Made by a program: the position numbers and the translations under genes. A DNA stretch of 64,000 nt from Mugil cephalus (taxonomy: Eukaryota > Chordata > Actinopteri > Mugiliformes > Mugilidae), in NCBI RefSeq assembly GCF_022458985.1, contig NC_061770.1, positions 39,289,599 through 39,353,598 on the forward strand. The letters run 5' to 3'. Of the stretch, positions 1-64,000 are shown one piece after another (position 1 is the stretch's first letter; each line of letters opens with the position of its first letter). The notes beneath the pieces are model-generated. The model searched no databases, was not told the origin of the DNA, and saw only the letters and a program-made list of their open reading frames with translations.

Positions 1-1640
1 TGAGAGGGAGCTGAAGTTGTGGGTTTGTTGCTGGTTGTCCGTGAAGGTCTCGTGAACCCTGACTGAGTTTTTGAACATCCATCAGCGACATGTCTCTCGG
101 TCCTCTGAAGGACGTCGTTGTGCTCAAAGTATTTTAGTTTAAACAACAGGAAGCGGGTTTTGGTGTTGAGCTCCCCGTCGTCTCGGCTGCCTCACGGCTG
201 CTAGCAGACAGACTTCACCTCGGCAACGTGCTGCAGACTTTTCTGATCACTCTTCTTAATGTGCAACCCTCCCTCCCCATCTTCTTCCTCCTCCACTGTG
301 GTAACACACTGCAGGACTGCAATAAAGCTTTTTGCACATACATGGAAGCCTTTGAGTTGTGCCTCGCATCATCATCATCATCATCATCATCATCAGTTCA
401 TGTCACGGGTTTAAACGGGTTGTCGTTTTCTTTTCCATCGTCTTTTCATTTTCCCTTTGTAATTTCTGTGCTTAAGTGTCTGACGGTGAATTTTGTGTGT
501 GTTTGTCTTTTTTGTGTGTGTGTGTGTGACAGATCTGTTAGTTGTTACATTAAAAGCTGGTCTGAATTCAACCGTACCAGCTCTCTACCTACACTACCTG
601 CTTAGTCAATGATCCATTGAAGGGTGAAAAAATTCAAACAAAATTTAAACGAAAACATGTAATATATATAGATAATATATATGCGTTTGCTTCACAATCG
701 GGTTGATTTTGCTGGATTTTTTTTAAAGTCTTAAATTCTGTTTGTCGTTTGCATCGTCTCCACTTTTATTTCTCAAGAGACCCGCGTACTGTAGAGGACT
801 GATAGACATCCATGGAGATGGCAGTGGGGTCGCCATGCATCTGCATCTCACTTGAAATGTGTATATAGAAATAAATGATGGTTTTATTATAATAAAAAGC
901 TGTACACCTACAAGCGGGAGCTGCGTCGTGAGTCTTTTGGTGCACTTTTGAGTTTTTACTCTAAAAGGTTTTATCCACGCTTTTATTCTGAAAAGGTTAG
1001 TTTTCCTGTTTTTAGTGTAACCATGACAACCAGTGTGAAGCTGAAGTCAAACATCAGCCTAATAAATTCTCAAGTTGGAAATGCTTTTACGAAGTGGTAA
1101 AAAAAAACAAAAAAAACATCTTTGACCCATTATTACTTAAGGTGTTTTACATTTTAATAAACCTTTTAAGACCTTGACATCGTAATTAATGATGGCTATT
1201 TTCTATGTAGGGTTCACTTTAATGGTTTAATTTGATATTTTGGTGCAACTGAAGCGTGGTTTACCTCTGTAGAACGTAGACGCCGTGACCTATGTACATA
1301 GCCCTAGACTAAAGTCGAGGTATCTGAGCAGCCGCCATGAAGCTCTGACCTCCATCCAACAGAAAGTAGTGTTACAGAAAGTAACACATGTGCAAACATG
1401 ACTCCGTTGGACCAGTACCTCTGTGCACACTGTATATTTATAGCTTCAGTTTCCATGAACGTGACCTCCAGTAAAAAGGCATCACGTGAACCCAACAACA
1501 CCTCTACAAACTCTTAGTAGTCCATTTCTTTTAATTTATTGTCTGACTTCATATATTTCCGGGGCTGCAGAAACATGTCGCTTTCGTACTTTGAGTTGCA
1601 TCTCTGGGCTTACACCACAACTGCTGCATTTCCTCTGCAT
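1..1640. other. Gene-free left edge, possible 3' UTR
   Basis: No coding exon is convincing here. AATAAA-type signals near 870-895 follow a long T-rich stretch, so the first 900 bases could be the 3' untranslated end of a + strand gene lying left of the window; this is inference. A CAT/ATC microsatellite lies at about 368-393 and a TG-rich run at about 495-530. The short open frames that cross these runs are low-complexity. From about 900 to 1640 I see no gene. Confidence 0.4.
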
Positions 1641-1858
1641 TCACAGTCTAACCGAGTGGAAAGTTTCTGTCAGTCCCCTTTGAAACCACACAACCCTCAC
1701 CCCCCGCTCTCCTCCTCCCTTTCACACCAGTGACACTTGTTTTTTTTTTTTTCTTTTTTGATCTTAATAAGTCCAACACCTCACCACCTTTAGTTTAGAA
1801 GTCCTTTCACTGTGTAACCGTGGTGTTTATCTCCATCATCGAAGAATATCCAGTCGTC
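1641..1858 (+). promoter_or_regulatory. 5' flank and 5' UTR of chemokine gene 1
   Basis: This block recurs in front of every chemokine copy. It contains GGAAAGTTTC (1658-1667), one base off the NF-kappaB consensus GGRRNNYYCC, then a pyrimidine-rich tract, then a strongly conserved stretch from about 1780 (TTTAGTTTAGAAGTCC) to the start codon that is probably the 5' UTR. I see no canonical TATA box. The kappaB reading rests on sequence resemblance plus the known NF-kappaB control of many CC chemokines. Confidence 0.45.
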
Positions 1859-2413
1859 ATGAAAACCGCTCACATCCTCCTGCTCTGCATCCTGGGAGCT
1901 GCACTGTTATCTCCAGTGCTCTGCAACAGTAAGATTCCCTCAGATTGTTATGTTGATCAGAGGCGTCTCAGCTGGAGATGTACCAATACATGATATTTAA
2001 TTCTTATCTTCAGATTCCCTTGGTCCTGATGACTGCTGCTTCACCTACTACACAAGAAGAATACGGAAGGACTTGATCAAATCATATTACATGACTGATA
2101 ACCGCTGCCCCAAGACTGCAGCCATGTAAGTGATAAAAGATGAGATTAATGAGTAGAATGAGTCCTACTGTCACTATATGGATTTTAAAATAGTAATGGG
2201 CACAGTTTGAGCAACAATTTATTCTCTAATCTGTGTTTGATTACACTTACTTTACTCTAGATATCAATTTTTTCCTATTCTGTTTTTGATTATTTTTATT
2301 TAAATTTTCTCTGTTTCAGTTTGGTGACAGCAAGGTCTCGTCACATCTGCGTGGATCCGAGTGAAACCTGGGTTGCGGGCATCATGAAACACCTGGACGA
2401 GGGGTCCTTTTAA
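1859..2413 (+). CDS. CC chemokine gene 1, three exons, 91 aa
   Basis: Exons are 1859-1928, 2014-2125 and 2320-2413, with GT-AG borders and introns of phase 1 and phase 2, the usual CC chemokine layout. Residues 1-22 form a signal peptide ending SPVLC. The mature part has adjacent cysteines in DDCCF, a basic YYTRRIRKD stretch, a third cysteine in NRCPKTAA, the beta-strand ILVT, and the fourth cysteine in HICVDPSE, followed by the C-terminal helix WVAGIMKHLD. This is a secreted chemoattractant that would act through a G-protein-coupled CCR. CP..A.ILVT and ICVDP..WV fit the inflammatory CC branch, but I do not assign a subfamily. The start is the first ATG and sits in a context (CGTCATGA) shared by all copies. 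The 3' UTR probably ends near 2650-2660. Confidence 0.93.
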
Positions 2414-2689
2414 ACCTGCTGCCTGCTTCTCCGTGATGACGCCATTACTTCTTCTGCTTCTTCATTTACTATTGCAGCGCATTTAAGCGTGAGTTCGTTC
2501 ATTAACCTGCAGCTCAGTTAGTCATCAGAGATTTTTTTTTTTTCTTTCAGTCATTTTGAACCTGAACTGACTCACTGACAAAAAGTGTTTTTTGTGTGTG
2601 TAATGTTTCTTGGATGCTTTGTAATATCCTCCCTTGTAAACCTCATGCAAATACAAATATGAGTGCTGTGAAACCTTTGTCTCTTCTCT

Positions 2690-3370
2690 TCTTGACTCCT
2701 TCGAAGGTAGAAGATCTTGTTAGTTTTTGTTTGTCTTCCCGAAACGCGGCCTAAAATAAAAAGTCTTATAATTTGATGCTATTGACAAGAAAGATATTTT
2801 TTTCAATTTTGCAGTTGGACTCATATTTTGGACAGATTCATGAACTATATCACGTCCCGAGTCTCAACTTAAACTGGTTTAGATAAAGACAGGTTATAAT
2901 ATAAACTAATCCTGTGTTTTTTCCTGTTATTCAAATTCGAAGCTATGCTGATGATGCTTATCTGTATTTCTCAATCATTTTTAGTTTCATAACACTCAAC
3001 ATTTTTTACTTTTCCATACTCATATTTGTGTTTCACCTATTCTTTTATGTTCAGTTCGCTTCCTGAATACTAATAGAAAATAATAAGCTAGCAATTATTT
3101 GGAACTATATCAATGTAAGGATGACACCTATGAAATGACTATGACATCCTCACGTCCTGAGTCTCATTTGAAACTGGTTTAGATAAAGACGAGTTACAAT
3201 ATAAACTAATCTTGTGCATCGTATATGATGCAAATCGTAGCGATAGAGTGCAGTTCGAAGGATTGAGGCAGGAAATGATTCAAGGTATTTCGTGCATAGA
3301 CCGGTCAGGACTCCCAGGAAAGTTTAGGCTATGTTAATCCAAAAAAGCGTTGAATAAGGTCAGCTGGACT
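2690..3370. other. Intergenic, shared 3' flank of chemokine copies
   Basis: The stretch around 2680-2800 recurs after the relics at 7078 and 14258, and a looser version follows 9728 and 16622, so it is part of the duplicated chemokine unit. Two segments near 2830-2900 and 3150-3210 resemble each other (both contain AAACTGGTTTAGATAAAGAC), an internal duplication. No gene is seen. Confidence 0.5.
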
Positions 3371-3374
3371 TGTA

Positions 3375-3428
3375 GAATTTCTTCAAGACGTTTCGCCACT
3401 CATCCGAGTAGCTTCTTCAGGCTATGGT
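3375..3428 (-). mobile_element. Penelope-like element end fragment
   Basis: Read on the - strand this stretch carries CGGATGAGTGGCGAAACGTC, resembling the CUGAUGA...GAAA core of hammerhead ribozymes and a motif common in terminal repeats of Penelope-like elements. A second copy lies at about 17,780-17,900. The family is inferred from the motif alone. Confidence 0.4.
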
Positions 3429-3469
3429 GTTTTCAGTTTGTTTTATCGCCCCAGCTAATCTGGCCACTG

Positions 3470-4880
3470 ACGGTCTATGTATCCTCCGTCAAAGATGGAG
3501 AAGCTTGAAAGGATGATTAATTCATCAATCAGGAGATAACATGGTATCCCACGCTGCTTAAGCAGCACAGCCTTGTATGGGAAAGGCATACTGGAGCTCC
3601 CAGTAACTAAGCTGACAGAAGAATTTAAGTGTGGCAAGGCTAGATTAGAGATGACTCTCGCTCATTCGAAAGATCCAGTAGTTAGGTGTGCAGCGCCCAC
3701 GGTTAAAACAGGGAGGAAGTAGAATCTGAAAGATGCAGAAGCACAGGCCGCCCCCAGGCACAGGAATATCATAGGTCACGTACGGCAAGGGCGTGGAGGC
3801 CTGGGATTGTGTGCATGGAAACCTCTGTGGAGCAAGGTGTCAAGAAGAAAAGAGGAAGTTGTTAGTGGAGGAAATTCATAGGTGAGAGGGAGCAGAAAGA
3901 TGTACTAGGTGAGTGACAGTGGGTGAACGGGTAGAGTGTAGAGCAGGGCGGGCCAAAATTTTAATGCACAAAGTTGTGGGGCAGAATACTTTTTGGAGCA
4001 TTTGTTTATACAAAAAGTATAGCCATGTAAAGCACTTTTTGATTATGTTTTGGGGTTTGCATACTGTATGACCTTTCAGCACTTTGTTTTATCTTTATTT
4101 TTTATTTTATTTTTTAGAAAAGAAAAAAACACATTTGATAATATGAGTTGCAGTTTAAAAAAAAAAAAAATAGCAGTAGTGCCAGTAGTAGCATGTGGAT
4201 GCTGTGACTGCTGTCAGAAGAGCAGAGGGTGTTAACGGGTTCTGTCCTGATGGAGCATGGAGGCTAACGGGATTAAATTTATGATAGGGGGTTTTTATGA
4301 TGTGCTGCCATCTCTCCACAATCTAAACCAGTGGTTAGGGGAGGATTCTGCCTGCCCACTGTGTTCTAGTGTATGTACACTTAGCCACATTTTGACTGGT
4401 TTCAGGGTTAGTCTCTCCCAAGGGCAATATACCTGGCATCACAACCAGGTGCTGAAATGCTTAGCAACTGCCATTGAGGAAAAATGGGTAGAAGTAAATT
4501 CCTTATCTGCTAGAAGGGAGAATAGGTCTATTATGTTTGTAGGGGAGGAAGAAAAGGCCAGAAGCCAGTCAGACATAACGCAGTGCAGCTAAGGTTGACT
4601 TAAACGAACAGCTGATCTTCCCAGCGTAGATAGTGAGCATCTGACTGAGACTGGACCTGCTGTTGTGGTTGGAAGTATAGAAAGTAGTGTATTTTGTTGA
4701 GCTTACTGTCCTGTGGGAAGACAGAGTTAATGAGGCTAATGAGTACAAGTACAAGAGAGCTAGGTATGCAGAGATGGCAGCAGGAGCTGAGCAGTGTGGG
4801 TGGAGCGCCCATGTGTGGCCGGTGGAGATCGATTGCCATGGATTTGGGCTGAAATCCACCATTGTCCTCCTGTGCTAGCT
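3470..4880 (+). mobile_element. LINE fragment, C-terminal part of ORF (NeSL/R2-like)
   Basis: The + strand encodes pieces of a teleost non-LTR retrotransposon protein. From 3490 it reads KMEKLERMINSSIRR, then LELPVTKLTEEFKCGKARLE and DPVVRCAAPTVKTGRK, matching the domain after the reverse transcriptase. From 4257 it reads FMIGGFYDVLPSLHNLNQWL and CPLCSSVCTLSHILTG, a CCHH-like zinc-knuckle region, followed at 4687-4878 by VELTVLWEDRVNEANEYKYK. Frames are interrupted, and about 200 bases of unrelated sequence lie near 3940-4160. The part from about 4,390 rightwards is repeated at 12,240-12,730. Family assignment is from remembered motifs and is tentative; that it is a LINE is secure. Confidence 0.7.
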
Positions 4881-5689
4881 GGGCATTTGCGGGAGAGAAC
4901 AGAGGATCACAGTAAACAACATGTTCCTGGCAGTAGAGCGAGCAAGTGAGTGGCTGTGCCTGAGGAGGAAACACACTAGCTGGGGAGCATGCTACAGGTA
5001 AGGCTAGCTGAGTAGTTTTTAGTAGTTGTAGTAGGGCTAAGCTAATCACTCTGTTGAAAGCCACATGGTTGCCTGGTGGCTACGTGGAACAGGGTGACTC
5101 CAGGACACTGGAACTCACTGTTAAACCTTCTTGAGGTGTTGTGGGCCTAACCTAACATCTGTGAAGAGAGGTGCCCACTTGAAAAAAGCTAGTTAGTTAG
5201 TTAAAGCTATCTGGTGTCTCCTTGTTGGTTGCTGGTTGGTAGCTGACAGCCAGCCTGCTTGTCGGCTTTCCTTTTTTTTTTTTTCTTTTTGTAATTGGAC
5301 TGGGCTTCTAAATGTGTTTTGCCCTTGATCTTGGACGGAGAAGTGCTGGCTGACATGTAGCTGAATATGCCATCCCTTCTTACCTACTACCTACTGCTGT
5401 TGGCTAGGCTAGTTAGCTGGTAGCTGACTGCCAGCCTGTCGGTTTTTCAGTTGGACTGGACTTCTAAATGTGTTTTGTCTCAGATACTAAAATAAAATTG
5501 TTGTATTTAATATGTGTGTACTTGGTGTTTTGATAGGATAAGGAGTAAAATATGACGGTTATTTTAGCACAAATAAAGACATCAAGAAATAAGATGGCAT
5601 TTCCAAAATAATCTACAAACATGAAAATCTTGATGAGCATCAACTGGTTTGATCTTAACCATCAAATGCATGTGTAGTGTTTTTGTCCT

Positions 5690-5890
5690 CCACACTCTCA
5701 TGCTCCTCCTTCCAACTTCCCATTCTCCCAGAAATCACAGACTACATCCAGAAATCTAACCTGTCAACTGGACCCCCCTCCCCTCTCTGGTCCCCCTTAT
5801 TTCTGCTATGATCCACTCCTCTTTAACCACTGGAACTGTCCCTGCATTCTTCAAAACCACTGCCATTACCCAAGTTTTGAAAGAAATTGT
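5690..5890 (+). mobile_element. LINE-2-like reverse-transcriptase fragment
   Basis: The + strand contains an equivalent of SSLTTGTVPAFFKTTAI, the stretch just before the RT core in LINE-2-like elements of fish. It has no complete open frame. The homologous piece in the right duplicate is at 13,570-13,745. Confidence 0.6.
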
Positions 5891-6567
5891 CATATGTGTA
5901 TGTGAAAGTTTTAAAATGCATCGAAGTGAGGGACACATTACTTAAAATAAGTGAAATGATTCTATACGTGCTAGGTCACGTTACTTTGTCTTGGTCATGC
6001 TATGTGTAAGTGAAAAGGGTAATATGATGGCATTGTACATTGTATGACACTATTGTTCTAAATAAAAAATTTGATCACAAAAAATAAGTGAAATGATGTC
6101 ACAGTAGAACAAGAAAATGTGACTTGCTGAGATTTCTTAAAAAACGTTAAAGAATCGAGCCTCAAAGTACTCACAGACATCTCAGAACAAGTGTTTTTAT
6201 ACTGAAAACAAGTCGTACTGTGTTTGTACTGATACAAGGAAAATATTCAAGAATTGTTGTCTTGTAACATAGGAAGATGTCTTTAACTTCAACATAATAT
6301 GTTGTATCTTTAAACTACTACAGCTGCACTTGAAGCAAGTACTTTTTTACACGTTACATTTATGGTTTATGGTAATCTATGGTAATATTTCTCAAATAAT
6401 GTTCAATATATTACATAGACCAATACCATTAATAATCTGAAATCCCAGCACACATCTGAATGTCCACTGACCTAATGAATCATACTTTGAGCTGCATCTC
6501 TGGGTTAACCACTACAACCAACTATATTTCCTCTGCGTTCTGTCTGTATCGAGCGGAAAGGTTCTGT

Positions 6568-7078
6568 CGGAAGGACTTCATCGCCTCATATTACATGAGT
6601 GATAACCACTGCCCCAAGACTGCAGTCATGTAAGTGCTACAAGCTGTGATTAATAAGTAGAATGAGTACTACCAAAGGATATTTCTAGTCTGTTTGCATT
6701 TTTGCATTTTTTTTAAGTCATTGTGCAAAATGGTCACAAAAGTTATAAAACATGTCTATAATGCGTACATCTTCTATGTTAGCTTAATGAAGTCAGGACC
6801 TATCAACTTCATAGAAAACATTCATAGTAGTGTCATAAGTTAAAAAAATAAATAAATCATGTGTTGAGTTGTAACAAGTAAAATGATACATTCGTGATGC
6901 TAAATGATTTTGTATTTCTAATACTTATAATGCAAGGGCTCAAAAGTTATTTTTGATAAACAATCTCAATTTTCTCTGTTTCAGTTTGGTGACAGTAAGG
7001 TCTCGTCACATCTGCGTGGATCTGAGTGAACCCTGGGTTGTGGGCATCATGAAACACCTGGATGAGGGGTCCTTTTAA
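6568..7078 (+). pseudogene. CC chemokine relic, lacks exon 1 and the CC motif
   Basis: The promoter motif (GGAAAGGTTC at 6555-6564) runs straight into the middle of exon 2 at RKDFIASYYMSDNHC. A single deletion has therefore removed the start codon, signal peptide and both adjacent cysteines. The rest of exon 2 (to 6629, then GTAAGT) and all of exon 3 (6985-7078, ending EGSF and a stop) are still open and well spliced. Such a copy could not make a secreted chemokine by itself. Exon 3 is almost identical to that of gene 1, so the loss is recent or the exon has been converted. Confidence 0.88.
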
Positions 7079-7659
7079 ACCTGCTGCCTGCTTCTCCATG
7101 ATGACGCCTTTACTTCTTCATCAAACTATTTACTATTAAAATTCAACCAAGCATGAGTTTGTTCATTAACCTACAGCTGTTTTTTTTTGTTGTTTTTTTG
7201 TTGTTGTTTTTTTGTTCTTTTTCCTTTCAGTCATTTTGAGCCTGAACTGACTCACTGACAAAGGTTTTTGTGTGTGTAATGTCTCTCGGTTGCTTTGTAA
7301 TATCCTCCCTTATAAACCTCATGCAAATACAAATGTGAGTGGTGTGAAAACTCTGACTCGTCTCTTCTTGATTCCTTGGAAGGTAGAAGATATTCTAGTT
7401 AGTTTTTGGTTTGTCTTCCTCAGACACGGTCTAAAATATACAGTCTTCAATTTGATGGTATTGACAAGAAAGATCATTTTTCATTTGAACGCATTTCCTC
7501 TGATTTCTTATTGATGTGTGACTGAATTTTGCAGTTGGACAAACAGATTCATATAAATGTGAAATGTGTTACTGCAGATACACTCCGCTCTTTACTCAGC
7601 AATTATCTTCTCAGTAAGGAATAAAACATGACAATTGTTTTGGCACAAGATACAAAAAA

Positions 7660-7815
7660 AGACATCAAGAATCACAGACTACATCCAGAAATCCAAGCCA
7701 TCCATATATCAACTGGACCCCACCTCAACTGTTACGCAGATGACACCCAGCTCTACCTCACCACTAAACCCTCGTCCACTCTCCCACCCAGCTCTTCTCT
7801 GTCTATTCACTTCGC
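7660..7815 (+). mobile_element. LINE-2-like fragment with YADD box
   Basis: The + strand reads [20 protein letters not shown], the catalytic YADD motif and following residues of a LINE-2-like reverse transcriptase. Only about 50 codons remain. The duplicate copy is at about 14,795-14,940. Confidence 0.75.
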
Positions 7816-8175
7816 TACTAAATATTCCACAGTCAACTGTCAGTGGTTTTATTAGAAAGTGGAAGCAATTGGGAATGACAGCAACTCAACCATGACGTGT
7901 CAGACCGTGTAAAATGACAACATTCTGCAGAGTCAATCGCTACAGCCAACCTCCAAACTTCAGATTAGCTCAAGAACAGTGCATAGAGAGGGTTTCCATG
8001 GCAGCTGCATCCAAGTCATACATAACCATGTGCAGTGCAAAGTATCAGATGCAGTGGTGTAAAGTACACCACCACTGGACTCTAGAGCAGTGCAGATGTT
8101 CTCTGGAGGGACCCATCACACTTCTCCATCTGGCAATCTGATGGACCGATCTGGTGCAGTATTTCCACACACTTG
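7810..8175 (+). mobile_element. Tc1-like DNA transposon remnant
   Basis: Degenerate transposase sequence: the part near 7850 resembles the helix-turn-helix region, and 8040-8150 resembles the segment around WTLEQ and WQSDG. The order matches Tc1-like elements that are very common in fish. The duplicate near 14,940-15,090 has an internal deletion. No terminal repeats were identified. Confidence 0.6.
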
Positions 8176-8214
8176 ATGAACCACTACTAGTTTGCTGCAA
8201 TCACTCATTTTTGT

Positions 8215-8345
8215 GCCCCTCACCTCTTCATGTCTTCTAGGAGGCATGCGTGTTGTTGTTGTCATGTAATCAGCGATTAGTCGACTTCCTCCTTAAAGCG
8301 TCAAGCACAGCAGTAAAGTCGACTAGTAGGTCCAACCCCTAGTGT
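8215..8345. mobile_element. Short hAT-like terminal fragment
   Basis: The segment holds two TCGACT boxes (AGTCGACTTCC and AAAGTCGACTAG) and ends TCCAACCCCTAG, resembling terminal inverted repeats of hAT-type non-autonomous elements. It recurs at 15,120-15,248 in the right duplicate. Family is uncertain. Confidence 0.35.
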
Positions 8346-8979
8346 GAGCTGAAGAAGGCCCAGTAGGGTCAACACTTTCATGCTCATAGTTGGACTTTTT
8401 GGCTTTTTATGGTTGTTTTATATATAAATGTTCCAGATGTGTCTCAGGTATTAGGCTGCAGAGATTTATATAGAAAAAGTAGTGCCGTATCTGGTGTACA
8501 CTACAGCTACAAAGTACACCATCTTTATCAGTAGGGGGCCAATATTTCCATTCCTGTAAAGCACTTAACCTCAATTAATGTCTCAAAGCCAAATGTTTGG
8601 CCCGTGTATTTTCATAATATGTGAAAGTTTTCAAATGCATTAAACCGAGGGACACATTACTTAAAATAAGTGAAATGATCTGACAGTAGAACAGAATTTA
8701 ACTTGTTGAGATTTCTTAAAACGCATGAAAGTATCGAGCCTCAAAGGATCCACAGTCATCTCAGAACGATTTAGACTGAAAACAAGTAGTACTGTTTTTG
8801 TATTGATTCAAGGAAAATATTTTAAAAAAAATGTTGTCCTATAACTTAGGAAAGTGTCATTAAATTCACCAAAATATATTTAAATCAGTACAGCTGTACT
8901 TAAACCAAGGATGTAATATTCCTCAAATATGGATAAATATATTACAGAGAAAAATACCATTAAAGTTCTGAAATCCCAG

Positions 8980-9226
8980 CAAGAACTAAAGAACTAATAA
9001 AAATGTCGTTTGATGTAATGATCGTGCTTTGAGCTGCATATTTGGGCTAACCACAATTACATTTCCTCTGCGTTCACTCTAACCAAGTGGAAAGTTTCTG
9101 TTAACACCCCCTCCCCCGCCCCTTTTGACCTTGATAAGCCTAACACCTCACCACCTTTAGTTTAGAAGTCCTTTCACTGTGTAACCGTGGTGTTGTATCT
9201 CGTTCATCGAAGAATATCCAGTCGTC
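8980..9226 (+). promoter_or_regulatory. 5' flank and 5' UTR of chemokine gene 3
   Basis: GGAAAGTTTC lies at 9089-9098 in the context AAGTGGAAAGTTTCTG shared with the other copies. The conserved presumed 5' UTR (TTTAGTTTAGAAGTCC onward) leads directly to the start codon. Confidence 0.42.
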
Positions 9227-9728
9227 ATGAGGACCATTCACATCCTCCTGCTCTGCATCCTGGGAGCTGCACTGTTATCTCCAGTGCTCTGCAACAGTAA
9301 GATTCCCTCACATTATTATGTCAGTCAGAGGCATCACAGCTGGAGATGTATATATAATATAATAATGTTCTTGTAATAATGTTCTTTTCTTCAGATGGAT
9401 TTGGTCCTGATAAATGCTGCTTCGATTACTACACAAGAAGAATAAGGAAGGACTCTATCACCTCATATGTCAAGGCTCATAGCCACTGCCCCAAGGCTGC
9501 AACCATGTAAGTGATAAAAGCTGTGATTAATAATCCAAAGGCATTTCTTGTATGTTTAATGTCCTGGGCAATGTTTGTTAAATTGCACCCTCCCGCCCTC
9601 CACACTCAATATAAGTCATTGCCTTTTTTTTTTTTCATTTCAGATTGGTGACAAAAAGGTCTCGTTACATCTGTGTGGATCCGAATGAACCCTGGGTTTT
9701 GGACATCATGAAATACCTGGACCCTTAA
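9227..9728 (+). CDS. CC chemokine gene 3, three exons, 88 aa
   Basis: Exons are 9227-9296, 9395-9506 and 9644-9728. The signal peptide MRTIHILLLCILGAALLSPV is nearly identical to that of gene 1. The mature domain has DKCCFDYYTRRIRKD, SHCPKAAT, ILVTKRSRYICVDPNE and ends at YLDP. All four chemokine cysteines are present. It is three residues shorter than gene 1 because the EGSF tail is missing. SVNT: residues after the second beta-strand (ITSYVKAHSHC) differ from gene 1 (IKSYYMTDNRC), the kind of change expected in the receptor-contacting 30s loop. A polyadenylation signal AATAAA lies at 9993-9998. It is in the left copy of the 7.5 kb duplication; its counterpart is gene 5. Confidence 0.93.
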
Positions 9729-10099
9729 ACTTGCTGTCTGCTTCTCTGTTATGATGCTACGATGCTACATAAACCAACTATTTACTATTTACAATACTTA
9801 AAATGCATGAAGCGTCGAGAGTTCGTTCATTAACCTGCAGCTATGTTACAAGTCACACAAGATTTTATTTTTTTTTTTTTTGCTTTCAGTCATTTTGAGC
9901 TTGAACGGACTCACTGACAAAAAGAATGACTCTTTTTTTTGTGTAATGTCTTTTGGATGCTTTGTAATATCTTACTTTATAAACCTTGTGCAAATAAAAT
10001 TGTGAGCAGTGTGAAAACTTTGTCTCATCTCTTCTTACGCCTTCATTCAAAGCTATGCTGATGATGCTCACCTGTATTTCTCAGTTTACACAAGTCAGT

Positions 10100-11030
10100 T
10101 TTTAGTTTAATTTACTTCCATATTTGCAGTCACCTCAAAGTCGGACCAATTTCACCCACTGTCAAATTTAGAGCAGCAAAGAAATCAAATCATTGGGGTG
10201 AGCTGCGATGAAAATTAAGAGCGGTTCAGGTATTTGTTGAGAATGTTTCACACTCTGTTGCTCTGTAGGTCTATCCATTTGATGCAGAAAGTTATTCTTT
10301 CTGTATGGGTTGAAACACGCCCTGTCCAGTATGTCCATTCATACATCCTGGACAGGGTGTACCCATCATATAAGGACAGCTATTCCTCTTGTGTCTAAAC
10401 AAAGTCCTACTGATGCTACATGTCTCTGTGTTACTTTAGCCTTGACCTGTCGGATCAGATATTAAAACAATGAGGGCTGTGTAAATCAGACTAACTTTCA
10501 TTAAAACACATGGGATCATCTTCCAGGTAAGGCGCTTTGGTGACTCCAAATTATTTTTACTGTCTTATACGCGAAGCATGAAAAGGACTTTGTGTAACAC
10601 AAGTAAGATCAAAATGAAGTTTAGGATGAATTGAAAAATTGTTCTTGCATGTGTACCCGGTCTCTCGACCTCCAAGACAAAGACTTTGACATAAAGGACA
10701 TGAAGAACTGAGGTGGCATTTCCAACATAACCTTAAAAGCGTAACTCAACAATGTTTCAACAACACACAGTATTTTGTGGTCAGACAACTTGTTTCCTTG
10801 GTCCTACCCAGTATATTCTGCTCTACACTGCAGACACATAATGAGCCTAAGCTGAAAGTGGTTGATACATGCACTTTGTTATTTAATGTCAACCCTATGC
10901 TAATGATGTTTGCCTGTATTTCTGATTTTAAACCAGCTAGGCTAATTTCTGTTACAAGCACTTACTTGATTTTTAATGAGTCATTTGGGTTTTATTAAGG
11001 TTATACAGTTATTTACTGCAAGAAAGTTCT
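10100..11030. other. Intergenic segment shared with 17,170-18,070
   Basis: No gene is seen. The sequence aligns by eye with the right duplicate (for example CCTCTTGTGTCTAAA at about 10,386 and 17,350). Several poly-T and AT-rich runs are present. Confidence 0.5.
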
Positions 11031-11313
11031 GGGTTTGAATCCATTGTGTGGATGTGGATGTTCTCCTTGTGTCTGGTGGGTTCTCTCCAGGTACTCTGGT
11101 TTCCTCCCACTGTCCAAACAGATGCTTGTTCAATTCATTGGTGATTCTAAATTGACCGTAGGTGTGAGTGTGAATGGTTGTCTGTCTTTCTGTGTTAGCC
11201 CTGAGATAGACTGGAGACCAGTCCAGGGTGTACCCCACCTCTCACCCAATGACAGGTGGGATAGGCTCCATTCCCCCGTGACCCTTCAGAGGACAAGACG
11301 TTATAGAAAGTGA
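11030..11313 (+). repeat. Teleost SINE-like repeat, nearly full copy
   Basis: The order GGGTTTGAATCC, GGGTTCTCTCCAGGTACTC, TTCCTCCCACTGTCC, GATTCTAAATTGACCGTAGG, GTGAATGGTTGTCTG and GGGATAGGCTCC is that of a very common dispersed teleost repeat. Other pieces here are at about 18,970-19,105 (+), 20,228-20,405 (-), 29,757-29,850 (+), 31,795-31,925 (+), 37,568-37,832 (-) and 50,975-51,045 (-). It encodes nothing. Confidence 0.75.
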
Positions 11314-12240
11314 ATTATTTTCAGAGCAGAATATTAAGGATAAGGGTTAAGGATACCAAAAACACATCTATGAATTTGTTATTATTGCAAAAAATGTAAA
11401 CTGCTTTTCTGTTTAGATGCTGTTCTACCTCACACCCATAGTCCAGGTCATACATTATCACAGTACTCTGACAATGAGTGAACTTCAGACTTCCAAATGT
11501 AGTAGTTTGGTACAAAGCCTGGGATATCTGACTCTCCCAGGTCCAAACAAGTTACCTCCAGATACATCCATAATAAAATAGGTGGAGCAAGTGCACATTC
11601 TGGCATCTGAACAGAACTTGTGCAGCAACTGATGGCATCCACCAACAACACTTATTGCCTATTGTGTTTCAGCATTTGTAAAGAGAAACAACACTGTCAC
11701 CACCAGGTCAAATTAGGAAATTAATCAGCTACACAGGATGTTTACCTTTTACGGTTTCTGATGCTGTGGGTTCCAAACCCAGGCCTGAGGTCTCTTTAAC
11801 TTGAAGGTTGCAAACATCAGTGTCAATGCAGCAGAGTGTGTCTAAGTCAGTGTGGGGTTAAGGACCCCAAACTGGTGGAAAGATTAAGTAAGGATCCCCT
11901 ACCTTCTAGTGTTCTATATTAAACTCTGTCCAGTGCAAATTATAAATATCCATTATTATTGTTGTTCGGCATTCAATATCAAGCTATTGAAATAATACAC
12001 AGGTTATTCATTTTTTTTTTCATTTTTTTTGTTCAAGTGATAAAATGATTCATTTTGACCTCAGTAGTTGGTTGATGGGAACGAGCTCCCATCAACCAAG
12101 CATCATCTTATCACGTTTTATGAAAACATTTATTTTCAAACTTGCACCACAAATATTACAACATGCATCAGTAAGGCACAATGTATATATGTAGTGTTAG
12201 CACCACTTTAGCACGCTAGCTAGCAACTCCGATCCACATT
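11314..12240. other. Intergenic, end of the left duplicate
   Basis: No gene is seen. About 11,640-11,850 is repeated at 19,115-19,310 and marks the end of the left duplicate. AT-rich sequence of unknown origin fills 11,900-12,230. Confidence 0.45.
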
Positions 12241-14188
12241 CTGACAGGTTTCAGGGTTAGTCTCTCCCAAGGGCAATATACCTGGCATCACAACCACCTG
12301 CTGAAAGGCTTAGCAGCTGCCATTGAGGACAAATAGGTAGAAATAAATTCGTTAACTGCTAGAAGAGAAATTAGGTATATTATGTTTGTAGGGGAGGGAG
12401 AAAAGGCCAGAGGCCAGTCAGACATAGCGCAGTGCAGCTAAGGTCGACTTAAACGAACAGCTGATTGTCCCAGCGCAGATAGTGAGCACCTGACTGACAC
12501 TGGACCTGCTGTTGTGGTTGGAAGTATAGAAAGTAGTGTATTTTGTTGAGCTTACTGTCCCGTGGGAAGACAGAGTTAATGAGGCTAATGAGTACAAGTA
12601 CAAGAGAGCTAGGCATGCAGAGATGGCAGCAGGAGCTGAGCAGTGTGGGTGGAGCACCTATGTGTCACCGGTGGAGATGGATTGCCATGGATTTAGGCTG
12701 AAATCCACCATTGTCCTCCTGTGCTAGCTGGGCATTTGCGGGAGAGAACAGAGGATCACAATAAACAACATGTTCCTGGCAGCAGAGCGAGCAAGTGAGT
12801 GGCTGTGACTGAGGAGGAAACACACTAGCTGGGGAGGATGTTAAAGGTAAGGCTAGCTGAGTAGTTTTTAGTAGTTGTAGTAGGGCTAAGCTAATCACTC
12901 TGTTGAAAGCCACATGGTTGCGTGGTGGCTACGTGTAAGGGATGTGACTCCAGGACACTGGAACTCACTGTTAAACCTTCTTGAGGTGTCATGGGCCTAA
13001 CCTAACATCTGTGAAGAGAGGTGCCCACTTGAAAAAAGCTAGTTAGCTAGTTTAAACTACCTGGTATCTCCTTGTTGGTTGCTAGTTGGTAGCTGACCGC
13101 CAGTCTGCTTGTCGGCTTTCCTTTTTTTTGTTTTCTTTTTGTAATTGGACTGGGCTTCTAGATGTGTTTTGTCCTCAATCTTGTGAAGTGCTGGCTGACA
13201 TGTAGCTGAATATGCCATCCCTTCTTACCTACTACCTGCTGCTGTTGGCTAGGGTAGTTAGCTGGTAGCTGACCGCCAGACTGCTGCTCGTTTTTTTAGT
13301 TGGACTGGGCTTCTAAATGTGTTTTGCCTCAGATACTAAAATAAAATTATTCTATTTAATATGTCTGTACTTGGTGTTTTGATAGGATAAGGAGTAAAAT
13401 ATGACAGTTATTTTGGCACAAATAAAGGCATCAAGAAATGAGATGGCATTTCCAAAAAAACTTACAAACATGAAAATCTTGATGAGCATCAACTGTACAG
13501 TATATGCCACAGTTTGATCTTAACCATCAAATGCATGTGTAGTGTTTTTGTCCTCCACACTCTCATGCTCCTCCTACCAACTTCCCATTCTCCCAGAAGA
13601 CTACATCCAGAAATCTAACCTGTCAATTGGACCCCCCTCCCCTCTCTGGTCCCCCTTATTTCTGCCATGATCCACTCCTCTTTAACCACTGGAACTGTCC
13701 CTCCATTCTTCAAAACCACTGCCATTACCCAAATTTTTGAAAGAAATTGTCATATATGTATGTGAAAGTTTTAAAATGCATCAAAGTGACGGACACATTA
13801 CTTAAAATAAGTGAAATGGTTCTATAGATGCTAGGTCCACTAGCACCACCACTACACCACCAAGTACTTTTTGAAATGTTACATTTATGGTTTAATGGTA
13901 ATCTATTCATATTCCTCAAATAAGGTTCAATATATTACAGACACAAATACCATTAAAATTCTGCGTACTTTGAGCTGAATCTCTGGGGTAACCACAACTC
14001 CATTTCCTCTGCGTTCAGTCTATATCGAGTGGAAAGTTTCTGTCAATTTCAAAATAATAAATCTTGTGTTGAGTTGTAACAAGTAAAATGATACATTCAT
14101 GATGCTAATGATTTTGTATTTCTCATACTTATAATACCAGGGCTCAAAAGTTATTTTTGATAAACAATCTTAATTTTCTCTTTTTCTT

Positions 14189-14258
14189 TTTGGTAACAAT
14201 AAGGTCTCGTCACATCTGCGTGGATCGGAGTGAAACCTGGGTTGTGGGCATCATGAAA
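14189..14258 (+). pseudogene. CC chemokine relic, exon 3 only
   Basis: Only exon 3 remains, reading TIRSRHICVDRSETWVVGIMK, after which the final HLDEGSF codons are deleted and the frame enters former 3' UTR. The upstream promoter piece (GGAAAGTTTC at 14,031-14,040) is fused to intron 2 sequence, so exons 1 and 2 are gone. The acceptor AG is also lost (CTTTTTGG in place of TTTCAGTTTGG). It is the positional partner of the relic at 6568 but carries a larger deletion. Confidence 0.85.
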
Positions 14259-14439
14259 CCTGCTGCCTGCCTCTCCATGATGACGCCTTTACTTCTTCAT
14301 TAAACTATTTACTATTTAAATGCAACCAAGCATGAGTTTGTTCATTAACCTACAGCTCTGTTTTTTTTTTTGTTTTTTTTGTTCTTTTTGCTTTCAGTCA
14401 TTTTGAGCCTGAACTGACTCACTGACAAAGGTTTTTTGT

Positions 14440-15960
14440 GTGTGTAATGTTTCGTGGTTGCTTTGTAATATTCTCCCTCATAAACCTCATGCAAATACAA
14501 TATAATCTGAGTGGTGTGAAAACTCTGACTCGTCTCTTCTTGATTCCTTGGAAGGTAGAAGATATTCTAGTTAGTTTTTGGTTTGTCTTCCTCAGGCACG
14601 ATCTAAAATATACAGTCTTACAATTTGGTGCTATTGACAAGAAAGATCATTTTTCATTTGAACGCAATTCCTCTGATTTCTTATTGATGTGTGACTGAAT
14701 TTTGCAGTTGGACAAACAGATTCATATAAATGTGAACACATTTACTGCAGATACACTCCGCTCTTTACTCAGCAATTATTATTAGAGAATCACAGTCTAC
14801 ATCCAGAAATCCAAGCCATCCACCTGTCAACTGGACCCCACCTCAACTGTTACGCAGATGACACCCAGCTCTACCTCACCACTAAACCCTCGTCCACTCT
14901 CCCGCCCAGCTTTTCTCTCTCTATTGACTTTGCTACTAAATATTCCACAGTCATTTGTCAGTGGTTTTATTATAAAGTGGAAGCAATTGGGAATGACAGC
15001 AACTTAACCATAACTTGTCAGGCCATGTAAAATGACAACATTCTGCAGAGTCAAACGCTACAGACAAACCTCCAAACTTCACGTGTCTGACTACTAGTTG
15101 GCTGCAATCACTCATTTTTGTGCTCCTCACCTCTTCATGTCTTCTAGGAGGCATCTGTGTTGTTGTTGTCACGTAATCAGCGATAGTCGACTTCCTGCTT
15201 AAAGTGTCAAGCACAGCAGTAAAGTCGACTAGTAGGTCCAACCCCTAGTGTGAGCTGAAGAAGGCCCAGTAGGGTCGACACTTTCATGCTCATAGTTGGA
15301 TTTTTTGGCTTTTTGTGGTTGCTTTATATATAAATGTTCCAGATGTGTCTCAGGTATTAGGCTGCAGAGATTTATATAGACAAAGTAGTGCCGTACCTGG
15401 TGTACACTACAGCTACAACGTATACCATCTTTACCAGCAGTGGGTGCGGCCAGTATTTCCATTCCTGTAAAGCACTTAACCTCAATTAATGTCTCAAACC
15501 CAAATGTTTGGCCCGTGTCATAATATGTGAAAGTTTTTAAATGCATTAAACTGAGGGACACATTACTTAAAATGACTGAAATGATCTGACAGTAGAACAG
15601 AATTTAATTTGCAGAGATTTCTTAAAACGCATAAAAGTATCGAGCCTTGAAGGATCCACAGTCATCTCAGAATGATTTAGACTGAAAACAAGTAGTACTG
15701 TGTTTGTATTGATTCAAGGAAAATATTAAAAATATTGTTGTCCTATAATTTAGGAAAGTGTCATTAAATTTACCAAAATATGTTGTATCTTTAAATCAGT
15801 ACAGCTGTACTTAAACCAAGGATTTTTTTATATCTTAAATATAGCCTCCAGTACTATGGTAATATTCCTCAAATAAGGATAAATATATTACAGAGAAAAA
15901 TACCATTAAAGATCTGAAATCCCAGCAAGAACTAAAGAACTAATAAAAATGTCCTTTGAT
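14440..15960 (+). repeat. Duplicate of 7,260-8,990 with LINE-2, Tc1-like and hAT-like pieces
   Basis: Order and orientation match the left copy: chemokine 3' flank (14,440-14,700), LINE-2-like YADD piece (14,795-14,940), shortened Tc1-like remnant (14,940-15,090), hAT-like end (15,120-15,248). No host gene is seen. Confidence 0.65.
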
Positions 15961-15979
15961 GTAATGAATTGTGCTTTGA

Positions 15980-16164
15980 GCTGCATATTTGGGCTAACCA
16001 CAACTACATTTCCTCTGCATTCACTCTAGCCGAGTGGAAAGTTCCTGTCAACTCCCCCCCCTTTTGATCTTAATAAGTCCAACACCTCACCACCTTTGGT
16101 TTAGAAGTCATTTCACTGTGTAACCGTGGTGTTTATCTCCATCATCGAAGAATATCCAGTCGTC
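15980..16164 (+). promoter_or_regulatory. 5' flank of chemokine gene 5 with perfect kappaB-type site
   Basis: At 16,036-16,045 the motif is GGAAAGTTCC, an exact match to GGRRNNYYCC, where sister genes have GGAAAGTTTC. The conserved 5' UTR-like block follows from about 16,090. Confidence 0.5.
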
Positions 16165-16622
16165 ATGAGGACCATTCACATCCTTCTGCTCTGCATCCTG
16201 GGAGCTGCACTGTTTTCTCCAGTGCTCTGCAACAGTAAGATTCTCTGACATTATTTTGTCAATCAGAGGTGCCACAGATGGAGATGCACCGATATATAAT
16301 ATTTAATGTTCCTTTGTTCAGATGCATTCGGTCCTACCAATTGCTGCTTCAATTACCACACAAGAAGAATACAGAAGAGCTTGATCACCTCATATTACAG
16401 GGCTGATGAACGTTGCGCCATGCCTGCAACCATGTAAGTTGTAAAAGCTGTGATTAATTATCTGGAGGCGTTTCTAGTCTGCTCAGAATCAGTCATTGCC
16501 TATTGTTTTTTTTTTTTGTTTGTTTCAGTTTGGTGACACAAAAGTCTCGTTACATCTGTGTGAATCCGACTGATCCCTGGGTTGTGAAGATCATGAACGA
16601 ACTGGACAACAAGTCCCTTTAA
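16165..16622 (+). CDS. CC chemokine gene 5, three exons, 91 aa
   Basis: Exons are 16165-16234, 16322-16433 and 16529-16622. The signal peptide is MRTIHILLLCILGAALFSPV. The mature domain reads TNCCFNYHTRRIQKS, then ITSYYRADERCAMPATILVT, then YICVNPTDPWVVKIMNEL, and ends DNKSL. All four cysteines are kept, but the proline after the third cysteine is replaced (RCAMP rather than RCPKT), and Y-to-H, R-to-Q and D-to-S changes fall in the basic region. It is the diverged duplicate of gene 3. A polyadenylation signal AATAAA lies at 16,874-16,879. Confidence 0.93.
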
Positions 16623-17769
16623 ACCTGACGCCTGCTTCTCTGTGACGACGCCTTCATGGTGCATAAGCCAACCATTTGCTATTTACAATACTTAAAATGC
16701 ATTGAAGCCTGAGTTTGTTCATTAACCTGCAGCTCTGTTAGAAGTCATTAGAGTTGTTTTTTTTTTTGTTTGTTTTTTTTTGCTTTCAGTCATTTTGAGT
16801 CTGAACTGACTCACTGAGAAAAAAGTCCAATTCTTGGATGCTTTGTAATATCCTACTTTATAAACCATGTGCGAATAAAATTGTGAGCAGTGTGAAAACT
16901 TTGCCTCGTCTCTTCTTGACTTCAAAGATCTTCTTTTGAGTGTTTAGTTTGTGTACCAGTCTTCCCCAAACACAGCCTAAAATAATATATATTTTACTTT
17001 TTTTAAAAAATGTTTCTCCAAAGTACTAACTGACAGAAAATCAATGAATAAAAATATGAAATCATAGTGGGCAGTTTATAATGTGTTATTTAAATTCGAC
17101 GCTGTGCTGATGATGTACACCTGTATTTCTCTGTTTACGCCAGTCATTTTTAGTTTCATTTACTTCCATATTTGTAGTCACCTTGAAGCCCGACCAATTT
17201 CCCCTACTGACAAATTTATTTGTGGTGGAAAGTTGATCTGGAGTGTGCTGGGCAGTTTGCCGGTTCAGGCATTTGTTGAGAAGGTTTCACACTATGTTGC
17301 TCTGTCGGTTTACACATTATATTCAGAAGGTAGTTTTTTCTGCAGGCATGTTCCTCTTGTGTCTAAAAGAAGTCCTAGTGATGCTACACTTCTGTGTCTT
17401 ACTTTGGCCTTGACATGTCATGTCAGACATGAAAACACAGGACTGTGTAAATCAGAATAGCTTGTCTAATAGTTGTACTGAGTATCTATTTACCATTGGA
17501 TTATCTTCCAGGTGAGATACTTTGGTGACCCCAAATTATTTTTACTGTCTTATACATGAACAATGAAAAGGACTTTGTGTAACACGAGGAAGATCCACCT
17601 GAAGTTTAGGATGAAACTAAAATTGTTCTATATACTCAATGTGTACCTGTTTTTTCAACCTTCTCAGTAAGGAGTAAAATATGAAAAGACTTTGACATAA
17701 AGGTCATGAAGAAGTGAGGTGGCCATTCCAAAAATAACTTTAAAAGCGATCCAGAAGGTGTTAAAGAAA

Positions 17770-17900
17770 GGAAGCTGGACTAGAATTTCTTGAAGATGTT
17801 TCGTCGCTCATCTGAGTAGCTTCTTCAGTTCTGAGAGACTGGTGGGAAGTTGAGGTTTAAATATGAAACGTCTTTTGGATAACCATGACCTGGATGACTG
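17770..17900 (-). mobile_element. Penelope-like element end fragment, second copy
   Basis: This carries the same TTCTTGAAGATGTTTCGTCG and CATCTGAGTAGCTTCTTCAG segments as 3375-3428, read on the + strand, and extends further to GACCTGGATGACTGAGAACC. It is probably the end of a Penelope-like element. Confidence 0.4.
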
Positions 17901-18059
17901 AGAACCCTCACAACCTTAAAAGCATTAACACCGATGCTTAAATCTCGTACAAAAAAACAGCAACACAATACTTCAAAGAAATGTAAATATGACTAACATG
18001 TTTCAACAATATACAGCACACAGTATATTCTGCCCTACGCTGCAGACACCTAATGAGTC

Positions 18060-20225
18060 TAAGTGAAGACTCATTAAGTGAAGACTCATTAAGTCTAAGT
18101 GAAGGTCCTTTCACAGGCTACCTGTGTTACGGACAAGGTCAGCAAGAACTTGTATGCTGGACCAATAACATGGTCCAGCAGGCATCGTTTTGGGGGGGTG
18201 CCTGAATAAATTGGTCAACTTGAGGCATTTGGCCGTGTCATCGTCCAGCGCCTTTCTTTTTTTCTACTTCTCACTCTCGGCACCACCTTTTTTTTTTTCT
18301 TTTCTTTTTTACCTGGGTTGGGGACCATCATCTAATTGTCGAAGCCATCACACAGACACACACACACACACACACACCTTCCACACGCTGTTTGTGTGGT
18401 TGATTGACTGTTGGGGCGGGTCTTAATCGAAACAAACAAATCGTCTTGGCCTCTTCACATGCTACTGGCCTGGGTGACCTCTGATTGGCCTGGCCTGCCT
18501 CTCTGACTTAGAAAAAAAAGACACATAGACACGATGCCATCACTGGCTGACTGGCAGCCTGTTAAAAAAAAAGAAAAAGAAAGAGAGAGGGAGACGCAGG
18601 CCAATCATAGGCCGGCGCTTCGGGAATACTCACGGTTCTCCCTATTGCCAGTCCGGGCCTGTCAAAAAGTGGCAGGAACTCAGGCCTGAGCGAGGGTTTG
18701 AATTTCAGCGTAAGTTCTTGATGGCAAGACAAAGCTCACCTTTTTTCTGCGGCCTGGTCGAAAGAGATTGTGTCTGCTCGGTTCATGCTGGTCGTGTTGT
18801 TCTGTCAGAGTGGATTGAGGATCTGAATGCAGGACAAAAAGAGGTGATAAGTTTACAAACCAAAAAGGAATTCATGAGCAAGAAACTCAACTAAAACCAC
18901 TGCCGAGGCCAGCAAAATAAAACAGAAAACTCAAAACATGAAACAGACATACATAGTCATGACACATGGGATGTCTCCGGGTACTTTGGCTTCTGTTCTG
19001 TTTCCAAAGACATGCTCCTTAGGTTTGTTGGTTATTCTAAATTATCCATAGATATGAGTGTGAATGGTTGTCTGTTTCTCTGTGTTAGCCCTGTGATAGA
19101 ACACATGTTGCCCACTGTGTTGTATTGCAGCGTTTATAAAGTGAAACAGCACTGCCACCCCGAGGTCAAACTTGGAAATGAATGAGTTACACAGGATGTT
19201 TGCTTTTCATGGTTTCTAATGCTATGGTTTCCAAGCCCAGACCCAGGGTCACTTTAATGTGAAGGCTGCAAAATCAACATCAGTGTGAATGTAGCAGAGA
19301 GTGTCTAAGTGTTTCTTTCTAAATGACAGCAGAAAATACACAGGTAAAGAACTCACTTGCATATAAAAACATGTGATTGGAGGGGAGTTGGAGACATTTG
19401 TATCAGTGAGGGTGTAAAGCTGAATATCAGGAAAGGAGCTTTTCCTTATTTTCAACACTACTTGGATCATAGAACTACACTTCCCAGAGTGCACCAGGGT
19501 AGCAAACCAGCTGCTCATTTCATGATCAGTCACTGTCACTGATTTGAAGAGAAAGAATGGAGCTCTTCAGTCATTCCACCAAATAAACTTCAGATAGTAG
19601 AAGCTCCAAGTTCACTCATGGGTTCAGCCCAAAGACATCAATAGTCGGTGAATTTTTTTTTATTTACTTTCTTGTTGTTTGAAGTGCCGCGTTCAAGTTT
19701 CACTGCTGGGTTGGGTAAGGAACACGTGGCAGCGTTGACTTCATTGATTTTTGATGAAAGCGATATTTCATTTTGAGTTTGACAAATTAAAAGTATAAAC
19801 ACAAAAGGATAACACAAAGCTTTTGTCACAACTAAGCTACTTCCATTGTGGATCATTAAAGTCTGTCTTAGTCTAAGTCTGAGGTGGCTACATGACATCA
19901 TGTTATGTTTTGGACATTTTCCAAGACCTATAATTCTAAATCTCTGATGACACAAGTGGGCACTTTATATTTTGTGAGCTTATAGTACATACAATGATTA
20001 ATTTAATTAGCAGCTGTTATTCAACCCTAATCCATTTTAGTTCACTTCTTGTTTCTTTTCGTATTTAATTTCTTCCAACATAGAAAACAATCTGTCAGGT
20101 CTTTGGTTCATTTTACTTTATTCACGAAACTCACACATGCTCAACAGATGAAGCTTTCTCAGGGAGAAATCTGGTTTTCCAGTGACTGTAACCGCAGGAG
20201 GTTACAGCAGGGGTTGCCATTCTCA
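18060..20225. other. Intergenic between gene 5 and gene 6
   Basis: No gene is seen. A short direct repeat (GAAGACTCATTAAGTCTAAGT type) lies near 18,060-18,110, an AC microsatellite at 18,355-18,380, and a SINE-like piece at about 18,970-19,105. 19,310-20,225 is single-copy within the window and unassigned. Confidence 0.45.
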
Positions 20226-20227
20226 TC

Positions 20228-20405
20228 TCATCTCATCTTCCATATCGCTTAATCCTCACTAGGGTTGCAGGGGTTGCTGGAGCCTATCCCAGCTGTCATT
20301 GGGCAAGAGGCGAAGTACACCCTGGACAGGTCGCCAGCCTATCGCAGGGCTAACACATAGCCAAACAACCACTCACACGCACACCTAGGGGCGACAGTCC
20401 CTCAC
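20228..20405 (-). repeat. SINE-like repeat fragment
   Basis: Read on + this contains CCCAGCTGTCATTGGGC, ACACCCTGGACAGGTCGCC and GCAGGGCTAACACA, the reverse complement of the 3' part of the copy at 11,030-11,313. Confidence 0.7.
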
Positions 20406-20798
20406 TACACTGACTGTGTGACAGTTGCCAAGATTGTTTGAAGAAAGGAAAGAGGTCACAAAGTGTTTTATCTGGGGGACAAAATGATTTATAAAGAGGA
20501 ACTGGCTGTGGTTTCCTTTTCTGCTACATTGGGGCCAGTATGTCCCTCCTTATTAAGCACTGAACCTCAGTTAGTGTCTCCAAGCCAAATGTGTGGCCTC
20601 TGTATTGTCATAATATGAAAGTTTTATAATGCATTAAAGTGAGGGACACATTACTTAAAATAAGTTAAATGATGTATCAGTAGAACAGGACAATTTGACT
20701 TTTTGAGATTTTTTAAAACACATGAATGTATCGAGCCTCAAAGAACCCACTGACATCTTACATGTTTTTAGACTGTTTTAGACTGAAAACAGTAGTAC

Positions 20799-21603
20799 TG
20801 TGTTTGATTCGATACAAGGAAAACATTCAAGAATTGTTGTCTTATAATGTAGGAAAGTGTTGTTAAATTCACCACAATGTTCTGTATAGCTGCACTTAAA
20901 CCAAGTACTTTTTTAAAATTTGAAATGTAGCATCCAGTATCATTAAAATACCATTAAAGATCTGCAGTCCTAGCGAGATAAATATAAAAGAACAAATAAA
21001 AATGTCCTCTGACCTAATGAATCGTGCTTTGAGCTGCATATTTGAGCTAACCACAACTAAATTTGCTCTGTGTTCACTCTAACCGAGTGGAAAGTTTCTG
21101 TCAATTTCAGTCCATCCCCCTTGTTGTTGTTTTTTTTGTTTTGTTTTTTTCATCTTTGATCTTGTTTGTGTTTGTATCGATACAAGGAAAATATTCAAGA
21201 ATTGTTGTCTTATAATGTAGGAAAGTGTTGTTAAATTCACCACAAAGTTCTGTACAGCTGCACTTAAACCTTACCGTACTTTTTTTAAATTTGAAATGTA
21301 GCATCCAGTATCATTAAAATACCATTAAAGATCTGCAGTCCTAGCGAGAAAAATATAAAAGAACAAATAAAAATGTCCTCTGACCTAATGAATCGTGCTT
21401 TGAGCTGCATTTCTGGGCAAAACCACAACTAAATTTGCTCTGTGTTCACTCTAACCAAGTGGAAAGTTTCTGTCAATTTCAGCCCACCCCCCTTGTTTTT
21501 TTGTTTTTTTGAGAAGACTAACACCTCACCAGCTTTAGTTTAGAAGTCCTTTCACTGTGTAACCGTGGTGTTTATCTCCATCATCGAAGAATATCCAGTC
21601 GTC
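20799..21603 (+). promoter_or_regulatory. Duplicated 5' flank of the stalked chemokine gene
   Basis: About 20,799-21,125 is repeated at about 21,163-21,495, offset about 364 bases. Each copy ends with the kappaB-like motif GGAAAGTTTC (21,089-21,098 and 21,461-21,470). This gene therefore has two copies of a promoter-proximal block that its sisters carry once. The presumed 5' UTR begins near 21,530. Confidence 0.6.
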
Positions 21604-23814
21604 ATGAAAACCGCTCACATCCTCCTGCTCTGCATCCTGGGAGCTGCACTGTTATCTCCAGTGCTCTGCAACAGTAAGATTCCCTCACATTATTATGTCA
21701 ATCGGAGGAATCACAGCTGGAGATGCATTAAATATAATATTTAATGTTCTTTTACTCAGATGCCCTTGGTCGTGACAACTGCTGCTTCGCTTACTACACA
21801 AGAAGAATACGAAAGGACTTGATCAAATCATATTACATGACTGATAATCGCTGCCCCATACCTGCAGCCATGTAAGTGATAAAAGATGTGTTTAATAAGT
21901 GCAATGAGGACTTGGTGACGTGCTCTAGATGTCACAAAAGTTATAAAACATGTCTATAATGTGTACATCACCTGTGTTAGCTTGATGAACTCAGTCATGA
22001 AGAGGAAAAAGAAACATATAAGTTGCACCAGTCTATAAGTTGCATTTATTTTTCAAACATTTAATTAATAGCCAGGTCTCATATAGGCTAATAACCAGGG
22101 CTTTGTTTAAACAATATAGCACAGACTGGGTCAAAAAAAGAAAAGAAAAGAAAAACAACTCCATCGCCTGGAGCAAACTGACGAGGATATGATCAGAAAC
22201 TCTTTGTGGACTGTCTGTGAAGACTGAGGGGAGTGAAGCCGACCTTTCCTCTGCTTCAGAGAGGGACAGTCAGCAGAACACGCTGTTAAAATACTCTGAA
22301 TGGACTGGGAGTTAAGCGCTATGGCGCAACAGAGACAGAGACCCAGGTCACAGCGCAGCAAGGAGAACAGCACGTGTGAAGATGAGCTACTGAATGAGGA
22401 GAGAATTAGAAATAAAAGCCTCCCTTCCCTCTTGTGGTCATAGCGTAGGCTGTATTTTTTGATATATAAGTTGCTTCTGAATATAGGTCGCATGGACAGC
22501 CAAACTACTAAAAACAATACGGTACATTTATTTTATCTTACTTTTTACTTATGATGTGATGGACATATAGATATTTTTTCTTAATCCCCCCCCCCCCAAA
22601 ATTTAAATTTGTTTAAATGCACATTAACATGAATCCAACATACTTTAGTAATTGGATAAGAGATAGCTTAATATTGAATACAAAATGACCACTTTCAGCT
22701 TTACAGCAGATATTAGTTATAGGTTGTTTTCTATCTTATTTTATTAAAACAATAATAATAAGTCAGTTTCTCTGTTTCAGTTTGGTGACAACAAGGTCTC
22801 GTCACATCTGTGTGGATCCGAGTGAATCCTGGGTTGTGAGCATCATGAGACACCTGGACCCCTCGTTCAGTCCGTTCATAATGGTCGGGCCGTACCCGAC
22901 GACGACGACACCAACAACAACAGCGACGACACCACCAACGACGACGACGACACCAACAACAACAACACCAACAACGACGACACCAACAACAACGACAACG
23001 ACGGCGATGACAACATCAACGACAACGACGATGTTGATTTCTACCAGCAGCTCTACAGCTGCTGCTGACCAAGTGACCCAGTGTCCAAAGACTAATGACC
23101 GAGATCACTTCTACGATGAGGATTGGATTCTCTATTGTATTTGTAAGTTGGTGTTGTTTTGAAGTTGAATGAAACTGCTTCTTCTTTTTTGACATTTACA
23201 TCATTTCATTATAAACCCAACCAGTTATACTTACAACAGAATTTATGTTTTAAGGATTTTATATAGATCCATTTGATCCAGGTCCGTCCTGGTAATTTTT
23301 GTGCTGCAGTTCTAATGAATTTGGTTTTCTTTGTTGATTTACGTCAGATAAACATGACACCGTTAGTGTAACGTTAACAACAGGAGCTGAAGCTGATTCA
23401 TCAAGTCCTTCAGTTTTCGTAGGAGTCAGTGATGGTGGAATAGAAAGTAGCAGTAATGTCAGAGGTGATGGTGACAGTACATCCAGTCAGACGATGATAA
23501 TGTCCCTCACAGTAACATCAGCTGTCTCAGTATCCAAGTTCCTCTTCTTGTTTCCTCTGGAATATTTCTACAAAGGTTCATCTAACAGGGTTCTTGTGTA
23601 TTTTCATTTTTGAGCAGGAGGGAGATCATGGGGAGTCTGAAAAAGCTTTGTCTCCATTGATATAATCTCATCATAGAACCGAACATTTATCTTAACTGAA
23701 CAGTGCTGTGAATGTTTTCATCATCATTTCCTTTTTGACTCTTTTCTTTTTGTCTTAACAGAATGGGTGTCTGGGCCCGTGGACCAATACCAGCCACCCC
23801 CTGGTCTGTTATGA
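21604..23814 (+). CDS. CC chemokine with mucin-like stalk and candidate membrane anchor, 5 exons, about 274 aa
   Basis: Exons 1-2 (21604-21673, 21760-21871) encode a normal CC chemokine: signal peptide residues 1-22, C31-C32, then C55. Exon 3 (22781-23142) gives C71 and the helix WVVSIMRHLD, then continues without a stop. Residues 100-145 are almost only Thr with spaced Pro, a mucin-type O-glycosylation stretch. An acidic segment follows with two extra cysteines (C162, C180). The exon ends at a GTAAGT donor in phase 1. Exon 4 (23348-23575) is open over 228 bases, joins in the same phase, is Ser-rich, and ends with a hydrophobic segment (about 230-252). Exon 5 (23762-23814) again joins in phase 1 and adds a 17-residue tail EWVSGPVDQYQPPPGLL. 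The layout of chemokine domain, stalk, anchor and tail is known from CX3CL1 and CXCL16, not from typical CC chemokines. The anchor is weak, with a lysine (K245) inside it, so a shed or secreted mucin-chemokine is the alternative. Exons 4-5 are predictions from phase and splice signals. Confidence 0.8.
22000..22520. mobile_element. Unclassified non-autonomous element in intron 2 of the stalked chemokine
   Basis: Related ATAAGTTGC boxes occur near both ends (about 22,016-22,045 and 22,462-22,475), with unique GC-richer sequence between. Sister genes lack this segment, which explains the longer intron 2 here (about 900 bases). It is probably a DNA-transposon derivative. The polyC run near 22,587 lies outside it. 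Confidence 0.35.
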
Positions 23815-24780
23815 CCCGCAGGATGAACTTGCAAATTGCAAAAAAGAAGAAAACAAATGATGTAAGACCTAAACTGCAATTTATCAACCGTGGTGCAAAT
23901 TCAAGATGAAGAGAAATGAGCAGACACTGACACTCCTGAACTTCATTTACTGATTTATTTTTTTGCAGATTATAATGGGAATATGTAATCGGACGCGTTC
24001 TTAGAAGTTAGTTAAGTGTTACAGTGGTTGACAAATACACGCAGAAATATAGCGCAATAATACCCTGAAATGAATATGAGGAGATAAAAAGGTGTGGTGA
24101 CATGTTATTTACACGTATAGGGGCTGTTTCTTAGTGAATAAATGTACAGTATAAAGTCAAATGTATGTTGTAATTAACCATATTTTGTAAAACCACCATA
24201 TTTTCTGCATCCCTGTCCTCCTCTGCTGTGGGATGATGAGTGTTGCCGCCTGTGGAGCGCAATAAAAAGAGCACAATGAGAAATAAACTGTGTGTGTGTT
24301 CTGTACACGTTAATGAATTCTGCACTAGATGACAACTGCAAATATCCAGACTTCTCTGTAGGTTTTACATACTATATTGTACGTCAGATTCTTGTTTTAA
24401 ATAAACGATTCAAGCCAATTCGGACATAGTGTCCCTTAAAAGTCACTCTCCCCTCACGAACCTCTACATTTCTGCAGTATTACGTCTGAAAATATCCACT
24501 TTTACTTTTCACTCCTAAAAGTGAAGAAATTAAATGAGACAGAAACATTTATTCAACAAAATGAGTACATTTGTTGTAAAAGGACCCACAGACACAAATA
24601 TTAAAGAATTGTTGGCTTATAATGTAGAAAGGTGTTGTTAAATTGACCAAAATATGTTGTATCTTTACACCAGTACAGCTGCACTTAAACAAGTACTTTT
24701 TTAAAATTTGAAATGTAGCATCCAGTGCTATGGTAATAGAAAAATACCATTAGAGATCTAATGGTATTAATGGTACCTAA
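23815..24780. other. 3' UTR and intergenic after the stalked chemokine
   Basis: AATAAA-type signals occur near 24,139, 24,259 and 24,402 and could end the transcript. From 24,590 the flank repeats the upstream block of the chemokine units (AGAATTGTTGGCTTATAATG type). Confidence 0.45.
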
Positions 24781-24970
24781 TGAATCGTACTTTGAGCTGC
24801 ATCTCTGGGCTAACCACAACTACATTTCCTCTGTGTTCAGTCTATATTGAGAGGAAAGTTTCACGCCCCTTGACCTCAATTAGCCTGACACCTCACCACC
24901 TTTAGTTTAGAAGTCCTTTCACTGTGTAACCGTGGTGTTTATCTCGTTCATCGAAGAATATCCAGTCGTC

Positions 24971-25238
24971 ATGAGGACCGCTCACATCCTCCTGCTCTGC
25001 ATCCTGGGAGCTGCACTGTTATCTCCAGTGCTCTGCAACAGTAAGATTCCCTCAGATTATTGTGTTGATCAGAGACGTCACAGCTGGAGATGCATTAAAT
25101 ATAATATTTAATGTTCTTTTCTTCAGAGAGATTAGGTAGTAGTGACTGCTGCTTCAGTTACTACACAAGAAGAATACGGACGGACTTGATCGCCTCATAT
25201 TACCTGACTGATAATCACTGCCCCAAGACTGCAGCCAT
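24971..25238 (+). pseudogene. CC chemokine gene 7, exons 1-2 only, exon 3 missing
   Basis: Exons 1 and 2 (24971-25040, 25127-25238) are open, with an intact signal peptide (MRTAHILLLCILGAALLSPV) and SDCCFSYYTRRIRTD...NHCPKTAA. The GTAAGT donor is kept. Within about 20 bases of it the intron runs into a LINE 3' end, and I find no exon 3 (the ICVDP exon) to the right. Reading through the donor stops at once (ATG TAA), giving about 61 residues without the fourth cysteine or the C-terminal helix. The promoter has GGAAAGTTTC at 24,853-24,862. Exon 3 was probably lost when the cluster was joined to the neighbouring gene family. Confidence 0.8.
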
Positions 25239-25254
25239 GTAAGTGATACAAGAA

Positions 25255-25855
25255 GATGCAAGATACAAGTGTGTTGTCCTGAAGTCCTGTCCCAGTCACC
25301 ATCCAGGGTGAGGAGGTGGAGATTGTGGATTTGTACCTTGGGGTCCACATCAACAATAATCTGGACAGGTCACATAATACTGACGCCCTCTACAGGAAAG
25401 GACAAAGCAGGATGTTCTTCCTGAGGAGAATGAGGTCGTTTGGCATCTGTAGTCGACTCCTTGAGACCTTCTACCAGTCTATGATTGCCAGCGTGCTCTT
25501 TTTTGCTTTAGTATGCTGGTTCGGGCGGGGCCAAGACCAGTGAGGTCGACAGACTCAATAAACTAGTGAGGACCATGATGAGCTGTGGCTGATGGGTAGC
25601 TCATTCAGCCAGCGGATCATCCCACTCTGGTGCAGAACTGAACGCTTCAGACGCTCCTTTGTGCTCCCATATGTAGCCTACTTACATTGTCACTTTATCC
25701 ACAACTGTTGTCACTTTGTGTACTGTACTTTTTCTTGCCTGTTGGGTCTGTCCTATTTAATGTTGTTTGCTGCCTGCTACCTGTGTCCTATTTAATTTCT
25801 TCCTAGTCGCTAAATAATAAGTCAATAAAGTATTATCTTTTCTTGTCTTATCAAA
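25255..25855 (+). mobile_element. LINE 3' end (RT C-terminus plus 3' UTR)
   Basis: The + strand encodes VDLYLGVHINNNLDRSHNTD, then GQSRMFFLRRMRSFGICSRL and LETFYQSMIASVLF, the end of a fish non-LTR retrotransposon polymerase, followed by a 3' UTR ending near the AATAAAGTATT at 25,823. It is 5'-truncated, as usual for LINEs. It sits between the last chemokine and the second gene family. Confidence 0.75.
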
Positions 25856-25869
25856 CATAATCCTCAAAC

Positions 25870-26260
25870 ACCCCTGTGAATAGTTGAGTCGGATGAGGTC
25901 ACCAAGACCTTAAAAGTAGGAAGTGAGCCGACATGGCCAGTGCTGCCTCCATGCACTTTGTGAAGGTTGCGAGAAGACAAGGACAGGCTGAACGGGAGGA
26001 CTTTATTTGTATGCGTTGCCTTGGAAGAAAAAAACAGAGATACTGCCTGTGGCCTTTGTATATTGGAATGTGGAAGTATGCATCGCGCAGGTCCACTGTA
26101 GTGAACCAGTCCCGATTCCATATGGATGACAGAAGACTTGACAACCAAAGCATGCAAAAGGGGAAGCTGCAGAATCCTTTCAGGTTCAAGATAGAAAATA
26201 GACTGCTGCCTGTCTTTGTAACCAAGACGTAGCCTGAATAATAACAACAAAATTTTACTT
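25870..26260 (-). mobile_element. DIRS-like retroelement fossil, reverse-transcriptase piece
   Basis: The - strand has TTVDLRDAYFHIPI, typical of DIRS-type (tyrosine-recombinase) retrotransposon polymerases. It is short, broken in several places and old. Similar flanking sequence occurs again near 26,890-27,000. Confidence 0.6.
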
Positions 26261-26433
26261 TGAATTTCAATGATCATTCTCTCATAGATGCTTAATGGTA
26301 TAAACATATTGTTGCCGACAGTAACTGGAAGACCGGTCAGAGTTCTTGATGAAGCTACTGATTAGGTGTTCTGTGTTGTACACTGACAGATGCCATCACG
26401 TTCCTGCCAAGTACAATAAAATTCCATGGCAAT

Positions 26434-26567
26434 GAAAGAGAAAGGACAGCTTCGCACGGGTGATCTGTGACGTGACAGCAGGAGTGTATAAAGTGTTTTT
26501 TGTGTGTTATCTTTTCTCATTTTCGTTCACCGCCTGCAGGCCTACTGTTCTTCCTCTCACCCAGAAG
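26434..26567 (+). promoter_or_regulatory. Promoter and non-coding exon 1 of member A
   Basis: GAAAGAGAAAGG at 26,434-26,445 resembles an ISRE/IRF site, TGACGTGA follows near 26,468, and a TATA box (TATAAA) lies at 26,487-26,492. The presumed non-coding exon ends ACCCAGAAG at 26,567 before GTAAGA. The whole block is repeated at 27,628-27,760. Confidence 0.55.
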
Positions 26568-26687
26568 GTAAGATCATTAACACTGAACAGAGAACGACGT
26601 ACTAATATTATATTGTAAACTCTCTGGAATTTCTCATTAACGTAATGCTTTTTTTCAAGTTCACAGAGTGTTTTAGCTACAGCTGTT

Positions 26688-26768
26688 ATGGCAGGACTGG
26701 GTAGGTCCAGAACCTCCAAGGGCCTCTTCCTCATCAGGCCTGCCCTAAAGCTTTTATTCTTGTATTGA
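26688..26768 (+). pseudogene. Member A of secreted helical family, truncated in the signal-peptide exon
   Basis: The exon starts MAGLGRSRTSKGLFLI exactly like member B, but homology stops after about 26,735 and the frame closes ten codons later (PALKLLFLY, stop). None of the helical exons follow. The promoter looks intact, so a short transcript is possible but no mature domain remains. Confidence 0.75.
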
Positions 26769-27627
26769 GATAGTTGTCATACGACAGCACCACTGATTGA
26801 GTGAGTGTGAATTCTGCCATTTGGTGGCACTATTGATATGATAATATATGTCAGATTGGCACCATGTTCATGCTAACGAAAACTCCTTTAATGAAGAAAA
26901 TAAAGCCTAGCCAGGGCTATGGTCTGGATGACTTTTTGTAACCAACAAGTAGCCTGAATAAAACCAGCGGTGTGCCTCGCTGCTGGGGACTGGCATTATT
27001 GGCCCTTTCTACAGAAGGGCCACGACCTCTGCCACAAGGGAACTGCCCTGTTGTGCATGAGAGTGGGATCACTTATAGAAAAGTGCGGTGGTCTGGTTTT
27101 GAACTTTATCGAATCGAGAGGGGCAAACATTTCATAAAGACCAGGAAGACTGAAGAACAGCATTCACTGCACAGATTAAACAAGAAGAAAAAAAATAAAG
27201 TATGATGAATCCTTGAAGAGGCTCCTGATCGAAAGTATAAAACATAATTTATCAAACTGTGGCAACAGCGTGATGCATGAGTCTGCATGGACTCCAGTGT
27301 CACAGCATCACTTGTCACAAATTTTCATTGATCATTTCATTAACAATTTGTTCAGATCCTTTTGAGGAAATTGATATTCCTGCACCTTTCCTCCTACTAA
27401 CCTGAATACATTTTGGTAAACAAAAAAAAAAACTACAAAACTTACGACACTGTCCGAAGTCCCAACTGTTTATGGTGCCCTCCTTATTTGGTTTATTTGA
27501 ATTGTCTAACATATTGTTGCTGTCCCAGACCTTGACAGTTCTTGATGGAGCTACTGATAAGGTGTTCTCTGTTGTACACCTACAAGTGTTATCATATCAT
27601 AAAAGTATAATAAACTTCCATGCCAAT

Positions 27628-27760
27628 GAAAGTGAAAGGACAGGTTCCTACAGGTGATCTGTGACGTGACAACAAGAGCGTATAAAACATTTTTCATGTG
27701 TTATCTTTTCTCATTTCGTTCACCACCTGCACGGTTGCTGTCCTTTCTCTCACCCAAAAG
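27628..27760 (+). promoter_or_regulatory. Promoter and non-coding exon 1 of member B
   Basis: GAAAGTGAAAGG lies at 27,628-27,639 (GAAANNGAAA, the IRF core), TGACGTGA near 27,661, and the TATA box TATAAAA at 27,681-27,687. The expected transcription start is near 27,710. The non-coding exon ends at 27,760 before GTAAGA. Confidence 0.6.
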
Positions 27761-27898
27761 GTAAGATCATTAACACTGAGTAATATGAGCGTTGTGCTAA
27801 ACATTATTAAATATTATATTGTAAACTCTGTGGAATTCCTCATTAACCATAATACTTTTAATGTGTCAAGTTCACAGAGTGTTTTAGCTACAATTGTG

Positions 27899-28656
27899 AT
27901 GGCAGGACTGGGTAGGTCCAGAACCTCCAAAGGCCTCCTTCTCATCTTGTCTCTGCTGTGCCTGGTTCATGTCGCCAGTTCACAGATAGACAACGACAGA
28001 CTTGTAAATGAACTTACTTATCCTTTTGCTTGTGATGTAAAATACTGAGATTTTATGTTATTTTATGCAGATATAATTACATCCACTACAGCCGTCATGG
28101 GCTAATTAACAGTCTTAGTGTCCTTCATTTACAGTTTCAGGATGTTTCTGAGACACTTAAGAAAATGCTCATGAAAAAAGTTCAGGAAGCAACAGAAGAC
28201 CTAAACAAAATGAAGGTGGGTCAGTCAGTGGGCCACATTCATTTCATATTCAGTTATCGCACATGTTGGTTTAGAGTGTACATGTGAAAAATATACATCA
28301 GATTATTCTTTGTGATAAATCCACTGCAAATGAAGGAGAAGTGCAACTCATCCTATGATGTGTGATGAAATGTTTTTACTTATCTCTATCAGGTAGCATA
28401 CGAGAAGAGACTGGCAGATGCATCAAGACAACACAATGAAAGAAAAAAGCAGCTTGACGCTATTGTGGAAACAGTGAAGGAAGCATCAGATGAATTTCCA
28501 CCACTGTTAAAACTGCCGAACATCCTGAAGCATGTCGTTGAGATTATGAAAGCTGACACAGACAGAACGAATCATGCCATGGCCGCAAATCTGAGAGAGA
28601 AGGAAATGCGACTACAAAACCTAAAATTAAAAGCGCAACACCCAGTGCAATTTTAA
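27899..28656 (+). CDS. Member B: secreted helix-rich protein, 147 aa, function unknown
   Basis: Coding exons are 27899-28003, 28141-28215 and 28393-28656, all joined in phase 0 with GT-AG borders; a non-coding exon lies upstream. Residues 1-29 form a signal peptide with an unusually long basic N-region (MAGLGRSRTSK) and core GLLLILSLLCLVHV, probably cut after ASS. The rest is charged and helical: exon 3 gives DVSETLKKMLMKKVQEATED, and the last exon holds SDEFPPLLKLPNI and ends in an amphipathic, coiled-coil-like tail. The mature part has no cysteine. I do not recognise the family. A secreted size near 120 residues, phase 0 introns and an IRF-type promoter recall helical cytokines, but no cytokine signature is visible. 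Confidence 0.75.
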
Positions 28657-28659
28657 CAG

Positions 28660-30245
28660 TTTTAGTTTCCATCTTTATGGCTGTATAATTTTGTGCTACT
28701 TTAGTTTTTATGAAATGACCCTCATGATCATGGTGGATCATGGTTTCCTCTCCGTTTCTGAATGGCACGCTATTTTTTGGCACGTTGTGTAAAACTTTGT
28801 GATATGAAGGTTTTTACTTTTTGTAGTGATTTAACACATCAAATATCTTTGCTCAGTGATAGTCTGCAACCCTATGTTAATATTGTCAGATGGCATTGCA
28901 GTTCTTAAATTAGGATTTTAGTTGTTCCATTACATGACAACAGAAAAATATCTAAGTGAAAACAGGCCTGTTGGGAACTATATTCTAATCCCTACCATCA
29001 TTACATCTGTGCACATCTCAATACTTTGAATAATTTTACACTTCGTTTCTTTGGTCCACATCAGTGGCCTCCTGCATTAGTGGCATCACTGGATGATTTG
29101 AAGCAAGGGACTGGGACTGCACAGGTCAGCTAGCTCGTCTAGCATAGCTAAATCATATTTCATCCATTCATTGCATGATGAATTGAATTCATAAGTGGTT
29201 AGAGTGACATTTAAGATTCTACCTCTTGAGCAGAGGTTTGGGAGCACATCATCTTGAGGATTTAATCATTTCTCAAGGGGGAAAAGACAAAACTAGGTCA
29301 TTCAACCAGGAGTGGTTTAAGCAGAAAACTTGGTTAACCGGAGATCCTCAAAAGGCACTCGTGAGTCTAATTAATGTTTTAATCTAAATTGAAATGATAA
29401 TCTAGTTTACATATTGTTTGAATTATAATGGAATTTGAGTAATGCGTAACTGGCAATACATGTCTGAGGGGACACAACCTCATGGACTCATGGATCTGTT
29501 TACCTGTCTGTGAAGCTGAAATGGCTGTTTGGCTGTGTAGTGTAGTATGTGTGTTGACTTTGTGTATTGATTACTGTGTATTAGGTGTGTGCCAGTCAGG
29601 CCACATTGTGTGCGTTTTTTTTTTTTTTGTTTTTTTTTGTTTTGTTTTTTTTAATTGTTGTCACATTATTGTTTTTGATCTTGAGTATATGACATAGTGA
29701 CATCTTGAACACTGACGTTTGGTGGCGTTATTGATATGATAATATATGTTATCAGATTGGCACAGTGGCGTGGTGGTTAGCATACCTCCTAGCGAGAAGG
29801 TGGTTTCAAGTCTGATTTGGGCCTTTCTGAGGGTTTTCTCTAGGTACTCCAGCTTCTGTGTTTTTGTGAGCGTATTAATTATGGTATTTCTGGCTTGCAT
29901 TGTAAGGCTTTCCTGCATGGCCCCACCAGAACTTCCAAACCAAAATCTCCTCTCAGGAACCAGGGCTTTGGAGTATGCAATCTGCAATCAGCATTTGATT
30001 TGGCCTTTGTCACTCACACATGCATTTAAAACAAGTGATATAAATGACTTGAATTTTTGTGCTTTATTATCATTAACTATTTGTATGGAAAACAAGGCAT
30101 GGTCTGGACCAAGTACACTAGATTTAGAAATGGTGGATTTAGATGTTTGGTTTCTATAAACCTTGTTTCTATGAATATAATAAGGTTTTCTCGTGTTTTT
30201 TGGGGCAGGGTTTTACTTACAGAACAGTCAGTCTGTTTCTGTTCA
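28660..30245. other. Intergenic, no gene
   Basis: A SINE-like head (TGGCACAGTGGCGTGGTGG) starts at 29,757 and runs to about 29,850. Poly-T tracts lie near 29,618-29,652. A segment near 29,717-29,755 (TTGATATGATAATATATG) recurs at 26,835 after member A, another trace of local duplication. Confidence 0.45.
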
Positions 30246-30252
30246 TGAATTA

Positions 30253-30266
30253 CTATATATATATAT

Positions 30267-30321
<55 letters not shown>

Positions 30322-30324
30322 TAT

Positions 30325-30395
<71 letters not shown>

Positions 30396-30408
30396 CACAT
30401 ACACACAG

Positions 30409-30440
<32 letters not shown>
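30253..30440. repeat. TA microsatellite followed by a CA microsatellite
   Basis: About 140 bases of alternating TA with scattered C and G are followed at about 30,411-30,440 by a CA run. Long open frames on both strands across it are artefacts of the repeat. Confidence 0.95.
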
Positions 30441-30444
<4 letters not shown>

Positions 30445-32313
30445 CCAAAAATAATTTGTTACTTGTATAAGATTGATATCTAACTTTTGTTGATGTTAAT
30501 GATTTGTTGTTATACCTCTTCATTCCTCTAAAACAGATACATTAATTGCGTTTTTTAAAATAAAGGTAAAAATAAAAAGTTCTGGCATGATTCATTTTTG
30601 TGCCATATGATGTGAATATGATGCTACATGAACACCACTTGCGAACAGCACAACGAATCTAGTGTTCAGGATACCTCAGTCAAAAACTTTGTTTAGAAAC
30701 TTGATTGTGGGACATTGGGAGATAATTAACATACTTCTTCCATATTCTGAAGGGGGGAAAAAGTAAACTTTTTCAAATTATGAAAAACAGTGTTATCTAA
30801 ATAGATTATAACTCTGAACAATTATAAAACAAAGATGGAAGAACATATGAACATATGAAAGAAAAAGGAAGCCTTTTGTCTTTTGTTGTATTTAGTGACC
30901 TCTAGCGGCCAAGTGCGAGAACATCACTAATTTCATCAACTGCATTAACTGACACACGGCATGCAAAATTAAGTTATCTGTTAGGTTTCTGGTGAAGTTG
31001 AACCCACTGCACAGAGGGAAGAACCAGAAAGAAAATTGACTTTAATAAAAACTCTAAACTAGAGTTGCAGCCAGAAGGGAAGGCATGGTATCAAAAAACA
31101 AAAACACAACTACAATAATCAAGACAAGGAGGGAGGAAGTAACACCAAGAAAAGACAGGGTCACAGAAAATATTCAAAACCATGAACGTGAGGCAAAAAA
31201 AAAAGTATGTATTGTATTTATTTGAGTAGGATACTTTTTTACTGATGTGCAAAAGGTGAATGAAATTTACCCTATTTAAGAATCTACTTATGTATATGCA
31301 CAAAAAAATGTCTATATGCAAGAAAGAATGTACCAGTAAGTTGTTACTTATATATTTCAACTTGAATAACGAGACTAGAATATAAGAGCTGCAGCCTTTT
31401 TTTGTAAATGTAGAAGTTTTATGTAGAACTGCAGACTGAACTTTATGTGCTTCATTGAATTATGTACACTGTGAATGTAATAATGAATTATTCTTCAGAT
31501 CTTTATAATTTCATGCAAACTAGTGCAAACATATGATGTTGGGTCATTAGTAACGTATGTTCTTTTTGAGATGTATCTTCTTTCAGTGGCATTGTATAAG
31601 TTAAAGTTGTTAAAATAAAGGTGTGATATGATTTATGTGTTTGCTTATTTTACTTTTACACCAAAAACTCTAAATATCTAAAACATGTAGAGAAATTTAA
31701 AGTTTTTCTATTTTGATATGCTACGATTGGACAATTGTATGTCCAATTGAAATAGAGGAAACTTAATCATACAGAACATTTTTTTTTTGAGAGCAAGAAG
31801 GTTCTGCTTTCTGTGTGGAGTTTTCCAGCTTCCTCCCACCATCCGAAGACATATTCGTTAGGTTCATTGGTGATTCTAAATTGGCCGTAATTGTGAGTGT
31901 GAATGTTTGTCTGCCTCCTCGTGAAAATGAAAGAATGAATGACTAAATTATGTGCATGCACTGTTTGTATATGATTGACAGTAACACGGCAAAACTATCA
32001 AAACTCCACATAGTTCAAACCATAATAGCTGTCAGTATTCCCAGAAAACAACGCAATTTATCAAACTACCAAAAGCCTGACAGTGACATTCTGTCACTTT
32101 GAATTGAACCTTGCAGAGGCTGATGTTTTTTGCTTAGAGGCTGCCCATTTTATTGTATACAATAAGTATACCTTAACGAGACTGAAACTAGAAAGTTATT
32201 TTCTGTTATTTTCTATTTTCTACATGTTCTCTGCTGAGCTGGAATATTGTCACAACGTTTATATCTTTTGTGTTTTATGTTGGCATGTTCTGATAAAGAG
32301 GAACTATTTCTGT
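30445..32313. other. Intergenic with a relic 3' flank of a lost family member
   Basis: About 31,425-31,640 resembles 40,215-40,400, the 3' flank of member F (both contain CTTCAGATCTTTATAATTT and an AAAATAAAG signal). It may mark a vanished copy. A SINE-like piece lies at 31,795-31,925. No coding exon is seen. Confidence 0.45.
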
Positions 32314-32463
32314 GAAATGAAAGTCAGAGAGTGGCAGTGCACTCACGTGATCCCTAACCTAACATGACCAGTGTGACACATACATGAGTATATAAACGTT
32401 GGTCGTATCGTCTTTTCATTCAACGACAACAACGCAGCAACCCTCCTACCGTCCATCCACCAG
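32314..32463 (+). promoter_or_regulatory. Promoter and non-coding exon 1 of member C
   Basis: GAAATGAAAG lies at 32,314-32,323, a weaker IRF-like site with one-base spacing. CACGTGATCC follows at about 32,345, and the TATA box TATAAA is at 32,391-32,396. The non-coding exon ends ACCAG at 32,463 before GTAAGA. Confidence 0.5.
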
Positions 32464-32565
32464 GTAAGAACACTAACACACAATTAAGCACAAATTTAAT
32501 TATTACAGTGTTACTTCTAATTTTCTTTCCGTTTCAATTTACCCATAATAAAGAATATAGCTGTG

Positions 32566-34342
32566 ATGGCAGCAGCAGTCTTATCCACCACCAGAGGACT
32601 GGAGAGAGTCAGAACCTCCAAAAACCTCCTCCTCATCTTCTGTCTGCTGAGTCTGGTTTACGTTGCTAGTCCACAGTTCACCAAGGAGAAAATTGTACGT
32701 GATTTTTTTGTACTTTTACGCATTTATTTGTCCATGTGCAAAATCAAAATTGCTGCAGCTCTCCACAGCTAACCGCTTTCATACTTGTGTGATCTTTCTG
32801 GGAACTTTCAGGAAGTGATCAAGAAAGCCTTCAGGGCGTCAATAGAAAGTCTAAGGAGAGAGAAGGTGGGTCCCCCCAATAATCCATTCTTTTCTTTTAG
32901 AGTCGGTTGTGTGTCAAAGGAAAAAAAACAAAAAACATAAGGCATTTGATTTGTGCTGAAAGTTTTGTTTTCCTCATTCAGGCAGAGAACAAACTTCGAA
33001 CCGCAACTCTGTCAGAATTACTTGATTTGGCAGATTCATGCGACACCGAGGATCAGCTGGTAAATCAATTCTTGTTTTGTAGATGCAATTTAATTGTCAT
33101 GCACCCGTCTACGGCTGCCTAGAGCACAACATGAAAGTGACTCAACTTCCCCAAGTCCCAAGTAGCCACAAGTAGATTTTGGTTGGGAAATGACAATGGA
33201 AGTAACAAATGTATCCACAAACCAAGAATCTCCTAGTGAGGTAACCAAGACTTCAGGGTGGACCAAGGCCAAAATAACAACCAAACCATCTGTGAAATAA
33301 GGAAACTAAGCTCCAAAACAAAACAACAAAGGTTTACTTTCCTAACTAAGAGAAACAGGAGAAAACGAGCAAGACAAAATGGGAGTCCACCCCTAAAGGA
33401 CCTGACACAATCTCATCAAGTTCTGATAATTCAAAGCTGTGGCCGGTTGGGAGATGAGGAGGATGAGGGAAGCCAATCACAGGTTTGGTCTGGCCCTTTC
33501 TCCCAATCACCTCTCAGTTATGGCACAGTTCTATCTGCATGTGAGATGGGAGACAAAAAAAAAAAACACAGGGCACACATATAGCACACACACCAGACTT
33601 CTAATATGACCACAGCCATTACATTAATCCACTGCACTTGACGCAAACTGATGTAATGACATGCTCTTTCTTGGAAATTTCAGAAAATATTCAGAGAAAA
33701 GCTTCAGAGAGCTGCAGAACACGCAAGAATGCAGAAGGTGGGTTACTCAACTGTTCACATTTTGTTTGAGAGAGTCCGCTATGCACGTGGACAGTAGATA
33801 AAATAGTCAGTGAGAACTGCAAATCAGTCACATGTGGGAATAGCAGCTTGTACAGTTTATATCGTGGTCTGGGTTTTTCTAAGCCCAGATTCCGTGAGCG
33901 AGGCCCATTGGCTCCACTAAGCCAGATATAGTTGATTCAAACCTATTCTGCAGATTTGGACATTTGGCCGCCTTATCTAAGTCCTCAGAAGTGTGTATAT
34001 GCAAAGAAATGAACCGACAGGGGCTGCGTCTATGCTCCTAGAATCTTGGGCTGCAATACACATCCAATGTCTCCAATGCACAGCAAGTTTTAGGCTGAAG
34101 TTTTTGCCATGTGTTATGCCTGATGTGATGCAACGTAGCGGACTTAATGTGTCCTTTTCCTACATCAGGCACAGCAAAAGAACGGAATCACAACTGCCTC
34201 GTTCCCATATACTGAAAACTTAAAGCGGTTTGATTCCCTGGTGAACATGATGAAGACCATGCTTGGCAACTCTCCACCAATGAAAGAAGCCGTGGACATC
34301 TCGAGGCGTTTACTGGAGAAAAGCAAGATTTTTATAGATAGG
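32566..34342 (+). CDS. Member C: family protein with duplicated exon pair and a late frameshift, about 162 aa
   Basis: Coding exons are 32566-32694, 32812-32865, 32982-33059, 33684-33737 and 34169-34342, all phase 0. The signal peptide is MAAAVLSTTRGLERVRTSKN plus a hydrophobic core ending YVASPQ. The third and fourth coding exons look like a tandem copy of the usual short exon plus the start of the last exon: KIFREKLQRAAEHARMQK at 33,684 parallels the short exon at 32,812. The last exon has NSPPMKEAVDISRRLLEK, after which a run of five A (about 34,319-34,323) puts the frame off and a TAG follows at 34,340. With one A fewer the frame would continue to a TGA at 34,374 in family style. It is either a sequencing error or an early decay step. 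AATAAA lies at 34,556-34,561. Confidence 0.62.
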
Positions 34343-34559
34343 AGGATGAAAGTCGCTCATGCAGAAAAACTGTGAGAAATACTGAACTTACCAGTTTGTG
34401 CCAATTGTAGTTTCTGTGCTTGTTATGAAATGACAGTGAAAGTCATGATTTCTTCAACCAATTTTTTTTTTTTTTGTTCGCCTGTTTCTGAATGACGCAA
34501 GATGAAGCTCTAGCTAACCAGGACCATAAACATGGTATACAAGCAACTTCTTGGAAATA

Positions 34560-35700
34560 AATACATTTTTACATCCAGCTCATGTAAAGAAATATACTAA
34601 GACTTTGTGCTTTTACTGTTAATCAAATACATGTAATCTTTTATTATTATTATTTTATTTAATCCTGGCATATTGGTTAATTGTATAACTGAGACTTTGC
34701 ACATGAAATTAATAAAGTATGCAACACGATCAAAATCAATACGTATGATATGTCTTTGTAGCAGTCTTAAATACCAAACTTAGACACAGTGACGTGCACT
34801 GTCTGTGACAACAATACCAGAACTGAATAAAGATAATAAAGTAGTTGCTCTGAGTGATTCTGACTGATGTCTCCTGACTATATGTACATGTCCTCCATCC
34901 TCTATGTGTGCTATCTTTTTTGTTTTGTTGAAAATTTTCCAAAATCGAAACACATCAGTGTTTAATTCAATCCAGTTTAACAGCACCACAAACTACTTCC
35001 TCCACAGCAGACGTCTGTGAAATCAGCTCACGGGACTTTACAGGATGAATATATATGTTAATTATTACGTCCCCAGGAGGAGTCCAGGGGAGGAGGGTGG
35101 TATAACAGTAAAATGTGATACATGATGCACTGGAGCAAACTAAAGTAGGCTCATACAAAACTGAAACTGGTGCCATTACACACAGTAATGTGTGCCATAC
35201 AGTGGTTTCACAAAAGCTGACAGTGGGCACACAAACACTTTTTTTCTGCAGAAATGCACTTTCTATATTATGCAGGATTTGTTGTATACGCTGTATTGTG
35301 TGTGCTGTTTTAAGTCTTTGTGTGTCTGTTGTTTTGTGCAACGTTTTACCATCAGTTGAACATTCATGAAGCAGTAATGGAGGGGATGTAATGTAATTGT
35401 AATTGCGTATTTGTCACCATTTGCCATAATTCATCACCTCCCACTAACTCTAAAATGGTTTCATGAGAAACACTGAATATAAACCACCCGTTTAAATATT
35501 TATCTTCTATCTTCTCGGACAGAAGCAAACATCTGGCTGGTGTCTGACCCATCAAATGTCCTAAAAATGCATTGAATAGCAAATATCTTTAATTTACACA
35601 TTTCCACTCTTTGGGACAAATAAAATAATTATCGTAACTCATCTTAAGTACTTTAATATTCCCAGTTGTCAGGTTACATAACCTATAAGGAGGAACTATT
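34560..35700. other. Intergenic between members C and D
   Basis: A second AATAAAG lies near 34,711, and AT-rich sequence follows. Short frames on both strands are unconvincing. No repeat family was recognised. Confidence 0.4.
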
Positions 35701-35711
35701 TATCTCTAAAG

Positions 35712-35846
35712 GAAAGTGAAAGCAAAGCTCACACACGTGATCAGTAACATGAGCTTTGTGTCAACGTATAAAACGTTTGTCATGTGTCATCTTTGCACAT
35801 TCACATTCACCGCCTGCCAGCAGCTGTCCTTCCAGTCACCCAGCAG
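35712..35846 (+). promoter_or_regulatory. Promoter and non-coding exon 1 of member D
   Basis: GAAAGTGAAAGC at 35,712-35,723 matches GAAANNGAAA. CACGTGATCAGTAACATGAG follows at about 35,735, and the TATA box TATAAAA is at 35,767-35,773. GTCATGTGTCATC near the presumed start is shared by other members. The exon ends ACCCAGCAG at 35,846. Confidence 0.6.
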
Positions 35847-35990
35847 GTAAGATCACCAACACTGAACGTTAAGATGACTGTAGACTACTGAACACATTTA
35901 AACATCACATTTTACTTCAACAATCCTATATAAAGAAGTGCTTATTTAGGTTTGCTTTGTGTTTTCTGTCAGGTTGTAGTTACAGCTGTG

Positions 35991-36731
35991 ATGATGGCAG
36001 CAGCAGTCTTTCCCACCACCAGAGGACTGACAAGAGCAACAACCTCCAAAAAAGGACTCGTCCTCGTCCTCTCTCTGCTGAGTCTGGTTCACGTCGCAAG
36101 TTCACTGGTGGACCAGCACACACTGGTACTTTGTTTCTTGATCTACATTTGGGATCACTACAATTACACAGACTGACTCTTTTAATTTAGCAAGTAATCA
36201 CAGTGAAACATACAGATAAGGTTGTTCCTGATATTTTATCTTGTTACATTAGTAATCATAACACCAGGATCCACATGAAATTAACTGTTGTCTCTATTTC
36301 TAAAGCGAGAAATGAAAGTCAACCTTCAGGCACTGGAGGAAGAAGTAGCAAGAAAGAAGGTGAGTCAGTTGGTTTAACTTGGGGTGTGTTGTATAAAGGT
36401 AGTGCACAAGTATTTATAAGAGGAGAACACTGACTTGGTTTTGCATTTCCTCCAGGTCAACCACGCCTTAGACAAATCCTTTGTGTCAGAGATGGTGGAT
36501 GACGTCTGTAGCATAATGGACGCTTTGAACAAAGCAGTCACCAACCTTATGCCTGATTTTACACCAATGCCGCAGTTTATTGAGGAGGCTAAGGGCGTCT
36601 TGCAGGAAATGAACACTTTCTTCGCTAAAATGTACGAGGAAGAAGCTGCAGAAATCAGGGACAATGAAGAGAAACTGAGAGGACTGAAGGAGAGGATAAG
36701 GTCTCTGGAGGAGCGTCGTAGTGAACTGTAA
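35991..36731 (+). CDS. Member D: secreted helix-rich protein, 154 aa
   Basis: Coding exons are 35991-36125, 36306-36359 and 36456-36731, all phase 0. Two adjacent ATGs (35,991 and 35,994) could start it; the second aligns with its sisters. The signal peptide has the long N-region (AAAVFPTTRGLTRATTSKKG) and core LVLVLSLLSLVHVASS. The short exon is REMKVNLQALEEEVARKK. The last exon encodes a helix with one cysteine (DDVCSIMDALNK), a proline break (MPDFTPMPQF) and a strongly charged C-terminal coiled coil (EIRDNEEKLRGLKERIRSLE). AATAAA lies at 36,844-36,849. It is the most diverged of the intact copies at the C-terminus. Confidence 0.78.
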
Positions 36732-36869
36732 CATGTTTGTCTCTGTCTCTGGTTTTATATCTGCTGTATCTATAAAGCTCCTCTCTTTTTACTCGGTAGA
36801 TTATTTTTTCTTTTCTTAAATGGACCTGAAGTCTTAAACTTAAAATAAACTTTTTAAAAACTCTTCTCA

Positions 36870-37985
36870 ACTACTGTTGGTACTAGTTTTCTGAAAATTA
36901 GTCTCTATTTTGTTTGTTTAAAATTATACAACCATATGACAGAAACGTTGCTGAGCTACCTGTCAGTGATATTATTAAAATTGATCACTCTGTCTGTAAA
37001 TACAGAAATCAAATAGTGAATAAGTTTGCTGTCACCATTTTTTGTTGAACCTGGACAGACTTGATTGTATTTATTAACCATTCAACTGTTCAACCAAGCA
37101 AATAAATCCTAATATCAGAAACAGCGTTGATCCTTCTCTATTTCTTTGTAGTTTCTGGTAAAATCCTCAACCGTATGTTTTTCCAACTTTATTGACTGTG
37201 ACGTGAAAACTTTCTAGCTCTGAGTTCTATGTATTTTGAGGCGTATTTACTTTGGTTTTCTTTATATGAACCGTTTTCCTCAACTTTCCTTTAGGCATAC
37301 TTTAATGTTACCAGACCACTGCCGAATAAATGTCAGCAAAAGAAAAGGAGGGTTTAGTTTTAGGGTTGAGAAGATTTGCAAGAGTCACAACTTCAGTGCA
37401 AAAGTAAAAAAACAAAAAAACTCTTTGGCTTTTGTGAGTCTGCATACAAATATTCCTTGTGAAATAAAATGCCTCGTATGTGCCATCCCGTCGTTAAAGC
37501 CAGAGGAGAAAGAAAAACTTAGATACCTGCTAATTATAGTAGAAATGTCTTCTGATGAGTTACCTATCTCATCTTTTACAACCGCTTAGTCCTCACTAGG
37601 GTCGCGGGGATGTCTGGACACTATTCCAGCTGGCATCGGGCGAGGCGGGGTACACCCTGGACAGGTCGCCAGCTGATCGCAGGGCTAACACAGACAAACA
37701 ACCATTCACACTCACACTAACACCTAGGGTCAATTTACAATCACGCTAACGAGCATGTCTTTGGAGGTGGGAGGAAAAACAGGGAAAACATGCAAACTCC
37801 ACGTAGAAAAGCCCGAGCTGGACTCAAACAAATTAGATCTTGCTTCCCAACTTTTGGCCTGCACACACACACATTTTCAAAACCTACTCAATGATCATTT
37901 TAGTGGGGTAGAGGGGAGGGGCCTCTGTGGAGTCGTGAAGACCTTGTACTAATTTTCATGTTTATCGAGTTGTTCCTAAAGCATT

Positions 37986-38016
<31 letters not shown>

Positions 38017-38235
38017 GTCAGGCTGCATCCTCCTGGAGATGGCTGTGTCATTGCCGTGAGGTGGGGGCGCCTGGTCTGGTCTAACATCCACAGCCACGTG
38101 AATGTCAGGTCCACACATTTCTCAGAAGAACACTGTCACAAGATGGTCAGCGTTACTCACTTCTCCAGTTAGTGGTCATAATGTTATGCCTGATCAGTTC
38201 CCATACATGTTCCAATAAAGCAGACCAATTTATTT
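36870..38235. other. Intergenic with an inverted SINE-like copy
   Basis: A SINE-like repeat lies on the - strand at about 37,568-37,832. A TG microsatellite lies at 37,986-38,011. No gene is seen. Confidence 0.5.
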
Positions 38236-38241
38236 GAAAAC

Positions 38242-38398
38242 GGAAGCGAAAGGACTGCCCACACATGTGACCTACACATGTGCAATACCACACTGCTGTG
38301 GCATGAGTGACCACTCTGTACAAAACTTCTGTCATGTGTCGTCTTGTCTCATTTTCGTTCGCCGCCTGCCAGCAACTCTTCTTCCTTTCACCCAGCAG
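38242..38398 (+). promoter_or_regulatory. Promoter and non-coding exon 1 of member E
   Basis: GGAAGCGAAAGG lies at 38,242-38,253, an IRF-like variant. The TATA position reads GTACAAAAC (about 38,317), a weakened box. GTCATGTGTCGTC follows. The exon ends ACCCAGCAG at 38,398. A near copy of this promoter sits at 54,013 (member K). Confidence 0.5.
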
Positions 38399-38513
38399 GT
38401 AAGATAACTAACAAGAAGATAGTTACGCTGAATGCATGTCAATAGTAACAATTATATATATATATATATATATATGTTTTGAATTTTCTGTCTGTGTTGT
38501 AGTTTCAGTCCTG

Positions 38514-39275
38514 ATGGCAGCATCAGTGTCACCCAGCAGCAGAGGACTGGCTACAGTCAGAACCTCCAAAGGTCTCTTCCTCATCCTCTCTCTGCTCTGC
38601 CTGGTTTGCATGGGCAGTTCACAAAGTTATAAAAAGGACAAAGTGGTACATCGTTTCTTTCTTCGTCCCGTTTTAAGATTTGCGCAAATCGGCCATCATG
38701 GGCTCATTAACTGCTGGAGTCTCATTCATGTTCAGTTGTTGATGTAATGACAGGACATCCGTCATACTCACATGATCTTTCTGGACAATTTCAGAAAATT
38801 CTCGAGAAGCAAATGCAACATGCAACAGAAATACTAAATAAACTGAAGGTGGGTCAGTCAGCAATACATATTTCATATGTCTGTATTTGCAAAAGTATGA
38901 CTTTTAACATCAGATTTGAGATGAATATGCTGTGGAACTCTAGGATACGTATACAACATGATGTAACAATGAATTTACTGCGTGCTAAAAGCTTTGTTTT
39001 TCCTCCTTCAGGCAGCTCTAGAGCAGAGAGTTGCAGCTGACTCAAAATCTTATGACGATGAGAGAACGCAGCTCGCTTTGTTGGAGGACCTGCTGGAGGA
39101 AGTGTCTGACGAGATTCCGCCAGTGTTGAAATTGTTGGATGTCACCAAAAAGTTTTTTAAGAAAAGCAAGGCATTCGAAGACCAGGAGACGGAGAGGCTC
39201 GCTGCACGAATCGAGAAATATGAAAAACAAATGGAAGAAGCGAGGAACTTAATGCAGTTCTTAGAGAACATGTAG
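38514..39275 (+). CDS. Member E: secreted helix-rich protein, 149 aa
   Basis: Coding exons are 38514-38645, 38795-38848 and 39012-39275, all phase 0. The signal exon reads MAASVSPSSRGLATVRTSKG followed by a hydrophobic core and SSQSYKKDKV. The short exon is KILEKQMQHATEILNKLK. The last exon contains LLEEVSDEIPPVLKLLDV and a tail EKYEKQMEEARNLMQFLENM that fits an amphipathic coiled coil. The mature part has no cysteine. AATAAA lies at 39,425-39,430. A TA microsatellite fills intron 1 (38,454-38,475). Fragment K at 54,013 is a decayed copy of this gene. Confidence 0.78.
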
Positions 39276-39469
39276 CTTTCACGGCTGAACGGTGTCGACC
39301 TTCTAGCATGTTTCTGAACGACTCGCAACTGAACTTTATTAAACATGTTCCGGTCTCAAGAACATTTAAGTTTGTGTTACGATTTTACCATTGTTTTTGC
39401 TTTTAAAGACAATAGTGTGATGTCAATAAAGACAAAATACCAATCCACCCGTAGTCTCCGACTAATGTG

Positions 39470-40818
39470 TATGGTGATCAGATGGTGTGAGATGATGGTG
39501 TGGTTATAAAACCAGGATTTATAGCAGTACAGAGAGACTCCTGGTTGTCACGTATTCTCACTGGGCTACGTTTCAGACACTCTCATGCTTGTTGCTGTTA
39601 TCTGGGACCTCACATGGCAAATATGGAAATGAAAATAGGTTCATCACGGATTTGGATGCATTCAAATTCACATGCAAATGAACAGAAAGTAGGAAACTAA
39701 CAGAGGGAAGTCACCGGGAGCCGAGACTCCGTTTACAGTCTCATCATTGTTTGTGTTGACATTCATACACTTTGAATTTGACCATTTGAATAAATACTTC
39801 CATTAAGGCAACACCTGTCCTCATCATTCACATCCAGGAATGAAGCAGCTGTGAGAGAATTTTTTTTTCTAATAAATAAATAGTGAGGTGCACGATATAA
39901 GAGCTGCAGCCATGAACTTAAGAACTGCAGACTATCAGGCTCCAACACAAAGGTTTGGACACACAGATTCAGGCGAACACACAGTCTGTTCGTTCAATAC
40001 AAAACCAGAAACCGGATAGGCAGGTCTGGCAAAAAGAGGGAGGGAAACACAGCTTATATACCCGAGGTGGAGGGAGACAACAAGACACAGGTGGGACGCA
40101 TAAGGGCAGGCAGTTCAGTCACAAGGGCGGGAAATTGGACAGAAAGATGGAGATGAGACTGGACTTGAGAATAAAACAGGAAGTGACAGGAACACAAGTA
40201 CAATGTGGGTCCTGACACTGAGCTTTATTTGCATTATGAATAATGCACACTGTGAATATAAGGAATCATTCTTCAGATCTTTATAATTTATCACAAATAT
40301 TGCAAATGTATGCAATTGGGTCATTAGGAGCTTCCTTTTTATTTCATGACTGTTAGACAGTTCAGTTGTTAAAAATAAAGTTACGATATGATTTATAAGT
40401 GTTTGTGCTCACACACACTTTATTTGTGTTTGAATGCATTCCAAATAAACACATAAACATTCACATATTGTTTTATTTCTTTATTAAGACAACAGGACAA
40501 TATGGTCTATTTAAACTACATTACCCAGCAGCAGTCCCTGCCAAGCTGTTTCCAAGCTATTATTCACAGCAGCATCACCACACACACAAGTCACAGACAA
40601 TGACTGATGAAACGGAAAAAGCTAGAAGTGACAGAATGGCCCGTATCTTTTTCTTTACCAGTACAGGATTATTTGTGCAGTAACATTGGACCTGCTCCTC
40701 CTATAATAGTTTAATTTGCAGTTACTTATTGGGAAAAGAAGAAAAATATTTTCGATGCAAATAAAATCAATAATTTCAAATTCCAAATCAGACATCAGAT
40801 GGAAATTATTATTTCCAA
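39470..40818. other. Intergenic between convergent members E and F
   Basis: The stretch at 39,640-39,730 (GCATTCAAATTCACATGCAA) recurs at 46,780-46,890 and 55,650-55,740, so it belongs to the duplicated family units. 40,215-40,480 is the 3' flank of F, seen again in part at 31,425 and 46,430. No gene is seen. Confidence 0.5.
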
Positions 40819-41574
40819 TTATAGTTCAGTGCGATGCTTCTCTTTTTCTCTCAATTTGATTAATTTCTCCAACTCTCTCAGCTCTTCTTCCTCGTAGAGT
40901 ATTTGTGCAGACAAGCTCTCCATCTTGCTGTCTGTGTAATTCTTGGCGCCCTCCAAGAAGCGCTCTATAGCCTTCAGCAGGCCTGACATCGGCGGAAACT
41001 CCTCAATAAATTCCTCCACTAGTTCTACAACAGGATCAAACAGCTCCATGGCGTCGTCAAATACTTTGGAGATACGAGCGGCTTTGTTCTCGTGCTCTGC
41101 CTGATGGAAGAGAGAAACACTTTTAGCAAACATTACATTTACTCTGACGTTATTTTGTACTTAGTGCAGATCCTGATGTTTTTAAATGAAATAATCCACA
41201 CACACAACAGACTCTCAGGCAACATGCAAACAAACTGAATATGAAATGAAGAATATTTGTATACTGGCTTGGCCTACCTTCATTCTCTTTAGCGCCTCTG
41301 CTTTTTTCAGATAGCGTTCCTTTAGTATTTCCTAAAATTTCCCAGACAGATCATGTAAGTGTGATAACTGCAGTAGCATTGCATCTAAACTGTAAATTAA
41401 GGACATTTCAAGTAGTAATTGCTTTGTATCAAAAAAGAAGATTAATAACTAATAACGTACCAGTTCATCGTTACTTGTGTGTGAAGTTGCGACGTAAACC
41501 AGACAGAGCAGAGAGGTGATGAGGAGGAGGCGTTTGGAGGTTCCTCTGCTGCTGGGTGGCACTGATGCTGCCAT
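40819..41574 (-). CDS. Member F: secreted helix-rich protein, 149 aa
   Basis: On the - strand the coding exons are 41574-41461, 41331-41278 and 41100-40819, all phase 0. The signal exon is shorter than in its sisters: MAASVPPSSRGTSKRLLLIT, lacking the LATVR block, then SLLCLVYVATSH and SNDEL. The short exon is EILKERYLKKAEALKRMK. The last exon reads VVELVEEFIEEFPPMSGL, then GAKNYTDSKMESLSAQ, and ends with a Lys/Glu-rich coiled coil. No cysteine remains after cleavage. It is the first - strand member and is convergent with E. Confidence 0.77.
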
Positions 41575-41737
41575 CACAACCGTAACTACAAATACCACCA
41601 ACTGTAAACTTGATAAATTAAAAAAAAAAAAAAAAAACTAAAATTAAAAACCAACATGGTCAATGAAGAATTCAGCAGATACTTTGATTTATGAAGTGGT
41701 GATGTATTGTTTAGATTTTCAGACTGAGTGAACTTAC

Positions 41738-41874
41738 CTGCTGGATGAATGGAAGGAGCTGCTGCTGCTGCTGCTCAGGTGGTGAATGAGACAAATGTTT
41801 TGAACTCTCCTGCTCCTGCAAATGACGTGTAGCAGGTGTCTGTTCACATTCACTTTGACAGAAGTGAAAGTGAA
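41738..41874 (-). promoter_or_regulatory. Promoter and non-coding exon 1 of member F
   Basis: On the - strand the non-coding exon ends CCAGCAG at 41,738 before GTAAG. The upstream flank carries GAAGTGAAAGTGAA (41,861-41,874, + orientation), an IRF-type repeat. No good TATA box is seen (TTCAAAAC at about 41,797). A CAG/CTG run of five units lies inside the exon. Confidence 0.45.
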
Positions 41875-42454
41875 TGCTCGACTAGCCGGTTAGGCTAGGT
41901 TCAGAAGTAAAATATGTTCAACCGGTTAACACAGTGGCAACCACCACTGATATTCAAGTCATGAATGTATTCTTAGGTTGTTAAATGAGATAAGATGAGA
42001 GAAAGCTCATTATCTGTCATCTGTCTTTCACAGACTCATATAAACATGAAATCAAATAAATGAAATAAAATCGCCTTCAACAAAAAGGAGAGGCTGTTAA
42101 CAGCAGCATGAGTCTATTTATGTTTACTACGGGTGGTTATTGCAGAAGGAATTAAAGATTTTTTTTTAAAAGATGTCAAGGCCGGTGGAACCTTATAGTG
42201 TTTAGATAAGATAAGATGAGTTTATTTGGGGAGGGACGGTGCACATTGATAAACAACAATATGGGAGAATACTGTTAATATGCTGGATTATGGTGGAGTT
42301 AATTTGCATCCGTAGTCTCTAATCAGTAAATAAAATCAATGAAAATACAGATGACAGTGCTCTACACAGCCACTCACAGTTTGCCTGATGGCAGCATCTA
42401 AAGCACTGGTGGAGGAGGTGAGAGGGGTCTTTTGAGATCAGGATGGTCACAGAC

Positions 42455-42815
42455 CGCTGTACAGTTCTGAAAGGAAGACGGGGTGTTGTGGTGCTCCAGT
42501 GATTGTGTTGGCTTGGTTAACTCCACAGGTGAGTTTTGTTGAGTGAGTTAAAATATTGACATTGAAGGTCCTTAGCTTCATCAGCAAGTGGAGGCGTTGT
42601 TTAGTTGTTTGTTTTGTTTGCTGAGTGGTTTTAAAAGGGTAATTACTGACTCTCTTCTGCCCCCACGACACAGCTCCTTTGTTTTGGAGACATTTAACTG
42701 AGCTGGTTGGGTCCAGGTTTTCACCTTCCTGCTGGTGTCAGGAGTCAGGTGAGCCACCAGGACCACGTCATCGTCATATTTAAAAAGGTTAATTCCCCGA
42801 CTGTCACAGGTGATG
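42455..42815 (-). mobile_element. LINE reverse-transcriptase fragment
   Basis: The - strand reads LFKYDDDVVLVAHL, then KVKTWTQPAQLNVSKTKELC, the YADD-box region of the same kind of fish LINE seen at 25,255. A second copy lies at 63,150-63,425 and a short one at about 56,290-56,335. All are 5'- and 3'-truncated. Confidence 0.65.
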
Positions 42816-43204
42816 GTGAAAAGAGGAGATAAAACACCATGCTGACAATAACAGAAGTGTGTACGTGCAAATGAAGATCGTCCTCCTGTCTGACCTTGAG
42901 CTTCATTTGCAAGTTCGTCTCTTGCAAATTAGGTGCATGGACCGCACAAAGTTGACAAGAAAGATTTCACAAAACCACCACAGTAGAAAAACACACAGAT
43001 GGTATAAAGCACAGTAAAAAAACAAAAAAAAAAACAAAAAACACAACATTTGTTATTATCATCATAGATATGGTAGAATCCTTTTGTATCAGCTGTAACA
43101 TAATATTTTCTATTTGGTGTTTTGTTTTGTTTACAGTGATATATATGTATATACAATACTCAATACTGCTATACTTAATACTATAATAATGTTATTGTAT
43201 TTGT

Positions 43205-43365
43205 ATTTATTTACTTGCTTTCTCTCTGGGGGCCCTGTAAGACTAGAAAGCACTGAGGGGACCAAGGGACATACTGACCTCCAGGGACTGGAGGCTCTTT
43301 TGATGGGACCGCCCTCTACTGGCCAGGTTGGGGAGTGTCCCAGATCCACAAAATGAATAAATAGC
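43205..43365. repeat. Dispersed repeat shared with 56,335-56,480
   Basis: Both copies run from GGGGGCCCTGTAAGACTAGA to GATCCACAAAATGAATAAA. In each case the block lies just after a LINE fragment, so it may be part of the same element's 3' region or of a larger duplicated segment. Confidence 0.6.
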
Positions 43366-43369
43366 TAGA

Positions 43370-46300
43370 TTTAAAATTAATAAAAAAAAAAATTGTCTCC
43401 TTGATGCATTTACTTCATTTTTTTGTTTCCTCTTCCTCATTTACAGATTTAATCCTTCACGACTTAATATTCACACTTATATACACACGGCACATGACCT
43501 TTTATGTTGTTTGATGTTCTGTATCAGTTGTGTTGTCTGTTGTTTTTGATTTGTGAAACTTTTATTGTATATGTGAAAATGCAATAAAGGCACATTTCGC
43601 TGTGTATTTTTGCAACTAGACCACATGTGGCTGTATGTAGCTAGTGGGGCTAGCTGCACAGCTAAACAAAGACTAAAATACAGGCAGTGCGAGGGGATGC
43701 TGCAGACACAGTCATGAGGTGGGGGTTCTGTACTTCTACGTTATTCTGACAGTGAAGATGATCATCAGAGCATTGCAATTAATAGCGGTTGAGAGTAGTT
43801 GCAGCACTGTTTTCAACTCAAATTGCTTATTTGTTCTATGCTTCCACTTCAGAGAGCAATGACACAATAAACTGAATCATTTTCAGGAAAAAAAAATGTG
43901 AAAAGTGTGGTGTTATTAAAAGTTTGACCGGCAGTGTATGTGTTTTTTGGACGTTTTGTTTTTGCACGTTAGGCCTAATGTTTTTTTGTTTTTTTTAATA
44001 ACTATTGTCAGTGTGTGTAATGAGAAAAACTAAAATTTAGAGTAAATTGTAGCTAGTGGCCATTTAAGTTGACCCATGTTTGCGATATGACATACAGTAT
44101 CATAACATTTTTGAAAGTATTACTGAGCTTTGTACTAATTACTGTTTTTATTTTGTAGATACTGACACCACTGTTGTTTGTAAAGGTGAGCAAAGATGTT
44201 GCACTAAGATGTTGATGTAGTAAAAGGAATTAGAGTTTTAGAGTCTTCTTTTCAATTCTTTTTTAAAAATGTAACATAAAATAGTTTTTTACTTTGGAGT
44301 ACTATAGCCACCTACTGGCCTGTCTTTGTATTGCTGAAGTGTAATCTGTAGTCAGTATGCAAAGAGCAATGTGGTAATATGGCAGATAGCCTAAGTGACA
44401 ATTTAGTTAATAGATAATATTAGCTTTTCGGGGGGGCGTTGATGAATAGTGCAAGAACGGAATGGATATGTGCTGATTTTATAACGCAGTTTCATTTACA
44501 CATACGTTTTGCTTGCTCTTGCCAAGTAAATATGAAAGATACATTATGTGTGATTACAGTGTCTGTTGTAAATTTGCAGTGATTATGTGGTATGGTAGCA
44601 TTGCACGATTAGACGACTTTGAAATGATATTTCTTTAAGAGGTTTATATGTTTTGGGTGAAATGTTTGGGTTTGTGTGGTGATAAAGAAACAAAGTAAGA
44701 AATGCCAGTGCAGCTTGGGTTAGTAATACTGTGAAATTGTGTGGTGCTTTGCAGGTTGGATAGGAAGACAAGACGATATATGGCAAGTCTGGCTAAAAAA
44801 TAGAAAAAGGAAGAGGACCTTCACGCAATCTTTTGGAGACCACCCCCCATAGCAGGTCCCATAAGCATGAGGAACATCTTGGCTTTTGGCGCAAAACAGC
44901 AAGTAAGTTGCGTGTGTGTGATAGTATGTTTTGTAATAACTTTGGGTTTACAAGTGTACCAGCATTGTTTCCGTGAATGTTTTTCTGTATTAATGTTGTC
45001 CCCTTTTGTGTTTTGTAACAGGTTGCAGCTGTTTGTGCAAAAATCATGCCTCGTGGGGTGGAAAGCAAAACGGTGATGGTGGAGGGGATGGAGCGTGAAT
45101 TGATGGAGTTTGGGGTTTGTGATAGCAATGGTGACTGTAAATGACATTGTGGGAGGAAAAGATTAGGAGGGTGGAGGTGTCAAAGTGTTTACACATTTGA
45201 TGACGAGGAAATTGAATGACCCAGCCCTTTGATGAGTCCACGGAGGTGTCTATGCTTTGTTGGAGTGTCGGTGGGGTGTCCATCCTTGGGAAACATCGGT
45301 GCGTGAGATGTCACTCATCTCACGCACCAATGTTTCCCTCAACTCTGTTGGGTGCAAACTGGTATCAGAGTACCTTGCAGGCTGTGTCACAGATGTAGGG
45401 ATGATAGGGGAAAGACTGATGACTGCACAAAATCAAGGTCCAAGTCAACAAGAGTCAAGTGGTTGTGTCTGTTGTCCTGGATGAGGGGAATGGTGGACCT
45501 AGCAACCAGGCAGAGGGGTCGCGTTCTGTCGAAAATCCAGAAGGACAAATCATGTTTCAATGAACATTAGATTAGCTATGTAAAACTAAAATGCACATGT
45601 TGCTAACACAAAGCAACAGCCACTTCTCTCAGAAAATATATATATATATATTTTTGTTTGTTTTGTTTTTTCAATCAGAACTAGAAATTAACCACATTTT
45701 CAAACTTAATACATTCACTTATCTGCCTCCGGTTGGTTTTAAGATTGTCACAGAAGCATAACGACACATAACAATACCCATTCAACAGATAAGTTATACA
45801 CAATTAGCCATAGTCGGCCACAATTAGCATGCTATGCTAAGCGCTAATAGCGTTTTACTCACCTGAGGTTCACTCGATAAAACGAGATATCCGGTGACGT
45901 TCGGCGACCGAAACTCCCCTCCGCTGCACAAAGATAATCCAGGATCAATATCTCAACTGAAACGTTGTTTTTACAACTCTTAAGATATACTTATTCAATT
46001 TGGCAACTATCTCATGCACGGAATGAAACGCACTGATGAAGAACTACGGCGTTGTCAGCGCTTATGTGCGCACCCTACTGATGAAAATAAGGAACTACTT
46101 CTGAACTCTATTACAGTGTATCCCTAAACACTGCTGTAGACTAAACATTTGGGTGTGTAACTACTAATGCCATGTGTAACTACACAATGATAGAACAGCA
46201 GAAGAAAAAAAATATGTATACCTATACATACTGAACATGAAACATGATGTACCACATGTTAAGTGAAATTATGATAATTAGAATATATACTGAGGAAGCG

Positions 46301-46430
46301 TCACACATTACACTTGTTACAACTGCTCCTTTTGATTCTGCATGACGTCTTTGCATCGTATTCGGAATTCTGCCAGGTGACTGCACCTAACATCGTCTTC
46401 TCTCCGAACTCTTTGTGTTCACACACACAC
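43370..46430. other. Unassigned 3 kb, with a near-perfect inverted repeat
   Basis: I recognise no gene or known element in most of this stretch. Short frames on both strands lack family features. It has a hairpin at 45,288-45,338 (listed separately), a TA run near 45,637 and a GC-richer patch near 45,860-45,930. It separates the F side from the G side of the array. Confidence 0.35.
45288..45338. repeat. Near-perfect inverted repeat, 23 bp arms
   Basis: Left arm 45,288-45,310 (from GGGAAACATCGG to GAGATG) pairs with right arm 45,316-45,338 with one mismatch; the loop is TCACT. A transcript would form a stable hairpin. It could be a MITE core, a small-RNA precursor or a palindromic mutation product. 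Confidence 0.85.
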
Positions 46431-46600
46431 TTTATTTGTATTTGAATACAGCCAAAGTCCAAATAAACACATAAACGCTTGCATATTCTTTTATCTGTTT
46501 TGGCTCTATAAGCTTCTGCAGTTCCTGAATTCGCAAAAAAACACAGAAAAATCCTTTCACTAGTTCTAAGACGGGATCAAGCTGCTCTATGACTTGACTT
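46430..46600 (-). pseudogene. Fragment of a family member (3' end, F-like)
   Basis: The - strand at 46,555-46,600 reads VIEQLDPVLELVKG, the start of the last exon in its family (compare DAMELFDPVVELVEE in F). 46,430-46,490 matches the F 3' flank at 40,405-40,480. Everything else of the gene is absent. Confidence 0.65.
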
Positions 46601-46944
46601 TATTTAATCAGAAGAGATTCCCTCCAAAAGATTTTATTAGATAATGTGCACAATAAGAGAAATGTGAGAGTCTTTGGTGATTAGACGTAGTTGTGGTGTC
46701 ACCTTACAGTCTTTTGGGGGAGAGAGTAAGGCCGTGTTCAGGAAGGCTGCAGCAATGTTGTAATTTACAATTCTGACAGCTGACATGCATTCAAATTCAC
46801 ATGCAAATTAACTCGGTCGTAGGATGTAGGTGACTAACAGGAGGGAAGTCAACAGGTGCGAACTCTCCATTTATATTCTGATCATCGTTTGGGTTGACAT
46901 TTGTGCACTTAATACAACATTTAAATTCTATTAGAATAAATATT

Positions 46945-47120
46945 ACTTCGAGGCAGAACAGTGGCTCGAGCTGTTAGTGCTGATGCCTCACAGCGAGAGA
47001 AGGTCCCTCTATGGTGCATCACCCCGAGCACACTACCCCAGTTGTGAAGCATGGTGATGGCAGCATCATGCTGTGGGAAAGGCTCCTCAGGAGCAGACCC
47101 TGGAAGGCTTGTAAAGATAA
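46945..47120 (+). mobile_element. SINE-like head fused to a Tc1-like fragment
   Basis: 46,950-47,000 resembles the head of the SINE-like repeat (GTGGCTCGAG, then GCCTCACAGCGAGA). From 47,010 the + strand reads VVKHGDGSIMLW, the conserved segment of Tc1-like transposases. Both are short remnants. Confidence 0.55.
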
Positions 47121-47239
47121 AGCCTGCATGAGCATTTCTAAAGCTTCTTTTGCAATGACATGCTTTGCCATTTTTGCTCCAGGTCTTTCTCTGCTCAGTA
47201 ATGAAATGAAATAATGAAACAATATAACAGTACATATCC

Positions 47240-48286
47240 GAGACTCCAATTACCACCAAAGCCCCATCATCCTACTCTTTATTTTATGGAAAATAGTTCT
47301 TTCTTCCTTTTTTTTGTAAAAAAAAAAAATAATAATGGCTTGCTTTGAATCATTAGACTGGCACAAGGGACAAAATCATAAAAACCTTTGAAATTTTGTT
47401 TACTGTTTTTTTTGAGGCACAAGGGAGATCTACAAGTTTAGGCAGGTGGTCATAATGTTATGCCTGAACGGTGTATATTTTTATTTTTGAATGTTTTGTA
47501 AAGTTTTGTCTTGGGTTGCCTCTTTAGTTTCGCTCTCACAGAAATGGTTATTATCTGTTTCACTTCAAGTGATGAACCAGTTGATGTTGGAACACATTGT
47601 GAGAGTCGGGTAGATACACACCTGGCCCTCAGGTTATACAAACAACACATTTTCCCCGAGCATCAACGTCAGCACTTCCGATCCGATGGTTCCTCGTTGG
47701 TTGACTTGAGAAATGCTTTCTTTGTGCGCATGTTTGGTGTACAGTAAACATCAGGTGATGTCAAGAGGGAAGGTCGTAACAAAACTATTTGTTTGTAACA
47801 TTTGTCTGAAAAGATAATCTAGGCTGGAATCTTTATGAGCTGTCTGACAATAGAGCCGGCAGTCAGTCAGAGTCAAACAAACTCGTTTCAGGAAGTGTGG
47901 GCTTCACGACTGAAGACTGGTATCAGACCTAAACGTTTTGATATATTACATTTATTTAAGTTGGATATATTCATATGTATATAAACAACAGGTTATACTG
48001 ATGTAAAATAGTTTAATTAAAGAACTGATTGACAGAAAATTAAACAGGAGTAAAACTAAAATAAGCAAAACGATCTCTTTAATTACTGCAATAAAAGGTT
48101 AAATCCCAAGCAAAGTATATATGTATTAAAGACCATGTTATTGACATGTTTTGTGTCTCATCACATCACTCAGACACATACAAATTAAAAACAGAGAGGA
48201 AACCAGGATTTCACAAAAACTAAGGCTGCGCAGAATATTACACAGATCAACAGACACAGAGATGAGAACTGTTACATACGTAACTG
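47240..48286. repeat. 3' flank of member G, duplicated at 57,170-58,150
   Basis: The segment 47,450-47,960 aligns with 57,270-57,800, including GTCTTGGGTTGCCTCTTTAG and TTGATGTTGGAACACATTGT. Both lie downstream of a - strand member (G and L). The + strand frames in it are not alike enough in length to support a gene. Confidence 0.6.
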
Positions 48287-49024
48287 TTACAGTTCAGCGT
48301 GGTGGCGCTCCAGAAATTTAATTAACATGTACATGCTTTGCAGCTTGTTTTCATTGTCATGTAGTTGTTTAGTGTAGTTCATCATTTTTTGTTTTGTGTA
48401 AGTTGTGGTTCTGTCCACAAAATCCTGCATCACCTCCTTCAGTGCAGACCCATCAGACACTTCACCCACCAGCTTCAAAATAGAATTAAGATGATCTATG
48501 ACTTCATTAATTTCAACTGAAACAGTTTCAGCTCTTCTCTCGTGTGACGTCTGATGGAGGAAAAAAAAAAACTTTTAACACACATTAAATTACAAATAAT
48601 TGTTGTTTACCTCCTGCACACACAACACACTCTCCACTTGTGAAGAAACTGAATATGAAGTGAAAGAAGATTAAACACTCACCTTATTTCTAACTAGTTC
48701 CACCAATGCTTTCTGATAGTGCTCCTTGAGTGATTCCAGAAATTTCCAAGAGAAAAAATCTGAGTGTGGTTGCTCTACCATTGCATTCTGTAAATGAAGA
48801 AAGTTCAAGTTAATTAGCCCGCCATTGATTTAATTTCAAGTACACAGGTAAACGTGCGACTGCAAAACGAGACTAAGTAACAAAGAATGTACCAGTTTGT
48901 CCATGTTACTTGTCTGTGAAGTTGTAACATAAACCAGACTGAGCAGAGAGAAGATGAGGAAGAGGCCTTTGGAGGTTCTGACTGTAGTCAGTCCTCTGCT
49001 GCTGGGTGACACTGATGCTGCCAT
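48287..49024 (-). CDS. Member G: secreted helix-rich protein, 166 aa
   Basis: On the - strand the coding exons are 49024-48893, 48787-48683 and 48550-48287, all phase 0. The signal exon is MAASVSPSSRGLTTVRTSKG, core LFLIFSLLSLVYVTTSQ, then TSNMDKL. Its second coding exon is 105 bases, not 54, adding residues ahead of the shared part FLESLKEHYQKALVELVRNK. The last exon carries LKLVGEVSDGSALKEVMQDF, then TYTKQKMMNYTKQLHDNENK, and ends LERHHAEL. The mature part has no cysteine. It belongs with H, J, L and M to the SNMDKL/SDESELK subgroup. Confidence 0.8.
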
Positions 49025-49128
49025 CACAACTAAAACACTCTGTGAAGTTGACACAATAGAAACCACTGTCAGAAAAAGGCAAGAGAAACTTATATACAAT
49101 AGTTGAAGTGAAGTAAGATTTAATTTAC

Positions 49129-49259
49129 CTGCTGGGTGAATGGAAGGAGAGCTGCTGCCGAGCAGGTGGAGAATGAAGAAATGACACACGACAAATGTTT
49201 TATACGCTCCTGTACATGTCACAGATGACGTGTTTGACCTGTTCTTTCCCTTTCATTTC
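49129..49259 (-). promoter_or_regulatory. Promoter and non-coding exon 1 of member G
   Basis: On the - strand GAAATGAAAGGGAAAGAA occupies 49,259-49,242, a double IRF-type site. A TATA box (GCGTATAAAACA) lies at about 49,207-49,196, then GTCGTGTGTCATTTC. The non-coding exon ends ACCCAGCAG at 49,129. Confidence 0.6.
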
Positions 49260-49342
49260 TCAAATTATTCCACTTCACAGGAAACATGGCAACATGAAAC
49301 ACAATAGAAATAATCTGACAACAATCTAGTCCAACAGCTCTA

Positions 49343-50088
49343 TCACGTGACAGTGTTTTTTTCACTGAAATGTAGTTGTTTAGTGTAGTTCAGGTTCGAG
49401 GTTTTCTCCACGAAATGCTTTATCGTCTCCTTCAGTTCAGACTCATCAGACACTTCCCCCACCAGCTCCAAAACATAATCAAGCTGATCTTTGACTTCAT
49501 CCAATACATCTGAAACAGTTTCAACTCTTCTCTCTTGTGCCGCCTGATGGAGGACAAAAAGACTGTTTACTCACATTAAATCACAAATAATTGTCGTTTA
49601 GTGCCTGCACACACAACACACTCTCCACTTGTGAAGAGACTGAATATGAAGTGAAGGAATAAAAAAGAAATAATGGTTAGGAAATGTTTTACATATTCTA
49701 GATGTCACTTTGACACAACTCTAATTAGTGTACTTGTGTTTTCATTTGTTTGTCTGAGGGAGTGAGCACATCCTGTCCTGCATTGTTTGGATACCATGGA
49801 GGACATGATGGTATCTACCTGGCTGTGATGAGCCTCTATATTTTAACCGCGATTTCTATTAATAAAGTTCCAGTTAATTAGCCTGTGATGACTTGCAATT
49901 GATGTAAATGCATGTACACAGATGAATGTGTGAGTGAAAAACAAGATAAGCAACAAAGACTGTACCAGTTTGTCCACGTTACTCGTCTGTGAAGTTGCAA
50001 CATGAAGCAGACTGAGCAGAGAAAAGATGAGGAAGAGGCCTTTAAAGGTTCTGACTGTAGTCATCAGGAGCTTCATAGAAGCCACCAC
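49343..50088 (-). CDS. Member H: rearranged copy, exon 3 lost, possible 107 aa protein
   Basis: On the - strand the signal exon is 50088-49966 and the last exon 49543-49343; the short exon is absent, and a join of the two keeps phase 0. The first residues (MVASMKLLMT) come from unrelated flank; homology begins at TVRTFKGLFLIFSLLSLLHV. The last exon is open (LDYVLELVGEVSDESELKE) but has an internal deletion (EKTSNLNYTKQLH) and a new end. The family promoter and non-coding exon are missing upstream. Either it is a pseudogene with open frames or a reduced gene using another promoter. Confidence 0.5.
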
Positions 50089-50099
50089 CTCCCATTAAC

Positions 50100-52950
50100 C
50101 AGGCACAAGGTAAAGAGAACTAGAGCGTAATTTTTAGGAGATCTGGCGCTTATGACACCTGATGCCATCATCACTGTTCTGTCAGGCCTAAATAGTAGAG
50201 TACAAATAAAGAGATGAAGAGAAGAAGTAGTTTACAAATTGAATCAGATTAAAACGTTTTAAGTGAAACATCGTTGGAACAGATGCTTTAAAATTAGCAT
50301 CAATTTCATGTTTTTAATGTTTCTATCACACCAGCTTTAGGAGGTATCTGATGTGCAGATAATGAATGAAAAAATAATAATGGTTAGGAAATGTTTGACA
50401 TATTCTCAGTGTCACTCTCTGTATGACACACCTTTACTTAGTGCACTTGTATTTGTTTTAATTAGTTTGTTTGAGGGTGTGCGCGCATCTTTTCCTGCAT
50501 AGTTTGGATTACGTGCAGGACAGGCTGATCTACCTGACTGTGATGTTCCTTTTTGTTTTCTATGTAGCAGTTAGGCACAAATATACACAAATATTCCAGT
50601 AAATTTCAAACATGAAAAAGAAACTTGTGGAGGAATCACAGAAAACACGTTTGAGTTGTATGGTTGACTTGTACGGTTGTATGACAACAGTCTCAGTACA
50701 ACAAGGTTTGAAGCTGCACCTTTGATTTTCTTGTCAACTATGTATGGTGCATATTCCTGGGAAGAACGAAGTCAGAAAATGTCCTAAAACTAGAACAGAG
50801 TAAACAATGATTGTCCCATCATATCTTTGGATTTCTCTACATGTGGCTGCAGATGCCCGACTAACACATGCTCATTCTGTGATGTGACCCCTCCTCGAGT
50901 TTGGGAAATCAGGAAGTGATGGCAAGTAGAAACACACCATCTTGAATAGAGTTGATCAAGAAAAGGCAAGTTCAAATCTATCACAGGACTAACACAGAGA
51001 CACAGACAACCATTCACACTCAGTCACACCTACGGCCAATTTGCCTGATGATCATTTGTACAGACTCATTACAACCCGTAGTTAGATCTTCAGTGACCTC
51101 CAGTGGTGACACTGGGCATCAGTCGTTTCACTAATGCACCAAAATTATATGAATCATATTTAAGTGACAAATCCTTTGCGTAGCTGTGTAGCAAAGGAGG
51201 AAGTCATATTGTATCACCACGTAAAGGAGGAGGTTGGAAACATGGGATTGTAAGATTAGTAATCGCTGTTTAGTTTGTGTTTTAGTCAGTGTTGTTTATT
51301 TTAACCTCAGCCATTGTTTCTGTAAATGTTGTCAAATTGCAGTTTTGCTCAACTCTCCGAAGAAAAAGAGACTGGATGGTCTCAAGCTAAACAGTTTATT
51401 GCATGAAAAGTAGCTACACAGCACTGATCTCGTGCATTAGACTCGAGGAGACGGGTCCGTAAAATGACACCAAAAAAACTCACTGCTGTTGGTTTTACCG
51501 TGAGCTGAACATACGAGCAGTTCATCAGCTGCTCGGCAAAATTTACTGGTGCCCCTTAAAGTGGCAGATTTGTGCATGAAGTACCAATGTAAACAAACAA
51601 TTTTATACACGCGTTTTCAAAACATACTCAATGATCGTTTCAGTTTTCTTTCCAACAGGGCCGTGCAGAGACCTTTGGAGGCTGAAAGTCGGCACAGCCC
51701 ACAGCATGCATTTGTAGTACCATACAGAAACATACCTGGCAAATTAATTTACTGAAGTAAATATTTAATTTCTGAAGTAGCATTTGTCGGATGCCTTTTA
51801 CAGAAAAGCAGCATCAATTAGAGTAAACAAGTGGGCATCGTTCCAGTCCAGGAGCCTATCAAACATAGATATCAACAGAAGAGAGATGAGGATACTGATT
51901 GCTGTCACGTGTTTGGTACTTACAGTAAACAGTTCTACTTTCTGGTGCGACAATACACCTCACATGAGCACTGCATGCCTACAATGTTTGCTCATTGGTC
52001 CATTCCTGACCGATGTCACTGTAGTCAGACGTTGTCTTTACAATCGCAAACACTAGTGGTGTGCGATACTGAATAGTCTTGGTATCGATCCGATAAAAAG
52101 TACATACGGGCCAGTATCGCTGATACAGATACTTTTCAATAAATAAGGTGGTACTGGATGCGTCATTGAATTGAAAGTGTTTTTTGTGATGTTTCCCTTT
52201 TTTATTATTATTAAATAGTTAAAATCCAGGACAGAATTAGGACAAAGTTTATAATTAAATAGAAAATGCTTTATTATCAATTTTTTTTTTCAGAAAAATC
52301 TTAAATAAAAAGTGCACACAAACAAGTAAACTAATTATAACAATACTATAAGGCAATAATATTCAATAAATTCTGAGCCATATTAAATTCAATATATGTG
52401 TTTCAATTCCAGTAAATGTATTCATTTAAATAACACATTTCAATGGGATAAATGTATTACATCGAGGTCAAGGGTTATTTACATTTAAAAGGTTTGTTAA
52501 TCTCGTTTTTTTCTTTTTTTTCCCCCTTGGGGCTTTAGCACATGTACAAAAGTTAATGACAAGCCCTGCAAACAACCACACAAGTCAAACTCTCCATTAG
52601 TTTTAAGTTGCACAAATTAGAGGATTCAAACACGTTTTCTGTGATTCTTTCACAAGTTTCTTTTTCACCTTTGTAATTTACAGGAATATTTGCGTAATAT
52701 AGGCACAACACAGTCAGGTAGACACCAGCCTGTCCTCAATGTAATCCTTCAACTATGCAGGAAAAGATAAGCACACATCCTCAGAAAGACAAATGCAAAC
52801 ACACACACGTGACACACAGTAGAGGCAAAATATTTTATCATAAAACATTTTTTTTCATATATACTAACTGCACATCACTTACCTCCAAAAGCTGGTGTGT
52901 TAGGGACATTAAAAATGTGATATTGATTGATTATGTTGTGCGTCATGTTG
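50100..52950. other. Intergenic, array-unit remnants
   Basis: 50,380-50,540 repeats 49,670-49,820 (GGTTAGGAAATGTTTGACAT type), and the same block recurs near 59,610-59,675, so it is part of the duplicated unit. A SINE-like piece lies at 50,975-51,045. 51,100-52,900 is AT-rich and unassigned; no gene is seen. Confidence 0.45.
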
Positions 52951-52954
52951 CCAT

Positions 52955-53089
52955 GAAAGTGAAAGAACAGACGTCATACGTGTCATTGGTGATGTACAAT
53001 CTGACAGCTGAAGCACTAAATATTTGTCATGTGTCATCTCTTCATTCTCCACTTGTTCAGCAGCAGCTCTCCTTCCATTCATCCAGAAG
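52955..53089 (+). promoter_or_regulatory. Promoter and non-coding exon 1 of member J
   Basis: GAAAGTGAAAGAAC lies at 52,955-52,968 followed by GACGTCA (CRE-like) at about 52,970. The TATA position is degenerate (CACTAAATATTTG). GTCATGTGTCATC near 53,027 is the conserved start-site block. The exon ends ATCCAGAAG at 53,089. Confidence 0.55.
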
Positions 53090-53177
53090 GTAAATTAAAT
53101 CTTTCTTCCCTTGAAACATTTTCTGCTGAGATTTTCTCATGATGGTTTTTATTGTGTCACAGAGTGTTTTAGTTGTG

Positions 53178-53753
53178 ATGGCAGCATCAGTGTCACCCAG
53201 CAGCAGAGGACTGGCTACAGTCAGAACCTCCAAAGGCCTCGTCATCACCTTCTCTCTGCTCAGTCTGGTTCATGTTACAGCTTCACGGACAAGTAACATG
53301 GACAAACTAGTACATTCTTCGTTTCTGGAATCACTCAAGGAGCACTATCAGGGAGCCGAACTAGAACTACTTAGAAACAAGGTGTGTATTTAATCTTCCT
53401 TCACTTCATATTCAGTTTCTTCACAAGTGGAGAGTGTGTTGTGTGCAGGCACTAAACAACAACTATTTGTGATTTAATGTGTGGAAAAAGTTTTTTTCTT
53501 TCATCAGACGTCTCATGAGAGAAGAGCTGAAACGGTTTCAGATGTATTCAGTGAAGCCATAGATCAGCTTGATTATGTTTTGGAGCTGGTGGGGGAAGTG
53601 TCCGATGAGTCTGAACTGAAGATGATGGAGCATTTCTTGGAGAAAATGGTGATTTACACAGACCAGAAGATGAAGAGCTACGCCAAACAACTACATAACA
53701 ATGAAGACATACTGCAAAGCATTTACTCAGTAATAAAATTGTTAGGGCGATAA
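53178..53753 (+). CDS. Member J: secreted helix-rich protein with fused exons, 149 aa
   Basis: Coding exons are 53178-53381 and 53508-53753, phase 0. After the signal exon (MAASVSPSSRGLATVRTSKG, then TSNMDKL) the sequence passes through the former donor (GTACATTC) straight into the short exon (FLESLKEHYQGAELELLRNK). Intron 2 and the first part of exon 3 are deleted, yet the frame stays open, adding VHSS. The last exon has LDYVLELVGEVSDESELK, then IYTDQKMKSYAKQLHNNEDI, ending IKLLGR. The mature part has no cysteine. It is the only intact member with two coding exons. Confidence 0.75.
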
Positions 53754-54012
53754 GACACAAAACATGTCAGTGCATGCTCTTTGATATATATACTTCTCTT
53801 GGCACTTCTTCTTTTACTGTTATTTAACATTTTATTGCAGTGACAAAAAAGATTGATTTGCTAAGTTTAGTTTCACTCCTGACTAGTGGTTCATTTTCTG
53901 TCAATCACTTCTGTAATTAAATCATTGTACATGAGTTTAACCTGTTGTTTATATACAAATGAATATATCCAACTTGCTGATCAGAAAATACACATGATTA
54001 AAAATTGAAAAT

Positions 54013-54500
54013 GGAAGCAAAAGGACAGCTCACACATATGATCTACACACATAGGATACCACAGTCCTGTGGCATGAGTGACCACAGGAACATTTATCAT
54101 GTGTCATTATCTGTGTCCATAGGATAGTTATGCTGAATATATATATACTATGCTATATACATATATATGTATGTGTGTGTTTCTGTGTTTGTGTTTGAAC
54201 TCTTGTATTTTGAATGTGTCTGGAGTCTCCTTCATGTACAGAACAGCTGTCATACTCACATGATCTTTCTGGACAATTTCAGAAAATTCTCAAGAAACAA
54301 ATTCAACAAGCAACAGAAGCATTAAATAAACTGAAGGCGGGTCAGTCAGTAACACATATTTCATGTATTTTCTAAGAAACGCAAGACATACCAAGACTAG
54401 GAGGGGAGAGGCTCACTGCACAAACAGAGAAATATGAAAATCAAATGGAAGTAATGAGGAACTTAATGCAGTTTTTAGAGACCTTCATTTCTGAACTTTA
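54013..54500 (+). pseudogene. Member K: decayed copy of member E
   Basis: The promoter block (GGAAGCAAAAGG at 54,013) and start-site sequence match E. The signal exon is gone. The short exon (54,283-54,336, KILKKQIQQATEALNKLK) is intact but followed by GCGGGT instead of GTGGGT, and the last exon survives only as its tail near 54,430-54,480 (EKYENQMEVMRNLMQF). The E-like 3' flank continues to about 54,677 and resumes at 55,528 after an insertion. Confidence 0.8.
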
Positions 54501-54676
54501 TTAAACATGTTCCAATCACTACAAGGGTCTCAATAACATTTTAGTTTGTGTTACGATTTTCAATTTGATTTGATTGCTCTTGCTTTTAAAGACAAAATAT
54601 CAATCCAGTCGTAGACTCTGACTTATATGTGTGCGGTGATCAGATGGTGTCAGATGATCATGTGGTTATAAAACCA

Positions 54677-55528
54677 GGGGCCTCATTTATGAACCTGTCA
54701 TGCACAGGTCTGTGCATAAAGAGAGCTTAAGCACATTCTGAAGCAAATCATGGCATTTGTCAATTTGTGCTTACAAAAGTCTGTAAATTTACGCACAAAT
54801 CTGACCGTGCGTACACACAAAATCTAGTGGTAGAACAGTGGAACTAAACATAGAACTATTAAAAGAGTCGCGGTGTTAAGCAGCATCTCAAACTTCACAC
54901 GTTACCACATGTTGCCGGTCTCTTATAATAATGTTCAATCGGTATTTTAGCGGACACTTTGAATAACTGGCGTGAGAAGCTACAAAAGACAACCTGAAAA
55001 GAAAAGTTGAAGTACACTACAATTGCTTATTTTGTATTATTGGAGGATTTTGAGAACGGTGCGTTTTCAAAGATCGTTAATTAATCTGATCTGTCCAACA
55101 CGGCATCCCCAAAAACATAGACTACTGATGGATTTGTGCCGTGATTTAAAACAAGAGTTTTAAATTACAAAGCCAACCCATTGCACATCTCCTTTCCACC
55201 CTGGGATGCTTCACCAACAAGCCCAAATTAAACGAGAATTTTGGGCCATTGCCGGATTCCCAAACATAAGTTGAACTTCATTCATCGATTAATCATCGAT
55301 CAGGATTTCTTGCAGTGCAGACAAATAACCTATTGTAGAATCACTTCATGAAACATAGGATCTGTTACTTTCAGTTATGATGTACTGGAAATGGAAAAAT
55401 TTCATTGTTGCATTTGATTGCCTAATTAAATTTATTTAACATTTGAAATGCTCATGCATCAGTCTTTTATTTACAGTGAAGTATTTTGGATGTTCCTTTA
55501 CTTCATTCATGGATTTGGTGGGGTCCAG
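54677..55528 (+). mobile_element. PIF/Harbinger-like DNA transposon remnant
   Basis: This 850-base block interrupts sequence that is continuous next to member E (ACCAGG joined to ATTTATAGCAG at about 39,513-39,525). CCAGG appears at both borders and could be a target duplication or chance. It starts GGGGCCTCATTTATGAACC, and the + strand near 55,185-55,265 reads HPGMLHQQAQIKREFWAIAG, similar to the nuclease region of Harbinger transposases. It is broken; clear terminal inverted repeats are not seen. Confidence 0.5.
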
Positions 55529-55529
55529 G

Positions 55530-57170
55530 ATTTCTAGCAGTGCAGAGAAACTCCTAGTTGTCATGTATTCTCACTGAACCACGTTTCAGACACATGTTAC
55601 CTTTCAATTATATGGCACCACACACTGGAAACGAAAATAGGTTCATTGTGGATTTGATGCATTCAAATTCACATGTCAATTAACTCTGTCAGCACAGAAA
55701 CTAGATGACTAACAGAGGGAAGTCACCAGGAGCAGAGACTCTGCTTCTGGATAGTCGTCCCTCAGAAAAAAATAATACACAGAACAAAAGGCACTGCAGA
55801 AGAACAGACAAAACACAAGGAGACATAATCGTGGAACAAAATACAGAGAACTGGAACATGATGACAAAAACGACACAACAGAGAACAAAGGACAAGGCAG
55901 AGCTACATATACGCAAGAGGAAGACAAGACACAGGTGAAACTAATTAAGGCAATCACACCAGGAGAAACCAATCAGCAATCAAGGAAAACACAAGGAAAC
56001 ACAACAGACAGGAACCCAGGGAACTTAACAAAATAAAACTCAAAACATATACACAAATAAAAGGCAAGGACAGAACCATGACGACAACTTCGAGTGGTAG
56101 TATGCAGCACATGCAGCTTTCTTTTCATTTTTACAGAAGTCGCTCCACTTCACAGACACAGCTTTACCATCAAATAAATAGAGAAGTGTGAGAAATAGTG
56201 TGAGAAAACTAAGTGAGAGATGAGTTTTGTTTTGAGTCTAGATGAGAGGAAGCTGTACCAGGAAGAGATACTGAAGGTGAGTATGGATTCACTGAGAGAG
56301 GCAGCGGTTTAAAAGGGCAATTACTGACTCTGACTCTGGGGGCCCTGTAAGACTAGAAAGCACTGAGGGGGAGTTGGACCAAGGCACATACTGACCTCCA
56401 GGGTCTGGAGGCTGTTTTGATGGCACCGCCCTCTACTGGCCAGGTTGGGGAGTGTCCCAGATCCACAAAATGAATAAAAAGAGAAATAAAAATAACTCCA
56501 CTATCCCCCACAACTAAATCTTTAAGGACATATTCATTTGTCTGTTTGTTTCATGTGTATTATTGTATAAATACTATACTTCCAATACTACTAATACTAT
56601 CAAATACTATCATCACAAAATACCCAATTAGAAATATTTTTATACTTTTCTTTTTTGTCTTCTTCCTGCATTTTATTTTATTGCTTTTTTTGTTTCTTGT
56701 TCAGTTGTTTTGTCCCTGTCCTGTAAGTGCTTTTGTAGCTTGTGTTCAGGGGGAAGAGGAAAACTCACTCACGTGATCTGTAACATGATTGTGTGGGTAT
56801 AAGCAATTAATTAGACAGTAACCTTCTAACCTGTGGGTCCGCCTGGCTCCACTAAGCAATATATAACTGGTACTGAAGTCAGATTTGGGCATCTGGAGGC
56901 CCCAGCTAAACAGTGAGGAGGGTCCTTAGGTTTGTGCATATGCAAATCATCTAAGTTTGTATTCATGTAGCATGTTTGTTCATTGTAGCATGTTTCTGAA
57001 TGACACACTGTGAAAGGGCAGGATGAGTTAGAGTTAGCTGGGAAATGTTTATTTGTTGGTGTATCTGCAACGTCTTTTAAATGATTTATTTGCTTTATGA
57101 GCTTTACTTTTAACGGTATTAAAAGTAATACTGATGACTTTTATTGCTAATCTTTGACATATCCAAGAAT
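55530..57170. other. Intergenic, array-unit remnants
   Basis: It holds the E-like 3' flank (55,530-55,740), a unit also seen at 62,935-63,130 (56,105-56,290), the dispersed block 56,335-56,480, and a promoter-like stretch near 56,750-56,790 (GAGGAAAACTCACTCACGTG) resembling that of member O but with no gene attached. 56,826-57,000 resembles 33,880-34,010. No coding exon is seen. Confidence 0.45.
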
Positions 57171-58152
57171 CCAATTACCACCAAAGCCCCATCATCCTAC
57201 TGTTTATTCTATGGAGAATAAAATAAATGATACTAAATATGAAAACTTTTTGGGGAAAAAAAAGTAATGAATTGCCTGATCGGTGTAGATTTTTATGTGT
57301 TGCACAGCTTTCTACAATTCATTGTGAATGTTATTTTAAGTTTTGTCTTGGGTTGCCTCTTTAGTTTGGCTCTCACAGAAATGGTTATTATGTGTGATAA
57401 ACCAATTGATGTTGGAACACATTGTGAGAGTCAGGTAGATAAACACCTGGCCCTCAGGTTATACAAACAACACACTCTCTTGCCAACATGTGGTGTCAAC
57501 TTCTATGTTCAATACAAAACATTTTGCCCCGAGCAACAATGTCAGCACTTGATCCGATGGTTCCTCTTTGGTTGACTTGAGAAATGCTTTCTCTGTCCGT
57601 ATGTTTGGTGTACAGTTAACATCAGGTGATGTGATGAGGGACATGCCGGTAAGAAAATTATTTGTTCATGGCATTTATCTGAAATGATAATCTAGGCTGG
57701 AATCTTTATGAGCTTCCTGACAATGGCGTCAAACAAACTCATTTCTGGAAGTGAGGGCTTCACGACTGAAGACTGTTATGAAATGAGGTAAAATGTTTTT
57801 ATATATTACATTTATTTAAGCTGGATATATTCATATGTATATAAACAACAGGTTAAACTCATGTACAATGATTTAATTACAGAAGTGATTGACAGAAAAT
57901 GAACCACTAGTCAGGACTGAAACTAAACTTAGCAAATCAGTCTCTTTAATCACTGCAATAAAAGGTTACGTAACAGCTTTCACCTTTACAAGAAGTGCCA
58001 AGAGAAGTATTCAAAGAGCATGCATTGACATGTTCTGTGTCATATCGCACCACTCACACACGTTAAACAGAGAGGAAACCAGGATTCACAAAAACTAAAG
58101 CTGCACAGAATATTACACAGATCAACAGAGACAGAGATGTGAAGCAGAACTG

Positions 58153-58897
58153 TTACAGTTTAGTGTGATCAAGCTCTAAGAATGTTATTGTTGATTTAAT
58201 AATTTTCAGTGTTTTTTCATTTAGATCTAGTTGTTGAGCGTAGTTGAACATTTTTTTGTCTATGTAATCCCAGGTTTTCTCCACGAAATCCTTTATCCTC
58301 TCCTTCAGTTCAGACTCATCAGACACTTCCCCCACCAGCTCCAAAACATAATCAAGCTGATCTTTGACTTCATCAAATACAACTGAAACAGTTTCAACTC
58401 TTGTCTTGTGTGCCGTCTGATGGAGGACAAAAAGAAATCAACACACAAATTACAAATGATAATTGTTGTTTAGTGCCTGCACACACAACACACTCTCCAC
58501 TTGTGAAGAACGTGAATATGAAGTGAAGGAAGATTAAATACACACCTTGTTTCTAACTAGTTCTAGCTCTGCTTTCTGATAGTGGTCCTTAAGTGACAGC
58601 AGAAATGTCCAAGAAGAATCACCTGAGCGTCGTTGCTTTATCATTGCAATCTGTAAATGAATAAAGTTCAAGTTAATCAGCCCGCAATGACTTCCAGTTG
58701 ATGTAAATGCACTAGCACAGATAAATGTGCGACACCAAAACAAGACTAATCAACAAAGAATGTACCAGTTTGTCCATGTTACTTGTCTGTGAAGTTGCAA
58801 CATGAAGCAGACAGAGCAGAGAGAAGATGAGGAAGAGGCCTTTGGAGGTTCTGACTGTAGCCAGTCCTCTGCTGCTGGGTGACACTGATGCTGCCAT
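58153..58897 (-). CDS. Member L: secreted helix-rich protein, 166 aa
   Basis: On the - strand the coding exons are 58897-58766, 58650-58546 and 58416-58153, all phase 0, sizes identical to member G. The signal exon is MAASVSPSSRGLATVRTSKG with core LFLIFSLLCLLHVATSQ and TSNMDKL. The 105-base exon gives IAMIKQRRSGDSSWTFLLSL then KDHYQKAELELVRNK. The last exon holds LDYVLELVGEVSDESELKER, IDKKMFNYAQQLDLNEKTLK, and ends LELDHTKL. The mature part has no cysteine. The signal exon is far closer to G and M than the last exon is. Confidence 0.8.
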
Positions 58898-59001
58898 CAC
58901 AACTAAAACACTCTGAGAAGTTGACACAATAGAAACCACTGTCAGAAAAACACAAGAGAAACTTATATACAACAGTCGAAGTGAAGTAAGATTTAATTTA
59001 C

Positions 59002-59139
59002 CTGCTGGATGAATTGAAGGAGAGCTGCTGCTGAGCAGGTGGAGAATGAAGAAATGACACACGACAAATGCTCCAGTTGTCAGATTGTACAGTGTCAACA
59101 ACGACGTGTGTGACTTCACTGTTCTTTCACTTTCATTTC
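59002..59139 (-). promoter_or_regulatory. Promoter and non-coding exon 1 of member L
   Basis: On the - strand GAAATGAAAGTGAAAGAA occupies 59,139-59,122. There is no TATA box where G has one (GGAGCATTTGTCG instead of GTATAAAAC). The non-coding exon ends ATCCAGCAG at 59,002. Confidence 0.55.
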
Positions 59140-59159
59140 TGAAATGATTTCACTTTACG

Positions 59160-60590
59160 GGAAACATGGCAACATGAAACACAACCCCGCCCTCAGTGCC
59201 CTGCCATGTCTCAGCAACTTTTAGAGTGTATATGGGTGAGAGCGTGTGTGTGTGTGTGTCTGTGTAATGTGTGCATGTATGTGAATATATGGAGGGTGTG
59301 TGTGTGTATGGGGGGAGAAAGAGCGGGTTTGTTCTTGATGTTCTGTTTTGCATTAAAAGTGCTATATAAATAAAGTAAGTATGATAGAAATACTCTGACA
59401 ATAATCCAGTCCAACAGCTTGTGTCACTTCATCAGGAGCTTCATTTAAAATGTCACCTCCCTTCTCTCTGGTTACAGAAGCAGCCGCCTCCTATTAACCA
59501 AGTTAAACTAAAGCAGTGATTTTAGGACATTTGATTCTTCTGACAATAATGTTCCCTATCACATCAGTTATTGGAGGTAAGTGATGGTCAGTTAATGAAT
59601 AAACAAAACAACAATATTTAGGAAACAGTCAACGTTTGATTGAGTGAGCACATCCCGTCCTGCATTGTTTAGATACCAGTGTGTAGCTTAATTTGTAATA
59701 GTTATACCACTACTACCTTTATTTTTTAATGAAATACAACAAGAAAGTGTCCGACACTGCTTGAAATAAAAAAAAACTGGTTATAGTCAGCCGACGGTTA
59801 AAAAAAGAAAAAAATCTCAGACAGGCAGAGACGCAACGCGAGTTGAATTAATCTGCACCACGTACGAACGAACCCACGTTTACCAGAACTCCACTGGTTG
59901 ATAAGTACGTACAAACCGGAGTGAAAACAAACCTGAAAGTGAAGAAACTCTAAACGTTAACGGAAAAGGCCGCAAACCTGACAGACAGAGAGCTGTTGCG
60001 TGTCAGAGTGAGAATAGTGGGACACAGCAACTCATGTGTATGTGTGTAGAGGAGGGGCTTGAGCGCCTATCACAGAACGCAGACACAGTAAGATAACCAA
60101 TGAGGATTTACATTCAATCCAAGCACAGATATTGACTCGTATTACTCGTATAATACTCATACTCGGCAAAAGTGCTCGATCCATACCGGATACTTGTTTT
60201 AGCTGAGTATCCGGCTCAACTCTATTGACAATGTTAAACTCTGGTATAACAACAGACCTCAAATGTTGAAGACTGTCAGGAAATGAGGTATCAGACAAAA
60301 AAAGTTTTTATATAATGCATTTATTTATATTTCTATGTATATAAATAACAGCTTATACTCATATAAAGTAGTTTAATTAAAGAAGTGATTGACAGAAAAT
60401 TAACCACAAGTCAGGAGTAAAACTAGGTTAAATGCCAAGAACAGTATAAATATCAAAGAGCATGCATTGACATGTTTTGTGTCTTATCGCACCACTCAGA
60501 CACATGTTAAAAACAGAGAGGAAACCAGGTTTCACAAGAACTAAAGCTGCACAGAATATTACACAGATCAACAGAGACAGAGATGTGAAC
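59160..60590. other. Intergenic between L and M
   Basis: GT-rich microsatellites lie near 59,245-59,310, and the same segment recurs at 61,575-61,790 upstream of M. 59,429-59,545 matches the flank fused to member H (50,066-50,150). No gene is seen. Confidence 0.5.
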
Positions 60591-60598
60591 TAGAACTG

Positions 60599-61362
60599 TT
60601 ACAGTTCCTCATCTCTAGACTTCTCCAAGCATATTTTGTGACTTTCTTGCAGTCTTTTTTCAGTGTCATGAAGTCGTAGAGTGTAGGTCTCCATCTTTTG
60701 GTTTGTGTAAGTCATGGTTTTCCTCAAGAAATGCTTTATCCTCTCCTTCAATTTAGACTCATCAGACACTTTCCTCACCAGCTCCAAAACAAAATCAAGC
60801 TGATCTTTGACGTCATCAAGTACATCTGAAACAGTTTCAACTCTTCTCTCGTGTGCCGCCTGATGGAGGACAAAAAGACTTTTTACTCACATTAAATTAC
60901 AAATAAAATAATTGTTGTTTACCTCCTGTACACACAACACACTCTCCATTTGTGAAGAAACTGAATATGAAGTGAAGGAAGATTAAATACACACCTTATT
61001 TCTAACTAGTTCTTCTACTGCTCCCTGAGAGTGCTTCTTCATTAAATCCAGAAATTTCCAAGAACAAACCTTTGAGTGTTTCACATGTGCTGCATTCTGT
61101 AAATGGAGAAATGAACAAGAAGAAATAAATGAAGAAAGTTAATTAGCCCATAATGACTTCCAGTTGATGTAAATGCATGTACACAGATAAACGTGCGACT
61201 GCAAAACAAGATAAGCGACAAAGAATGTACCAGTTTGTCCATGTTACTCGTCTGTGAAGTTGTAACGTAAACCAGACTGAGCAGAGAGAAGATGAGGAAG
61301 AGGCCTTTAGAGGTTCTGACTGTAGCCAGTCCTCTACTGCTGGGTGACACTGATGCTGCCAT
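60599..61362 (-). CDS. Member M: secreted helix-rich protein, 164 aa
   Basis: On the - strand the coding exons are 61362-61231, 61096-60995 and 60859-60599, all phase 0. The signal exon is MAASVSPSSRGLATVRTSKG with core LFLIFSLLSLVYVTTSQ. The second exon is 102 bases (one codon fewer than in G and L) and contains a cysteine (KVCSWKFLDLMKKHSQGAVE). The last exon reads LDFVLELVRKVSDESKLKER, TYTNQKMETYTLRLHDTEKR, and ends KSRDEEL, with a second cysteine near the end (HKICLEK). With two cysteines in the mature protein it differs from its cysteine-free sisters. Confidence 0.78.
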
Positions 61363-61461
61363 CACAACTAAAACACTCTGGGAATTTGACACAATAAAAA
61401 CCACTGTGAGAATAACACAGACTTTTTATAACTGTTTGAAGTGAAGTAAGATTTAATTTAC

Positions 61462-61542
61462 CTGCTGGGTGAATCTAAGGAGAGCTGCTGATTGTACGTG
61501 TAAACAACGTGTGTGACTTCACTGTTCTTTCGCTTTCATTTC
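61462..61542 (-). promoter_or_regulatory. Shortened promoter and exon 1 of member M
   Basis: On the - strand GAAATGAAAGCGAAAGAA occupies 61,542-61,525. The segment between this site and the non-coding exon is shorter than in its sisters; the TATA and start-site block are missing. The exon ends ACCCAGCAG at 61,462. Expression may be altered. Confidence 0.45.
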
Positions 61543-61569
61543 TAAAATGATTTAACTTTATCGGAAACA

Positions 61570-61684
61570 TGACAACATGAAACACAACAGCGCCCTCAGT
61601 GCCCTGCCATGTCTCAACAACTTTTAGAGTGTATATGGGTGAGAGAGTGTGTCTGTGTAATGTGTGTATGTATGTGAATATATG

Positions 61685-61723
<39 letters not shown>

Positions 61724-61960
61724 GGGGGAGAAAGAGCGGGTTTGTTCTTGATGTTCTGTTTTGCATTAAAAGTGCTATATATGTGCATTAAAAAAAACAG
61801 GTTTTATGTAGCCAATTGATTATAACATCAATCCAACTTAAAGGTGCACTGCTGCCACCTACCGTACTGGAGTGTGAAACAGTAGATTGGCAGGTGGAAA
61901 AAAAACAGGTGATAAATGTATAAATAAAGTAAGTATGATAGAAATACTCAGAACAGGGGC
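61570..61960. other. Intergenic with a TG microsatellite
   Basis: A TG repeat spans about 61,687-61,721. The flanks match 59,160-59,360. No gene is seen. Confidence 0.5.
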
Positions 61961-61969
61961 ATCACTAGG

Positions 61970-62640
61970 CTTTAAGGACAGGGGAGGCTCGACCTGGGGG
62001 GGGGGAGTAGTATGATTTCTGTTTTGTTACTGTTTAATTTGAGGAAGTTTGAATGAAACCAGGATTTAATTTCGAGGGGGCAATCGTGAGCGAGGGAGGT
62101 GGGAGGGTGGAGTCCGGTTTGGTAGAGATATGGAGCTGGGTATCGTCTGCGTAGCAGTGGAAGGTAATACAATGTTTCCGGAAGATGTGACCAAGAGGGA
62201 GTAGGTAAATGATGAATAGTAGGGGCCCTAGGACTGAGCCCTGGGGCACACCTGAGATGAGTGGTTCAGATGTGAAGGAGCTTAGTTGAATGAACTGAGA
62301 GCGGCTGGAGAGGTAGGATTTGAACCAATGTAGGGAAGTGTGGGTAATGCCGATGGATAGGAGTCTGTCAAGGAGGATGGTGTGAGAGAGTGTCAAAGGC
62401 TGAGCTCAAGTCAAGAAGGATGAGAATGGATAGGAGACCGGAATCAGCTGCCAAGAGAAGGTCATCGGTGATTTTGAGGAATGCTATTAATTGTTAACTG
62501 TAATTGTTTGAAAAGATTATTGTGAGATAGATGTGAGTGGAGCTGGGAAGCAACAGTATCTTGGAGAGAAATAGAAGATTGGAGATTGGACGGAAATTGA
62601 ACTCCGGTAATGACATGCAGTTGGTGGAGTTTTTCCTTGC
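61970..62640 (-). mobile_element. LINE-2-like reverse-transcriptase fragment inside member N
   Basis: On the - strand it reads SKILLLPSSTHIYL in one frame, then [40 protein letters not shown] and [20 protein letters not shown]: the RT core of a LINE-2-like element, with broken frames. It joins the intron of member N within about ten bases of family sequence at about 62,640. It is the longest LINE-2-like piece in the window. Confidence 0.8.
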
Positions 62641-62698
62641 AGAAAACACACAAATAAACGTGTGACTGCAAAACAAGACTCAGCAACAAAGAATGTAC

Positions 62699-62806
62699 CA
62701 GTTTGTCCATGTTACTTGCGTGTGAAGTTGCAACATGAAGCAGACAGAGAAGAGAGAAGATGAGGAAGAGGCCTTTTGGAGGCCTTTGGAACTGAAACTG
62801 CAACAT
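62699..62806 (-). pseudogene. Member N: signal-peptide exon fragment
   Basis: On the - strand KGLFLIFSLLCLLHVATSHA and SNMDKL are family sequence followed by a normal GTACATTC donor, but the first ten residues (MLQFQFQRPP) are unrelated to MAASVSPSSRG, partly through a repeated AAGGCCTC. A LINE-2-like insertion follows in the intron and no later exons are present. Confidence 0.75.
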
Positions 62807-62819
62807 TAGGAGTAGGTAA

Positions 62820-63740
62820 ATATACAGAATGAATAAAAGGAGAGCTGCTGTACAGGTGATGAAAGAAGAGATGATAAATGTTTAATTCACTCCCTTTGTC
62901 AGATCGCTTATCACTATCACTACATCAGTTTGTGAGCTTTCTTTTCATTTTCATTTTTACACAAGTTGCTCCACTTTACAGACACAGCTTTACCATCAAA
63001 TAAATAAAGAAATGTGAGAAACAGTGTGAGAAAACTAAGCGAGAGGTGAGTTTTGTTTTGATTCTAGATGAAAGGAAGCTGTACTAGGAAGAGATATTGA
63101 AGGTGAGTATGGATTCACTGAGAAACTTGATAAATCAGAGTTAAACTGTTGACATTGAAGGTCCTTAGCTTCATCAGCAAGTGGAGTCTGTTGAGTTTTT
63201 TTTAAGATGGTGCCTGCATGTGGGAAAAGGAGAGGCAGCGGTTTAAAAGGGCAATTACTGACTGTCTTCGGCCCCCACGACACAGCTCCTTTGTTTTGGG
63301 GACATTTAACTGAGCTGGTTGTGTCCAGGTTTTCAGGTGAGCCACCAGGACCATGTCGTTGGCATATTTAAAAAGGTTCATTCCCTGACTCAGTACGTTT
63401 ACATGCACGGAAAAAAATCTTAATATCCCTTAATAGCTCTCTTGACCTCTTTATTAACCTCCTTTTTGTCCATCTCTGACCCAGGGAAGAAGATCAGTTT
63501 CTTCTTATTGATGGTAGTTTTTAGCTCCTTGTTGACCCAGGGTTTATTGTTAGGGAAGATGGTGACAGTCTTGGAGGGTATGATGTTTTCCTATAATCTT
63601 TAAGGACATATTCATTTGTTTCATGTGTATTATTGTATAAATACTATACTTTTAAGCCTATATCATCACAAAATACCCAGTTGGCAATGTTTTTCTACTT
63701 TTCTTTTTTGTCCCTGTCCTGCAAGTGTTTTTGTAGCTAG
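62820..63740. other. Intergenic with LINE fragments
   Basis: 62,935-63,130 repeats 56,105-56,290. On the - strand 63,150-63,425 carries MNLFKYANDMVLVAHLKTWT and LNVPKTKELCRGGRRQ, and 63,425-63,600 carries FPNNKPWVNKELKTTINKKK: two parts of one fish LINE polymerase. No host gene is seen. Confidence 0.55.
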
Positions 63741-63753
63741 TGTTCGGGGGGGA

Positions 63754-64000
63754 AGAGGAAAACTCACCCACGTGATATGTAACATGAGCTACCTGATCAC
63801 AGGAGCGTATAAAACCTCACGTCATGTGTCACCTTTTCCCACTTTCATTCCCTGCCTGCACAGCAGCTTTCCTTCCAATCACCCAGAAGGTAAGATCACG
63901 ATAAGACAGTCGTACTAAACTCATTTAAGTACTGCGTTACCACTTGTCTTTCTTAGTTTTTAAATTAAGTTTATTAATTTTCTGTCAGGTTGGAGGTTAA
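63754..64000 (+). promoter_or_regulatory. Promoter, non-coding exon 1 and start of member O (cut by window edge)
   Basis: CACGTGATATGTAACATGAG at about 63,769, TATA box TATAAA at 63,808-63,813, then GTCATGTGTCACC. The non-coding exon ends ACCCAGAAG at 63,889 before GTAAGA. TTTCTGTCAG at 63,979-63,988 looks like the next acceptor, as in member D. The coding part lies beyond 64,000, so the array continues to the right. Confidence 0.6.

Follow-up and report, generated by a model that had tools for sequence, protein, structure and literature searches.

Small predicted secreted helical proteins form a multigene family in percomorph fish, with interferon-type promoter elements in Mugil cephalus

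The window, the whole stretch of 64,000 nucleotides of Mugil cephalus DNA that was analysed, contains about 14 copies of one gene plan, distributed on both strands, in which a non-coding exon is followed by a signal-peptide exon, a short helical exon and a longer helical exon, all in phase 0. The percomorph family to which these copies belong is tentatively interpreted as a set of interferon-regulated, small secreted coiled-coil effectors that would bind a fast-changing partner; this immune-effector reading is based on the IRF/ISRE-type element upstream of the genes, the average omega of 2.1 in the mature exon (exon 4) and the chemokine/TRIM neighborhood.

The four-exon, phase-0 plan proposed in the preliminary description was borne out by exon assembly with GT/AG sites in nine copies; the multigene family described there is real, with slightly fewer than its "about 15" copies counted, and its number of eight intact genes agrees with the eight window copies with open coding exons. 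The copy letters used here (A-K and M) differ from those of that description. Seven of the nine assembled copies (B, D, E, F, G, I, and J) have three in-phase coding exons that give open proteins of 149-166 aa. On the forward strand these are copy B (27628-28656; ISRE-like element 27628-27638, exon 1 end 27760, exons 2, 3, and 4 at 27899-28003, 28135-28215, and 28393-28656), copy D (35712-36731; element 35712-35722, exon 1 end 35846, coding exons 35991-36125, 36306-36359, and 36456-36731), and copy E (38318-39275; exon 1 end 38398, coding exons 38514-38645, 38795-38848, and 39012-39275), which has a divergent ISRE-like site upstream. The reverse strand carries copy F (40819-41870; exon 1 end 41738, coding exons 41574-41461, 41331-41278, and 41100-40819), without a GAAANNGAAA site within 700 nt, copy G (48287-49254; element 49254-49244, exon 1 end 49129, coding exons 49024-48893, 48787-48683, and 48550-48287), copy I (58153-59134; element 59134-59124, exon 1 end 59002, coding exons 58897-58766, 58650-58546, and 58416-58153), and copy J (60599-61537; element 61537-61527, exon 1 end 61462, coding exons 61362-61231, 61096-60995, and 60859-60599). 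The eighth open copy, M (forward strand, 52955-53753; element 52955-52965, exon 1 end 53089), has almost lost intron 2, so that exons 2 and 3 are fused (53178-53381) ahead of exon 4 (53508-53753).

In copy C (forward strand, 32410-34375; exon 1 end 32463) exons 2 and 3 are open (32566-32694 and 32812-32865) and the last exon is shortened (34169-34375); an additional short open piece with splice-like ends lies at 32982-33059. Broken or partial copies are A (forward strand, 26434-26762; ISRE-like element 26434-26444, exon 1 end 26567, exon 2 fragment 26691-26762), H (reverse strand, 49343-50076), in which exon 2 is partial and exon 4 shortened, K (reverse strand, 62705-62806), an exon-2 piece alone beside a reverse-transcriptase fragment (62034-62402), and a forward-strand remnant of exon-3-like and exon-4-like pieces (54283-54498). 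Exon 1 of the next copy (forward strand, 63825-63889) is still inside the window and its exon 2 starts at 64008 (C1:39353606), just past it.

Chance similarity is excluded because copies G and M have 170 nt in common at 94% identity on opposite strands, flanking copies outside the set from which the exon HMMs were built reach E 6e-25 at the lowest, and proteins of other species match the window profile down to E 7e-28; the lowest E-values, those of the window copies, are low by construction, as these copies built the HMMs. Rfam gave no match anywhere in the window.

The span first assigned to the family (26434-64000) proved too small: copies continue for about 36 kb beyond the window and in two further clusters of the same contig, bringing the total on this chromosome to three clusters and at least 35 copies of exon 2. 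All matches reported by three genome queries, in which only the best candidates were scored, fall on contig C1 (45/45, 21/21, and 28/28). The leader exon and a stop-ended last exon are present in 29 of the 35 copies, and all three coding exons were found in 20 of these 29.

Relatives were found in 13 other fish genera under the names uncharacterized, hypothetical or unnamed, with the single exception of a Zoarces protein that bears the automatic UniProt-type name Apolipophorin-III. LOC127379198 of Dicentrarchus labrax, which like similar percomorph proteins is annotated without a function, aligns as a homologue along 93% of the query, scores E 7e-28 against the window profile, shares the leader and ends in a similar C-terminus; it differs in that 22 of the 25 Mugil copies tested form a separate branch (97/94 support, with the bootstrap not fully settled). 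In sea bass the relative is one "uncharacterized" locus, for which six predicted isoforms were seen. The view that no known family accounts for these genes, for which a significant match to an existing family HMM would have been the counter-evidence, holds for the window proteins tested: five of them gave no Pfam match over its cut-off, and the relatives are unnamed apart from the one automatic exception. In a Pfam/NCBIfam scan of 16 proteins (13 relatives and three further ones from the window), where curated cut-offs were compared for the first member and E-values alone for the others, the first member was below all cut-offs and the remaining proteins reached at best E 7e-4 and 3e-4 with unrelated families (best 25 of 49 and 25 of 76). 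The relative P0027, outside these 16, carries a precomputed PF08429 annotation. A literature search whose coverage leaves out most subscription journals returned no paper recognizable as describing this family, and viral contigs scanned with one protein for virus-captured relatives gave 23 pattern-matching stretches, none of which encodes a relative.

Taking exons 3 and 4 together with the 8 final residues of exon 2 as a rough measure, the mature parts have about 100-131 residues in the 20 copies with all three coding exons (113-131 in 19 of them). The leader, judged by eye in the alignment, has a basic N-region and a hydrophobic core of about 14-16 residues with an A/T-x-S end. As the preliminary description had noticed, the mature parts are mostly without cysteine (21/29). 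Their net charge is negative in 24 of 29 copies, neutral in one and positive in four, and cationic antimicrobial peptides, which require a net positive charge, were rejected as candidates.

Helical cytokines, fish type I interferons included, have a leader, phase-0 introns and a helical mature part with an up-up-down-down four-helix fold, and conserved disulfide cysteines are a feature of this class, albeit absent from some helical cytokines. The leader exon, the phase-0 introns and the helical-looking mature part, as well as the chemokine neighborhood, would suit helical cytokine-like or decoy ligands of a host receptor, whose fast evolution would stem from an arms race against mimics or antagonists of viral origin; this explanation is considered unlikely, in that conserved disulfide cysteines are missing from the largely cysteine-free mature parts, the hydrophobic pattern is a near continuous heptad, exon 1 is non-coding and no cytokine model is among the Pfam matches listed (25 of 76 families in one scan).

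The hydrophobic period is about 3.5 across 47 exon-4 sequences, where 3.5 is strongest with 3.55 close to it and the second half of the exon peaks at 3.55-3.6. A period of this kind suggests a coiled coil or a helical bundle and leans towards a predicted coiled coil. Apolipophorin-III and the exchangeable apolipoproteins are small, secreted, helical and cysteine-poor, with amphipathic helices of about 3.6-residue period. Small lipid binders of this type acting in defense would agree with the automatic name of the Zoarces relative and with small, predicted secreted, charged and mostly cysteine-free helices; they are judged rather improbable, since the strongest period is 3.5, even if 3.55 is close, and no apolipoprotein or apolipophorin-III profile is among the Pfam matches listed, nor an apolipoprotein among the PDB rows obtained with the window alignment and with a wider one (60 of 207 for the latter). 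The rows for the wider alignment comprise coiled coils along with helical proteins, fusion-protein cores among them, and the same best entry was reached with the window alignment at E 0.05; such matches may merely reflect coiled-coil composition. Exon 4 conservation showed no correlation with the hydrophobic core (-0.03). Tetherin (BST2), which combines interferon-type control with a coiled-coil ectodomain, resembles the present proteins in the promoter element and in the predicted coiled coil, but here the C-termini, as seen by eye, are hydrophilic, often ending like AEL, without a GPI-type tail, and the hydrophobic stretch ends in the cleavage-like A/T-x-S.

The IRF-type promoters pointed out in the preliminary description are far above chance. 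In 14 of 35 copies the 400 nt before the start codon contain GAAAGYGAAAG, an IRF/ISRE-type motif such as is expected in the promoter of an interferon-stimulated gene, against a mean of 0.39 and a maximum of 4 in 5000 trials of random placement; the copies are related, and their promoter counts, like their open-frame counts, are not independent. The exact core is absent from the other 21. GAAANNGAAA is present within 700 nt in 22 of the 35 copies and absent in 13. In most window copies some 130 nt separate the element from the splice donor of exon 1 downstream of it. In 25 aligned promoters the element has a conservation of 8.1 tenths, against 6.4 for the remaining columns before the exon-1 region and 7.6 within that region. 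The cluster is flanked on one side by a TRIM gene and on the other by five CC-chemokine exons (forward strand, at 2001, 9358, 16300, 21738, and 25105, spanning 2001-25239), all five over the PF00048 cut-off, in agreement with the chemokine cluster described earlier; membership of the family itself among CC chemokines, which are marked by a CC motif and an IL8 domain, was rejected, as five members scanned gave no PF00048 match and only the neighboring exons did.

In the mature exon of a 12-copy subfamily a codon model, which assumes one tree, gives an average omega of 2.1 (lnL -1867.2 vs -1878.4 at omega 1), a value reached in none of 40 neutral simulations (0.72-1.27). Averages near 2 across a whole exon are seldom seen and as a rule point to conflict with a target that keeps changing. 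For the same exon, Nei-Gojobori counting gives dN 0.288 and dS 0.252, and over six independent pairs dN - dS is not significantly above zero (0.027, 95% -0.079 to 0.115). The codon model gives the mature exon a signal of positive selection, which simple counting shows more weakly. The regions flanking the genes have diverged to an extent close to dN, by 0.250 on the upstream and 0.317 on the downstream side, and intron 3 is the sole region with a much lower value (0.131); gene conversion affecting the intron and leader may account for some of this contrast. Similarity is greater in the leader than in the mature part for all 28 pairs of the eight window copies and for 44 of the 45 pairs formed by ten proteins from other species.

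Reproductive proteins, too, typically show an average omega above 1 among secreted paralogues, so that fast-evolving secretory proteins of reproductive or mucosal type, with an incidental interferon-type site, would account for the same signal; the ISRE-like site, which occurs in divergent subfamilies from each of the three clusters, and the immune neighbors make this improbable. It is very unlikely that the majority of copies are duplicates decaying under relaxed selection, with no present function, as the broken copies A, H, and K, the remnant at 54.3 kb and a dN near dS by counting would allow: the codon-model omega is 2.1 and not 1, members occur in the 13 other genera, and many frames are open in comparison with a rough neutral simulation, in which the open-frame probability is 0.27 at 0.125 changes per site, yet the 12 subfamily frames are all open (a set selected for openness, copy H not being open).

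If the genes are interferon-regulated effectors, an IRF or ISGF3 site would switch them on and the conserved leader would direct the protein out of the cell. The mature part, predicted to consist of two long heptad-patterned helices and a short, often proline-containing hinge, would fold as a helical hairpin and associate, as the hydrophobic period suggests, into a coiled-coil bundle whose surface would bind a target that changes fast, most probably a surface protein of a pathogen; gene duplication and the pressure on the mature exon to change would be due to this changing target. It is a more speculative and improbable proposal that the products are interferon-induced secreted coiled-coil restriction factors of an undescribed class, in which heptad helices released from infected tissue would dock on heptad helices of the pathogen and block them, class I viral fusion machines being an example of target, with each copy tuned to a different opponent.

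The finTRIM genes and other fish-specific interferon-induced expansions offer a parallel; finTRIM is reported to be likewise a large teleost-specific immune multigene family, many members of which are induced by virus or interferon (PMC13030082). The present proteins differ in being small and leader-bearing, with no RING, B-box or SPRY match among the five scanned.

Percomorph fish include many farmed species. Ordinary annotation conceals the family, as exemplified by the "uncharacterized" locus of sea bass, and concrete genes and promoters are now available for testing. If the proposed reading is true, the antiviral genes of percomorph fish would be joined by an unnamed, fast-evolving and apparently interferon-controlled family.

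The exons of nine window copies were joined by means of their splice sites, and seven of the nine gave open proteins of 149–166 aa, each encoded by three coding exons with lengths divisible by three. The multigene family of the preliminary description is thus real at the level of exon assembly and splice sites, and the copies in the window, about 14 including the partial ones, come close to the roughly 15 proposed there. The coding exons are preceded by a non-coding first exon ending in a common TCACCCAGCAG-like donor, which occurs at ten sites within the window and in a variant form in copy C; in this copy exons 2 and 3 are open and the last exon is shorter. Copy M, in which exon 2 has merged with exon 3, is also open, and the remaining window copies are partial. 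A reverse-transcriptase fragment (PF00078; 62034–62402 of the window, minus strand) adjoins the truncated copy K, an interspersed repeat at 40025–40202 matches many other contigs, and a long AT/AC microsatellite at 30254–30460 is a source of spurious open frames.

The family extends beyond the window. In a genome of 635 Mb in 24 contigs, three protein queries matched only NC_061770.1 (C1), the contig that includes the window (45/45, 21/21, and 28/28 of the best candidates scored). Exon HMMs on the DNA of three C1 clusters detected at least 35 exon-2 copies with E < 1e-3, copy A excluded: 19 in the cluster holding the window, 11 of them inside it, 12 around 40.8 Mb, and 4 around 35.7 Mb; the total is a lower bound because copies of the latter two clusters sit near the ends of the examined stretches. 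A leader exon and a stop-ended last exon are present in 29 of the 35 copies, and all three coding exons in 20 of these 29, one of which has no acceptor in range. Last exons resembling those of sea bass are located at C1 39383144, 39389260, and 40769947; the sea-bass-like copy at C1:39378556–39383434 may have a gap of about 4.3 kb between exons 2 and 3 or may represent two separate partial copies.

Three protein searches retrieved 30 distinct relatives (all E ≤ 2e-11), a few matching the leader only. The named ones belong to 13 genera, Dicentrarchus, Symphorus, Odontesthes, Oreochromis, Channa, Nibea, Larimichthys, Pampus, Menidia, Zoarces, Sander, Caranx, and Acanthopagrus, a list that does not delimit the range of the family among fish, the search depending on shared five-residue words; placement in Percomorphaceae was confirmed by look-up for three genera and is presumed for the other ten. 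Where a name is visible it reads "uncharacterized", "hypothetical", or "unnamed", with the exception of a Zoarces protein automatically named Apolipophorin-III; the nr name of the tilapia member P0009 also mentions Mustela putorius, which may be an artefact of labelling or contamination. In a tree of 25 mullet and 16 other proteins, 22 mullet copies form one branch (97/94; rooted at the midpoint, bootstrap not completely converged) and the other three group with other species. As the first reading had proposed, a search for a fitting known family found none: Pfam gave no match above its cut-off for five window proteins, and Pfam and NCBIfam scans of 16 more or less related proteins, with cut-offs given for one member only, listed scattered weak matches (best E 3e-4 and 7e-4 among those listed); one relative carries a precomputed PF08429.

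Mature parts are acidic in 24 of 29 cases and cysteine-free in 21 of 29, in line with the scarcity of cysteine originally noticed. Over 47 exon-4 sequences (28 from the mullet and 19 from relatives) the hydrophobic period peaks at 3.5, with 3.45–3.5 in the first part and 3.55–3.6 in the second, the two being separated by a P/D-rich hinge; this period and hinge suggest two long helices arranged as a hairpin or coiled-coil bundle. A PDB profile search yielded coiled coils and helical proteins (60 of 207 matches listed in the wider output); the best among those listed, a chimeric protein that imitates a viral HR1 coiled coil, has E 1e-6 and is treated as a match of coiled-coil composition, since its E is 0.05 with the window alignment.

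Codon models, with kappa on a grid, were applied to a subfamily of 12 copies, the criteria of choice being a motif and openness of the last exon. Exon 4 gave an omega of 2.1 (lnL -1867.2 vs. -1878.4 at omega 1), with 2.1 and 1.8 in its two halves, and exon 2 gave 1.2, not different from 1; across all 25 copies the values were 1.27 and 0.91, respectively. In 40 alignments simulated at omega 1 the estimates ranged from 0.72 to 1.27 and none reached 2.1. The Nei-Gojobori signal for exon 4 of the subfamily is weaker than that of the codon model (mean dN 0.288, dS 0.252; dN > dS in 46 of 66 pairs), and over six independent pairs the excess of 0.027 (95% -0.079 to 0.115) is not significant. Compared with pooled non-coding divergence, dN is higher by 0.092 (95% 0.036 to 0.150), mainly because of intron 3 (mean 0.131); the mean flanking divergence, 0.250 upstream and 0.317 downstream, is similar to dN. 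Gene conversion of leader and intron is a possible confounder of this contrast. The leader is more conserved than the mature part in 28/28 pairs of eight window copies (identity 0.76 vs. 0.34) and in 44/45 pairs of ten of the 19 aligned proteins from other species (0.64 vs. 0.38). In a rough random-substitution simulation, which leaves aside shared ancestry and the deliberate choice of open copies, the probability that an exon-4 frame stays open was 0.27 at 0.125 changes per site.

The anticipated chemokine neighbours correspond to five CC-chemokine second exons in tandem at 2.0–25.2 kb of the window (2001–25239, plus strand), all over the Pfam PF00048 cut-off; a PF00048 genome search reported 12 matches, two of them window exons and ten on other contigs. 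Just downstream of the family cluster lies a TRIM gene (C1:39393102–39396932, L014 3–3833, plus strand) with RING, TRIM coiled-coil, PRY, and SPRY domains, possibly a finTRIM. The IRF-type promoters also proved recognisable: the 64-kb window has seven instances of GAAAGNGAAA, each upstream of a family exon 1, and 18 of the looser GAAANNGAAA, the other 11 scattered. Of the 35 copies in the three clusters, 14 have the ISRE-like GAAAGYGAAAG no more than 400 nt upstream, whereas 5000 random placements average 0.39 and never exceed 4; the exact core is absent from the other 21, and its total is 16 vs. 0.36 predicted from base composition. The kinship of the copies inflates this count; the site is found again in each of the three clusters, in subfamilies that are divergent. 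An exon-1 donor is recognisable in 25 of the 35 copies; in an alignment of their promoters the element, with a TATA box downstream, is conserved at 8.1 tenths, the exon-1 region at 7.6, and the other columns upstream of that region at 6.4.

Induction, secretion, fold, and target of these proteins we infer from sequence. Confidence that they are interferon-regulated secreted coiled-coil effectors binding a fast-changing partner is slightly lowered, since simple counting gives the mature exon and the DNA on either side of the genes about equal divergence. The inducible immune effectors guessed at the outset are the reading with most support.
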